Part shown: piece after piece, positions 1 to 51,846 of the stretch | Position numbering within the stretch: position 1 is the stretch's first letter | Layout: the number at the start of each line of letters is the position of its first letter | Origin: Puniceicoccales bacterium | Lineage (GTDB): Bacteria > Verrucomicrobiota > Verrucomicrobiia > Opitutales > UBA953 | Reading direction: 5' to 3' | DNA: 51,846 nucleotides | Assembly (NCBI GenBank): GCA_031273045.1 | Contig: JAISSQ010000143.1 | Location: 1 to 51,846, forward strand | Program-made: the position numbers and the translations under genes | The notes under the pieces: generated by a model | Told to the model about the DNA's origin: nothing | Seen by the model: only the letters and a program-made list of their open reading frames with translations | Databases searched by the model: none

Positions 1-127
1 GACTTTCAAGTCGGCTCGGAGGAGATGCGGCGCAGCCGCCATTCTAAAAAAGAAAAGCAAGGCGGCTTTAAGGGAAGCAAGGCGGCTATCGCCGCACCAT
101 CGGCGAGCCGCATTGAAACTCGGCGCT
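1..127. repeat. Composite inverted-repeat element, copy A (left end cut by window)
   Basis: MITE-like element with an outer arm GACTTTCAAGTCGGCTCGG at the window start and a degenerate right arm ending GGCGCT near 127. Between them lie an inner inverted pair (GCGGCGCAGCCGCC and GGCGGCTATCGCCGC) and a short A-rich centre. The right arm differs from the other copies (CATTGAAACTC instead of ACTTGAAAGTC), so this copy looks decayed. No ORF inside it looks real. Confidence 0.75.
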
Positions 128-192
128 ACATGTTGTGGCGCTCCATGTATGTGGTGCGCCATGTGTGTGGCGGCTTGGCGGGTGGCGTAATG

Positions 193-328
193 GGAGCGCC
201 GACTTTCAAGTCGGCTTGGGGGAGATGCGGCGTAGCCGCCACTTTTTTAAGAGAAGCAAGGCGGCTTTAGGGGAAGCAAGGCGGCTATCGCCGCACCATC
301 GCCGAGCCGACTTGAAAGTCGGCGCTCC
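193..328. repeat. Composite inverted-repeat element, copy B
   Basis: Complete 136-bp copy. The outer arms are GGAGCGCCGACTTTCAAGTC and its reverse complement ending GGCGCTCC at 328. An inner pair of GCGGCG(T)AGCCGCC type flanks a T/A-rich centre. Copies A and B share a duplicated GCAAGGCGGCTTT segment absent from copies C to E, so the left-flank copies form a subfamily. Confidence 0.8.
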
Positions 329-398
329 ATGTGTGGCGCTCCATGTGTGGCGCTCCATGTGTGGCGCTCCATGTATGCGGCGCTCCATGTATGTGGCG
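323..398. repeat. 14-bp tandem array (CGCTCCATGTGTGG)
   Basis: CGCTCC begins at 323, 337, 351, 365 and 381, giving units of 14, 14, 14 and 16 bp; the first unit overlaps the right tip of copy B. The array seems to have grown from the element's own terminal GGCGCTCC. A related, poorer array lies at about 129-170. The segment GGCGGCTTGGCGGGTGGCG occurs after both arrays (about 170 and 395), so the whole unit was probably duplicated. Confidence 0.7.
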
Positions 399-456
399 GC
401 TTGGCGGGTGGCGGTAGGAGCGCGGGTCTCCGACCCGCATTGCTGACCGCAAGCCA

Positions 457-680
457 AGCCCCGAAGGGGCGACATAGCATAGGCAGGGGTGAAGTCGCGA
501 AGCGACGGAACCCCTGTAATAGCGCAAACAAAACCGTGAACCGCGAAGCGGTGGCATACAGTGTCGAGGGCATTAGCCCTCGTTGCTATATGCCACCGCT
601 TCGCGGTTCGCATTGTGGTTGGGGAACGACGAAAACAGGGGCTCACGCCCCTGCCTATGCTATGTCGCCCCTACGGGGCT
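457..680. repeat. Nested palindrome, cloverleaf-like
   Basis: Outer arms of 33 nt (457-489 and 648-680) are complementary with one mismatch. Inside, a perfect 20-bp pair (539-558 with 589-608) encloses a 7-bp hairpin (565-571 with 576-582). A small GTCGC-GAA-GCGAC hairpin lies at 494-506. A further hairpin, GCGGGTCTCCGACCCGC, lies just upstream at 422-438. Such nested symmetry suggests a cruciform-forming mobile or REP-like element, or a structured RNA. No protein reading is convincing. Confidence 0.75.
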
Positions 681-780
681 GGGCGGCGGGGGCTGCGGGA
701 GAAAGTTTTTGCTGACTTTTGGGCGGGAGCAGACATTTTGCCGCGCAATCCCGACGTAGTTTTTTCCCGCCCCAACTCAA

Positions 781-900
781 CCCTCCACCCAACAAACATC
801 CGCCTCGCCACTCCGCCGCTTTCCCAGCACCGCCAAACCCACCCTCCAACAAACATCCGCCTCGCCGTTCCGCCGCCATGCCCAAGCCCCCAGCACTCGC
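781..900. repeat. Two-copy direct repeat, period 57 bp
   Basis: The 19-mer AACAAACATCCGCCTCGCC occurs at 791-809 and 848-866 in similar CCCTCCA... and ...CCGCCG contexts. It is strongly pyrimidine-biased on the plus strand. No gene is evident here. Confidence 0.65.
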
Positions 901-990
901 CTTTTAGCCCTTATCCCGCGTCTTCAACCTTCAACCTTCATCCTTTCTCCTGCCCTTATCCCTTTTCCCCCTGCACACCCCCCTTTACTC
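900..990 (+). promoter_or_regulatory. Polypyrimidine leader of the giant autotransporter gene
   Basis: About 90 bp before the ATG at 991 are almost all C and T, with repeated TTCAACCTTCA and CCCTTATCCC words. No Shine-Dalgarno sequence precedes the start codon, whose immediate context is CCCCCTTTACTC. If this is the 5' untranslated leader, initiation would have to be independent of Shine-Dalgarno pairing. No -10/-35 pair is clear. The promoter role is inferred from position only. Confidence 0.35.
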
Positions 991-3900
991 ATGAAACAAC
1001 ATCCCGTTCTGTCTTTTGCTCACGATGAAAATGGCGCGCCGCGCGGCGTCGCCGGCAACAGTGCCGCCGGCGGCGGCAACGCTTTTCCCGTTGTCGCCGG
1101 CAGCGGCGGTGGCGTCGGCGGTGGCGCGGCGGGCGCGGGGCGCGGTTCGCGGCGCGGTCGGTTGCGGCGGCTGTTGAGCGCGGCGGCGACGCTCGGCGCG
1201 TTGCTGGCACCGGCGGCGGCACCGTCGGTCTTCACGCAGGACGGCGCGGAGGGCGGCTTGTCGCTGGCGACCACGGCGCGGGCGGCGACGACGACGGTCT
1301 CGGACCCCGTGACCCTCGACGGCACTCCCATCACGGTCGCGACCGGCGACGAGTTGACCTACTCCGGCGTGGTGTCGGGCACGGCTTTGACGAAGGAGGG
1401 CGGTGGCACACTGATTTTGACGAACACGAACACGTTCACCGGCGACGTCACGATTAACGAGGGCGTGGTGCAGGTGTCCGCGCCGGGCAACGTCAACAAC
1501 AGTGGCAGCCACAATCTTGCGATTAACGCCGGTGGCACGTTCCGCCTCGTCACCGGCACTGAGGCGGCGCGCGTCACATTCACAATGCCGTTCACGGGCA
1601 GTAGCGACGGCATTCTCGAAGTCACCGGTCTGGGCGCGTTCAGTTGGGGTGGCGGCGAACTTGGCAAGGGCTTCACGAAGACCGGCGACGGTGGCGTGTA
1701 TATCTCCGGAAGCGGCGTCGCCGCGACCGCTGGCGACATTACCGTCAACGGCGGCTGGGTCGCTTTTTCCGGCCAATACAAGGTTGCCGGTGGCAACCTG
1801 ACCATCGGCCCCGGCGGTGGCATTCACATCACGAACGGACACGGTCGCTTCACCGGCTCGCCGAACATCATCTTTTCCGGCGACGCCTCCATCCCTGCCG
1901 AGCAGGGCGGCGTGTTCAACGTCGGCTACAACGAGACCATCAACTCGCTTACCGGTGAGACCGGTCTTATCACCAGTTGGGGCTTCTTTCATTTCGGTAT
2001 TGGCTACGCTTCCGGTGGTGCCAGCGTAGGCATCCTGACCATCAAGCAGGGCGATTTCGGCGGCAACATTGACAACGGACAGGACTTTGATACGAACAAC
2101 GAAGCGGACACCACCCCGTTCGGAATCATTAAGGCGAGCGACGGCTCCGCCACCGGTGGCACACTGACGTTGCGCGGTGTGAATACTTACAAGGGTGCCA
2201 CGACGGTTCAGGCGGGCACGTTGCGTTTGGTGGGGACGGCGTCGTTTCCGTCGGGGAATACGTTGACGGTTGCGGGGGCGGCGACGTTGGCGTTGGTCGG
2301 GGGCGAGTTTCGTCCGACGGTGACTTTTGCCAGCGGGTCGTTTTTGACGATGGACGCGGCGACAATGGGCGCGGCGGACTTGTCGGGATTGGGCAAGTTG
2401 ACCGTTGCCGGCGCGAGCGCGCTCACCGGCGACGTCAAGTTCAGCACGACCGCCGCGCTGCCGGTGGAGTTCCTCGTCAGCGACGGCGACGCCGTGCTGG
2501 ATTTGTCGGGGGTCAACCCCGCCACGAATCTCGACACGGCGAAGTTCACGGTGAGTGCGCCCGGTTACGCGCTGTTTGCGGACACCTCGTTCGCGCTGAA
2601 GGGGCTGCCAGAAACCGCCGCCTCGAACCTCGGTCTGTCCACCGACCTCGCCCGCTATTTCAAACTCACCTACGACGCCGCGCAGACCGCCTTCGTGCCG
2701 GAGTTCAAGGGCGACGTCGTCACGTGGGTCGGCGGTGACGGCGATTGGGCGACGGATGCGAACTGGGACACCGGCGCGAAGCCCGTTGCCGGCAACATGG
2801 TGGTCATCGCCGGCAACGTGACCGTCAATAGCGGCAGTTCGACCTCCGCGCTCTACAACGACAACTCCGTCATCGTCGTCCGCGACGGCGCGTTCCTGAA
2901 GATTAACGGCGACAACAATCCCGACACCCCCTCCTACAAGTTCTACCTCATCAACGGCACGTTGGAGGCGAGCGGCACGTGGTCTTACACCGACATCGTC
3001 CTGTCCGGCGGCCGCATCGAAATTCCGTCCGGCTGGATGGATGGGGACACGCCGATTTGGGCACCGATAAAGTTGCACGGCGTCATTTCGACCACCGCCG
3101 ACCAGACGCAGCCGAGTTACATCACCCAAGTCACCCTCAACTCCACCGCCTTCATTGCGCTCGGCGGGCACAGTGTCCGCACCGGTGTCTTCGACGTGGC
3201 GGACAGCCCGTTCGAGGTTGACCTCTACGTGGACATCGCGCTGCGCAACGGGCGCGACACCGGCAACACCATCTTCGCCGCGAATTTCACCAAGCAGGGC
3301 GAGGGCAATCTCGCGCTTTCCAAGGTGAGCAGTTTCACCGGTGCCACGACCGTTTCCGCCGGCACGCTGACCCTCGCGGTCGCCAACGCCCTTCCCGGAA
3401 CGAGCGGCGTCACCGTCGCCGGTGGCGCGACCCTCGCCGCGAGCGCGACGCAGAGTTTCGGAACGCGCCCGCTGACGCTCGCGGACGGCGCGCGCGTGTT
3501 CCTTGACGCCCGCTACGCCGACGTGGCGTTCGCCGCCGGTGCCGGCACCCTCGGCGCGAACCTCGCCGTCGGCGTGAAGTTCGCCGGCACCACCACTGAC
3601 GCGCACATCGCCTCGCTCGACCTCGCCGGCATTAACGCCGCGAACACCGCCGTCGCGCTGCGCGTGGACAACTTTTTGCCCGGCTCGAACACCTTCACGT
3701 TGACGGCGGACAACCTGACTCTGCCGCAGGTCTCGCTCACCGGCACCTTCGGGAACGTTTATCTAAACGACCTCGGCGGCGGCTCGTTCAACTTGCTGGC
3801 GTGGGAATCAATGAACGCTCGTCTGAACAACACTGCCGCCGGCACGGTTGTCTGGACGGATTACCGCAACGCCGACGGCTCGCTGAACACCGCCGCCGGT

Positions 3901-6900
3901 TGGGACAAGGAGGGTGCCAGCAAAGTCGCCGGCGGCGACACGTTCTACATCGCCGGCACCCTTGCCAGCCCACTCACCCTCGTCATCCCCGCCGGCAAGG
4001 AAATCGTCCTCAACGGCGGCAGCACGAACGGTGCTTACGGCATGCGCTTGGACAAGACCATCATCGGCGTGACCATCACCGGTGACGGCGTTTTCAACAC
4101 CGGCATTGGCTACTCGGATGCCGAAGGCGATGCCGCCTACCTGCAATGGAAGCACACGGCGATTTACTTCGGGAGCGGCGCGGGGCGGGGCACCATTGAC
4201 CCTTACAACATCACCCCCGAAGCCATCGTCGCGCTCGTCCCCGCGCTGACCATCCAGACCAAGATGACCGGTCGCGGCTACATTTCGACCACGGCAAACG
4301 GCATGCTGCTCACGGCGATTGAGGGCGACCTGTCCGAGTTCGAGGGATTCATCGCCGTCGCCGACAATGTCCTCGGCCGTCTCTCCGGTCCCATCGGCGA
4401 AGTCGGACCGCTCGCGCACTTCGACCTCAATGTGGAAGGACTGGGCGGCTACAATACGACGTGGGACGGCGTCTCCTACAGCGCCACCGAAGGTGCTTTC
4501 GGTCACTACAAGGCCGCCACTTCCGGCGTTCTCGCCATTACCCAACTCACCAAGGACCTGCTCTTCAAAGGCAAGGTGCACGGTCCCGGCGTTGTGATTT
4601 TTGACGGCGCGGGCTTCACCGACACCACCGGTCATTTCGGCACAACCGGCGCGACCTACGACGACGCCGTTCTGACGCTCGCCAGCGACGGCACCTTCCG
4701 CTCCACGCTCATCGCGCGCAGCGGCACCGTCGCGCTCGCCTCCGACGCCAACGCGCCCTCGGTGGACAACATCTACCCCGACTACAAGAACGACTTCCGT
4801 CTCGAAGGCACGGCGACGCTGCAGTTCACCGGTGCCGGTGAGACGATTACGCGCGATGTGACCCTCGCCGCCGACACCGTGAAAATCAAGGTCGGCACGA
4901 GCGACCCGCGCAACGACGCGCTTGCCGCCATCACGGTCAACTACGCCGGCACCTTCTTCAACGTCGCCAAGACCGGCAGCAACTACGTCGCCACGCAGGC
5001 GCACACCGCGCCGTCGGCGTTCACGAAGACCGGCAAGGGCACCCTGAACCTCACCGGTGCCGCCGGCGTCTCCGGCGTGACTGTCGCCGAGGGCACGCTG
5101 GGGGTCTCCGCCGCCGGCGCGTTCGCCGCCGGTGCGGACGTCTCTGTCAAAACCGGCGCGACACTGTGGCTGAACACGCCGACGGTTCCGGTGGGCGATT
5201 TCACCGCCGCCATCAACTCGACCATCGCCGCCGGCAGCGGCTCCGCGCTCACCATCTCGCTCAACGCCACCGGCGACGTGACCATCGCCGACGGCGTCAC
5301 GTTCCTCTTCAACGCCGGTCCCGCCGGCACCGTTGTCACGCTCGACCTTGGCAACATCGCCGCCAACGACCTGCCGAACGCGTTCACGATAGACGCCACC
5401 GGCTTCGGCGAGGGCACCGGCACCTTCCTCTTGAAGGGCGCGAACCTGTCGAACAATTTCGGCGGCAAGGACCTCTCGCCCGCGCTTGCGGACTACTTCC
5501 TGCTCTGGGACAGCGCGCAGCACGGCTGGTATGTCGTCACGCAGAACAGCGCGACAATTGACGGCGGCGAGATTGTGACCGTCGGCGGTGCCGCCGACTG
5601 GAACCGCGTCAGCGCGCCCACGACTTCCTCGACGGTTGCTGTCGGCGACGACTTTTCCGCGCTCGGCGTTGTCATTCTCAACCGTGGCGCGACGCTCAAT
5701 TTCGGTTCGGCGGCGATGACCGGCGACCGCGAGTTTGGCGCGCGCTTCGAGACCCCGACGCCGGAGGGAATGACCGCCGGCAACCCCGCGAAAATCGGCC
5801 TCGCCGCCGGCAGCGTGACGTTTACCGGCGTCGTTTCGCTTGGCGACACGCTCCAAATCGCCGGTGACCCTTCCTCGACGCTCGTGTTCACCGGTGGTGT
5901 GACGGGTGCGGGCACGTTGGACACCGGCAGTGTTTCGACGGTGAAGGTGCGCTTTGGCGGCGGCGTGTCGGACCTTTCCGGCGATTTGGCCGGCGCGGCG
6001 CAGTTGGAGGTGACCGGCGGCTCGCTGGCGTTGACGAAGGCGGCGACGAACTCGTTCACCGGCAGCGTCGCCGTCAGCGGCAGCGGCAAGTTGGTTTTGG
6101 GCGCGGAGAACGCGCTGGGGAACGCGGCGTCGCTGTCTGTCGCCACCGGTGGCACGCTCGCGTTGGGCGCGTCGCAGCAGTTTGCGTTTGGCGGCTCGTC
6201 GCCGCTCACCCTCGCCGACGGCGCGACGCTGCAAATCGGCTCGGCCGTCGGCCACGAAGGCGCGCAGAACATCGTCCTCACCGGCACCGTCACGTTTGCG
6301 GACACCGCGCTGGTTCTTTTCGCCGGTGGCGTTGGCGCGACCACGCTCGACTTCGGCTCGACCTTGGGCGCGTTGCCGGCGGGCGGCCTGCGCGTGAGCG
6401 TCGCGAACGGTTACGAACCGGATTGGGGCGCGGTGACCCTCGACAGCGATTTGTTCACCGGTGCCGCCGGGGAAATCGTCCCCGAAAACCTGCCCACGAA
6501 TTTCTATTTCGTTTGGGACGCGGACGCGGCGCTCTACTTCCTCGATGACCAGAATCATTCCCTCCGCACGTGGAAAGTGCCCGGAACGAGTGGCACTTGG
6601 ACGGATTACATCACGAACTGGGACAGGGTTATTGACAACTCCTTCGCCGGTAACCGCTACCAACTCACCGGCGGAACCGGAACGACCACCATCACCATTC
6701 CCGCCGGAAAAGTCATCACGGTTGACGCCACCGGCAGTGCCTCCAACGCCGGCATTTACGTCACGGGGCGCGCGTGGGTCATTGATGGCGAGGGCGTTCT
6801 CGACACCGGCGTCGGTCCCGACCGCACGAACGACGCCTCCGGTTGGAAGAACCCCTACGCCCACGCCGCAATCGTCACCACGAACACGCTCACGTCCGAA

Positions 6901-9900
6901 GCCGGCGCGTGGTTCCCGTCCGTCGCGCAGTCCACCGGTGCGGCAAACCTCACCATCCGCACCAAACTCGTTGGCAGCGGCAACATCGTCCCCGCCGGCA
7001 ACGAGGGCGAATTCCACGTCTCGTTCGAGGGCGACATGTCCGAGTGGAGCGGCTACGCCGTCACGCGCACGAACACGATACTGCGCTTTGCCGGTGCCGT
7101 CACCGCCACCAACCCCGACGCCATAATCCTCCTGCAATTCTCCGGTTCCGATGTCACCAACATCAACCACTACGGGCACGACGGCGGAGGGCAACTCGTC
7201 GCCGGCTTCTGGGCGAACCAGCCCGGCAACTCTATCATCACGCACCTGACCAAGGACCTCACTTGGCAGGCGACGGTGCAGGGAACCGCCCTGATGTTCT
7301 ACGACGGCGCGGGCTTTACCGACACCGCCGGTGCCTACGGCACCGCCGGCACCGTTTATCCCGACTCCATTCTCACGCTCGCCGGCGACGAGAACTGGCG
7401 CGTCTATCTCGTCACGCGCTCCGGCACTGTCGCCGCCGCGACCGACGCCAACCTGCCCACGAACACCGGCATTCGCGGCGGAAACCTTGATTTCCGCTTC
7501 GAGGGCACCTCGACCCTGCAATTCACCGGCGACGGCGAGACCATCACCCGCGAGGTGGACATCGCTGCCGACACCGTGAAAATCAAGGTCGGCACCGCCG
7601 ACCCGCGCAACGACGCGCTCGACGCCATCACGGTCAACTACGCCGGCACCTTTGTTTACTACAACCAGTCGGGCAATGACTACGCCGACGAAGCGAAGCG
7701 ACTTGCCCCCAAGGCCTTCACCAAGACCGGACGCGGCACGTTGAACCTGACCGCCGCGACGGGTGCGACCGGCATCACGGTTTCGGAGGGCACGCTGGGC
7801 TTGTCGCATGACAATGCCGCGAACGGCGCGACGGTGACGGTCAACGACGGCGCCGCGCTGTGGCTGAACACGCCTGATGCCGCGCTTGCCACGCTGAACC
7901 TCGCCACCGGCGCGGCGTTGGAGGTCGGACCGCGCGACAGCGCCGCCACCGGCACCGCGACCATCACCCTCTCCGCCGTCGGCACCGTCAACATCAGCGG
8001 CCCCGCGCTGACGCTGATTTTGAACACCGCCGCCGACCCCGATGCGCTGACCGTCCTCGACTTGGGGGGCGCGAACCTCGGCGCCGTCACCGCGCTCACC
8101 ATCAAGGCGCCGGCGGTCTCGTTCGACACCGGTTCGTTCGCGCTCACCGGCGGCGGTCTGACCCTTGCCGCGCTCAACGCCGCCACGCTCGTTTTGCCGG
8201 AGGACATCGCCGGCGCGTTCACCGAGCCGCGCAGCAACTACTTCGTCTTCGTCGCCGAGGACACGTCGGGCATCGCCTTCTACGTCAACACCGGCGGCGT
8301 CATCACGAACGCCCTGATTGACCCGGACAGCGACAACGCGAAGCGCAACGTGCAAGTCAAGACCGGCGGCACCGGCAGCGCGCCCGGCTTCTCGCTTGGC
8401 GACGACGTGCACGTCGGCTCCTTTGGCGCGCGCACGGGCGACGCCGACCCCGCCATCGTGCTCAACACGGCGGGGCACACCCTTTACGCGAAGGAGATTT
8501 CGTTCGCCGCCGGCGCGGTTCTCACGCTGACCAATCTTTTCGGTGGCGCCGGCGCGACCGTCGGCTTGGTCGCCGAGGACACCGGTGCCGGTGCCGCCTC
8601 GCCGCTCACGGTGAAGTTCGCCGCCGGCAGCGAACTGTGGTTCGAGCGCAACTACACCGCCCCCGCCGGCTTCAACTTCACCGGCGCCGCCGGCGGAACC
8701 TATCTGCTCGGCACACGCGACGCCGGCGACTCCCTCGGCGACCCGACGAACGTCGTGCTCACGCTCACCGGCGACGCCGGCGCGTTCGGCGGACAACTCG
8801 CCGGCAACATCGCGCTCGACGGCGCCGCCGCCGCGCTGGAACTCACCGGCACCACGCCGTCGGTCAACCGCGCGCGCCTCGCCGCGAGCAACGGCGCGAC
8901 CATCGCGTTCGGCGCGAACGCGAATTTCGCCGGAACGCTCGTCCTCGGCGACGGCGCGACCGCCGGCAGCACGGCGACCGACGCCGTTTTCGCCGCCGGC
9001 ATCGCCGGCAACTCCGCCGCCGTCGTCAGCGCGCTGACCCTCGCCGGCAACATCGTGTTCGACATCGCCTCGCTGCCCGCCGGCGGCGTCACCACCGGCG
9101 CGAACACCCTGCTTTCGGCGGCGAGTTCCGCCGATTACGACGCGACCGCGCTCGCCGGCGTGAGCGTTCGCGGCTTGGCGAAGCACAGCATCCGCGGCTC
9201 GGTCGCGGCGGACGCCGCCGCCGGCGCCGTGAAATTGACCGTCACCGCCACGGGCGTCGCGTCGGGCAATTTTTATGGCGAATATGCGGACAGCACCGCC
9301 GTTTCCGGCGCGTCGCTCTACACGGCGGCGCACAACTGGGCCGGCTGGGTCGTCCCCGCCGCCGGCGCGCGCGTTGACTTCGACACGGCGAACACCGACG
9401 CGGCGAGCGCGTTGGTGGACATCACCGGTGCCGGCATCAACAACACGAACGACAACGACAACGGCTGGCACGTCACCGGCATCGCGGTGACCCTCGCCGC
9501 CGACCCCGCCGCCGCATCGCAGCCGGTGAACGTCCGCCGCATCACCGTCACCGGCACCGGTGCGTCGCTGACGTTCGGGGCGAACACGACCGCCGGCGGC
9601 GCGAACACCGCGCTGACCTATTACGCCGACGCCGCCGACGGAAACTCGCTGCGCTTCGCCGGCGCCGGAATCGGCTACAACACGATTTGGTGGGCGCACG
9701 ACAGCACGAACGCCGCCACGAGCACGCTGCGCAATGGCTCGATTATCTTCGACGCCTCGCTGGGCAACCTCGCCACCGGCGCCATTCACACCTTCGGCGC
9801 CGGCGGTGACATCATTTACAACGCCGCTCCCGCCACCGCCGAAACGCTCGCGTCCCTCGGTTGGTATAGCGCCAACACCACCGCCGCCTCCACCATCGGC

Positions 9901-12900
9901 CTCTACGTCACCGACCCTGCCGCGACGCTGAACCTCTCGAAGTTGAACAACACGAAGACCGGCTACGGCATCGTGAAGGGCGGCGCGGGCGTGCTCGCGC
10001 TCACCGAGAGCGGCTCGTTTGGCGGCGCGTTCTTCACCGTCAACGAAGGCGTGCTCGAACTTTCGCGCAGCGCGGCGGACAGCGTCACCGGCGCCATCTC
10101 GGTCGTCCCCGACACCGGCGCGAAGGCGGTCGTCCGCTGGACGGCGGACAATCAGATTGGCGACACGACGGCGGTTTCGACTGTCGGCGGCGCGACCGCC
10201 GCGACCGCCGCCGTCCTCGATTTGAACGGGCGCGCGGACACCGTCGGCTCGCTCTCGCTCGGCGCCAACATCACGCAAATCGGCGTCGCCGCCGGTGCCA
10301 CCGGAGGTGCTTTGACCGTTGCCGGTCAGGTCGCGCTGGCGACGCAGGCGCGCGTTGAAATCGCCGCCGGCAGCGCGGTGAACATCGCCGGCGGCGGCCG
10401 TCTCGCGCTTGGCGCGGGCGCGCAGGTCACCGGAGCCGGCGCGCTCGTCCTCGGCGCGGACGCCGACTCCGTCACCACGCTTGCCATCTCGGACTTTCTT
10501 GTCGCGGCGGACGTCAGCGGCACCGGCGCCGGCGCGACGCTTCTGAACGCCGCCGACGCGCCGACCTACTTCTCGAACCTCACGATTAACGGCTTGGTGA
10601 ACTTCGACGGCTCGGCGCTGGGCGCGGACATCGTGCCGAACAAGGAATACATCGCGTTCGTCGCCGACGCGCTTGTCTATGGCGACGACGCGCGGTGGAA
10701 CTTCGGGGACGAGTTCTCGTTCCGCACGATTGGCAGCACCACCGGTGGCGCGCTTGGCGCGCTCGTGTTCCGCCTCACCTCGGTGCCGGCGACCGTCTAT
10801 TCGGTGAACCTGAACTTCGGCTCGCAGAACATCACCGACCCCGACGGCGCCGGCGCGGTGTCCGTCCCGCCGGAGGGCTGGAATCAAGGCAGCGACTTCA
10901 ACGGCACGAACAAGAGCAACGTCCTCGTGAAGGGCTACAAGGCGGCGGGCATCGTCTCCGGCGCGGCGCGCGTGTTGAACGGCTCGCTGACGGCGAGTTG
11001 GACCTCCTCCTCCACCGGCACCAGCGGCAAGACCATCACCACCGGCAACGGCCAGTTGCTCAAGAGCGGCTTGGACGGCGGCAGCGGCAGCGCCTCGACC
11101 TCGGTCACCTTCAACAAAGGCGCGTTCGTTTCCGCGACGGCCTTCCTCGGCGCGGCGGACGCGACGACGAACCCGCACCCCGTCGGCGCCACCTTCGCCG
11201 GCTTCCGCCCCGTCACCGCCTACCTCTACACGCCGATTATCGGTCAAGGCGCCGACCTCACCCTCTTCCCGTGGCGCGTCAACGGCACGTGGTTCAACCC
11301 GATTACCCTCGACGCGAACAACAACGCCGCCCGCACGACGACCAACTGGAACAGCACCAACCTCTTCGGGCTTAACGACTCCGACTCGAATTGGAACAAG
11401 GAGAACGTCTCCACCTTCGAGGCCATCGCCTACGGCGGCGCCGGCGTCGGCAACACCGTCAAAATCGACCTCGCGTCGAACCGCGACCTGCTCCCGAAGG
11501 CACTGAACCTTGAGTTCCTGACCGACGCCGCGAAGAGCGCCTACGAGGACGACCTCGCCGGCATCCAACTCATCTACCAGACCTACGAAGGGCAGTTCGC
11601 GAAAATCGCCCCGACCGCCACCTCGCCGGTGACGTGGACCGACTCCACCGCCGCCACCCCCGTGTGGCTGATGTCCGAACTCGACGGCTCGTTCTCCGCC
11701 AGCGCCGTCGCCGACCTCTGGGAGGAGAGCGGCAACGCCGTCGCCCTCATTGACCGCAGCGCGGACCTCGTCATCGCCAACTCCATTTCGGCGAACGGCA
11801 TTTGGACGCGCGACGACGGCAGCGGCAGCGTCGTGGTCACCATCACCGCCGAGCCGGGCGTGACCGCGCTGACGCTGAAAGGCCGGCAGGGTTCGACGAT
11901 TCACACGGACGCCGGCACCACCTTGGCCATCAACGCGCCGCTCGCCGGCTTGCAGACGATTATCAACGAAGGCGCGCTCTCGCTGACCTCCTCGTTGCCG
12001 CTGGGCGCGGACGCCGCCGGCGCGGTCATCTACACCGGCACCGGCGCGCTGACCCTCGGCGCCGGCACCGCGCTGAACGTCTCCTTCTTCGACGCCCCGA
12101 CCGAAATCCACGGCGCCGGCACAATCACAAGCGGCATCACCGGCACCTACACGTGGACGATTTACGAGGGCGATTTCGCCGGCGAAATCAACAAGACCAC
12201 CGACACGAACTGGTATCTCCGCAAGGACGGCACCGGCACGCTGACCCTCGCCGGCGCCTCGCGCAGCACGTTCAACGCAAGTTCCATGACGTTCGGCACC
12301 GGCGCGTGGGCGAACGCCATCGCCGGCGTCGCCATCGTCGGCGGCCGTCTCGAAATCAACAGCGACGGCCTCGGCATCGGACAGAACGCCTTCGGCGACG
12401 CCACCGGCGGTCCGCTCGGTCCGAACGTGTTCGTCAACAGCGACACCAACCGCGACAACATCAGGAACGTCATCGGCTTGGACGAGGACGCCACGCTGGC
12501 GTTCACCGGTCACGGCGCGCACGTGCTCAACCGCGCCCTGTGGCGCGTCAACTACCCCATCGCCGGCACCGCCGCCACGTTCGAGGTGACGAACGCCGAC
12601 GCCACCGTCCTCATCCCCTACGTCGTCGGCAACAACCTCGTGAAGACCGGCTTGGGCACGCTGATTTACGGCAACCCGAACGCGAGCGTCACCGCCGACG
12701 GCACCGGCGGCAACCTTGCCGGCGGCGCGATACAGAACGGCGCGACGACGAACGCCGGCGCCGGCTGGGGCGGCCTGATTGTGCGCGAAGGCACCGTCGT
12801 CCTCGCCCGCGCGACCGCGATGTTCACGTTCAGCGAGAGCACGCAGAAACTCTCGATTGAGGGCGGCACGCTGCGCATCGGCAGCGTCGCCGAAGGCGCG

Positions 12901-15900
12901 CCCGGCACGAACACCGTCGTCACCCCGCTGACCGGCGCGACCATCGTGAAGGCGAACCAGATTGCCGGGAACGGCGAGGGCGAGAACGACTCCGCGCAGA
13001 CCTCCGGCCGCGTCTTCCTTGTCTCCGGCGCGCTCGACCTGAACGGCCGCTGGGAGCAGAGCCGCACAATCGCCATCACCGGCGGCGCCATCATTGACAC
13101 CTCCGCCGGCGGCGGCGGCATGCTCGAAGTCACCGCGACCAAGACCGGCGCGGACGCCTTCCTGCTCCAAGACGCCGTCATCTCCTACGCCTTCCTCTTC
13201 AACGCCGGCATCGTGAACGTGGAGCACGGCTACTTCGACACCGACGGCGGCACCGACGGCTTCAAACTTGGGGCGACGAACCTGACCATCGGCGTCGGCG
13301 CCGGCGGCGGCACGATTGAGAAACTCAACGGTGGGGACGCGAACTACAACCTCAACATCGGCTCCGCCGACCCCGCCGGCAGCGGCGTGTTGTCGGCGGG
13401 AACGCTGACCACGACCGCCACGACGACTTATGCCGGAAAGGTGACGGTTTTCGGCGGCGCGACATTCGTCGGCAACGCCCACAACACCGCGATTTTCCAG
13501 AACGTCGTCCTCAACAGCACCGTTGACCCCATCACCGGTGAAATCACGAACCCCGCCGAGTTCGTTCTCTTCAACGGTGGCGACGGTCAGCGCACCGGCG
13601 TGAGCATCACCGGCACCGGCAACTTCACCGTTCGCGGCACGAACACGACGAACAACCCCACCAACGGCCCCACCACCCAGATTCTCGTCATCAAGACCGG
13701 CACCATTGCACTCGGTCGCGGTTCGGTCTTCACGATAGACGGCGGCATCTTCAACCACACGGACGCCAGCACGTCCGTTGATTTCTCGAACAACTACGCG
13801 ACGCTGAACCTCACCGCCACCGGTCGCTACGACATTCGCGGCGGGAAGCCCGTTTTTGGTGGGCTGACCGGCGAGGGCGTCATCGTCTTCGGCGGTAGCG
13901 CGGCCGACGGAGCCGCCTCTCTCACCCTTGGCAACGGCACGCAACTTGGCGACGTGTTCACGTTCCACGGCGTCGTCTCCCGCACCTCCGCCACGTTCAC
14001 CGGCACACTCGGCTCAACCAAGGAGTTCGACGTCTATAAAATCGGTCAGGGCACGCAGATAGTCCTTGGTGACGGCACCGGCGCGAACAACGCCGCCAAT
14101 CCGGGCAGCGGATTCGCGCCGCGCGCGCTCTACATCAACGAAGGCGTGTTCCAGTTCGGCAATGACGACGGGGTGACCACCGCGTCCACCGCCGCCGCCG
14201 AGAACGGCGCGTTCTTCGTCGGCGCCGCCACGCTGGGCACGGTGAGCATCGCCGCCGCCGGCAAACTCGTCGTCGCGAACCCGACCTTGCAGGAAATCAC
14301 CACCCTCATCACGAGCGCGACCGCCGGCACCGGCCTGTTCGAGAAGACCGGCGCGGGCGAGTTCATCATCCGCAGCGCCAGCACCGGTTTCACCGGCGAC
14401 GTGACGGTGACCAAGGGCGCGCTCGTGTTCGCGGACAACGGCGCGACCATCGGCGCGTTCGGCGCCACCGCCGACTACATCGTCAAGCGCGGCGCCTCGC
14501 TCGTTTTCCGGCACGACGCGGATTACACATTCGCGCCGACGGGCACCGTCACCGGCGCCGGCGAAATCGTTCAGGACAGCGCGGGGCTGCTCACCATCGG
14601 GCGGGACATCCCGACCGGCAACGGCAGCAACTCCGGCGTCATCCTGCGCGCCAAGCAAGGCACCGTGACCGCCACGCCGGGCGTCTCCCTCGCGGGCGTC
14701 ACCCTCAACAGCGGCACGACGCTGCTGGCGCAGGGTTCGAGTTTCGGGGCGATGACGCTCGGCAACTCCACCACCGCCGAGACGACCCTGCGCTTCAGCG
14801 CCGGCGAGAACCGCGCCACCAGCGCCGTCACGCGCGGAACTGTCAGCGTGGACGTCCTCCCCCTCATCGTCACCGCCGGTGACGTGGCGAACGGCGTGAG
14901 CGTCAAACTGCTCTCCACCCCCGCCAGCCCGATTGACATCTCGGCGTGGGAACTGACCACCCCGCTGCGCGACCCCGCCGCCGGCCTCGTCCACGGCGGC
15001 ACCAACCACGACACCCGCCGCGAAGTGTGGCTCGACATGCCGGCGTTCACGCCCGACGCGCTTGTCTGGCGCGGCTACGAGAGCACCGACTGGAATTACT
15101 CCGGCTACGCCGCCAACATCGCCAACTGGGACAACGCCACCACCGGCGCGACGCGCGACGAGTTCTTCGCGTTCGACACCGTCGAGTTCGGCAACGCCGG
15201 CATCAGCGCCGGCAAGAACACCGTCAACCTCGTCGGCGACCTCGCCCCCTACGCCACCTACGTCACCAACACCACCGGCACCTACACCTTCGCCGGCACC
15301 GGCCGCGTCATCTACGGCGAACTCATCAAAACCGGCGCGGGAACGCTGCAAATCAACACCACCGGCAACGCCTTCACGACCGCCCGCCTGCAGGACGGCG
15401 TCGTCGGCATCGGAAGCGTGGATGCGTTCGACGCCGACACGCTCATCTCGTTCGAGGGCGGCACGCTCGCGCTGCCCACCGCCGTCACCGGTCAGACCGT
15501 TGTGAACGACGTCTATGTCGGCGCCGCCGGCGGCACCATCCGCGCCAACACCGCCGCGAACACCCCGCACCTTTTCTCCGGCACCTTCACCGGCGACGGC
15601 ACGCTCACCATCACCAACGCGCTGAGCAACGCGAACAACTGGACGTGGCAGCACACCGGCACCGTCGGCGCCCCCGACTTCACCGGCACCATCCGTTTCG
15701 ACGCCCTCGGCAAGTTCCTGCTCTCCGGCGACTGGTCGAACACCACCGCTGTTCTGGCCCGCACGGACGCCGCGAACTCCACCGGCGCCTACTCGTTCGA
15801 GACGGCGAACCTGACCATCAAGGAGGTTGATGTGCTCGGTCCCGCCTACCTCTACACCAGCGGCATGTTCGCCGTCGGCAAAATCACCGCCCCCGACCAT

Positions 15901-18900
15901 GGCGGCGCCGCCGGCGCGCGCTGGGGACAGTTGCAGATTCGCGGCGGCAACAACGCCGCCTACTACTTCACCGGCGTTGACGGTGTGCTCGAAGTCAACG
16001 TCGCCGCGGACCGTTTCATTGTGTTCTCCGGCTCCGGTGCCTACGTGAAGGACAACCCCGTCACCGGTGCCGTCACCCTCGTCAAAACCGGTCCCGGACC
16101 GCTCGACATCCAGATGAGCGCCGGCTACTGGCAGGCCACCGGCGGCATTCAGGTCTTGGAAGGTGACGTGTGGGTCGCCGACGGCAGCAGCGGCACCTCG
16201 CAGGGCAACATCGGGTTGTTCAGCGCCGGCGCCCCCGTTTACGTCGCCAAGGGCGCGGGACTGTGGGTCACGCGCGACGAACTGCAGCCCGGCAGCGGCT
16301 CCGTCATCACCATTGAGGGCACGCTGAAGACCAGCGGTTGGGGCGGCGTCGGCAACCTCACGCTCGCCGGCGGCACGTGGCACATTGCCGGCGCGGACAC
16401 GAACGCCGACTGGCCGTCCGCCGCCATCACCACCGGCGGCATCGTCAACGTCAAGGTGCGCTCCGACGGCGAGACGACCTCCTACATGACGCAGGAGGCG
16501 GGCAGCGGCTTCGCGCTCGGACAGGGCGCGAACACGAGCGTCACCTTCAACATCGAGCAGAACGCGCTGCTGGTCGTCTCCGGCATCCTGCGCAACGGCT
16601 GGGGCGGCGGCGGCGCCAACAACGGCTTCGTCAAGAGCGGCGACGGCACGATGCGCGTCACGAACACCAGCAACGCATTCACCGGCGCGGTCACGGTCAC
16701 CGGCGGCGTGTTGGAATTTTCCGACAGGCGCGCCCTTGGCGATGCTTCGGGGCGGACGCTCGTCCTCTCCGGCGGCGGCGCCATCCGCTACACCGGCACA
16801 CAGTCCTCGCTCAAAGGCGGGTCGAACGACACCAACGCCAACTTCGCCCGCACCATCTCCACCGGCATCGGCGGCGGTGTCATCGAGGTCGAGACCGGCG
16901 ACCCCGACGACATGCTCGCGCTCAACGAGGTCTCCGGTGACATCACCAAGACCGGTTCCGGCACGCTCTACGTCGGCGGCACTGGCGGCTACGCCAGCGG
17001 CACACTCACGATTTTGGAAGGTTCCTACGTCGCCTCCTCCGCCTTCCACGGTTCCTCGGCGAGCATCGCCGCCGGAGCGACTTACTACGGCAAAAAGGAC
17101 ACCGGCGCCTTCGACAAATCGCCGGAACTGAACGTCTCCGGCACCTTCGACCTGCGCGGTCGTCCCTCCGGCACCATTGCCGTCCTGACCGGCGACGCCA
17201 CCGGCAACATCACCAACACCGGCAACAACGCCACCGTCATCGGCTCCAGTTATGGCAATGGCGCGGACGCCGTCGTGACCGTCAACGCCGGCAACTACGC
17301 CGGCACCTTCGGCCTGAACAACGCCGACAACCGCCTGACCTCCCTCACCAAAGCCACTGCCGGCACGCTCGTTCTCTCCGGCGGCACGGCGGCGGCACCG
17401 TCGCTGCTGGGGACGTTGACGGTCTCCGGCGGCACACTGGAACTCGCACCGACGAGCGTGATTACGCTCACGAGCGGCGCGTCCGTGGTCTTCGGCGCTT
17501 CCGCCGCGCCGACGACGCTCAAGGCCTTCGGCGAAATCCGCCTCGTCAACACCGGCACCACGCTCGCCATCAACGACTACGGCACGTTCATCTCCGCCCC
17601 GACCACCAAGGTCACCGGTGCCGCCAACATCAGCGGCACCGGCGGCGTGGACTCCGCGCTCCTCCTGATGCTCGGCAACGCCAGCACCTTCGAGATGCAC
17701 GGCGGCGAGTTCGACGCCATCGCCTTCCCGAAGGGCGACACCAGCAAGACCACGCTCGTCGCCGGCGCCACCGCCGCCGAAATCGTCAAAGTCGGCAAAC
17801 TCGTCGAACGTCCGGGCGACGTCGCCATTGACGTCTCCGCGCTCCTCTCGTCCGGCACCGTCACCGCCGGTGCCGCCACGCCGTTCCTCGTCTTCAAGGA
17901 CTTCATTGACGCCAACATTTCGCTCACCGCCACGACGTCGGTCATCCCGTCCGACTGGACTGTCACCGCCACCGGCGCGCGCTCCACGCCGACGCTCTCC
18001 ATCATCGCGAACCCCGACGCTGCGACCGCCGCCGCCTACCCGAACGCTCTCGCCATCGCCTTCTCCGTCGCGCCCTACGACATCGAGTGGACGGTCGGGC
18101 AGAACACCACGTGGACGACCACCACCGGCGACCTCGAATGGGCGAACTTCAACGACGCCACGAACACCTACAACCCCAACGACGGCACGCACGGCAACTC
18201 GCCCGTCGAAGACCCGACCGACTTCTACGCCGGCGACCGCGTGTTCTTCCGAGGCGCCGGCGCCACCGCCGGACAAACCGTGACCGTCACCCTCACCGGA
18301 ACCCTCGCCCCGGGCGCGATTTTCGTGAACAGCGACGCCCTCGCCTCCGGCAGCGTCAACTACACCTTCGCCGGCACCGGTAGCATCACCGGCGGCGCGC
18401 CGCTCGAAAAACGCGGCGCGGGAACACTGACCATTTCGATGGCGAACCCGAATTGGAAGGGCGCGGTGACGATTGACGACGGGCGCGTCATTGCCGCGAC
18501 CGCCACCTCGCTCGGCAGCGGGCAGGTCACGCTCAACGGCGGCATCCTCCAACTCAACGCGCACAACTTCGCCTCGCCGATTGAGGTGCCGGCGGGCGTC
18601 ACCGCCGCCCTCGACAACGGCGGCTGCGTTGATGACAAGGGGCGGGTCGTCTCCTCCCTCCTCACCGGCGGCGGCACGCTGCAACTGCTGCGCACCGGCA
18701 CCGGCGGCAGTTCCATTTGGGCGTTTAACTTCACCCGCGCCGGCAACCCCGACTTCACCGGCACCATCGAACTGCTCGCCACCGGCAAACTGCAATTCGG
18801 CGGCGGCGGCGATTGGAGCGGCACGTCCGTCCTCATGTCCGGCGCTTATGTCGCCAACGAAAACTGCTTCGAGGTCCCGACCGACGGCACCAAGGTCAAG

Positions 18901-21900
18901 TCCGTCACCTACACGGGCGGCGGCCGCATCTATAACACGAAGCGCCTCGACGTCTCCCTCCTCACCCTCGGAAGCGGCGCCACCGGCGCGCTCACCATTG
19001 ACCAAGCCGGCGGACTGACCTCCTCGTTCCCCTACGACGGCACCGACCCCGCCCTCGCCGGAAAATACGTCCTCACCATAGACAACCAGAGCGCGACACA
19101 GAGCATCACCCTCTCCGGCAGCGGCGGCATCGCCGACTCCGCCGGCACCAAGCCGCTTACGGTCGTGAAGACAGGGCAGGGCACCTTCACCTCCGCCTCC
19201 AACGACACCTACTCCGGCGGCCTCTGGATTCAGGGCGGCTCGTGGGTCTCCACCGGCGACAGCAAACCGTTCGCCCAGACCAGCGCGGTCGTCATCGAAA
19301 AAGGCGCGTCCCTCGTCCTCGCCGGTGACGGCGACATCGCGGACTTCGGCTCCGCGCTGTGGACGGCTGAGGTGCGCGGCACAATCGAAGTTCGCGGCGC
19401 GAGCAACGTTCAGGGTCAGTGGTTCCTGCCCGCCGTCACGCTCATCGGCGGCACGCTCTTCTCGAACGTCACGCCGGGTTCCCTCAACGGTTCCTACTAC
19501 GGCGGCGGCCCCGTCGAGTTGACCAAGACCATCACCGTGAAGCCGCTCACGCAGGAGTGGATTGACGCCAACCCCGCGTTCTCCGCCGGAATGGTCGCCG
19601 GCACCGACGCCGCGCCGACCGTCTCGACGTTCACGATGACCAACGCCGTCAACACGCCCAACCACGCGGGCTTCTTGCTCGGCAACAGTGCCGTCTCGAC
19701 CATCACGTTCGACGTTGAGGCGAAGGCGCAACTGCTCGTGAACGCCGCGCTGCGCGGCTCCTACCTCGGCTGGAGCACCGCCGAGGGTGCCGGAAACATC
19801 ATCAAGACCGGTGCCGGCGAAATGATTCTCGCGCACGACGGCAACTCGTTCTCCGGCTCGCTCACCATCGCCGAGGGCACCTTCACCGTCGGCGACGGCA
19901 CCAACGGCCTGCTCGGCGGCGCGACCGCCACCGGCGTCGCCAACACCGGCGGCTCCTACGCCGGCGCCATCAGCATCGCGCACGGAGCGACGCTGCGCTT
20001 CGACACCGGCACGAAGGCGCAGACCCTCACCGGCAACGTCAAGAGCGCCGCCGGCATCGGCGAGAGCGTCATCGAAAAAGTCAGCGGCGGCACGCTGACG
20101 TTCAGCACCGGAACGCTGGTGGTTGACCGCCTGATTGACCGCGGGGGCACCATCTCGCTCAACAACGCCGGCAGCACGCTCTCGCACATCGAGGTCTATG
20201 GCACCGGCGGCTCCGTCGTGTTCTCCTCCGACGCCAACTCCCAAATCGAGTTCCCCGTCGGCAAGGTGACGCTCATCGGCGACGCGCCGACCATCACCAT
20301 TGCCGACAAGGGCAGCATCTACATCTCCGCCGCCAACACGTTCACGTCCGCCAAGCCGGTCACGTTCTACGTGGACGGCGGTCGAATCACCGCCTACGGC
20401 GCGCAAACGCTCGTCGCCGGCGTCGGTGCCGCCGGTTCGAAAATCATCGTTGGCAGCGGCGGTCTCAACCTGCGCCAGAACCACGGTTCGACCTTCAACC
20501 TCGCCGCCGCGCTGACCGTCACCCTCCCGATTCTCGAAGACCCGGCGTCCACCGGCGGCGGCGTCACCAAGGACGAACGCGCCGGCAACATCGTCATCCT
20601 CGCCGCCGAGAACACCTACACCGGCGACACCGTCGCGCTTGCCGGCGAACTGCGCGTCACCGGCTCCCTCGGCGCGCTCACCGGAACCCGCGAGCACACC
20701 TACGGCGGCGACTTCCTCATCGGCAATCCCGCCGCCAGCGGCGATTCCATCATCACCATCGCCCCCGCCGCCTACACGACGCAAATCCTCACCGGCGCCA
20801 TCACCGCGACGCCCGCCACCAACGGCACCGCCATCTTCCAGAAACTCGGCTTGGGCGACCTCGTGCTGACGCAGAAACTCGTCCTCGCGAACGGCCCCGG
20901 CACCGCGAAGGCGGTCTTCGCCGAAGGCACCGTCTGGCTCGACGGCGGCATTGACGTCCCCGTGCTCGAAAGCGCGCCCGTCAACGCCGTCGCCGGCACC
21001 GGTCTCGGCGCGAAAATCCACCTCACGAACACCACCGCCGGCGCCAACACGGTCGGCGCGCTCGACCTCTCCGGCGCCAACACCGTCCTCTATGTCGCCG
21101 ACGGCGCGACGCTCACCCTCAACGCCACGCTGCAGACCGTCCGCGCCGGTGCCGCGCTCGAAGTGGGCGTCGGCTCGACGCTCGCGCTGACGGCGGCGCT
21201 CGGCGCCATCGAACTCAACGACGGCCGCCTCGGCTACAACGACAGCCGCAACCTGCTGCCCTCGCCGTCGAACAGCGTCGAACTCGCCACCGGCGCCACC
21301 GGCACCATCACCGTCAGCGGCTCCGCGTCGGTCGTCACCGTCACCGGCGGCCTCACCGGCGCCGGCTCGTTGCTGAAGGACGGCGACGGCGCGCTGCTCG
21401 TCACCACCGTCCCCGCCTACACCGGCAGCACCACCGCCGCGCAGGGCTTGCTGAAGTTCACCAACGGCCTCGGCGCCGAGGACACCGTCACGAACGAGTG
21501 GAGCAACTCCGGCATGTTCTACCTCACGCCCGGCGCGACGCTCGAAATCGCCCAGAACACCGGTGCGCCCTTCGCCGCCGCCAGCGTCCAATACCTCCAC
21601 GGAACCTTCGCCACGCACCTCGGCGACGGCGAGGCGCGGCTGCTCAAGTCCGGCGACGTTGACCTCGTGTTCTCCGCCGCCACCGCCGCCATCGGCATGC
21701 TCGATGTCACCAACGGAACCGTCACCTTCGCCCCCTACACGCACACGGTCGGGATGAGCACCGTCACCGAATACGGCACCTTCGAGGGCGCGTTCCGCGT
21801 CACCGGCACCGGCGTCGAAAACAGCGTCAAACTCATCGTTGACTATCCCGACGCCGACCACGCGCTGCCGGTGACGCTGCGCGGCGAGAGCGAACTCGCC

Positions 21901-24900
21901 AACGGCGGCGCGCTCATCGTCGCCAACTCCACGCAATTCCTCGCCGACCCCGACGCCGCCGAGGACGCCCCCGCGCCCACGCTCGTCCTGCGCAACACCG
22001 GCATCATCGAAGTCCGGCAGGGAACGCTCACGCTCGACGCCGCCGTTGGCGACGCCGCCGGCGCGACCGGCTTGCTCGTCAAGACCGGCGCCGGCGCGCT
22101 CGACCTGCTCCACGGCGCGACGCACACCGCCGGCACCGCCGTGCGCGAAGGCACAATCGTCTTCCACGCGAGCAACGCGCTCGGCACCGGCGGCGCCATC
22201 ACCTTCGGAACCAGCGCGACCAACGGCGGCATCGCCGTCGGCGCGGACGTCACGGACGCCTCGCTTCGCCTCGACAACCCCGTCGCGTTCGGCGGCGCGG
22301 TGAACACCATCAGCGTCGGCGCCACCGCCGCCGGTGACGCGCAGGTCCTCACGCTCGCCGGCGCCATCACAAACGCCGCCGGCGCCGGCTACCTCGCCGG
22401 AGGCACGTTGGAGAAGACCGGCGCGGGCGTCCTCGTCCTCGCCAACACCGTGAACACGTTCAGCGGCAACATCACCGTCGTCGCCGGCGAGGTCCGCTTC
22501 GCCGCCGGCGGCGCGCTGGGCAGCACGACCGCCCCGCGCGTCATCGAGTTGCAGAACGGCGCGGTGCTTCACGCGGCGAACGCCGCCGGCTCGCCCGCGA
22601 CCACCGGCAACTACCTCGACCTGCTGCTCACCGGCAGCGGCGAAGTGCGCACCGACAACCAACTCACCTTCTCCGGCGCCCTCACCGGAACCGGCGAACT
22701 CGTCAAGACCGGCGCCGGCACGCTCTCCCTCGTCAACAACAGCACGCTGTTCACCGGCGACATCACGCTGCGCGCGGGGCGCATCGAAATCGGCGGCGCG
22801 GCGCAACTCGGCGACACCACCGCCGCCGGCCGCGTCATCACGCTGGGCTGGCACGACGCCACCGCCGGCGACACGACGGGCGTCCTCGGCGTCTCGCTCA
22901 ACGCGCCGGGCGCGCTCGGAACCCCGTTCGTCCCCGAAACGCCGGAGAGTTCCCCGGGTGCCGGTGACGGCGCGCCGGCGGTCGCCTCCACGCTCACGCT
23001 CGTCATCAGCGCGGACGCCTCCGGCGCCCCGCTGGGCGTCCTCGATGTCCGCGGCGCGAACGCGCTCACGCTCAACGCGAAGGTCGCCGGCGCCGCGCTC
23101 GTGAAGACCGGCGAAGGCACGCTCATCCTGACCAACCCGACCAACGCGCAGCAGGGCGTCGAAGTGCGCGACGGCTACGTCGAGACCGGCGACTACCGCA
23201 CGCTCGGCGGCGCCGGCAACGGCGCGTCGCTCACCCTCGGCGCCACCGCCACCTCCGGCGGACTGCGCCTGACGAACGCCGCCCCGCTCGCCCTCGAAGG
23301 CGAGGGCAACTACTCCGGCGTCACCCTCTTCCGCATCGCCACCGGCGGCGGCGTCCTCGACCTCGCGGGCGACGACGTCTCGTTCGGCGGCACGTTCCTC
23401 GGCGTCGGCGACGCCGCTCCGGGTCTGCTCAACAAGACCGGCGCGGCGACCTTCCGGCTCACCGGCTCGCGCGCCGACTATTCTGGCGCCTTTGCCATTA
23501 CCCAGGGAGCGCTCGCCCTCGAAAGCGCGCTGTCTTCCGGCAAGGGCGCCATCACCATTTTCGGCGGGGGCACGCTGCTGCTCGACAACGACGGCGGCAC
23601 GCTCGCCAACCCGCTCGCCGGCGCCGGCACCGTGCGGTTCGCGCCCGACGCGCTCTCGGCGCAGAAGACGCTCACGCTCGCGCCCGCGCTCGCCGGCGGC
23701 GCCTCGCCCTCGTTCGGCGGCGCCTACGTGGTCGTCAACGACGGCACGCTCGTCACCACCATCCCCGCGCTCGGCTCCGGCAACTGGGCGCTCTACCTCG
23801 CGGACGCGGCGACGAACGGCTCCTTCGCCTCCTCCGGCGAAATCACCTCCGCGCACTTGGTCTTCCTCGGCGCCGTTCCCGGCGAAACGCCCGCCGCCGC
23901 CGGCGCGACCGACGCCAACTTCATCGTCGCGGCGGACAGCACACTCACGCTCAACACCGCCGTCAGCGGCTCCGCGCGCCTCGTCAAGACCGGCGCCGGC
24001 GCGCTCGAACTCTCCCGCGCGAACACCGGCCTCACCGGCGGCATCCTCGTCAGCGAGGGAACGCTCGCGTTCAACACCAACAACTCGCTCGGCGCCGCCG
24101 GCAACGTCGTGACGCTCGACGGCGCGGACGCCGTCCTGACCACCACCGGCACGAAGGGCATCACCCACGCGCTCAACATCGGCGCCGCCGGCGGCGAAAT
24201 CAACCTCGCCAGCACCGTCACGCTGTGCCTCGAAAGCGCCACCGCCGGCAGCGGCTCCTTCCTCGGCAACGACACCGGCACCGCCGGCGACACCTCCCGC
24301 GTCCTCGCCAAGACCGGACGCGGCACACTCGCGCTCGGCGCCTCCGGCACCGCCGACACCGCCGCGTTCACCGGCATCGTCGAAGTGCGCGAAGGTTCGC
24401 TCACGCTCGCCAGCACCGACGCGCTCGCGAACGCCGCCCTGCTCCACGCCTTCACCCCCGCCGCGAACACCACGCTGCAAGTGACCGTGCCGGCGCCGCA
24501 GACCCTCGCCGCCCTGCAACTCGACGCCGGCGCGCGCCTCGCCTTCTCCGGCGCGAGCGCCAGCGCCCGCGCCCTCACACTCGGCTACGCGCCGACGGAC
24601 GAGAGCACCATCGCCGGCACCGTCGTCTCGCTGCAAACGCTCACCGTCAACGGCGTGCTCAACCTCGCTGCCGGCGTCTCCCTGCAAACCGGCGGCACGA
24701 CGACCTTCGCGCCGGGCAGCACCTTCGCCGTCAACGGCAAGAACGCCCTCCTCGCCACGGGGCAAATCGTGTTCGACAACTCCGACCCGTCCGGCGCCGG
24801 CCTGCCCACGATTCGCGTGGACTACTACGACAACGACCTCGCGTTCACCATCGCGCGCGCCGCCGGCGGAATCCCCTACGAGGATTGGACCGCCTACGTC

Positions 24901-27900
24901 CGCACGCGCGCCGCAGGCGAGGCGGAGCCGGCGACCGGCTGGACCGGCACCGAGGCGCCCGCCGCGACCACCAACGACAAGTTCCTCAACATCAACCTCG
25001 TGAAGGTCGCGTGGTCCGGCGGCGGCGACGCCATCCAAGTCCAGTCCTCGCTCGTGTGGTATAACAACGCGGTCAACTCCGCCCACGGCTCCTTCAACAT
25101 CACCGGCACCGCCACCTTCACCCTCGGCTCAACCGCCGACGGCGCCAACGCCCGCACCACCATCCTCAACGACCGCGGCTCCGCCGACGACCCGGGCGCG
25201 GCGTATTGGGACGCGGCGGCGTTCGACACCACCGGCAGCGGCGACTTCTGGGACGGCAAGACGCTCACCAAGCGCGGCACCGGCACGCTCATCCTCGCCT
25301 CCGACAACGGCTACACCGGCGAGACCATCATCGAGGAGGGCGTCCTCGTCGCGAAGACCGTCCGCGCCACCGGACCCAACGACGCCGCCGACGTGTTCGT
25401 TGACGGCAACGGCACGTTCCGCCTCGACCTCTCGACCGCCAACAGCGGCGTCTTCCAGAAAACCATCACCGGCACCGGCGACCTCGAAAAGACCGGCGCC
25501 GGCGTCGTCACCCTCACCGCCGCGAACACCCTCTCCGGCGAAGTCGTCATCCGCGACGGCGCGCTCGCCCTCGCCACCACCGGCAGCGTCGCGGACGCCT
25601 ACCAAGTGACCCTCGTCGCCGACGCCGCCTCGCTCACCGCGCGGCCGCGCTTCGACGTCTCCGCCTACGGCGCGGGCTACGCCGCCGTCGTCGCCGGCAT
25701 CGAGGCGGACGCCCGCTCGACGGTCGTGCTCGGCGCGGCGTCGCTGCAAATCGGCTTCGACGGCAACGCCGGCAGCGGCTTCGGGCAACTCTCCGGCGGC
25801 ATCACCGGCAGCGGGCAAATCATCAAGACCGGCGGCAGCGGCCTCGTCCTCGACGGCCACGCCTCGTTCACCGGCGGCGTCCTCCTCAACGAGGGCGCGC
25901 TCGAAATCCGCTCCAACGACGGCGCCGGCACCGGCGCAATCGTCCACAACAGCGACGACGCGCTCATCCTCGCCCCGGGCGTCCGCGTCGCCAACACCAT
26001 CGAACTCGGCGCCGGAACGGACGCCGTCCGTCAGGTGCGCGTTGATGAGGATGTCGCGGCGCCTGCGGCGAAGGCCGTGCTGACCGGTGACATCACCGGC
26101 GGCGCCGGCGCCGAGTTTTCCAAGGAGGGCTACGGCATCCTGCGCATCGAAAAGAGCACCGCGTTCGACACGTTCGCCGGCGCGCTGAAGGCGCAGTCGG
26201 GCACGCTCGAATTCACCGGCACACGCCTCGTCCCCGCGCTGCGCGGCGGCGGCACATTCGTCGCCGACCTGCCCAGCGCCGGCAGCGAGTTCGCCTTCGC
26301 CACCTACGAGCAGAACGCCGTCTCGCGCTTCACCGGAACCTTCTCGCTCCCGCGCGGAACCGTGACGCTCGACGAGACCAACGCCGGCGCGCTGCGCGAC
26401 GCCGCGACCGTCCTCGGCGCCGACGCCGCCCTGCGCGTCACCCGCGACGCCTCGCTCGCCTCCGTCGCCACCACCGCCGTCACCAGCGCGCTGCGCTTCG
26501 ACTTCGCCAACTACGCCGTCGCCGGCCGCCTGACCGCCGCCGCGTTCGACATTCAGGACGGCGTGACCGTCGCCGTTGACGCCGCGAAGTCCCTCGACCT
26601 CGCCGCCGGCGCCGAGCCGTCCGGCGTGACGCTCTTCGACCTGTGGCGCGTCGAGGGCATCGCCGGCCCGCTCGCCCGCCAGCAAATCGTCGCCGCCACC
26701 ACCGTCTTCCCGCCCGCGCGCGGCCTCGATGACACGGTGTGGACGGACTACGCGGGCGCGCCGCTCGCCACCGCCGCCACCTACGCCGCGAACCCGTCCG
26801 CCGTCGCCGCCCGCCCGCTCTACGCCGGCAGCGAGCGCGTCGGCGACGCGAAGTTCGCCTACGCCGGCGCGCTCGACGGCGCGGGCCTCTACCTCGAAAG
26901 CGAGGTCGTCGAAATCAGCGCGGCGGCGACCAAGACGGTCGTGCTCGCCGCTCCCGTCGCGGCGGTCGAGGCGGACTCGAAACTGCTGGCGAAACTGACG
27001 GGGCAGGGCGGGTTCGAGTTCACCACCGCCGGCGCCAGCATCGCCGTCGGCAACGAGGAGAGCGACTACCGCGGCGCGACCACGCTGCGCGGCGTGCGCG
27101 TCGTCATGGCGAGCGACAACGCCTTCGGCGCCACGCTCTCGCTCAACCTGCTTGAGGACGCGCAGTTGGAGATGGACGGGCGCGCGCAGACCGTCCGCGC
27201 GCTCAACGGCGCCGCCGGCACCGAAATCATCGTCGGCCGGCTCACGGTTGACGGCGGCGGCGTTTTCGACGGCACGCTCACCGGCGACGGCGCGGCGAAC
27301 GCCGGCGACTTCTCGCTCACCAAGAGCGGCAGCGCGACGCTCACCCTCGCCGGCGCGAACGACTACGCGGGCGCGACGCGCGTCACCGCCGGCACGCTGC
27401 TCGTCACCGGCTCGCTGGGCACCGACTCGATTGACTCCTCGCTGCCGGGCAAGGTCACCGCCGGCGCGTTTGAAATCAGCGCGGGCGCGACGCTCGCGTT
27501 CGACCTCGCCGCCGGCGCCGCGCAGGCGCTCACCGGCTCAATCAGCGGCGAGGGCGACATCGCCAAGAGCGGCGAGGGAACGCTGACGCTCGCCGGCACC
27601 GGCAACTCCTACAACTCCACGCGCGTCACCGGCGGCGCGCTGCGCATCTACGCGAGCGGCTCGCTCGGCGGCGGCGTCAACACGCTCGACGGCGGCACGG
27701 TGGTCTTCGCCGGCGAGGACTTCACGAACTACTCGCCCGAATGGACGCTCGGCGCCGCCGGCGGCACGTTCAACAACGAGGGCGACGCGATTCTCTCCGG
27801 CCGCCTCTCCGGCACCGGCTCGCTCACCAAGACCGGCACCGGCACGCTCGAAATCACCTACGCCGCCAACGACTACGCCGGCGGAACGAACGTCCTCGAA

Positions 27901-30900
27901 GGAACCCTCGCCATCGGCGGCGACGGCAACATCGGGCGCGGGCTGAACCTGCTCGACGGCGGCGCGCTGCGGCTCGCCGGCGCGCCCGACGCCGCCTCGC
28001 TCGACCCCGCGCGCTACACGCGCAACTGGGTCGTCGGCGCGAACGGCGGCAGCATCAGCAGCACCTACTCGGTGCGGTTCGACGGCGACATCGCCGGCGA
28101 CGGCTCGGCGGCGGCGAAACTCGTCAAGACCGGCGCCGCGCACGTCGGCGGCCTGATTACCGCGCCGCTCGCGGTCATCGAGTTCAACGGGGTCGTGTCC
28201 GTCGCGTTCGAGGTGCGCGAGGGCGCGGTCGGCGGCAGCGGCTCGCTCTCGAACGTCACCTTCGCCGCCGGAACCGTCATCTCGCCCGGCGCCGACGGCT
28301 TGGAGCAGACCGAGGGACGCGCGGGACGCGCCACCGACGCCATCGGCACGCTGCGCGTCGGCACGCTCGATGCCGCCGGCAACGCGGTCACCACGCGCTT
28401 CGAGGGCGTCACGTTCCACTACGACCTCGGCAGCGAGGGCGGCTCGGACTGGGTGCGCGCGAGCGGCGACGCCTACTACGGCGCGTCGAACACGTTCGAC
28501 CTGAACTACACCGGCGGCGGCTCCGCGACCGAGAACGTCTGGGGCACCGGCGCGTTCATCGTGCTTTCCGCCGACGGCGCGCTGGGCGTCGCCGACGGCG
28601 CGCTCGCCAACACGTCGTTCTCCTATCGCGGCGTCTCGATGGACAGCGAGAGTTCGCGCGTGAAGGCGATCCTCGCCATCGCCGGCGAGCGCGGCGAGAA
28701 CCTCGTCCTGAACACCTACGCGACCGCCAGCACCGACATGGTGTGGAACGGCACCGCCACCGAGAACGTCTGGGCGAAGGGCGCGGCCTCGACGCTGAAC
28801 TGGTCTGAAATCGGCGCGCCGGTGACGTTCCAGGACGGCGACAACGTGACGTTCACCGGCAACGGCTCGCAGAAGACAATCCACGTCACCACCGAGGGCG
28901 GCGGCGTCGTCGTCGGACACATGGTCGTTGACGCGCCGGACTTCACGTTCGACGGCGGCAAAATCGTGGGCGTCGCGACGCGCTACTCCGGCGGCGGCGG
29001 CGAGGCGAACGGCGCGCTCGACATCCTCGCCGGCGCCACGAACGTGGTGTTCGCGAACGACGTGGACTTCGCCGCGCTCAACGTCGCCGGCGGCTCCTCG
29101 GTCGAGTTCCAGCGCTTGGCGAACTTCGACAGCGTGAGCATCGCGCCGGCCTCGACGGTCACGCTCTCCGGCGCCGGCGCGTTCGGCGGGGACGTGACCG
29201 CCATCCAGAACGACGGCTCGCTCGTCATCGCGCGCACCGACGGGCGCGCCTACTCGCTCGCCGCGAACATCACCGGCAGCGGCGCGCTCGACATCGAGGC
29301 GCGCGACGGAACGGTCGAACTCACCGGCGCCAACACCTACACGGGCGCGACGACGGTGCGCGACGGCGTGCTGGTCATCGCGTCCGACGCGAATGTCGGC
29401 GGCGCGGAGACGGAGGGCGTGCTCGACGCCGGCTCGCTCGACCTGTCGAAGGGCTTGAACTTCGCCAAGGCGTGGGCGCTCACGGAGCGCGGCGGCGCGT
29501 TGGTCGCCGGCGAGACGCCTTCGGGCGCGACGGCGGCGGTGGTGTTCTCCGGCGCAATCACCGGACCGGGCGCGCTCGCCAAGCGCGGCGCGGGCAAAAT
29601 CACGCTCACCGGCAGCGTCGGGCACACGGGCGACACGAACGTCGAGAACGGCGCGGTCGAAATCAGCGGCACGCTGGGCGAGCGCGACACGCCGGACGCC
29701 GGCAGCGGCTACACTTACCGCGCGAACATCGGCGTCGGCGCCGGCGAGTCCGAGACGGAGACGGCGCGGCTGGTGTTCGCGCAGAGCGTCGCGCAGACGC
29801 TCGCCGGCACCGTCACCGGTCTCGGAACGGTCGAGAAGGACGGCGCGGAGAAACTCGCGCTGACCAACGCGGAGGTGACGCACACGGTGTCGCACTGGGT
29901 CAACACGCGCGGCGAAATCAGCGTCGCCGGCGGCATCACGACGCGCGAAATCAACAACGCGGGGACGTTCCTCGCGGGCGGCGCGGCGTTGCCGGCGGGC
30001 GGGAGCGCGGAGGCGTTGTCGCTCGAAGAGGCGGCGGCGCTGGGCGGCTCGGTGAGCGTCTCGGCGGCGCCGGCGCTCGGCTCGTCGTTGAAGACGGGCG
30101 AGCAGTGGGGCTTGAGCAACAGCGGGACGTTCGTCGCCGGCTCGCTCATCGCGGTCGAGACGGCGGCGGTGGCGTCGGCGGCGGAGGCGCAGGGCGCGAA
30201 GCCGTCGGCGTTGCTGCGGAACACGGGGACGCTCGTGGTGGCGTCGGCGTTCGTCGGCGGCGATCAAGCGTCGCTGTTCACGAACACCGGCACCGCGGTC
30301 GTCGGAAAGACGCTCTCCGGCGCGGTGCGGCTCGAAAACGCGGGCGCGCTCACCGCGGGCGAAATCGCGCTGGTCGCGGCGGCGTCGGTTGACACGGCGC
30401 GCGGGACGGACGTCTCCGGCTCGCTCTCGAACACGGGGACGCTGTCGGTGACGGGCAAAATCACGACGGCGAAGGCGTTTGAAAACGCGGCGCTGGGTCA
30501 CGTCACCGCCGGCGCGCTCGAAGTGGCGTCGGGCGGGTTGAACAACGCCGGCTCGACGGTGCTCACCGGCGGCGACGGCGCGCTCGTCACCGGCGGCTTC
30601 ACGAACACGGGGGCGTTCACGGCGCAACGCATCACGCTGGGCGACAGCGTCAGCGGCGCGGTGCTCGACAACGCGGGCGCGCTGACGGTCGCGGGCGAGG
30701 TGGTCAGCGACGCGGGTGGCGCGCGCATCAGCGACACCGCCGGCCTGATTGAGGGCAGCGTGACGAACCGCGACGGCGGCGCGCTCGTGGCGTGGCGCAT
30801 CAAGGGCGCGTTCGACAACTCGGCTTACGGTGAGGGCGCGACGTCGTCGGCGACGGTCGGCGCGGTCACCGGCAACGTGACCAATTCCGGCGCGCTGCAC

Positions 30901-32523
30901 CTCGGCATCCGCCCGCTCGACGCGAACGGCCGCGCGGCGGCGTTGGAGTCGCGCGTCGGCGGCGACCTCATCAACAACTTCGGCGGAACGGTGAACCTGA
31001 ACGGGGACATCGCGACGCACTACGTGACGGGGCGCGTGCTCAACGACGGGTGGATTAACTTCGGCTCGTTCGGACAGGTGCTGCGCGTCGGCTCGCTGAC
31101 CAACATGGCGGGCACCGGCGTCGGCTACTACAGCATCGAGGCGAACTTCGCCTACGGCAAAACCGCCGCCGGCAACGATGTCGGCGAGACCGACCACATC
31201 GTCGTCGAAGGAACAGGCGTCATCAGCGGCCGCCACGTGTTCTCCGTGCGAAACGTCTTCGGCGCGGACAGCGTGACGCCGGACTGGACGTTCAACCTGA
31301 TTCAGGGCGGCGCGATGGCGGGCGACACGCAGGTGCGGCTCGCCCAGCCGTTGCAGGCGGGAATGTATAGTTTCGACATCATCGGCGAGGGCAACGCGGT
31401 GCTGCGCTACGTCGGCTACAGCGACCTCGGCCAGACGGCGGTCAACAGCGCGGGCGTCGTCGCGACGGGCTGGTTCTCGCAATTGGACAACCTGCACAAG
31501 CGGTTCGGCGAACTGCGGCTGCCGTCGCAAACGGTGACCGCCGCGCGCGCCGCCGCCGAACGCCGCGCCGCAAGCGCAAGCACGCTCGACTACGGCAGCG
31601 ACCTGCGTCCGCCGGCACCGCCCGCGCCCCACCCGTCGAACGACTTCTGGGTGCGCGCCTACGGCGAGCAACTCAACGTGGACTTCGGCTCCTCCCTCAA
31701 CTCGCTGCGCGCGCACCAATACGGCGGCGACGTCGGCTACGACCGCTCGTGGTATCGCGACGACGCGCACGAACTCTACGCGGGCGTGTTCGCGGGATAC
31801 CAAGTGTCGCGGCTGACGTTCCACGACGCGAGCCGCAGCAAGGGCGACACCGACAGCGTCGCCGCCGGCGGCTACCTCGCGTGGACGCACCGCGACGGAT
31901 GGTTCGCCGACGCGGTGCTCAAGGGGCAATACTTCGACTCGTCGTTCAAAAGCGGCGGCGTCTATGACGGCTCCACCGGCACCACCAGCGGCACCGCGAA
32001 AGGCGCCTACGAAAACTACGGACTGGGCGCGTCATTCGAGTTCGGCAAACGCTTCGAACTCGGCGCCGACTGGTTCATCGAACCCAGCGCGCGCTTCGCC
32101 TACTGGCACCTGTTCACCGAAAACTACCGCTTGAGCGGCGGCGGCGACGCCACCGTGAGCGTCGGCAACTCGGACATCTTCCAATTGAGCGCGGGCGCGC
32201 GCTTCGGACGCGCGTTCGACCTCGGCGGCTGGGGCATTTTCCAACCGCACGTGCGCGCCGGCTTCGAGCGGCAGGACAGCGACGGCGGCGCGGTCACCAT
32301 TCAGGACGAACGGCTCGCGCCGAACCTGGACGGACTGCGCGGCGTCGTGGGCGTCGGGTTCAACTGGGCGTTCGGCGGGGCGAAAACCACCCTCACCGCC
32401 GCCGGTGAAATCACCGAATCCGGCTACCCGACCCAGCAGGTGTATTTTGAATACGAATACAGTTTCGGCGAAAAATACACCAAACCCTGGTCCCTCAACG
32501 CCGGCTACCGCGTGCGGTTCTGA
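991..32523 (+). CDS. Giant type V autotransporter adhesin (10,510 aa)
   Basis: This is a self-exported surface protein: a long beta-helical passenger expected outside the cell and an outer-membrane barrel. The first 60 residues are Gly/Ala-rich and basic (RRGRLRR at 54-60). A hydrophobic core at 61-81 and a possible cleavage after ARA (98) follow, so this is an extended signal peptide. The passenger is Gly/Ala/Thr/Asn-rich with about forty copies of the autotransporter-associated repeat (LTKxGxGTLxLT...FTGxxxVxxGxL), for example near 1393 and 7718. I noticed only three cysteines. Residues about 10150-10180 hold the linker-helix motif (WFSQLDNLHKRFGELR). The barrel starts at NDFW (10217) and ends YRVRF with the usual terminal Phe. 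The frame is open from start to end, so the gene looks intact. The ligand is unknown; adhesion or biofilm roles are known for the family. Repetitive DNA makes assembly error possible. Confidence 0.93.
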   Translation: MKQHPVLSFAHDENGAPRGVAGNSAAGGGNAFPVVAGSGGGVGGGAAGAGRGSRRGRLRRLLSAAATLGALLAPAAAPSVFTQDGAEGGLSLATTARAATTTVSDPVTLDGTPITVATGDELTYSGVVSGTALTKEGGGTLILTNTNTFTGDVTINEGVVQVSAPGNVNNSGSHNLAINAGGTFRLVTGTEAARVTFTMPFTGSSDGILEVTGLGAFSWGGGELGKGFTKTGDGGVYISGSGVAATAGDITVNGGWVAFSGQYKVAGGNLTIGPGGGIHITNGHGRFTGSPNIIFSGDASIPAEQGGVFNVGYNETINSLTGETGLITSWGFFHFGIGYASGGASVGILTIKQGDFGGNIDNGQDFDTNNEADTTPFGIIKASDGSATGGTLTLRGVNTYKGATTVQAGTLRLVGTASFPSGNTLTVAGAATLALVGGEFRPTVTFASGSFLTMDAATMGAADLSGLGKLTVAGASALTGDVKFSTTAALPVEFLVSDGDAVLDLSGVNPATNLDTAKFTVSAPGYALFADTSFALKGLPETAASNLGLSTDLARYFKLTYDAAQTAFVPEFKGDVVTWVGGDGDWATDANWDTGAKPVAGNMVVIAGNVTVNSGSSTSALYNDNSVIVVRDGAFLKINGDNNPDTPSYKFYLINGTLEASGTWSYTDIVLSGGRIEIPSGWMDGDTPIWAPIKLHGVISTTADQTQPSYITQVTLNSTAFIALGGHSVRTGVFDVADSPFEVDLYVDIALRNGRDTGNTIFAANFTKQGEGNLALSKVSSFTGATTVSAGTLTLAVANALPGTSGVTVAGGATLAASATQSFGTRPLTLADGARVFLDARYADVAFAAGAGTLGANLAVGVKFAGTTTDAHIASLDLAGINAANTAVALRVDNFLPGSNTFTLTADNLTLPQVSLTGTFGNVYLNDLGGGSFNLLAWESMNARLNNTAAGTVVWTDYRNADGSLNTAAGWDKEGASKVAGGDTFYIAGTLASPLTLVIPAGKEIVLNGGSTNGAYGMRLDKTIIGVTITGDGVFNTGIGYSDAEGDAAYLQWKHTAIYFGSGAGRGTIDPYNITPEAIVALVPALTIQTKMTGRGYISTTANGMLLTAIEGDLSEFEGFIAVADNVLGRLSGPIGEVGPLAHFDLNVEGLGGYNTTWDGVSYSATEGAFGHYKAATSGVLAITQLTKDLLFKGKVHGPGVVIFDGAGFTDTTGHFGTTGATYDDAVLTLASDGTFRSTLIARSGTVALASDANAPSVDNIYPDYKNDFRLEGTATLQFTGAGETITRDVTLAADTVKIKVGTSDPRNDALAAITVNYAGTFFNVAKTGSNYVATQAHTAPSAFTKTGKGTLNLTGAAGVSGVTVAEGTLGVSAAGAFAAGADVSVKTGATLWLNTPTVPVGDFTAAINSTIAAGSGSALTISLNATGDVTIADGVTFLFNAGPAGTVVTLDLGNIAANDLPNAFTIDATGFGEGTGTFLLKGANLSNNFGGKDLSPALADYFLLWDSAQHGWYVVTQNSATIDGGEIVTVGGAADWNRVSAPTTSSTVAVGDDFSALGVVILNRGATLNFGSAAMTGDREFGARFETPTPEGMTAGNPAKIGLAAGSVTFTGVVSLGDTLQIAGDPSSTLVFTGGVTGAGTLDTGSVSTVKVRFGGGVSDLSGDLAGAAQLEVTGGSLALTKAATNSFTGSVAVSGSGKLVLGAENALGNAASLSVATGGTLALGASQQFAFGGSSPLTLADGATLQIGSAVGHEGAQNIVLTGTVTFADTALVLFAGGVGATTLDFGSTLGALPAGGLRVSVANGYEPDWGAVTLDSDLFTGAAGEIVPENLPTNFYFVWDADAALYFLDDQNHSLRTWKVPGTSGTWTDYITNWDRVIDNSFAGNRYQLTGGTGTTTITIPAGKVITVDATGSASNAGIYVTGRAWVIDGEGVLDTGVGPDRTNDASGWKNPYAHAAIVTTNTLTSEAGAWFPSVAQSTGAANLTIRTKLVGSGNIVPAGNEGEFHVSFEGDMSEWSGYAVTRTNTILRFAGAVTATNPDAIILLQFSGSDVTNINHYGHDGGGQLVAGFWANQPGNSIITHLTKDLTWQATVQGTALMFYDGAGFTDTAGAYGTAGTVYPDSILTLAGDENWRVYLVTRSGTVAAATDANLPTNTGIRGGNLDFRFEGTSTLQFTGDGETITREVDIAADTVKIKVGTADPRNDALDAITVNYAGTFVYYNQSGNDYADEAKRLAPKAFTKTGRGTLNLTAATGATGITVSEGTLGLSHDNAANGATVTVNDGAALWLNTPDAALATLNLATGAALEVGPRDSAATGTATITLSAVGTVNISGPALTLILNTAADPDALTVLDLGGANLGAVTALTIKAPAVSFDTGSFALTGGGLTLAALNAATLVLPEDIAGAFTEPRSNYFVFVAEDTSGIAFYVNTGGVITNALIDPDSDNAKRNVQVKTGGTGSAPGFSLGDDVHVGSFGARTGDADPAIVLNTAGHTLYAKEISFAAGAVLTLTNLFGGAGATVGLVAEDTGAGAASPLTVKFAAGSELWFERNYTAPAGFNFTGAAGGTYLLGTRDAGDSLGDPTNVVLTLTGDAGAFGGQLAGNIALDGAAAALELTGTTPSVNRARLAASNGATIAFGANANFAGTLVLGDGATAGSTATDAVFAAGIAGNSAAVVSALTLAGNIVFDIASLPAGGVTTGANTLLSAASSADYDATALAGVSVRGLAKHSIRGSVAADAAAGAVKLTVTATGVASGNFYGEYADSTAVSGASLYTAAHNWAGWVVPAAGARVDFDTANTDAASALVDITGAGINNTNDNDNGWHVTGIAVTLAADPAAASQPVNVRRITVTGTGASLTFGANTTAGGANTALTYYADAADGNSLRFAGAGIGYNTIWWAHDSTNAATSTLRNGSIIFDASLGNLATGAIHTFGAGGDIIYNAAPATAETLASLGWYSANTTAASTIGLYVTDPAATLNLSKLNNTKTGYGIVKGGAGVLALTESGSFGGAFFTVNEGVLELSRSAADSVTGAISVVPDTGAKAVVRWTADNQIGDTTAVSTVGGATAATAAVLDLNGRADTVGSLSLGANITQIGVAAGATGGALTVAGQVALATQARVEIAAGSAVNIAGGGRLALGAGAQVTGAGALVLGADADSVTTLAISDFLVAADVSGTGAGATLLNAADAPTYFSNLTINGLVNFDGSALGADIVPNKEYIAFVADALVYGDDARWNFGDEFSFRTIGSTTGGALGALVFRLTSVPATVYSVNLNFGSQNITDPDGAGAVSVPPEGWNQGSDFNGTNKSNVLVKGYKAAGIVSGAARVLNGSLTASWTSSSTGTSGKTITTGNGQLLKSGLDGGSGSASTSVTFNKGAFVSATAFLGAADATTNPHPVGATFAGFRPVTAYLYTPIIGQGADLTLFPWRVNGTWFNPITLDANNNAARTTTNWNSTNLFGLNDSDSNWNKENVSTFEAIAYGGAGVGNTVKIDLASNRDLLPKALNLEFLTDAAKSAYEDDLAGIQLIYQTYEGQFAKIAPTATSPVTWTDSTAATPVWLMSELDGSFSASAVADLWEESGNAVALIDRSADLVIANSISANGIWTRDDGSGSVVVTITAEPGVTALTLKGRQGSTIHTDAGTTLAINAPLAGLQTIINEGALSLTSSLPLGADAAGAVIYTGTGALTLGAGTALNVSFFDAPTEIHGAGTITSGITGTYTWTIYEGDFAGEINKTTDTNWYLRKDGTGTLTLAGASRSTFNASSMTFGTGAWANAIAGVAIVGGRLEINSDGLGIGQNAFGDATGGPLGPNVFVNSDTNRDNIRNVIGLDEDATLAFTGHGAHVLNRALWRVNYPIAGTAATFEVTNADATVLIPYVVGNNLVKTGLGTLIYGNPNASVTADGTGGNLAGGAIQNGATTNAGAGWGGLIVREGTVVLARATAMFTFSESTQKLSIEGGTLRIGSVAEGAPGTNTVVTPLTGATIVKANQIAGNGEGENDSAQTSGRVFLVSGALDLNGRWEQSRTIAITGGAIIDTSAGGGGMLEVTATKTGADAFLLQDAVISYAFLFNAGIVNVEHGYFDTDGGTDGFKLGATNLTIGVGAGGGTIEKLNGGDANYNLNIGSADPAGSGVLSAGTLTTTATTTYAGKVTVFGGATFVGNAHNTAIFQNVVLNSTVDPITGEITNPAEFVLFNGGDGQRTGVSITGTGNFTVRGTNTTNNPTNGPTTQILVIKTGTIALGRGSVFTIDGGIFNHTDASTSVDFSNNYATLNLTATGRYDIRGGKPVFGGLTGEGVIVFGGSAADGAASLTLGNGTQLGDVFTFHGVVSRTSATFTGTLGSTKEFDVYKIGQGTQIVLGDGTGANNAANPGSGFAPRALYINEGVFQFGNDDGVTTASTAAAENGAFFVGAATLGTVSIAAAGKLVVANPTLQEITTLITSATAGTGLFEKTGAGEFIIRSASTGFTGDVTVTKGALVFADNGATIGAFGATADYIVKRGASLVFRHDADYTFAPTGTVTGAGEIVQDSAGLLTIGRDIPTGNGSNSGVILRAKQGTVTATPGVSLAGVTLNSGTTLLAQGSSFGAMTLGNSTTAETTLRFSAGENRATSAVTRGTVSVDVLPLIVTAGDVANGVSVKLLSTPASPIDISAWELTTPLRDPAAGLVHGGTNHDTRREVWLDMPAFTPDALVWRGYESTDWNYSGYAANIANWDNATTGATRDEFFAFDTVEFGNAGISAGKNTVNLVGDLAPYATYVTNTTGTYTFAGTGRVIYGELIKTGAGTLQINTTGNAFTTARLQDGVVGIGSVDAFDADTLISFEGGTLALPTAVTGQTVVNDVYVGAAGGTIRANTAANTPHLFSGTFTGDGTLTITNALSNANNWTWQHTGTVGAPDFTGTIRFDALGKFLLSGDWSNTTAVLARTDAANSTGAYSFETANLTIKEVDVLGPAYLYTSGMFAVGKITAPDHGGAAGARWGQLQIRGGNNAAYYFTGVDGVLEVNVAADRFIVFSGSGAYVKDNPVTGAVTLVKTGPGPLDIQMSAGYWQATGGIQVLEGDVWVADGSSGTSQGNIGLFSAGAPVYVAKGAGLWVTRDELQPGSGSVITIEGTLKTSGWGGVGNLTLAGGTWHIAGADTNADWPSAAITTGGIVNVKVRSDGETTSYMTQEAGSGFALGQGANTSVTFNIEQNALLVVSGILRNGWGGGGANNGFVKSGDGTMRVTNTSNAFTGAVTVTGGVLEFSDRRALGDASGRTLVLSGGGAIRYTGTQSSLKGGSNDTNANFARTISTGIGGGVIEVETGDPDDMLALNEVSGDITKTGSGTLYVGGTGGYASGTLTILEGSYVASSAFHGSSASIAAGATYYGKKDTGAFDKSPELNVSGTFDLRGRPSGTIAVLTGDATGNITNTGNNATVIGSSYGNGADAVVTVNAGNYAGTFGLNNADNRLTSLTKATAGTLVLSGGTAAAPSLLGTLTVSGGTLELAPTSVITLTSGASVVFGASAAPTTLKAFGEIRLVNTGTTLAINDYGTFISAPTTKVTGAANISGTGGVDSALLLMLGNASTFEMHGGEFDAIAFPKGDTSKTTLVAGATAAEIVKVGKLVERPGDVAIDVSALLSSGTVTAGAATPFLVFKDFIDANISLTATTSVIPSDWTVTATGARSTPTLSIIANPDAATAAAYPNALAIAFSVAPYDIEWTVGQNTTWTTTTGDLEWANFNDATNTYNPNDGTHGNSPVEDPTDFYAGDRVFFRGAGATAGQTVTVTLTGTLAPGAIFVNSDALASGSVNYTFAGTGSITGGAPLEKRGAGTLTISMANPNWKGAVTIDDGRVIAATATSLGSGQVTLNGGILQLNAHNFASPIEVPAGVTAALDNGGCVDDKGRVVSSLLTGGGTLQLLRTGTGGSSIWAFNFTRAGNPDFTGTIELLATGKLQFGGGGDWSGTSVLMSGAYVANENCFEVPTDGTKVKSVTYTGGGRIYNTKRLDVSLLTLGSGATGALTIDQAGGLTSSFPYDGTDPALAGKYVLTIDNQSATQSITLSGSGGIADSAGTKPLTVVKTGQGTFTSASNDTYSGGLWIQGGSWVSTGDSKPFAQTSAVVIEKGASLVLAGDGDIADFGSALWTAEVRGTIEVRGASNVQGQWFLPAVTLIGGTLFSNVTPGSLNGSYYGGGPVELTKTITVKPLTQEWIDANPAFSAGMVAGTDAAPTVSTFTMTNAVNTPNHAGFLLGNSAVSTITFDVEAKAQLLVNAALRGSYLGWSTAEGAGNIIKTGAGEMILAHDGNSFSGSLTIAEGTFTVGDGTNGLLGGATATGVANTGGSYAGAISIAHGATLRFDTGTKAQTLTGNVKSAAGIGESVIEKVSGGTLTFSTGTLVVDRLIDRGGTISLNNAGSTLSHIEVYGTGGSVVFSSDANSQIEFPVGKVTLIGDAPTITIADKGSIYISAANTFTSAKPVTFYVDGGRITAYGAQTLVAGVGAAGSKIIVGSGGLNLRQNHGSTFNLAAALTVTLPILEDPASTGGGVTKDERAGNIVILAAENTYTGDTVALAGELRVTGSLGALTGTREHTYGGDFLIGNPAASGDSIITIAPAAYTTQILTGAITATPATNGTAIFQKLGLGDLVLTQKLVLANGPGTAKAVFAEGTVWLDGGIDVPVLESAPVNAVAGTGLGAKIHLTNTTAGANTVGALDLSGANTVLYVADGATLTLNATLQTVRAGAALEVGVGSTLALTAALGAIELNDGRLGYNDSRNLLPSPSNSVELATGATGTITVSGSASVVTVTGGLTGAGSLLKDGDGALLVTTVPAYTGSTTAAQGLLKFTNGLGAEDTVTNEWSNSGMFYLTPGATLEIAQNTGAPFAAASVQYLHGTFATHLGDGEARLLKSGDVDLVFSAATAAIGMLDVTNGTVTFAPYTHTVGMSTVTEYGTFEGAFRVTGTGVENSVKLIVDYPDADHALPVTLRGESELANGGALIVANSTQFLADPDAAEDAPAPTLVLRNTGIIEVRQGTLTLDAAVGDAAGATGLLVKTGAGALDLLHGATHTAGTAVREGTIVFHASNALGTGGAITFGTSATNGGIAVGADVTDASLRLDNPVAFGGAVNTISVGATAAGDAQVLTLAGAITNAAGAGYLAGGTLEKTGAGVLVLANTVNTFSGNITVVAGEVRFAAGGALGSTTAPRVIELQNGAVLHAANAAGSPATTGNYLDLLLTGSGEVRTDNQLTFSGALTGTGELVKTGAGTLSLVNNSTLFTGDITLRAGRIEIGGAAQLGDTTAAGRVITLGWHDATAGDTTGVLGVSLNAPGALGTPFVPETPESSPGAGDGAPAVASTLTLVISADASGAPLGVLDVRGANALTLNAKVAGAALVKTGEGTLILTNPTNAQQGVEVRDGYVETGDYRTLGGAGNGASLTLGATATSGGLRLTNAAPLALEGEGNYSGVTLFRIATGGGVLDLAGDDVSFGGTFLGVGDAAPGLLNKTGAATFRLTGSRADYSGAFAITQGALALESALSSGKGAITIFGGGTLLLDNDGGTLANPLAGAGTVRFAPDALSAQKTLTLAPALAGGASPSFGGAYVVVNDGTLVTTIPALGSGNWALYLADAATNGSFASSGEITSAHLVFLGAVPGETPAAAGATDANFIVAADSTLTLNTAVSGSARLVKTGAGALELSRANTGLTGGILVSEGTLAFNTNNSLGAAGNVVTLDGADAVLTTTGTKGITHALNIGAAGGEINLASTVTLCLESATAGSGSFLGNDTGTAGDTSRVLAKTGRGTLALGASGTADTAAFTGIVEVREGSLTLASTDALANAALLHAFTPAANTTLQVTVPAPQTLAALQLDAGARLAFSGASASARALTLGYAPTDESTIAGTVVSLQTLTVNGVLNLAAGVSLQTGGTTTFAPGSTFAVNGKNALLATGQIVFDNSDPSGAGLPTIRVDYYDNDLAFTIARAAGGIPYEDWTAYVRTRAAGEAEPATGWTGTEAPAATTNDKFLNINLVKVAWSGGGDAIQVQSSLVWYNNAVNSAHGSFNITGTATFTLGSTADGANARTTILNDRGSADDPGAAYWDAAAFDTTGSGDFWDGKTLTKRGTGTLILASDNGYTGETIIEEGVLVAKTVRATGPNDAADVFVDGNGTFRLDLSTANSGVFQKTITGTGDLEKTGAGVVTLTAANTLSGEVVIRDGALALATTGSVADAYQVTLVADAASLTARPRFDVSAYGAGYAAVVAGIEADARSTVVLGAASLQIGFDGNAGSGFGQLSGGITGSGQIIKTGGSGLVLDGHASFTGGVLLNEGALEIRSNDGAGTGAIVHNSDDALILAPGVRVANTIELGAGTDAVRQVRVDEDVAAPAAKAVLTGDITGGAGAEFSKEGYGILRIEKSTAFDTFAGALKAQSGTLEFTGTRLVPALRGGGTFVADLPSAGSEFAFATYEQNAVSRFTGTFSLPRGTVTLDETNAGALRDAATVLGADAALRVTRDASLASVATTAVTSALRFDFANYAVAGRLTAAAFDIQDGVTVAVDAAKSLDLAAGAEPSGVTLFDLWRVEGIAGPLARQQIVAATTVFPPARGLDDTVWTDYAGAPLATAATYAANPSAVAARPLYAGSERVGDAKFAYAGALDGAGLYLESEVVEISAAATKTVVLAAPVAAVEADSKLLAKLTGQGGFEFTTAGASIAVGNEESDYRGATTLRGVRVVMASDNAFGATLSLNLLEDAQLEMDGRAQTVRALNGAAGTEIIVGRLTVDGGGVFDGTLTGDGAANAGDFSLTKSGSATLTLAGANDYAGATRVTAGTLLVTGSLGTDSIDSSLPGKVTAGAFEISAGATLAFDLAAGAAQALTGSISGEGDIAKSGEGTLTLAGTGNSYNSTRVTGGALRIYASGSLGGGVNTLDGGTVVFAGEDFTNYSPEWTLGAAGGTFNNEGDAILSGRLSGTGSLTKTGTGTLEITYAANDYAGGTNVLEGTLAIGGDGNIGRGLNLLDGGALRLAGAPDAASLDPARYTRNWVVGANGGSISSTYSVRFDGDIAGDGSAAAKLVKTGAAHVGGLITAPLAVIEFNGVVSVAFEVREGAVGGSGSLSNVTFAAGTVISPGADGLEQTEGRAGRATDAIGTLRVGTLDAAGNAVTTRFEGVTFHYDLGSEGGSDWVRASGDAYYGASNTFDLNYTGGGSATENVWGTGAFIVLSADGALGVADGALANTSFSYRGVSMDSESSRVKAILAIAGERGENLVLNTYATASTDMVWNGTATENVWAKGAASTLNWSEIGAPVTFQDGDNVTFTGNGSQKTIHVTTEGGGVVVGHMVVDAPDFTFDGGKIVGVATRYSGGGGEANGALDILAGATNVVFANDVDFAALNVAGGSSVEFQRLANFDSVSIAPASTVTLSGAGAFGGDVTAIQNDGSLVIARTDGRAYSLAANITGSGALDIEARDGTVELTGANTYTGATTVRDGVLVIASDANVGGAETEGVLDAGSLDLSKGLNFAKAWALTERGGALVAGETPSGATAAVVFSGAITGPGALAKRGAGKITLTGSVGHTGDTNVENGAVEISGTLGERDTPDAGSGYTYRANIGVGAGESETETARLVFAQSVAQTLAGTVTGLGTVEKDGAEKLALTNAEVTHTVSHWVNTRGEISVAGGITTREINNAGTFLAGGAALPAGGSAEALSLEEAAALGGSVSVSAAPALGSSLKTGEQWGLSNSGTFVAGSLIAVETAAVASAAEAQGAKPSALLRNTGTLVVASAFVGGDQASLFTNTGTAVVGKTLSGAVRLENAGALTAGEIALVAAASVDTARGTDVSGSLSNTGTLSVTGKITTAKAFENAALGHVTAGALEVASGGLNNAGSTVLTGGDGALVTGGFTNTGAFTAQRITLGDSVSGAVLDNAGALTVAGEVVSDAGGARISDTAGLIEGSVTNRDGGALVAWRIKGAFDNSAYGEGATSSATVGAVTGNVTNSGALHLGIRPLDANGRAAALESRVGGDLINNFGGTVNLNGDIATHYVTGRVLNDGWINFGSFGQVLRVGSLTNMAGTGVGYYSIEANFAYGKTAAGNDVGETDHIVVEGTGVISGRHVFSVRNVFGADSVTPDWTFNLIQGGAMAGDTQVRLAQPLQAGMYSFDIIGEGNAVLRYVGYSDLGQTAVNSAGVVATGWFSQLDNLHKRFGELRLPSQTVTAARAAAERRAASASTLDYGSDLRPPAPPAPHPSNDFWVRAYGEQLNVDFGSSLNSLRAHQYGGDVGYDRSWYRDDAHELYAGVFAGYQVSRLTFHDASRSKGDTDSVAAGGYLAWTHRDGWFADAVLKGQYFDSSFKSGGVYDGSTGTTSGTAKGAYENYGLGASFEFGKRFELGADWFIEPSARFAYWHLFTENYRLSGGGDATVSVGNSDIFQLSAGARFGRAFDLGGWGIFQPHVRAGFERQDSDGGAVTIQDERLAPNLDGLRGVVGVGFNWAFGGAKTTLTAAGEITESGYPTQQVYFEYEYSFGEKYTKPWSLNAGYRVRF
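3853..5109 (+). repeat. Passenger module 1, first copy (about 419 codons)
   Basis: Within the giant gene, this block runs from WTDYRN to GTLGVS. It matches the block at 6598-7806 in order and detail: IPAGKEI, TGDGVFNTG, EGDLSEF, LTKDL, DGAGFTDT, FRLEGTATLQFTGAGETITR, ADTVKIKVGT, DPRNDAL, ITVNYAGTF, then FTKTGKGTLNL. It represents a large internal duplication rather than one passenger repeat. Confidence 0.85.
6598..7806 (+). repeat. Passenger module 1, second copy (about 403 codons)
   Basis: This is the partner of 3853-5109. It shares IPAGKVI, DGEGVLDTG, EGDMSEW, LTKDLTW, DGAGFTDTAG, FRFEGTSTLQFTGDGETITR, ADTVKIKVGT, DPRNDALDAITVNYAGTF and FTKTGRGTLNL. The first third has diverged most; the last 120 residues are nearly the same. 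Confidence 0.85.
15067..16722 (+). repeat. Passenger module 2, first copy
   Basis: This block starts at the codon for W in VWRGYEST. Shared order with 18088-19890: a WANxxN/IANWDN segment, TYTFAGTG, a passenger repeat, FTGTIRFDALGKFLLSGDWS, a VLEVN-type segment, VVKTG/LVKTG, a terse TWHIAG sheet, a TxVTFNIEQNALLVV segment and a final NAFTGAVTV repeat. Similarity is structural and moderate, weaker than in module 1. Confidence 0.65.
18088..19890 (+). repeat. Passenger module 2, second copy
   Basis: This is the partner of 15067-16722: NYTFAGTG, LEKRGAGTLTI, FTGTIELLATGKLQFGGGGD, SGSGGIADS, VVKTGQGTF, SGGLWIQGGSWV, STITFDVEAKAQLLVNAALR and IIKTGAGEMIL occur in the same order. It contains two of the few cysteines seen in the protein (GGCVDD and NENCFEV). 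Confidence 0.65.
29953..31010 (+). repeat. Short N-(A/T)-G repeat zone before the barrel linker
   Basis: In this part of the passenger the long autotransporter repeats give way to about a dozen short units built on N(A/T/S)GxLxV: NNAGTF, NSGTFV, NTGTLVV, NTGTAVV, NAGALTA, NTGTLSV, NNAGSTV, NTGAFTA and NAGALTV. Periodicity is roughly 20-25 residues, as expected for beta-helix rungs. It lies just before the autochaperone-like region and may be a membrane-proximal stalk. Confidence 0.7.
31639..32520 (+). other. Autotransporter beta-barrel domain of the giant protein
   Basis: These are residues 10217-10510, 294 residues, a normal length for the autotransporter beta-domain. It starts NDFWVRAYGEQLNV and shows alternating strands such as LYAGVFAGYQVSRLTF, YENYGLGASFEFGKRF and WFIEPSARFAYWHL. 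It ends in strand LNAGYRVRF with C-terminal Phe, the signal for BAM-mediated insertion. Confidence 0.93.
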
Positions 32524-32600
32524 AGAAAGGGGGAAGGAAAGGAGGAAGGAAAGGATGAAGGAAAGGATGAAGGATGAAGGTTGAAGGATGAAAGAAAGGA
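32524..32600. repeat. Polypurine tract (GGAAGGAAAGGATGAA family)
   Basis: These 77 bp after the giant gene's stop are almost pure A and G, with GGAAGGA, AAGGATGA and AAGGTTGAA words. AAGGATGAAGGTTGAA (32570-32585) is the exact reverse complement of the word starting at about 930 in the 5' leader, so the gene is flanked by an inverted pair. No hairpin terminator is visible. Confidence 0.7.
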
Positions 32601-32615
32601 TGGAGCGCCGCACAT

Positions 32616-32736
32616 GGAGCGCCGACTTTCAAGTCGGCTCGGCAGTGTTGCGGCGCAGCCGCCTTGCTTTCTCTAAAAAAAAGAGTGGCGGCTACGCCGC
32701 ATAGAACGGACGAGCCGACTTGAAAGTCGGCGCTCC
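32616..32736. repeat. Composite inverted-repeat element, copy C
   Basis: 121 bp. Arms GGAGCGCCGACTTTCAAGTC and GACTTGAAAGTCGGCGCTCC enclose the inner pair TGCGGCGCAGCCGCC / GGCGGCTACGCCGCA around a CTTTCTCTAAAAAAAAGAG centre. It shares the architecture of copies D and E. Confidence 0.85.
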
Positions 32737-32795
32737 CAGTTGCGGGTCAGGAGACCCGCGCTCCCAATCGCCACACGCCAAGCCGATACACCCCT

Positions 32796-32840
32796 GGGGC
32801 GCCACCACATGGGGCGCCACCACATGGAGCGCCGACACAT
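32796..32840. repeat. 15-bp tandem array abutting copy D
   Basis: Three units of 15 bp: GGGGCGCCACCACAT twice, then GGAGCGCCGACACAT. They run directly into the GGAGCGCC tip of copy D at 32841. Like the array at 323-398, it appears to be built from the element's terminal octamer. Confidence 0.75.
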
Positions 32841-32960
32841 GGAGCGCCGACTTTCAAGTCGGCTCGGCGGTGGTGCGGCGATAGCCGCCTTGCTTTCTTA
32901 AAAAAGGAGTGGCGGCTGCGCCGCATAGAGGAGGCGAGCCGACTTGAAAGTCGGCGCTCC
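32841..32960. repeat. Composite inverted-repeat element, copy D
   Basis: 120 bp with full arms and the inner pair TGCGGCGATAGCCGCC / GGCGGCTGCGCCGCA around a CTTTCTTAAAAAAGG centre. It is nearly the same sequence as copy E. Confidence 0.85.
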
Positions 32961-32988
32961 CAGTGGCGGAGCGGCGAACACCCTTATT

Positions 32989-33105
32989 GGAGCGACTTTC
33001 AAGTCGGCTCGGTGGTGGTGCGGCGATAGCCGCCTTGCTTTCTTAAAAAAGGAGTGGCGGCTACGCCGCATAGAGGAGGCGAGCCGACTTGAAAGTCGGC
33101 GCTCC
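32989..33105. repeat. Composite inverted-repeat element, copy E
   Basis: 117 bp. The left arm has lost 3 bp (GGAGCGACTTTC instead of GGAGCGCCGACTTTC); otherwise it is almost identical to copy D. It is followed by two further GGCGCTCCATGTGCGG units up to about 33127. It ends 85 bp before the oxidoreductase start. Confidence 0.85.
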
Positions 33106-33190
33106 ATGTGCGGCGCTCCATGTGCGGTGCCGGTGCGCGCACCCCGAGAATGCGGAACCACCGCCGGCGGCGCGGTGTCTCGTGCGCCCT

Positions 33191-34669
33191 ATGTCTCTCT
33201 CCGCTCCTTCCTCGCCCGCGCCTTCCAATTCCGCCGCTCCCGCCGCCCGCGTCTTCGGCGGCGCAATCGGTCGCCGGCTCTTTCTGCGCAACGCCGCAAC
33301 CGCCGTTGCCGGCGCGTTCGCGCTGCCGGCGGCGTTCCCCGCAATCATCCCCGCCCGCGTGCTGGGCGCGGAGGCGCCGAGCAATCTGCTCCAAATCGGT
33401 CAAATCGGCTGCGGCCGCATCGCGCGCGACCACGACCTCGGCGAAACGCTGGGGCTGACGAAACTCGCCCGCGTCGTCGCCGTCTGCGACCTCGACCGCA
33501 ACCGCCTCGCCGACGGCAAGCGGCTCGTCGAGGGCAGATACAAGAAACTCAAAGTCGCCGGCGTGAACGTCGCCACCTTTGGCGATTACCGCGCGATGTT
33601 GCGCGACGCGAAACTCGACGCGGTGATGATTAGCACGCCCGACCACTGGCACGCGGAGCCGGCGATTGTCGCCGCGCTCGCCGGCAAGCACGTCTATTTG
33701 CAGAAGCCGACCTCGTTGACGGTCGTCGAGGGGCGGCAACTCGTCACCGCCGTCAAGCGCGGCGGCGTCGTTCTCCAAATCGGCACGCAGCAGCGCTCGA
33801 TGGCGCAGTTCCGCGTCGCCGCCGAATTCGTCCGCAACGGCCGCATCGGCGCGTTGAAAACCGTCCGCATCGGCCTGCCCGGCGACCCCGCCCACAAGGA
33901 CCCGCAGCCGAAGCCGACCGAGTCGCCGGCAGCGCTCAACTACGACGCGTGGCTCGGCTCCACGCCGGTCATCCCCTACATCGAGGAGAAAGTTCACCCG
34001 CAGCGCGGCTACGGACGGCCGGGCTGGCTGCGCGTCGAGCAGTTCGGCGCCGGAATGATTACCGGTTGGGGGCAGCACCATTTCGACAGCGCGGCGTGGG
34101 GAATGGACACCGAGTTGACCGGTCCCGTGTGGGTCGAGGTTGACCAAGTGAACTTCCCCGACCACGGCATTTGGGACGTGCACGGCAACTTCCACGCGCA
34201 GGCGGGCTACGCCAACGGCGTCGTCATGCACACGTCGCACGCCTACAAAAACGGCATCCGCTACGAGGGCGAAAACGGCAAATGGATTTTCGTTTCGCGC
34301 GGCGGCTACACGGCATCGGCGAGCGACCCCGTCACCGGCGAGATGAAGAACCAGTCGGGCTTGCAGGCGAGCGACCCCGCGCTGTTGCGCCCGCTCGGCA
34401 AGGACGAGAAAGTGCGCCTGAAAAAGTCCTCGAACCACCACCGGGACTGGCTTGAAAGCATCCGCAAACGCGAGAAGCCGCTGTGCCCCGCCGAGGAAGG
34501 ACAACGCTCGTGCACCATCTGCCTCATCACGCACATCGCGATGAAACTGCGCCGGCGCCTCGAATGGGACCCCGCCACCGAACGCTTCAAAAACGACTCC
34601 GAAGCCAACGCCCTCCTGCGCCGCGAACAGCGCAAGCCCTACGGCACCGACGCGGCGATTGCGGCGTGA
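33191..34669 (+). CDS. Tat-exported Gfo/Idh/MocA-family oxidoreductase
   Basis: 492 residues; a NAD(P)-dependent sugar or sugar-acid dehydrogenase fold. A twin-arginine signal (GRRLFLR at 27-33, then a hydrophobic stretch to about 58) implies folded export to the periplasm. The Rossmann motif GQIGCGRIA lies at 70-78, STPDHWHA at 147-155, and QKP at 171-173, with the Lys of the usual EKP kept and Glu replaced by Gln. That variant is frequent, as far as I know, in the exported planctomycete/verrucomicrobial group. The C-terminal half is the typical alpha/beta domain. The ATG at 33191 is preferred because upstream in-frame sequence is repeat element. The substrate is unknown; such proteins are common in polysaccharide users. 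Confidence 0.88.
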   Translation: MSLSAPSSPAPSNSAAPAARVFGGAIGRRLFLRNAATAVAGAFALPAAFPAIIPARVLGAEAPSNLLQIGQIGCGRIARDHDLGETLGLTKLARVVAVCDLDRNRLADGKRLVEGRYKKLKVAGVNVATFGDYRAMLRDAKLDAVMISTPDHWHAEPAIVAALAGKHVYLQKPTSLTVVEGRQLVTAVKRGGVVLQIGTQQRSMAQFRVAAEFVRNGRIGALKTVRIGLPGDPAHKDPQPKPTESPAALNYDAWLGSTPVIPYIEEKVHPQRGYGRPGWLRVEQFGAGMITGWGQHHFDSAAWGMDTELTGPVWVEVDQVNFPDHGIWDVHGNFHAQAGYANGVVMHTSHAYKNGIRYEGENGKWIFVSRGGYTASASDPVTGEMKNQSGLQASDPALLRPLGKDEKVRLKKSSNHHRDWLESIRKREKPLCPAEEGQRSCTICLITHIAMKLRRRLEWDPATERFKNDSEANALLRREQRKPYGTDAAIAA

Positions 34670-34676
34670 ACGACCC

Positions 34677-34701
34677 CGCCGGCGGCACCGCGCCGCCGGC
34701 G
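34677..34701 (+). terminator. GC hairpin after the oxidoreductase gene
   Basis: Perfect 9-bp stem CGCCGGCGG / CCGCCGGCG with a 7-nt loop, starting 7 bp after the stop codon at 34669. It lacks a T-run, so intrinsic termination is uncertain. It may instead be another of the GCCGGC-rich repeats seen throughout the window. Confidence 0.3.
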
Positions 34702-34778
34702 AAATACGCGCCCCAATCTCGCCTGTGTCCAAAGCGAAACTTGCCACACCACCGGCACCGGCTAACGTCAGCCCTTCC

Positions 34779-35897
34779 ATGCCGGAGACGCCCGCCGAGA
34801 ACGCTGCCGCTAACGCTGCCAAGAACGCCAACGCCAACGCCGCACCGAACGCCCCAACCGACCGCGAACGCGCCAGCGGGGCGTTTTTTGCGCCTCTGCG
34901 CGGACACCTGCGGCTGCTGGACGAGTTCCTCGCCGCCCAAACGGGCGAATTCGAACCGGCGGTGCGCGAACTCGTCGCGGAAACTTTCGCCCACGCCGGA
35001 AAACGGCTCCGCCCCGCGCTCGTTTTCTACGCCGGCTGGACGGACGGCGAACCGTCGCCGGCACTCGTGCGCGCCGCCGCAATCGTCGAACTCGTCCACC
35101 TCGCGACACTCGTCCACGACGACATCCTCGACGGCGCCCTCGTGCGCCACAACTCGCCGACGGTCGCGGCGCGCCACGGAGCGCACTCGGCGGTGCTGCT
35201 CGGCGACGCCCTTTTCGCGCAGGCGCTCGTGCTCGCCTCGCAATTCCCGACCACCGACGTGTGCCGGCTCGTCTCCGCCGCGACGCGCCAAGTCGTCTCC
35301 GGCGAGATTTGCCAGACATTCGCGCGCGGCGACGCCCGTCTGCCGCTCGAAAAATACTTCCGCATCATCCGCCTCAAAACCGCCGAACTGTTCGAGATTT
35401 CCTGCCGCCTTGGCGCGGCTCTCGGCGACACCGCCACCGGTGGTGCCGGTAGCACCGCCGGTGCCGCCGCCGGGGATTACGCCTCGCCCTACGCCGACGC
35501 CTGCGCGCTCTTCGGGCGGCACCTCGGAACCGGATACCAGATTTTCGACGACGTCGCCGACCTTGCCGGCGACGAGGCGGGCATCGGGAAAACGCTGGGG
35601 ACGGACTTCGAGAGCGGGAAATTCACGCTGCCGGCGCTGCTCTACCTGCGCCAACTCGAACCCGGCGCGGCGGCGGCGTTCGCGGCGCGAATGGAGCAGC
35701 GGCTCGTCGCGCCGGCGGAACTCGCCGACCTCATGACCGCCGCCGGAATTCCCGCCGAGTGCGCGCGGGCGTTCCGCGCCGAAATTGACGCCGCCGACGC
35801 CGCGCTGGCGCCCTTCGCCGACCGCGTCTCGTTCGCCCGCCTGCACGGGCTGTGCGACTACGTGCGGGCGAGTTTCGACGCGTTGGCGGTCGCGTAG
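34779..35897 (+). CDS. Polyprenyl diphosphate synthase (trans-isoprenyl type)
   Basis: 372 residues. It condenses isopentenyl diphosphate onto an allylic primer to make the long-chain prenyl diphosphate used for quinone side chains. GKRLRP lies at 74-79, the first Asp-rich motif LVHDDILD at 111-118, and the second YQIFDDVAD at 253-261, followed by the expected GK...GTD...GK series. A Gly/Ala/Thr-rich insertion at about 217-232 lies in a loop and matches the low-complexity insertions in neighbouring genes. The first 30 residues are Ala/Asn-rich and poorly conserved. A GTG at 34725 is an alternative start. Chain length cannot be read from the sequence, so no symbol is given. Confidence 0.9.
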   Translation: MPETPAENAAANAAKNANANAAPNAPTDRERASGAFFAPLRGHLRLLDEFLAAQTGEFEPAVRELVAETFAHAGKRLRPALVFYAGWTDGEPSPALVRAAAIVELVHLATLVHDDILDGALVRHNSPTVAARHGAHSAVLLGDALFAQALVLASQFPTTDVCRLVSAATRQVVSGEICQTFARGDARLPLEKYFRIIRLKTAELFEISCRLGAALGDTATGGAGSTAGAAAGDYASPYADACALFGRHLGTGYQIFDDVADLAGDEAGIGKTLGTDFESGKFTLPALLYLRQLEPGAAAAFAARMEQRLVAPAELADLMTAAGIPAECARAFRAEIDAADAALAPFADRVSFARLHGLCDYVRASFDALAVA

Positions 35898-35921
35898 CCG
35901 CGCGCGCGGGAGGACGAACCC

Positions 35922-36056
35922 ATGGGTAGGAGCGTTCTCGAATTCTTGCCGCGCTTCCGGCAGACCGCTTCCGAGCGGCGGACGCTCGCCGTGGTGTTGC
36001 TCGTCGCCGGTGCCGTCGCCGCCGGCGCGTGCCTCCTGCGCTGGCTCGTCTCGTGA
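35922..36056 (+). CDS. Small membrane peptide, 44 aa
   Basis: Starts MGRSVLEFLPRFRQ, with a basic N-terminus, then one hydrophobic helix (TLAVVLLVAGAVAAGACLL) and the end RWLVS. A GGGAGGA sequence lies 8-14 bp before the ATG, one of the better ribosome-binding sites in the window. It follows the polyprenyl synthase by 24 bp on the same strand and may be co-transcribed. No family is recognised. It is supported by the ribosome-binding site, the membrane segment and position only. Confidence 0.5.
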   Translation: MGRSVLEFLPRFRQTASERRTLAVVLLVAGAVAAGACLLRWLVS

Positions 36057-36098
36057 ACATCGCCTCGCGACCGCCACCGGTGCCACCGGCGGCGGCAC

Positions 36099-38243
36099 TC
36101 ACCGGACGTTGTCGAAGGTCACCGGCAGCGCGCGCGCGCTGGCGGAAACGCCGCCGCGCCCGTTGTCGAACCGCTGCCGGACATACCACGGCAACACGAG
36201 GAACAGCGTGAGCAGCCAGCGGACGAGCGGGTTTTCGAGGGTGCACACCTTCACCATGTAGCGCGACAGCGGGGCGGGGCGCAGCGGCCACAGCAGGAGT
36301 TGCCGGAGCGTCGGCGCGTCGGAGACACCGCCACCACCGGCGGACTTGGTGCTGCCGCCGCCGGTGCCGCCGGCGGGCTTTCCTCCGCCCGCGAGCGCCG
36401 GTGTGTAGCGCACGCCCACCTTGACCGCCGCGAAGTTGTCCACGAAGCCGCGTGAGATTTCGCGCAGGAACCGCCGCCGTCCGGCACCGGCGAAGACGCC
36501 GCTGCGCACGCCCATTCGCGCGAGGTGCCGCAGCAGCCATTCGTCCTCGTAGCAGTGCAGACGCGGGTCGGTGAGCAACCGGCGGAACGCGGCGAGCATG
36601 GCTTGTTGGACGGGCGCGACGCTGCCCTGAAACACCTCGCGCTCGGCGCGCCGGTAGTCCTCGTTGATGATGCACGAGCCGTCCTCGCCCAGCGCGTAGG
36701 AGACCACGCCGCCGTGGGGTGCCATGAGCAGTTGCTCGTAGATTTGGCGGTTGATGTCGAGCGAGTCGTAGTAGGGCGAGCGGCGCGGGACGGTGCTGAA
36801 AATCAGCCCCTCCTTGGGCGTGTCCATCGTGAGCGAGGCGGGGCGGCGCAGCCCGAGGTAGAGACCGCGCGCGGGGAGACCGGACACCTCGGCGAGCGCG
36901 TCCTGCATGCGCCCCGTCCAGCCGATGTCCACGACGACCACCTCGTCGCCGGCGGCGAGGTTGAAGCCGGCGAAGTAGCGGCGGAACGCCTCGCGGCTGG
37001 TCTCGATGTTGCGCGCGTAGAGTTCGCGGAAGCGTTCGCTCGCGAGCAGTCGCCGGAAGCACTCGGAACGCTTGAAGTCCGGCTCGACGCGCGTGAGCGA
37101 GCCGGAGAGTTCGGTGGCGAGGCGGGCAATCTGCGCCTCGTCAAAGCCGCACGCGCCGAGGAAGTCGCGCGCGCTGGCGGCGGTGATGTGCGGGAAGGTC
37201 TCCGTGTCGAGCGGGCGCAGCCGCAGCAGGGTCGCGGACTGGCGAGACATGCGCAGGTAGTGCGTCGAAACGCGCAGTTCGGGCGCGGCGCGGGCGTCCT
37301 GGTAGGCCTCGAAGAACTGCCGCAGCAGGAAGCCCTCGCGGGCGAGGAAGACCACGTGGCGCGCGCGCAGTTCGCGCAGCCGGAAGAAGAGCCGTTCGGT
37401 GAAGAAGTAGTAGGCGAGGACGTATTCGCAAAACGGCGCGCCGGAGCGCCGGCACGCGCGCTCGTGCTCGCGGAACGCCCGCGAAAAATTGTCGCGCGTC
37501 GAGCCGGTCCCCAGCAGCCGGCGGCGGATTTTGGGTAGCAGCGCGTTGTGCCGGTGGCGGATTTGGACGGCGGCGATGCCGGCGGCGCGGGCGTTGAGGA
37601 CGTCGCACCGGTGGTTGTCCCCGAACATGAAGGCGTCGCGCGCGCGCACGCCCAGCCGCCCCAGAACGAGCGGGTAGAGCGAGCCGTCCTGCTTCGTCGC
37701 GCCGAGGTCGCCGGAGACGAACACGTTGTCGAAAAGGTGCGCTAGTCCGAAGTGTTCGAGCGCGCGCGCGATGCTGCGGCGCGGCATGTAGAAGTCGGAG
37801 ACGACGTGCAGTTTCTTGCCGGCGGCGCGCCACTCGGCGAGCACCTCGACGGCGCGCTCGTTCGGGTATTGGCACAGCAGTTCGACGCGCTCCTCGATTT
37901 CGAGCGACACGCGCAAAAACTCCTCAAAGGGCGTCTCCGGCGGTAGCAGCGAGGCGGCGGCGAGGCGCGCGCGCAATGCGGACAGCCACTCGCGGTAGGT
38001 GTAGGACAGCGGCGGGAAAACGCCGGCGGGGCGCGGGCGCGCCGGTCCGACGGCGTCGAGCGTCGCCATGCGAATCGCGTAAAGTTCCGCCGCCGAGCAA
38101 CGCACCCCAAGCGGGGCGCGCACCTGACACGCCCAGATTTTGAGCACCTCGAACGGGTGCACGCGCCGGAACACGAGCGTGTCGAAATAGTCCGTCAGAA
38201 TGTGCGGGTAACGCGCTCCGCGCGCGCGGACTTGGGACAGCAT
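36099..38243 (-). CDS. HAD-superfamily hydrolase with large C-terminal domain (COG5610-like)
   Basis: 714 residues. The N-terminal 235 residues form a HAD phosphatase-like domain: nucleophile motif LTDYFDTLV (Asp18), VVSDFYMPR (147-155), Lys184 in TKQDGS, and GDNHRCDV (208-215). The second position of the DxD motif is Phe, so classic phosphatase acid catalysis may differ. The remaining 480 residues include FLAREGFLLRQFFEAY and VVVDIGWTGRMQDAL, the pattern of predicted HAD hydrolases found in cell-surface polysaccharide loci. A Gly/Ser/Thr low-complexity tract lies near the C-terminus. It is 35 bp downstream of atpF on the same strand, convergent with the 44-aa gene. Function in glycan synthesis is inferred from the family. 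Confidence 0.78.
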   Translation of the reverse strand: MLSQVRARGARYPHILTDYFDTLVFRRVHPFEVLKIWACQVRAPLGVRCSAAELYAIRMATLDAVGPARPRPAGVFPPLSYTYREWLSALRARLAAASLLPPETPFEEFLRVSLEIEERVELLCQYPNERAVEVLAEWRAAGKKLHVVSDFYMPRRSIARALEHFGLAHLFDNVFVSGDLGATKQDGSLYPLVLGRLGVRARDAFMFGDNHRCDVLNARAAGIAAVQIRHRHNALLPKIRRRLLGTGSTRDNFSRAFREHERACRRSGAPFCEYVLAYYFFTERLFFRLRELRARHVVFLAREGFLLRQFFEAYQDARAAPELRVSTHYLRMSRQSATLLRLRPLDTETFPHITAASARDFLGACGFDEAQIARLATELSGSLTRVEPDFKRSECFRRLLASERFRELYARNIETSREAFRRYFAGFNLAAGDEVVVVDIGWTGRMQDALAEVSGLPARGLYLGLRRPASLTMDTPKEGLIFSTVPRRSPYYDSLDINRQIYEQLLMAPHGGVVSYALGEDGSCIINEDYRRAEREVFQGSVAPVQQAMLAAFRRLLTDPRLHCYEDEWLLRHLARMGVRSGVFAGAGRRRFLREISRGFVDNFAAVKVGVRYTPALAGGGKPAGGTGGGSTKSAGGGGVSDAPTLRQLLLWPLRPAPLSRYMVKVCTLENPLVRWLLTLFLVLPWYVRQRFDNGRGGVSASARALPVTFDNVR

Positions 38244-38278
38244 GGGCGGCGGGGCGGGGTGGGGCGGACGGCTGCGGC

Positions 38279-38866
38279 TTACGCGGCGGCGCCGGCGATT
38301 TCACCGGCGGCGGCGGCGGCGAGACGCGCGCGTTCGGCGTCGCCAAGTTCGCGTCGCAACACCTTCGCGGTCGTCTCCACGACGAGGCGGGCGGTCTCGG
38401 CGCGCAACTCGGCGAGCATGCCGTCGCGGTCGCGCTCGGTCTGCGCACGCGCCCGTTCGAGCAATGCGGCGGCTTCGGCGGCGGCGTCCTTGGCGATTTT
38501 TTCAGCAAGCGCCTTCGCGCGCTCGCCCGCCTCGCCGACGATTTTCGCCCCCTCGCCGGCGGCGGCGGCAAGGCGTTCGCGGCACTCGCGCTCGGCGTCG
38601 GCGAGTTTCCTCGCGGCGGCCTCGGCGTCGCGCAACCCCGCCTCAATCTTCGCGTTGCGGGCGTCGAGCGCGCGCAACACCGGTCGGACGGCGAGGAAGT
38701 AGAGCGCGAGGGCGACGAGCGCGAAGTTGAGCAGCGAGACGAGCAACGAGGGGACGCTCACGCCGAAGCGCGAGAGCAGGTCGCCGGCGGCGTCAAGCGC
38801 GCCGCCGTCGCCGGTTGCGGCGTCACCGGTGGCGGCGAAAAGGACGGGGGCGGTGGCTGGCGTCAT
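38279..38866 (-). CDS. atpF: F1Fo ATP synthase subunit b
   Basis: 195 residues; the peripheral stalk of the ATP synthase, linking the membrane sector to F1. The first 37 residues are Ala/Gly-rich. A transmembrane helix lies at about 38-60 (SLLVSLLNFALVALALYFLAV), followed by RPVLRALDARNAKIEAGL and a long Ala/Glu/Arg coiled coil to the end, as in the family. The start at 38866 is chosen because a GAGGGAG sequence lies upstream and the previous gene ends 16 bp before it. The upstream in-frame extension would overlap atpE. It is co-directional with atpE. Confidence 0.92.
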   Translation of the reverse strand: MTPATAPVLFAATGDAATGDGGALDAAGDLLSRFGVSVPSLLVSLLNFALVALALYFLAVRPVLRALDARNAKIEAGLRDAEAAARKLADAERECRERLAAAAGEGAKIVGEAGERAKALAEKIAKDAAAEAAALLERARAQTERDRDGMLAELRAETARLVVETTAKVLRRELGDAERARLAAAAAGEIAGAAA

Positions 38867-38882
38867 GGCGTCCGGCTCCCTC

Positions 38883-39152
38883 TTATTTGATGAAGAGCGC
38901 GTAGAACGCGACGGCTTCCGCCAGCGCCATGCCGAGGATGCCCTGAACGAGAATCTTGCCCGAGGCGGACGGGTTGCGACCGACGGCTTCGGCGGCGCGC
39001 GCGCCGACAAGCCCGACGCCGATGGCGGCGCCAAGGCAGCCGAGACCGCCTTGGATGCTTCCGCTGAAACCGGAACCGGCGGCACCGGCGGCGCCTTGGG
39101 CGGCGTTTTGCGCGGCGTCCGCCGCCGCGAGAATGAGGGCGAGAGTGGTCAT
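38883..39152 (-). CDS. atpE: F1Fo ATP synthase subunit c
   Basis: 89 residues; the rotor ring proteolipid. An Ala-rich N-terminal extension (to about 26) precedes helix 1 (GGLGCLGAAIGVGLVGARAAEAV), the polar loop GRNP (58-61) and helix 2 with the ion-binding Glu79 (GMALAEAVAFYALF). Ala follows that Glu, and no Gln or Ser/Thr sodium-type ligands are evident, so proton coupling is more likely. It is the first gene of its group: the next upstream gene is divergent, so subunit a (atpB) is not adjacent as is usual. Confidence 0.93.
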   Translation of the reverse strand: MTTLALILAAADAAQNAAQGAAGAAGSGFSGSIQGGLGCLGAAIGVGLVGARAAEAVGRNPSASGKILVQGILGMALAEAVAFYALFIK

Positions 39153-39324
39153 GAGTGTTGCGTGTGCAGGGTGCGGAAAAGAATTCGGGAAAGAGAGCGA
39201 AAAAAAGTGTCGCGGGCGACAGGGCGCGAAACGTAGGCGGCGCGGGGCGTCTGGCAAAAAGAAATCCCGCAAGCCGCCCTTGTCTCAACCGTGCTTTTCA
39301 GGTTTCAACGACGCTTTGCGCAAC

Positions 39325-42159
39325 ATGTCCGACACCGCCCAGAACGCCCGAATCTCCGCCGCCGGCGGCACGCCAGACGCCGCCGCCGGCAGTGGCGGTG
39401 ATGGTTCCGGCAATGGCGGCGGCAGTGCCGGCGACGCGCCGCGCGGACGGACGCGCGTGCCGCGAAAATGGCTGTTCTTCGGCGTGTTTCTACTACTCGC
39501 GCTCGCCTCGAACGCAGTGCGGCATTTCCGCGAACCGGAACCGCCGCCGGAAGGTGCTCCGCTCGCCACAAGGGAATTTGCCGCCGTCGGCAGCGAAACT
39601 GCCGGCAGCACTACCGCCGGCACTTCCTCCGCCGCCGCTCCGGTGCTTTTCATTCACTCGGCGTGGGGCGATGGCTCCGCGCTGGTGCCGCTGGCGGAGC
39701 GCGTTGCCGGTGCCACCGGCAGGCGCGTCATCGTGCCGGACTTGCCCGGCGCGGGGGCGTCGGTGTGGCGCGTCAGCGATTACTCCGGTCGCGCCGCCGC
39801 CGAGGAACTCGCGGCGTTGCTCGACGCGAAACACGTTGCCGGCGCGCACATCGTCGCGTTCGGGCAGGGCGGCGCGGCGGCGGTCGAACTCGCGCGGCTG
39901 CGACCGGCGGCGGTGCGCTCGCTCGCGTTGGTGTCGAGCGTTGGCGCGCAGGAGTTCGACCTGCTCGGCAACCATATCGTCAACAAAATCGTCTTCACGT
40001 TTCACCTCGCGTTCACGCGGCTGGCGGAGGTCGCGCTGCCGCACTTCGGCGCGCTCGACCGCTCGCCGGTCAACGCCAGATACGCCCGCGTTTTCTGGGA
40101 CGGCGACCTGACGGTGATGAAGCCGTTCCTCGGCGCGTATCGCGGACCGCTGTTCCTCGCGCACGGCGAGGACGACTGGGTCGTCGCCGCCGACACCGCC
40201 CGCTACACGAAGGAAATCGCGCCGCAGGCGGAGACGTTTTTCACCGCCGGCGGACACTGGGTGTTCGAGCACGACGACGCCGCCGGTAACGAACTCGCGC
40301 AGCGGCTGGGGAAATTTTTCATGTCGGCGGAGAAGGGGACTGCCGGCAACGCCGCCGCCGGCAACGCGCTGCCGCGTCCGCAGCCGGCGCACGGGGCGCG
40401 GATGTGGGTGCTGATGGTCATCATCATCTTGTGCGCGTTCGTCGCCGAGGACCCGACGTGCCTCGCCTCCGGCCTGCTCGTCGCGAACGGCGTGTTGTCG
40501 TTCACGGCGGCGACGACCGCGTGCCTCATCAGCATCCTCATCGGCGACTTCACGCTCTACCTCGTCGGCTACACGCTCGGTCGTCCCGCGCTGCGCGTGC
40601 CGCCGCTGCGCTGGATTTTGCCCGAATACAAAATCGACCGGATGGCGGGCTGGTTCGAGAAGAAGGGCTTCCAAGGGCTGCTGCTCATCGTGACGTCGCG
40701 CTTCATTCCGGCGAGCCGGCTGCCGACGTTCGTGAGCGCCGGCATTATGCGCCTCTCGCTGTGGCGGCTCGGAATTTTGTTCTTCGTCGCCGCCGCGCTG
40801 TGGACGCCGCCGCTCGTGTGGGTCGCGTGGCACCTGTCCGAGAAACTCGGCGGTGACGCGATGTTCGAGCGTTTCGAGGTGCTCAAACACAACGCGATGT
40901 GGGTCGCGTTGGGGCTGCTCTTCGGGTTCTGGTTTTTGATGCACGTGCTCGTGCCCGCGCTGACGTGGCGCGGCCGCCGGCGCATTGTCGCGCGGATGCG
41001 CCGCCGGCGTCACCACGAGTTCTGGCGCGACTGGCTGCTCTACGCGCCCGTCGCCGGCACCGTCATTTGGAACGCGCTGCGCCGCTTCAACCTCGGAGGC
41101 GTCGCCGCCGCCAACCCCGCGCTCGGCAGCCACGGCGGTTTCACCGGCAGCGCGAAAAGCGAAATGCTGGGCGTTTTGGAAAAGGGAGCGGGGAGCGGGG
41201 AGCGGGGAGCGGGGGAGAAATCCATCGCGCGTTTCGCGAGAATTCCCGCCGGTGAAAATTCGGCGCGGCTCGACGCGCTGCGGCGGTTTATGCGCGACGC
41301 CGGCGTCGCGTTCCCGATTGTCCTCAAGCCCGACACCGGCGACGACGGCCTCGGCGTCAACCGCATTGCCGGTGAGCGGCAGGCCGCCGAATGGTTTGAG
41401 CATTTCCGCGAGGACGCGCTCGCGCAGGAATGGGTCGCCGGCGACGAGTTTGAAGTCCTCTGGTGCCGGCGGCCGGGCGAGACGCGCGGACGTCTCCTGT
41501 CCGTTTGCACCAAGACGCCGCCGGCAGTCACCGGCGACGGACGGCGCGCGCTCGAAGACCTCATTTTGGCGGACGACTCGCTTGTCGCCGACGCCGACCT
41601 GCTGCTGCGCTTCAACTGGCAACGCGCCGAAGGAGTGCTCCCCGCCGGCGAACGCGCCGTGTTGAGCGACATCGGCACCGCCGCCTGCGGCTCGCGCGTG
41701 AAGGAAATCAGCAGTGCCGGCAGTGAAGTTTGCGAACGTTTTGCCGCCGCGCTCGACGCCCTCGCGGACGGCGTTTTCGCCGCCACCGGCAAAGGACTGC
41801 ACTACGCCGCTTTTGATGTGCGACTCACCGGCACCGCCGCTACCACCGGCACCGGCACCAGCACCGCTCCCCGCTCCCCGCTCCCCGTTCCCCATTCCCC
41901 ACGCCTCGTCATCACCGGCGTCTCCGGCGCTTGCACCGTTGGCTCGCTCTTGCGCGACCCCGCGCTGCGTCTGCGCGACGCCCTGCGCGCCGTCCGCGCC
42001 CAAATCACCGAATGCTTCGCCATCGCCGACGCCGTCCGCGCCGCCGGCAGCACTTCCACCGCCGCCGGCAGACCGCTTCACACCGCTTCCGGTCTTGCCT
42101 TGCTTGCCGCCCGCGCCGAAGCCCGCGGCCGCCACCTGATTGACCTGCACAGCGAGTGA
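39325..42159 (+). CDS. Fusion: alpha/beta-hydrolase fold + DedA/VTT membrane domain + ATP-grasp
   Basis: 944 residues in three parts. Residues 1-48 are a Gly-rich cytoplasmic tail, then a membrane helix (49-63). Residues 105-335 have an alpha/beta-hydrolase fold; Asp (HGEDDW, 280-285) and His311 (GGHW) are present, but the nucleophile elbow reads FGQGG (179-183) with Gly180 where Ser is expected. Residues 360-545 are a DedA/VTT (SNARE-associated) domain with several helices, acidic Glu375, Asp376 and Asp408, and the TSRFIPASRLP motif (457-467). Residues 610-835 are an ATP-grasp domain: FPIVLKPDTGDDGLGV (663-678), QEWVAGDEFEV, and TGDGRRALEDLILAD. Low-complexity inserts sit at 620-633 and 836-859. 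DedA proteins move polyprenyl-phosphate or phospholipids; a lipid-linked envelope role is inferred. The ATG has no clear Shine-Dalgarno sequence. Confidence 0.82.
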   Translation: MSDTAQNARISAAGGTPDAAAGSGGDGSGNGGGSAGDAPRGRTRVPRKWLFFGVFLLLALASNAVRHFREPEPPPEGAPLATREFAAVGSETAGSTTAGTSSAAAPVLFIHSAWGDGSALVPLAERVAGATGRRVIVPDLPGAGASVWRVSDYSGRAAAEELAALLDAKHVAGAHIVAFGQGGAAAVELARLRPAAVRSLALVSSVGAQEFDLLGNHIVNKIVFTFHLAFTRLAEVALPHFGALDRSPVNARYARVFWDGDLTVMKPFLGAYRGPLFLAHGEDDWVVAADTARYTKEIAPQAETFFTAGGHWVFEHDDAAGNELAQRLGKFFMSAEKGTAGNAAAGNALPRPQPAHGARMWVLMVIIILCAFVAEDPTCLASGLLVANGVLSFTAATTACLISILIGDFTLYLVGYTLGRPALRVPPLRWILPEYKIDRMAGWFEKKGFQGLLLIVTSRFIPASRLPTFVSAGIMRLSLWRLGILFFVAAALWTPPLVWVAWHLSEKLGGDAMFERFEVLKHNAMWVALGLLFGFWFLMHVLVPALTWRGRRRIVARMRRRRHHEFWRDWLLYAPVAGTVIWNALRRFNLGGVAAANPALGSHGGFTGSAKSEMLGVLEKGAGSGERGAGEKSIARFARIPAGENSARLDALRRFMRDAGVAFPIVLKPDTGDDGLGVNRIAGERQAAEWFEHFREDALAQEWVAGDEFEVLWCRRPGETRGRLLSVCTKTPPAVTGDGRRALEDLILADDSLVADADLLLRFNWQRAEGVLPAGERAVLSDIGTAACGSRVKEISSAGSEVCERFAAALDALADGVFAATGKGLHYAAFDVRLTGTAATTGTGTSTAPRSPLPVPHSPRLVITGVSGACTVGSLLRDPALRLRDALRAVRAQITECFAIADAVRAAGSTSTAAGRPLHTASGLALLAARAEARGRHLIDLHSE

Positions 42160-42178
42160 GGCGGCACCGGTGGTTGCT

Positions 42179-43411
42179 TCAGACCCACTCGCAGAGCCAG
42201 CCGGCGGCGTCGCCGATGTCGTCCATCCCGCCGCCGAGCATGGAGTGGAGTTCGGCGGCGTCGGTGTGGGCGAGTGTCGCCGCCGCCGGGTCGGAGATGC
42301 ATTCGCGCAGTCGGGCGGCGAGGGTTTGCGGGCGCGCGGCGTCCTGCAGGAACTCCGGCCACGCGGGGCGTTTGAGCAGGATGTTCGCGATGCCGAGGTA
42401 TTCGACGCCTTTGACGAGCCGCCGCCCGATGAGCCACGTGAGCGGGTTCGCGCGGTAGGCAATCGCGCCCGGAATGCCGGCGAGGGCGACGCTCAACGAG
42501 ACCGTGCCGGAACTCATCAGTGCCGCCGACGCCGCCACCGGCACCGGTGCCTCGCCGCGCGCGAGCAGCCGCACGGTCGGGGCGATGTCGGCGAAACGTT
42601 CGAGCGCGCGGCGCAATTCGTCCAGCACCGGCTCGCCGGTGTGGAGCACGACCGCCTCGCGCGGGAGTTTTTTGACGCCGCCGCTGCCGGCGGCGGCAAC
42701 GTCCGTCTCCGCCGCGCGCAGGTATTCGCGCCACGCGGCGAGCAGGACGGGGAAGATTTTGCGCACCGGCTTCGGGCGGCTTCCGGGCAGGAGCAGCACC
42801 GGCGCGCCGGGTTCGTGGCGCACCGGCGGCGGCGGGGAGTCGGGGGCGACGAACGGGTGTCCGACGAAGCGCACCGGCAGCGCGGTGTCCGCGTAGCAGT
42901 CCACCTCGAACGGGAAAATCACGCCAAGCGCGTCGAGGTCTCGCGCCATCTTGAAGCGCCGCCCCGCCTTCCATGCCCAGATTTGCGGGCCGATGTATTG
43001 GCAGACGGCGATGGTGCCGCCGCCCTTGCGCGAGAGGCCTTCGCGGCGGAGGCGGTCGGCGAGGCGCAGGTTGAAGCCGGGGTAGTCCACCGGCACGACG
43101 ACGCGCGGCCGGTGCTCGCGAATCCATTCGAGCGTGCGGCGGAAGAGCAGCCGGTAGTAGCCGAGGTTGGCGAGCACTTCGACGAGTCCGACGGCGGAGA
43201 AGCGCGTGGTGTCGAAGAGCGTTTGCGCGCCGGCGGCGGCGAGCGCGGGACCGCCGAGTGCCGCCGCGCGAATTCCGGGACGGCGCGCGCGCAGCCCGTT
43301 CAGGAGGCGCGCCGCATGGTCGCTGCCGGAGTGCTCGCCGGTAACGAAGAGCACGTCGGGCGCGCCGTCGCGGGGCGCTGGGAACGGGGGGATGGTCGCC
43401 GTTTCTGGCAT
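42179..43411 (-). CDS. lpxB: Lipid-A-disaccharide synthase
   Basis: 410 residues. It joins UDP-diacylglucosamine and lipid X to form lipid A disaccharide at the inner membrane. Family motifs: GEHSGSDHAARLL (25-37, a variant of GExSGDxxGA), VDYPGFNLRLA (108-118), QYIGPQIWAWKAGR (138-151), VGHPF (183-187), LLLPGSR (206-212) and the C-terminal YRANPLTWLIGRR. Length is normal. A short Gly/Ser/Ala insertion follows residue 245. It starts 44 bp after thiL on the same strand, so the two are probably one transcript, and it is convergent with the fusion gene 19 bp away. Confidence 0.95.
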   Translation of the reverse strand: MPETATIPPFPAPRDGAPDVLFVTGEHSGSDHAARLLNGLRARRPGIRAAALGGPALAAAGAQTLFDTTRFSAVGLVEVLANLGYYRLLFRRTLEWIREHRPRVVVPVDYPGFNLRLADRLRREGLSRKGGGTIAVCQYIGPQIWAWKAGRRFKMARDLDALGVIFPFEVDCYADTALPVRFVGHPFVAPDSPPPPVRHEPGAPVLLLPGSRPKPVRKIFPVLLAAWREYLRAAETDVAAAGSGGVKKLPREAVVLHTGEPVLDELRRALERFADIAPTVRLLARGEAPVPVAASAALMSSGTVSLSVALAGIPGAIAYRANPLTWLIGRRLVKGVEYLGIANILLKRPAWPEFLQDAARPQTLAARLRECISDPAAATLAHTDAAELHSMLGGGMDDIGDAAGWLCEWV

Positions 43412-43455
43412 GGGGCGGAGGTTGGCGCAAAGGCGCCGGCGAAACAAGGAACGCT

Positions 43456-44556
43456 TCAGCGCGGAGCACCGCCGGCGGTGCTGGCGAAGTGCTCGAAGCC
43501 GCCGGCACCTTCGGGCAGGAGCGGGCGGAGCGTCGCGGCGTCGAGCAGACGCCCCGGCGCGAGCGGGTCGGAGACGACTTCGCCGATGACGGTGAGCGGC
43601 GTTTCGCGGAAGCGCCGGTGCCATGCGGCGAGCAGGGCGTCGCGGGTGTCCGGCGTGGCGGCGACGAGCAGTTCGTAGTCCTCGCCGTCGGTGAGCGCGC
43701 CGCGCAGTCCGCTGCCGGCGTTGATTGGGATGGAGTCGGGGAAGAGCGCGGCGGACGCGCCGTCGGGCAGGAATGCGGGGAGGTCCTTCGCCAGCCCGTC
43801 CGAGATGTCCATGCACGCGCGCACGGAACCGGCGGTGCTGCCGGTGCCGGCGGCGTTCTTCGCGCGCCGTTGGGCGAGCCAGCGTCCCTCGGCGAGGCGC
43901 GGACGGATGCGCAGGTGGCGTCCGCTCGCGACGGCTCCGCCGAGCGCGCCGGTGACGAGCAGGATGTCGCCGGCGCGCGCGCCGTGGCGCGGCAACGGGT
44001 GGCGCGCGAAGCCGGTCAGCGCGAGCGTGGCGCAGAAGAAGCGCGGAACGCCGGCATCGGTGATGTCGCCGCCGGCGATTTCGACGCCCGCCTCGCGTGC
44101 GGCGGCGGCGACGCCCGCGATGAATCCGTCCAACCACGCGAGGGGCGTTTCCGCGCCGAGCGCGAGGGCGAGGAGCGCGTCCGCCGGCGTTCCGCCCATC
44201 GCGGCGATGTCGCTGAGGTTGCGGTTGACGAGTTTTTCGCCGACGGCGGCGGCGGGCGCGGCGTCGTCGAAGTGGCGTCCGCGCAGCACGCAGTCGGTTG
44301 TTGCGAGGCGCATCCACGAGGTGCCGGCGTTTGGGCGAACGGGGAGCACGGCGCAGTCGTCGCCGATGCCTCGCGGCGGCGGCGCGGAGGTGTCGCCGAG
44401 GATTTTGCGAATGCGCGCGATGAGGGCGTTTTCGCCGATTTCGCCGGCGGTGACCGGGGTGCTGCCGGTGCCGGTGGCGGCGCTGCCGGTGCCGGTGGCG
44501 TCTGGCTTTTTCGGCGCGCCGCGCCTGTTTTCTGGGGTGCGCATGAGGGTGCTCAT
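43456..44556 (-). CDS. thiL: Thiamine-monophosphate kinase
   Basis: 366 residues. It phosphorylates thiamine phosphate to thiamine diphosphate with ATP. Motifs: GIGDDCAVL (63-71), TTDCVLRGRHF (86-96), NRNLSDIAAMGG (111-122), AGGDITDA (161-168) and CMDISDGLAKDL (248-259), all typical of ThiL. Low-complexity Thr/Gly inserts occur at residues 20-33 and 235-244. MSTL at 44556 is chosen as start; MRTP at 44544 is also possible. It diverges from the lipoprotein gene with 81 bp between them. Confidence 0.94.
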   Translation of the reverse strand: MSTLMRTPENRRGAPKKPDATGTGSAATGTGSTPVTAGEIGENALIARIRKILGDTSAPPPRGIGDDCAVLPVRPNAGTSWMRLATTDCVLRGRHFDDAAPAAAVGEKLVNRNLSDIAAMGGTPADALLALALGAETPLAWLDGFIAGVAAAAREAGVEIAGGDITDAGVPRFFCATLALTGFARHPLPRHGARAGDILLVTGALGGAVASGRHLRIRPRLAEGRWLAQRRAKNAAGTGSTAGSVRACMDISDGLAKDLPAFLPDGASAALFPDSIPINAGSGLRGALTDGEDYELLVAATPDTRDALLAAWHRRFRETPLTVIGEVVSDPLAPGRLLDAATLRPLLPEGAGGFEHFASTAGGAPR

Positions 44557-44637
44557 TGAGCCATTCCACTCGCCGCTTGCAAAGGGCGCGGGCGCGCTCA
44601 CCATGCGCGCCTTTTCCCAACCAATCCCATCCCGAAC

Positions 44638-45381
44638 ATGCGCAAAACACTTCTCTTGAAACTGCCCGCTCTCGCCGCCCTCGCGACGCTGACCGCCTGT
44701 AATCTGTTCAACACGCACGACGCCGAGTCGTCCGCCGCCGGTGGTTCCGGGGCGGCGGTCGCCGGAGCCAAGACGCCCGCCGCGCTGACCTTCTCGAACG
44801 AGCAGTTCTACAAGGACGGCAAGTTCGACACCGAGGCCGCCAAGGACGCCGTCATCAAACTCATGCATTTCTACGGTTACCCCGTCACCGGCAAGACGCG
44901 CGACGCCCTCTGGGTCAGCGATTACGGCACGGGCAAGTTCACCGAGGTCGGTCTCGCCGCCATCATGATTGATAACAACGTGCGCGACCGCTACATGCTC
45001 CAGCACCTCTTCCTGCTGCCCCACCAGATGCTGCCGGAGCACATGCACAAGACGCCGAAGGAAGGCAATCTGCCCGCGAAAATGGAGGGCTGGTGGGTGC
45101 ATAACGGCGCGACCTACACCGTCGGCGAGGGCACCGACAACCTGAAGGATTTCGCCGACGTGAAAATCCCCGCCGCCTACAAGGGAACGGTCAAGGCGCG
45201 CCACGCCGTCAAACTTTCGCCCGGCGAGTTCGACAAACTCGGCAAGGTCTTCGGCTGGCACTGGCAAATCGCCGGTCCCGCCGGTGCCATCATCACCGAG
45301 GTCGCCAACGTCCACCACAACGGCTCGGTGTGCCACGCCGTGCCGGAAATCAACGAGCACTTCCTCGCGCCGGCGAAATAG
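44638..45381 (+). CDS. Cupin-like lipoprotein, resembles D-lyxose isomerase
   Basis: 247 residues. The lipobox LTAC at 18-21 after a short hydrophobic signal marks a lipoprotein, anchored in a membrane facing the periplasm. The body resembles the cupin fold of D-lyxose ketol-isomerases: LPEHMHKTP gives His135 and His137, KMEGWWV gives Glu150, and FGWHWQ gives His208, a plausible metal-binding set. ITEVANVHHNGSVCH follows, as in that family. An exported, lipid-anchored sugar isomerase is unusual, so a different substrate or a binding role is possible. No Shine-Dalgarno sequence precedes the ATG. Confidence 0.65.
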   Translation: MRKTLLLKLPALAALATLTACNLFNTHDAESSAAGGSGAAVAGAKTPAALTFSNEQFYKDGKFDTEAAKDAVIKLMHFYGYPVTGKTRDALWVSDYGTGKFTEVGLAAIMIDNNVRDRYMLQHLFLLPHQMLPEHMHKTPKEGNLPAKMEGWWVHNGATYTVGEGTDNLKDFADVKIPAAYKGTVKARHAVKLSPGEFDKLGKVFGWHWQIAGPAGAIITEVANVHHNGSVCHAVPEINEHFLAPAK

Positions 45382-45399
45382 CGCGGGCGCGTCCCCGCC

Positions 45400-45600
45400 A
45401 TGCCGTTCCGACGCGCAACCCTCGCAAACGCCGCCGGTGGTGCCCTTCGCGCCGCCGGCGCGTTTCTGTTTTTGGCGACGGGGATGGTGTCCGTGGCGGC
45501 GGCGGACGCGAAGCCGCCGGCGGCACCGGCAGTGCCCCGCGAACGCACCACCGGCGGGCACCGTTTGCCCCTTTCCCCAAAAGCCGCTTCGCTCTCCGCC
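45400..45600 (+). other. In-frame upstream extension of ligA with signal-like segment
   Basis: The ligA frame stays open upstream to an ATG at 45400. The 67 codons read [14 protein letters not shown], a hydrophobic stretch ([20 protein letters not shown]) and a Pro-rich tail, which looks like a signal peptide. A cytoplasmic ligase should not carry one. It may be a decayed exported gene fused to ligA by loss of a stop, or chance in GC-rich DNA. Confidence 0.35.
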
Positions 45601-48258
45601 ATGAACTCCGACAACGCCGCCGCGTCCGCCGGCAACGCCTCCACCGACGACCTCCCGCTCTTCGCCGCCGCCGCCGAACAAGCCCCTTCCGCGCCCGCCG
45701 TCCAGCGTCCAGAGTATGCCCCGCTCCCCGCTCCCCGCTCCCCGCTCCCCGCTCCCTCCCCAAACCCCGCCGCCCGCCTCGCCTTCCTCCGCTCCGAAAT
45801 CGCCCGCCACAACGCCCTCTATCAGCAAGGCCGCCCCGAAATCCCCGACTCCGAATACGACCGCCTCACCCGCGAGCGCGACGCCCTCCTCGCCGCCAAC
45901 CCCGCCCTCGCCGACGCCGCCGCCGACACTTCCGAGACCCTCTCCGACGACCACACCGAGGGCTTTTCCAAAGCCGCCCACGGCGCCCCGATGTTGAGCA
46001 TCGAAAAATGCTACACCCGCGGCGAACTCGCTTCCTTCGCCACCCGCGCCGCCTCCTACCTCGAAACCGCCGCCGCCGGCACCGCCCCCGCCGCCGGTAC
46101 CACCGGCACCGCATCGGGAAAACCCTTCATCGTTGAACCGAAAATAGACGGCGTCGCCGTCTCGCTCCTCTACGAAAACGGCCGCCTCGCCCGCGCCCTC
46201 ACGCGCGGCGCGCACGGTGCCGTCGGCGACGACGTCACCCGCAACGTCGCCACCATCGCCGCCGTCCCCCGCGAACTCGCCCCGCCGTTCCCCGACCGCG
46301 TCGAAATCCGCGGCGAGATTTACATGACCAACGCCGAGTTCGCCCGCATCAACGCCGCCCTCGAAGCCGCCGGCGCCCCGCCCTACGCGAACCCCCGCAA
46401 CCTCGCCGCCGGCACGCTCAAACTGCTCAACCCCGCCGAGTGCGCCGCGCGCAAACTCGAAATCGTCCTCTACGGCTTCGGCGAGGTCGCCCCCGCCGGC
46501 ACCTTCCCGACGCTCACCGACTTCCGCGCCGCACTCCAACGCTGGCGCCTCCCCGTCGTCGAATTCTTTGAACGCGCCGCCGGCGCCGACGAAATCTGGC
46601 AGCACGTCACCGCGCTCGGCGAACGCCGCAAACACTTCGCCTACCCGACCGACGGCGCCGTCGTGAAACTCGACAGTGTCGCCGCCCAACGCCGCGCCGG
46701 TGCCAACAGCAAATTTCCCCGCTGGGCCGCCGCCTTCAAATACGCCCCCGACCAAGCCCTCACCCGCCTCCGCGCCATCACCTTCCAAGTCGGCCGCACC
46801 GGCGTCATCAAACCCGTCGCCGAACTCGAGACCGTCGAACTCGCCGGCACCAACGTCTCCCGCGCCACACTCAACAACGAGGACTTCATCGCCCGCCTCG
46901 ACGCGCGCGAAGGCGACATCGTCGCCGTCGAGAAAGCCGGCGAAATCATCCCGCAAGTCGTCCGCGTCGAACCCGACCGCCGCGACCCCGCCGACCCGCC
47001 GCCGCCCTTCGACTTCGCCGCCCGCCTCGCTGAACTCGGCCTCGACGCCGCCCGCGCCGCCGGTGACGCCGAATGGCGCCTCCGCGCCCCCAACCGCGCC
47101 CAACTCATCCGCCGCCTCGCCCACTTCGGCTCCAAACAAGCCCTCGACATCCGCGGCCTCGGCCCCGCCGCCGCCGCCGCCCTCTTCGACAGCACCGCCG
47201 CCCAAACCCCCGCCGACCTCTACGCCCTCACCCGCGAAAAACTGCTCGAAATAAGCACCACCGCCACCGGCACCGGCACCACCGGCACCAGAGCCACCGG
47301 CGAAGAAGAAGACCTCTTCGCCGGCGCAGAATCCAGTTGCAGCGGCGGCGTTCACGCCGCCACCACCACCGCCACCGCTACCGCCACCGCCGCCCCCACC
47401 CGCTCCTTCGCCGCCAAATCCGCCGACAACCTCCTCGCCGCCCTCGAAGCCAGCAAACGCCGCGACCTCTGGCGCCTCATCCACGCCCTCGGCATCCCCA
47501 ACGTCGGCATGCAAACCGCCAAAGACCTCGCCCGCCACTTCGGCTCCCTCGACGCCCTCGCCACCGCCGGCTACGACGCCTTCCGCCGCCCCCGCATCAG
47601 TGCCGCCGGCAACACCCTCACCGCCGAAGACAGCGTCATCTTCGGCGTCGGCCCCGTCGTCGCCCAAAGCATCCTCACTTGGTTCGCCGACCCCGCCCAC
47701 AAAGAGCAAATCGAACGCCTCCGCGCCGCCGGCCTGAATTTCGGTGGGGAGCAGGGAGCGGAGAATGGGGAGCGGGGAGATAGTGCAGGGGAACAAGGGC
47801 AAAGGGATAAGGGCAAAGGGCAAAGGGCAGAAAGCGCACCTCCGCCGCAGGAAACTACCCTTATCCCTTTGCCCTCATCCCTTATCCCTTCTGCCGGACT
47901 TCCTCCCCGCTCCCCGCTCCCTGCTCCCCGCTCCCTCCCGCTCTCCGGCAAGACCTTCGTCCTCACCGGCACGCTTCCGCACCTCACCCGCGACGAAGCC
48001 CGCGAGCGCATCGAACGCGCCGGCGGCCGCGTCAGCGGAAGCGTCAGCGCGAAGACCCACTACGTCATCGCCGGTGCCGAAGCCGGCTCGAAACTCGACC
48101 GCGCCCGCGCCCTCGGCATCCCCGTCCTTGATGAAGCCGGCCTCCTCGCCCTCCTCGCCGGCAACGCGCCCGCCGGCAACGGCAACGCCGCCGGCGGCAC
48201 TCCCGTCGGCACCGGTTCCCCCGCCGGCACTGCTCCTGCTCCATCTTCCCCGCAATGA
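45601..48258 (+). CDS. ligA: NAD-dependent DNA ligase, without zinc-finger cysteines
   Basis: 885 residues from the ATG at 45601; usual length is about 670, the excess being low-complexity inserts. It seals nicks using NAD+. The adenylated Lys is Lys181 in [38 protein letters not shown] and [16 protein letters not shown] follow. The OB domain is normal (ATLNNEDFI..., [11 protein letters not shown]). The next segment, which normally holds four zinc-binding Cys, reads [16 protein letters not shown]...[12 protein letters not shown] (467-502) with none. The HhH region is split by an insert at 551-602, and another insert (715-781) precedes the BRCT domain (783-850). An RSPLPAP linker lies near residue 46. 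The stop overlaps the next gene's ATG. Confidence 0.92.
47746..47939. repeat. Low-complexity inverted repeat inserted in ligA
   Basis: The left half contains GGGGAGCAGGGAGCGG and GGGCAAAGGGATAAGGG (47797-47813). The right half contains the exact complement CCCTTATCCCTTTGCCC (47858-47874) and CTCCCCGCTCCCCGCTCCC. The insert is in frame and encodes residues of about 715-781 between the HhH and BRCT domains. It uses the same words as the polypyrimidine leader at 900-990. Confidence 0.75.
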
Positions 48259-49157
48259 ACGCGCAAACTCATGAGCGCGCGCTGGGCGCGTTTCTCGGCC
48301 TCGCCGTCGGCGACGCGCTTGGCGCGCCGGCGGAGTTCCTGCTGCCGCACGAAATTCGCTTCGAGCACAAGGGACCGCTGCGCGAGATGACCGGCGGCGG
48401 CTGGCTGCGGCTCAAGCCCGGACAGGTCACCGACGACACGCAGATGGCGCTCGCCGTCGGTTCCGCGATGCTCGCCGCCGGCGGTTGGGATTTGCGGGGC
48501 GTCGCCGACGCTTTTGCGGCTTGGCTGCGTTCGCGTCCGGTGGATGTCGGGAACACCTGCCGGCGCGGCATTCAGCGCTACCTGCAACTCGGCACGCTTG
48601 AGGCGCCGGAGGCGCGCGAGGACGGCGGCAACGGCGCGCTCATGCGCCAACTGCCGGTGGCGTTGGGGACGCCGTTCGGGGACGACGCCGAGTTCGCGCG
48701 GCGAGCCGTCGCACAGGCGCGGCTCACGCACGGGCACGTGTTTTCGGACGCCGCGAACGTCGCCCTCGGCCGCATGACGCGCGTCCTGCTCGCCGGTGGT
48801 TCGCGGGCGGACTGTCGCGCCGTTGCCGACGCGCTCACCGCCGCCCATCCCGCGTTCCGCTTCGAGCCGTGGCCCGGGCGCACGAGCGGCTATGTGGTGG
48901 ACACCATGCAGACCGTGCTCGACGTGTTTTTCAACGCGCACGATTTCGAGACCGCGCTCGTCGAGGCGGTCAATCGCGGCGGCGACGCCGACACAATTGG
49001 CGCGCTGACGGGGCAACTAGCCGGCGCGTTCTGGGGTGCCGCCGGCATTCCCGAACGGTGGCTCGCGCGGCTTGAACCGAAAATCAAAGCGCAAATCACG
49101 GCGCAGACGGACGGTTTGCTCGCGCTGGCGTTTCCGTCACCGGCGGCGGCGGCGTAA
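48255..49157 (+). CDS. ADP-ribosylglycohydrolase (DraG/ARH family)
   Basis: 300 residues. It is expected to remove ADP-ribose from modified proteins or other acceptors using a binuclear metal site. Motifs: [13 protein letters not shown] (16-28), [10 protein letters not shown] (58-67), [13 protein letters not shown] (122-134) and [14 protein letters not shown] (240-253), together the metal-binding set of the family. Length is typical. The ATG overlaps the ligA stop (ATGA), which suggests translational coupling with an NAD+-consuming enzyme. A strong hairpin follows 54 bp after its stop. The acceptor cannot be told from sequence. Confidence 0.9.
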
Positions 49158-49211
49158 GCGGCGTTACCGGCGGCGCGTTGAACGGTTCCGGCGGGCGGGG
49201 CGTTTGAACGC

Positions 49212-49243
49212 AAAAGACCCGCCCTCGTTGGGGCGGGTCTTTT
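49212..49243. terminator. Bidirectional intrinsic terminator
   Basis: Perfect 13-bp inverted repeat AAAAGACCCGCCC / GGGCGGGTCTTTT with a 6-nt loop. The flanking A and T runs allow it to end the ligA/ADP-ribosylglycohydrolase transcript on one strand and the tRNA transcript on the other. Confidence 0.85.
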
Positions 49244-49249
49244 CTCCAA

Positions 49250-49327
49250 TGGTCGGGCCGAGAGGATTCGAACCTCCGACCTCTTCGTCCCGAACGAAGC
49301 GCGCTAGCCAGACTGCGCTACGGCCCG
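49250..49327 (-). tRNA. tRNA-Pro (anticodon CGG)
   Basis: 75 nt plus an encoded CCA at the 3' end (TGG at 49250-49252 on the plus strand). The acceptor stem CGGGCCG pairs with CGGCCCG, with discriminator A. The anticodon arm CTTCG-TTCGGGA-CGAAG gives CGG, reading CCG codons. The T-arm loop is TTCGAAT. All stems pair with standard spacing. Confidence 0.95.
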
Positions 49328-49345
49328 AAAATTGGAAGGACGCGA

Positions 49346-49373
49346 GTGATAGCGGACGGCGGCACCGAGACAA
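49346..49373 (-). promoter_or_regulatory. Possible promoter of tRNA-Pro
   Basis: On the minus strand, TTGTCT (49373-49368) and TATCAC (49351-49346) are separated by 16 bp, and the tRNA 5' end lies 18 bp beyond the -10 box. This is a reasonable sigma-70-type pair; it is judged by eye only. Confidence 0.45.
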
Positions 49374-49409
49374 GCATTTCTTTCAGGCGACCACGCCGGC
49401 GGGGCTTGC

Positions 49410-49450
49410 CCACTGGCCACTGGCCACTGGCCACTGACCACTGACCACTA
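49410..49450. repeat. Heptamer tandem repeat (CCACTGG/CCACTGA)
   Basis: Three CCACTGG units, two CCACTGA units and a partial CCACTA. The last partial unit supplies the stop codon of the minus-strand GYF-domain gene, so the array lies at the exact 3' end of that gene. Confidence 0.8.
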
Positions 49451-50332
49451 CTCCCCTCGCAGGCGAACGGTGGCGACGGTGCCGTCGAGCGTGAGCGCGC
49501 CGGCGAAGAGTTTGGAGAGGGTCTCGCGCGCTTCGCGCGACCAGCGGAGCGTGTTGACGGAGGTTGTCGCCGGCGGTGCGGGAACCGGGTCGAAGGCGGC
49601 GGCGCGCGCGCTCGGCGCGATGACGCCGAGGCGTTCGGCTTCGGGGCGGGGCAGGGGGGCGATGGTCATGCGGCTGCCGATGTCGAGCGGTGCCCAAGGC
49701 AGGTTCCAGCGGGCGATTTTCGTCCAGACGGGCGAGTCCGGCGGTGCCGCCATGCGTCCGTTCTCGAAGAGCGCGCCGCCGGCGGTGGCCCAGCGTTTGC
49801 GCCAGTTGCGATTGCTTTTGCTCTCGGCGGTGCGGACGAGTTCGGCGGCGGGATGGGCGTCGAGGAAGCCGGGCTCGTCCCAGCGCGCATGCTCGCTGCG
49901 CGCCTTCGCGAACGCGCGCAGCATGGTGTGGAGCATGTTCCAGAAGGAGGTGCCGGTGATGTCGGTTTGGCGCTCGGTCTCGCCGGAGGTTTTCGCGGCG
50001 GCACCGGCGGTGCCGGCGGCGAGTTGGCGCATGGCGACGACGTAGGAGTCGGTTTCGAGCAGGGGCGCGTTTTGGAGCGCGGCGGCGGCGAGCGGGGCGG
50101 CGTCGAGCGCGAGACCGCCGCGTTCGGTGAAGAAGAGCACGCGCAGAGCGAACGCGAGCAGCGCGCTGTTGCTGTCGAACGGGAGTGCCTTGGCGAGGGG
50201 GCGCCAGTGCGTGCCGCCGTCCTCGCAGACGAGCGTTTCCACGGCACCGTCGAGGGCGAGCAGCAGCCCCTCCTCGTCGAAGGGACCGACCAATTTGTTC
50301 TCTGCGTCGAGATGATACCAGCGAGCGTCCAT
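49448..50332 (-). CDS. GYF-domain protein of unknown function
   Basis: 294 residues. Residues 1-50 match the GYF_2-type domain: RWYHLDAENKLVGPFDEEGL, then LVCEDGGTHWRPL, the usual W-Y, G-P-F and W-x-P-L positions. The rest (FWNMLHTMLRAFAKAR, NRNWRKRWATAGGALF, LDIGSRMTIAPLPRPE) is not recognised. No signal peptide or membrane helix is seen, so it is probably cytoplasmic. GYF domains of this type usually bind peptides. It diverges from the CstA gene with 127 bp between them. Confidence 0.75.
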   Translation of the reverse strand: MDARWYHLDAENKLVGPFDEEGLLLALDGAVETLVCEDGGTHWRPLAKALPFDSNSALLAFALRVLFFTERGGLALDAAPLAAAALQNAPLLETDSYVVAMRQLAAGTAGAAAKTSGETERQTDITGTSFWNMLHTMLRAFAKARSEHARWDEPGFLDAHPAAELVRTAESKSNRNWRKRWATAGGALFENGRMAAPPDSPVWTKIARWNLPWAPLDIGSRMTIAPLPRPEAERLGVIAPSARAAAFDPVPAPPATTSVNTLRWSREARETLSKLFAGALTLDGTVATVRLRGE

Positions 50333-50443
50333 GACGGGGACGCATGGAAATGTGCCGCCGGCGCAAGTCAGCGGAAAACTTCTTCGCTTGCCGCGCCCCG
50401 CGTCCCGCGCCCGTTTCCTTCCGCCGCCGGTGTTGCCGGCGTT

Positions 50444-50449
50444 GGAGGT
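50444..50449 (+). promoter_or_regulatory. Shine-Dalgarno GGAGGT deciding the cstA start
   Basis: GGAGGT ends 10 bp before an in-frame GTG at 50460 and 22 bp before the ATG at 50472. The spacing favours GTG as the start. It is one of the few strong ribosome-binding sites in the window. Confidence 0.55.
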
Positions 50450-50459
50450 GGTGGCTACC

Positions 50460-51846
50460 GTGGCGCGTCGTATGTTTTCCTTTTGCGCCGCACTCGCCGC
50501 CTTGTTGCTCGGATACCTGCTCTACGGGCGGTTCCTCGCGCGGCATCTCGGCGTGGACGCCGCGCGGAAGACGCCGGCACTCGTCCGTCCCGACGGCGTT
50601 GACTACGTGCCGCTCGCGCCGTGGCGGGTGTTCATGATTCAGTTCCTGAACATCGCCGGGCTGGGGCCGATTTTCGGCGCGATTATGGGCGCGAAGTTTG
50701 GAAGCGCATCGTTCCTGTGGATTGTGTTCGGGTGCGTGTTCGGCGGCGCGGTGCACGACTTCGTCGCCGGCATGGCGTCGTTGCGGCGCGACGGCGTTTC
50801 GTTGCCCGAAATACACGGCGAGGCACTCGGCGGCGTCGTCAAGAACGTGATGCGCGGCTTTACGGTGTTGGTGATGGTGCTCGCCGGCGTCGTGTTTGTC
50901 GCGAACCCAGCGCAAATGCTCGCGGCGAAAATGCCCGTTACCGGCACCGCCGGTGACGCCGCCGGCGGCTTGCTCGCCGCGCTGCCGGCGAACTTCTGGT
51001 TCCTGTTCTGGCTCGTCGCAATCTTCGCCTACTACGTGGCGGCGACGTTGCTGCCGGTGGACAAAATCATCGGCAAAATCTACCCGCTGTTCGCGTTCGC
51101 GCTGCTGTTCATGGGCGCGGCGCTGCTGGTCGTGATTGTCGCGACGCAGCCGCCGTTGCCGGAACTCTGGGACGGTTTGCAGAACCGCCACCCCGCCGGT
51201 GCCGGCGGTGAAGTGCCGCCGCTCTTCCCGATGATGTTCATCTCAATCGCGTGCGGCGCGGTCAGCGGCTTTCACGCGACGCAGTCGCCGATGATGGCGC
51301 GGTGTCTGACGAGCGAACGCTACGCGCGGCCGGTGTTCTACGGCGCGATGATTGCCGAGGGCGTCGTCGCGCTCGTCTGGGCGGCGGCGGCGACGGTTTT
51401 CTATCACGACCCCGCGTTCGCCGGCGGCGGTGCCGGTGGTGCCGGTGAAATTATGAGCACGGCGCCGGGCGTCGTCGTTGACCGCGTGACCACCGGCTGG
51501 TTGGGCGTCGCCGGCAGCGCGTTGGCGTTTCTGGGCGTCATCGCCGCCCCAATCACATCCGGCGACACCGCGTTCCGCTCCGCCCGTCTGACCATCGCGG
51601 ACTTCCTGAAACTCGACCAGCGCGGTGTCCGCAACCGTCTGCTCATCACCGTCCCGCTCTTCGCCGGCGCACTCGCGCTGCTGCTCTACATGCTCGCCGA
51701 CAAGGGCGGCTTTGAGGTCATCTGGCGCTACTTCGGCTGGGCGAACCAAGTGCTCGCGACGGTCACGCTCTGGGCGGTCAGCGTGCTGCTCGCTCGGCGC
51801 GGCAAATGCTATTGGCTGACGCTGCTGCCGGCGGCGTTCATGACCG
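50460..51846 (+). CDS. cstA: CstA-family (carbon starvation) transporter, 3' end cut by window
   Basis: 462 residues are visible, open to the window edge. It is a multi-helix inner-membrane protein of the CstA family, known to import peptides or pyruvate. It starts GTG-GCG-CGT-CGT, then MFSFCAALAALLLGYLLYG. Family motifs: VDYVPLAPWRVFMIQF, NIAGLGPIFGAIMGAKFG, GGAVHDFVAGMASLRRDG, PLFPMMFISIACGAVSGFHATQSPMMARC and the GWANQVLA segment near the end. Spacing fits the shorter (about 480-aa) CstA group rather than the 700-aa E. coli type. A Gly-rich insert lies at residues 321-330. Substrate is not predictable. Confidence 0.88.
   Translation, partial: MARRMFSFCAALAALLLGYLLYGRFLARHLGVDAARKTPALVRPDGVDYVPLAPWRVFMIQFLNIAGLGPIFGAIMGAKFGSASFLWIVFGCVFGGAVHDFVAGMASLRRDGVSLPEIHGEALGGVVKNVMRGFTVLVMVLAGVVFVANPAQMLAAKMPVTGTAGDAAGGLLAALPANFWFLFWLVAIFAYYVAATLLPVDKIIGKIYPLFAFALLFMGAALLVVIVATQPPLPELWDGLQNRHPAGAGGEVPPLFPMMFISIACGAVSGFHATQSPMMARCLTSERYARPVFYGAMIAEGVVALVWAAAATVFYHDPAFAGGGAGGAGEIMSTAPGVVVDRVTTGWLGVAGSALAFLGVIAAPITSGDTAFRSARLTIADFLKLDQRGVRNRLLITVPLFAGALALLLYMLADKGGFEVIWRYFGWANQVLATVTLWAVSVLLARRGKCYWLTLLPAAFMT

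What the first reader, a model, noticed from the sequence alone, without database searches (positions are those of the whole stretch)
991..32523. Intact 10,510-residue autotransporter gene
A single open frame of 31.5 kb with an export signal, about forty passenger repeats and a complete barrel is at the extreme upper end for type V secretion. A beta-helical passenger of this size would reach far beyond the cell surface and is costly to make, so lack of any frameshift suggests selection.
Basis: partly seen in the sequence, partly recalled or inferred. Interest (0 to 1): 0.75.

Follow-up and report, generated by a model that had tools for sequence, protein, structure and literature searches.

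The report
Giant 10,510-residue type Va autotransporter gene
This is a real, uninterrupted bacterial gene for a one-megadalton self-exporting surface protein, as long as the longest one in the survey literature, and the same genome (a Verrucomicrobiota relative of MAGs filed as Puniceicoccales) carries at least two and probably three others of that size, one of them longer.

Summary
Window 991-32523 (+) is one ATG-to-stop frame of 10,510 codons (1.05 MDa), and it is coding throughout. Its C-terminal 510 residues are a textbook type Va unit. AlphaFold gives pLDDT 87, with a beta-helix end, an alpha-helical linker and 12 barrel strands. Solved relatives are Vag8, BrkA, EspP and Hbp. The passenger has 3 cysteines and about 33 beta-strand repeats (not quite forty).

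A chimera is unlikely. The contigs overlap by exactly 119 nt, so the assembly looks like a k=119 graph. The longest exact repeat found inside the gene is 30 nt. A same-genus MAG carries a gene collinear with residues 7,359-10,510. Upstream of about residue 7,100 no collinear counterpart was found, and the two clearest internal duplications lie there. This suggests growth at the membrane-distal end.

The gene is not alone. The 3.1 Mb MAG has 23 autotransporter barrels. Other frames reach at least 13,549 and about 10,190 residues, and a contig pair probably gives at least 10,800. Barrel or repeat frames fill about 12% of the assembly.

The size is not unprecedented: BigE has 10,429 residues (Celik 2012). 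I file it as a new member of a known kind. Surface adhesion is the likeliest role, but it is inferred. "No frameshift, so selection" is weak.

The parts
991..32523 (+). Whole autotransporter gene, ATG to TGA, 10,510 aa, 1.05 MDa, pI 4.5, 3 Cys
991..1284 (+). Export signal region (residues 1-98): long G/A-rich n-region, arginine-rich stretch, hydrophobic core about 61-79, candidate ARA-A cleavage at 98
   Evidence: read from the sequence; no predictor available; similar long-n-region 'SRRWLAAAA'-type starts in several paralogs
1285..30990 (+). Passenger, residues 99-10,000, with about 33 PATR/TIGR02601-type beta-strand repeats between residues 132 and 9,556
3298..5460 (+). Copy 1 of an internal duplication of about 900 aa (residues 770-1490)
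   Evidence: 46-51% identity over the best part, offset about 900
6019..8163 (+). Copy 2 of that duplication (residues 1677-2391)
15160..16899 (+). Copy 1 of an older duplication of about 1,020 aa (residues 4724-5303)
   Evidence: 25-29% identity, offset 1020-1029
18220..20112 (+). Copy 2 of that duplication (residues 5744-6374)
23065..32520 (+). C-terminal third (residues 7359-10510), collinear with a complete-frame gene in a same-genus MAG (G008:C32, 4,862-codon frame)
   Evidence: about 30-45% identity
30991..31419 (+). End of beta-helix / autochaperone-like region (residues 10001-10143)
   Evidence: AlphaFold model; profile match to pertactin 419-532 and to the IcsA chain 3ml3; sub-threshold Pfam AC_1
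31423..31578 (+). Alpha-helical linker containing the conserved WFSQLDNLxKRxGELRL motif (residues 10145-10196)
31636..32520 (+). 12-strand outer-membrane beta-barrel ending in ...YRVRF
   Evidence: PF03797, TIGR01414, model with 12 strands, Foldseek to BrkA 3qq2 E 1e-25, TMt 0.88

Best explanation
The gene encodes a classical monomeric (type Va) autotransporter with a very long beta-helical passenger. Most likely pathway: (1) a long Sec-type signal exports the unfolded chain to the periplasm; (2) BamA inserts the C-terminal 12-strand barrel; (3) the C-terminal beta-helix end leaves first and its folding at the surface drives outward transport of the remaining ~10,000 residues, from C to N; (4) the chain stays as a surface fibre, about 200 nm if it forms one continuous beta-helix, acting as an adhesin or surface coat. 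Shown here: the intact coding frame, the Va barrel/linker/autochaperone-like unit, the repeats, cysteine scarcity, an Omp85/BamA gene in the genome, and a collinear C-terminal third in a congener. Inferred: the export steps, the fibre shape and length, retention versus release, and adhesion. The protein seems to have grown at its N-terminal, membrane-distal side by adding and duplicating modules of about 900-1,000 residues onto a shared membrane-proximal stalk.
For: Frame and coding bias; barrel and repeat families (5, 6, 8, 69, 70, 77); profile match to Vag8 (E 7e-72), BrkA, EspP, Hbp, AIDA-I, pertactin; model pLDDT 87.3 with helix linker and 12 strands and Foldseek to autotransporter barrels; 3 Cys in 10,510 residues; Omp85 188 bits in own genome; internal duplications; collinear congener genes G008:C32 and G007:C67; all 24 barrel matches in the genome lie in frames without stops.
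Against: No expression, export or structural data exist. The passenger fold could not be modelled confidently. TamB was not found, though TamB is not strictly required and the MAG is 84% complete. No Shine-Dalgarno motif or sigma-70 promoter match was seen upstream. No known ligand-binding domain was recognised in the passenger.
Confidence: 0.8

Rival explanations
1. Assembly chimera: two or more shorter autotransporter genes, or pieces of several paralogs, were joined through shared repeats in a short-read assembly.
For: MAG of 247 contigs with at least 23 related genes, several broken at contig ends; base composition drifts along the gene.
Against: Contig ends overlap by exactly 119 nt, so the assembly is a k=119-type graph; the longest exact repeat in the gene is 30 nt, within it or against the fetched contigs, and the listed whole-genome DNA matches show nothing long and near-identical (list and scored candidates truncated). 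Residues 7359-10510 are collinear with a gene in an independently assembled MAG.
Confidence: 0.06
2. Open but decaying or unexpressed gene: the frame is real but no longer used or only recently enlarged.
For: dN/dS between internal duplicates is near 1 or above for the older pair; no ortholog of the N-terminal 1,200 aa in congeners; no clear promoter or SD.
Against: Coding bias persists over all 400-codon blocks; all barrel-bearing frames of the genome are intact; the dN/dS test is unreliable at GC3 near 90%.
Confidence: 0.08
3. The passenger is cleaved and released, or carries a specific activity, rather than serving as a tethered adhesive fibre.
For: Many Va passengers are released; some paralogs here carry added domains, such as a cyclophilin domain in C179.
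Against: No protease, lipase or other enzyme domain found in this passenger by Pfam.
Confidence: 0.25

Closest known systems
BigE, 10,429-aa autotransporter (Celik et al. 2012, PMC3419190), described there as the largest known autotransporter
   Same: Type Va barrel with a passenger of about 10,000 residues; growth by replication of passenger segments
   Different: BigE repeats one passenger domain eight-fold plus eight 69-aa repeats and is related to beta-proteobacterial BrkA-like proteins. The window gene has only diverged duplications and PATR repeats, and lies in a Verrucomicrobiota MAG
BrkA / Vag8 (Bordetella) autotransporters
   Same: Closest solved barrels: Vag8 E 7e-72 and BrkA E 2e-66 by profile; BrkA TMt 0.88 by fold
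   Different: Far shorter; the passenger is not aligned beyond the beta-helix end
Giant1-5 surface proteins of Apilactobacillus kunkeei (PMC12863079)
   Same: Insect-associated bacterium devoting a large genome share (6%) to 3,000-8,000-aa beta-solenoid surface proteins
   Different: Gram-positive, no barrel, not type V; an analogue, not a relative

Membership tests
Type Va (classical) autotransporter | Single C-terminal 12-strand outer-membrane barrel (PF03797/TIGR01414) | tested here: met
Type Va (classical) autotransporter | Alpha-helical linker directly before the barrel | tested here: met
   helices at model residues 145-175 and 180-196, conserved KRxGELR motif
Type Va (classical) autotransporter | Autochaperone / beta-helix end preceding the linker | tested here: met
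   profile aligns to pertactin 419-532 and to IcsA 3ml3; strands at model residues 9-143. The Pfam AC_1 match is below its cut-off
Type Va (classical) autotransporter | N-terminal Sec signal in the same chain as passenger and barrel | tested here: inconclusive
   signal-like segment by eye, unusually long n-region; no predictor available
Type Va (classical) autotransporter | Beta-helical, cysteine-poor passenger | tested here: inconclusive
   PATR/TIGR02601 repeats and 3 Cys; the fold of the segment tested was not predicted confidently
Type Va (classical) autotransporter | Actual secretion of the passenger to the surface | not testable with these tools
   needs experiment
Trimeric autotransporter (Vc) / two-partner (Vb) | Vc: short 4-strand-per-chain barrel; Vb: separate TpsB transporter and TPS domain | tested here: not met
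   12 strands in one chain; the PF03797 barrel is in the same ORF

The most novel reading that the evidence does not exclude
One uncultured Verrucomicrobiota lineage has built an arsenal of megadalton type Va autotransporters. There are at least three, and probably four, above 10,000 aa in one genome, including one of at least 13,549 aa that exceeds the 2012 published record. They share a membrane-proximal stalk and elongate distally by module addition. If so, Va secretion has no practical length limit near 10,000 residues.
Probability: 0.5. Interest if true: 0.65.

Novelty: new member of a known kind. Interest (0 to 1): 0.5.

Why it matters
Type Va export uses no ATP at the outer membrane; surface folding of the passenger is thought to pull the chain out. 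Passengers of 10,000 to more than 13,500 residues would be the hardest natural test of that model and of Bam-assisted translocation. A genome spending about 12% of its assembled DNA on barrel or repeat frames would also show how far a gut-type symbiont may invest in its surface, comparable to the bee symbiont A. kunkeei (6%, PMC12863079).

Tried and rejected
Single-sequence AlphaFold of passenger residues 7001-7600: pLDDT 41, not interpretable beyond being beta-rich. Hydrophobic-residue autocorrelation to find a rung period: only short-range strand signal, no rung period. dN/dS between internal duplicates: uninformative. The first genome-contig scan with the barrel alone found nothing; an alignment query worked. 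IMG/VR gave no relative. One phage-collection record matched weakly (26.8% identity); probably a mislabelled fragment, not pursued. Antisense ORFs up to 3,690 aa were rejected as mirror images of the codon bias. A literature search for giant autotransporters in Verrucomicrobia gave nothing relevant. Synteny with congeners: none of the downstream window genes matched the congener stretches held (two of its autotransporter query pieces were out of frame by my error and were redone).

Full report
OBSERVATION. The frame 991-32523 (+) is a single ATG-to-TGA ORF of 10,510 codons, 1,051 kDa, pI 4.5. All 400-codon blocks show GC3 of 79-96%, well above GC1 and GC2, in this frame.

ANATOMY. Residues 1-98 look like a long export signal; this was judged by eye, not by a predictor. 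The passenger has about 33 PATR-like repeats by a local profile, 29 of them at 10 bits or more; 15 significant TIGR02601 stretches; and only three cysteines. It is not a tandem array. BLAST finds two clear diverged duplications with offsets of about 900 and 1,020 residues, both in the N-terminal two-thirds, and weaker similarities elsewhere.

C-TERMINAL UNIT. Residues 10,001-10,510 were modelled with a 25-sequence alignment (pLDDT 87.3, pTM 0.82). The model shows a beta-structured end of the passenger, helical linker segments of 31 and 17 residues, and 12 barrel strands. Profile search against the PDB returns Vag8 (7e-72), BrkA (2e-66), EspP, Hbp, AIDA-I, pertactin and IcsA. Foldseek returns BrkA, EspP, Hbp, EstA, AIDA-I and NalP. 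This is a type Va autotransporter by every feature that could be tested well.

IS IT A CHIMERA? The window is contig C132 of a 3.12 Mb, 247-contig genome, 84.5% complete and 1% contaminated. Several contig ends in this genome overlap by exactly 119 nt, as a k=119 de Bruijn assembly leaves them. The longest exact repeat inside the gene is 30 nt, and 29 nt is the longest shared with the contigs fetched by then. Whole-genome DNA searches list no long near-identical copy (only the best candidates were scored and the second list was truncated). A congener gene, G008:C32 (frame 4,862, closed at both ends), is collinear with residues 7,359-10,510 at about 30-45% identity, and G007:C67 (frame 6,989) with residues 8,662-10,510. 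So the 3' third is supported by an independent assembly. Upstream of residue about 7,100 there are only scattered local matches in the congeners searched, so that part rests on the assembly itself.

THE GENOME AROUND IT. The same genome has 23 PF03797 barrels, and all matches lie in frames without stops. Frames above 10,000: C132 (10,510 from its ATG), C207 (10,208 codons; about 10,190 from its ATG) and C160 (at least 13,549, 5' end off the contig). C196 (4,944, open at both ends) ends with 28 nt identical to the start of C134 (5,910, 5' open, with barrel), and the overlapping translations agree in frame, so a fourth gene of at least 10,800 aa is probable. Barrel frames total 88,246 aa (8.5% of the assembly); with repeat-bearing frames lacking a barrel, mostly cut at contig ends, the total is 12.2%. 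The barrels fall into two deep clades. C132 groups with a congener frame of 3,775+ aa and an own C17 frame of 849+ aa, while C134 sits in another branch, so long passengers are not one recent duplication.

RELATIVES. The C-terminal module (alignment A1) is found at E 1e-20 or better in 7 of 79 family genomes, all of the window's own genus, attached to frames from 198 codons (cut by contig ends) to 13,549. Named records with matching contig lengths are MAGs filed as Puniceicoccales bacterium (Nc350_bin88, Pc512_bin4, Cf509_bin39). I recall such sample codes from a termite-gut study but could not verify the host. More distant relatives occur in Ereboglobus and in Opitutaceae and Verrucomicrobiales MAGs. 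In 289 genomes drawn from the phylum, the longest other frame listed was 7,032 (at most 8 candidates per genome were scored and the list was cut).

MECHANISM. From established Va biology: Sec export, Bam-assisted barrel insertion, C-to-N translocation driven by surface folding. An Omp85 gene is present; TamB was not detected. If about 10,000 residues formed one beta-helix at 20-25 residues per 0.48 nm turn, it would reach about 190-240 nm (inference from general beta-helix geometry). The conserved part is membrane-proximal and the variable part is distal, which suits a stalk that presents changing tips or modules. Adhesion is the commonest role of such passengers and my preferred function, but no binding domain was identified.

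COMPARISON. BigE (10,429 aa) was reported as the largest known autotransporter in 2012 (PMC3419190). The window gene equals it; C160 exceeds it by at least 3,100 residues. I did not find a later record in the library searched, which lacks preprints and most subscription papers, so no claim of a world record is made. Verdict: a genuine, extreme member of a known kind; the genome-wide concentration of giants is the more interesting fact.

Noticed in passing
G000:C160 (L025-L027), frame at 3-40649: A longer autotransporter frame, at least 13,549 aa, with its 5' end cut by the contig edge; longer than BigE.
   Followed up: partly
G000:C196 end / C134 start (L107, L030): A 28-nt exact end overlap whose translations agree suggests one autotransporter of at least 10,800 aa split over two contigs.
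   Followed up: partly
G000:C179 (L044:5576-8971, minus): Autotransporter of about 1,100 aa whose passenger carries a cyclophilin-type peptidyl-prolyl isomerase domain (PF00160, 93 bits) plus a PF03797 barrel: a possible surface-displayed PPIase.
   Followed up: partly
G000:C98 (L042:15-5414, minus): Autotransporter with Chlamydia polymorphic-membrane-protein repeats (PF02415) together with a PF03797 barrel, in a Verrucomicrobiota genome.
   Followed up: no
window 1-420 and 32600-33130: Clusters of intergenic palindromic repeats (GCCGACTTGAAAGTCGGC, GGCGCTCCATGTGT and its complement) flank the giant gene on both sides.
   Followed up: no
window 41184-41214, 45719-45756, 47903-47935, 49410-49449: Short tandem repeats of 7-base units, some inside ORFs (including the DNA ligase frame); 7 is not a multiple of 3, so copy-number slippage could shift frames.
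   Followed up: no
window 946-990 and starts of paralogs: The 15 autotransporter starts examined lack a Shine-Dalgarno motif, and those of the larger genes mostly follow a pyrimidine-rich leader.
   Followed up: partly
G000:C198:613-1017 (L091) beside the autotransporter at C198:2518-3255: A second, weaker Omp85 match lies near a 730-codon autotransporter frame.
   Followed up: no
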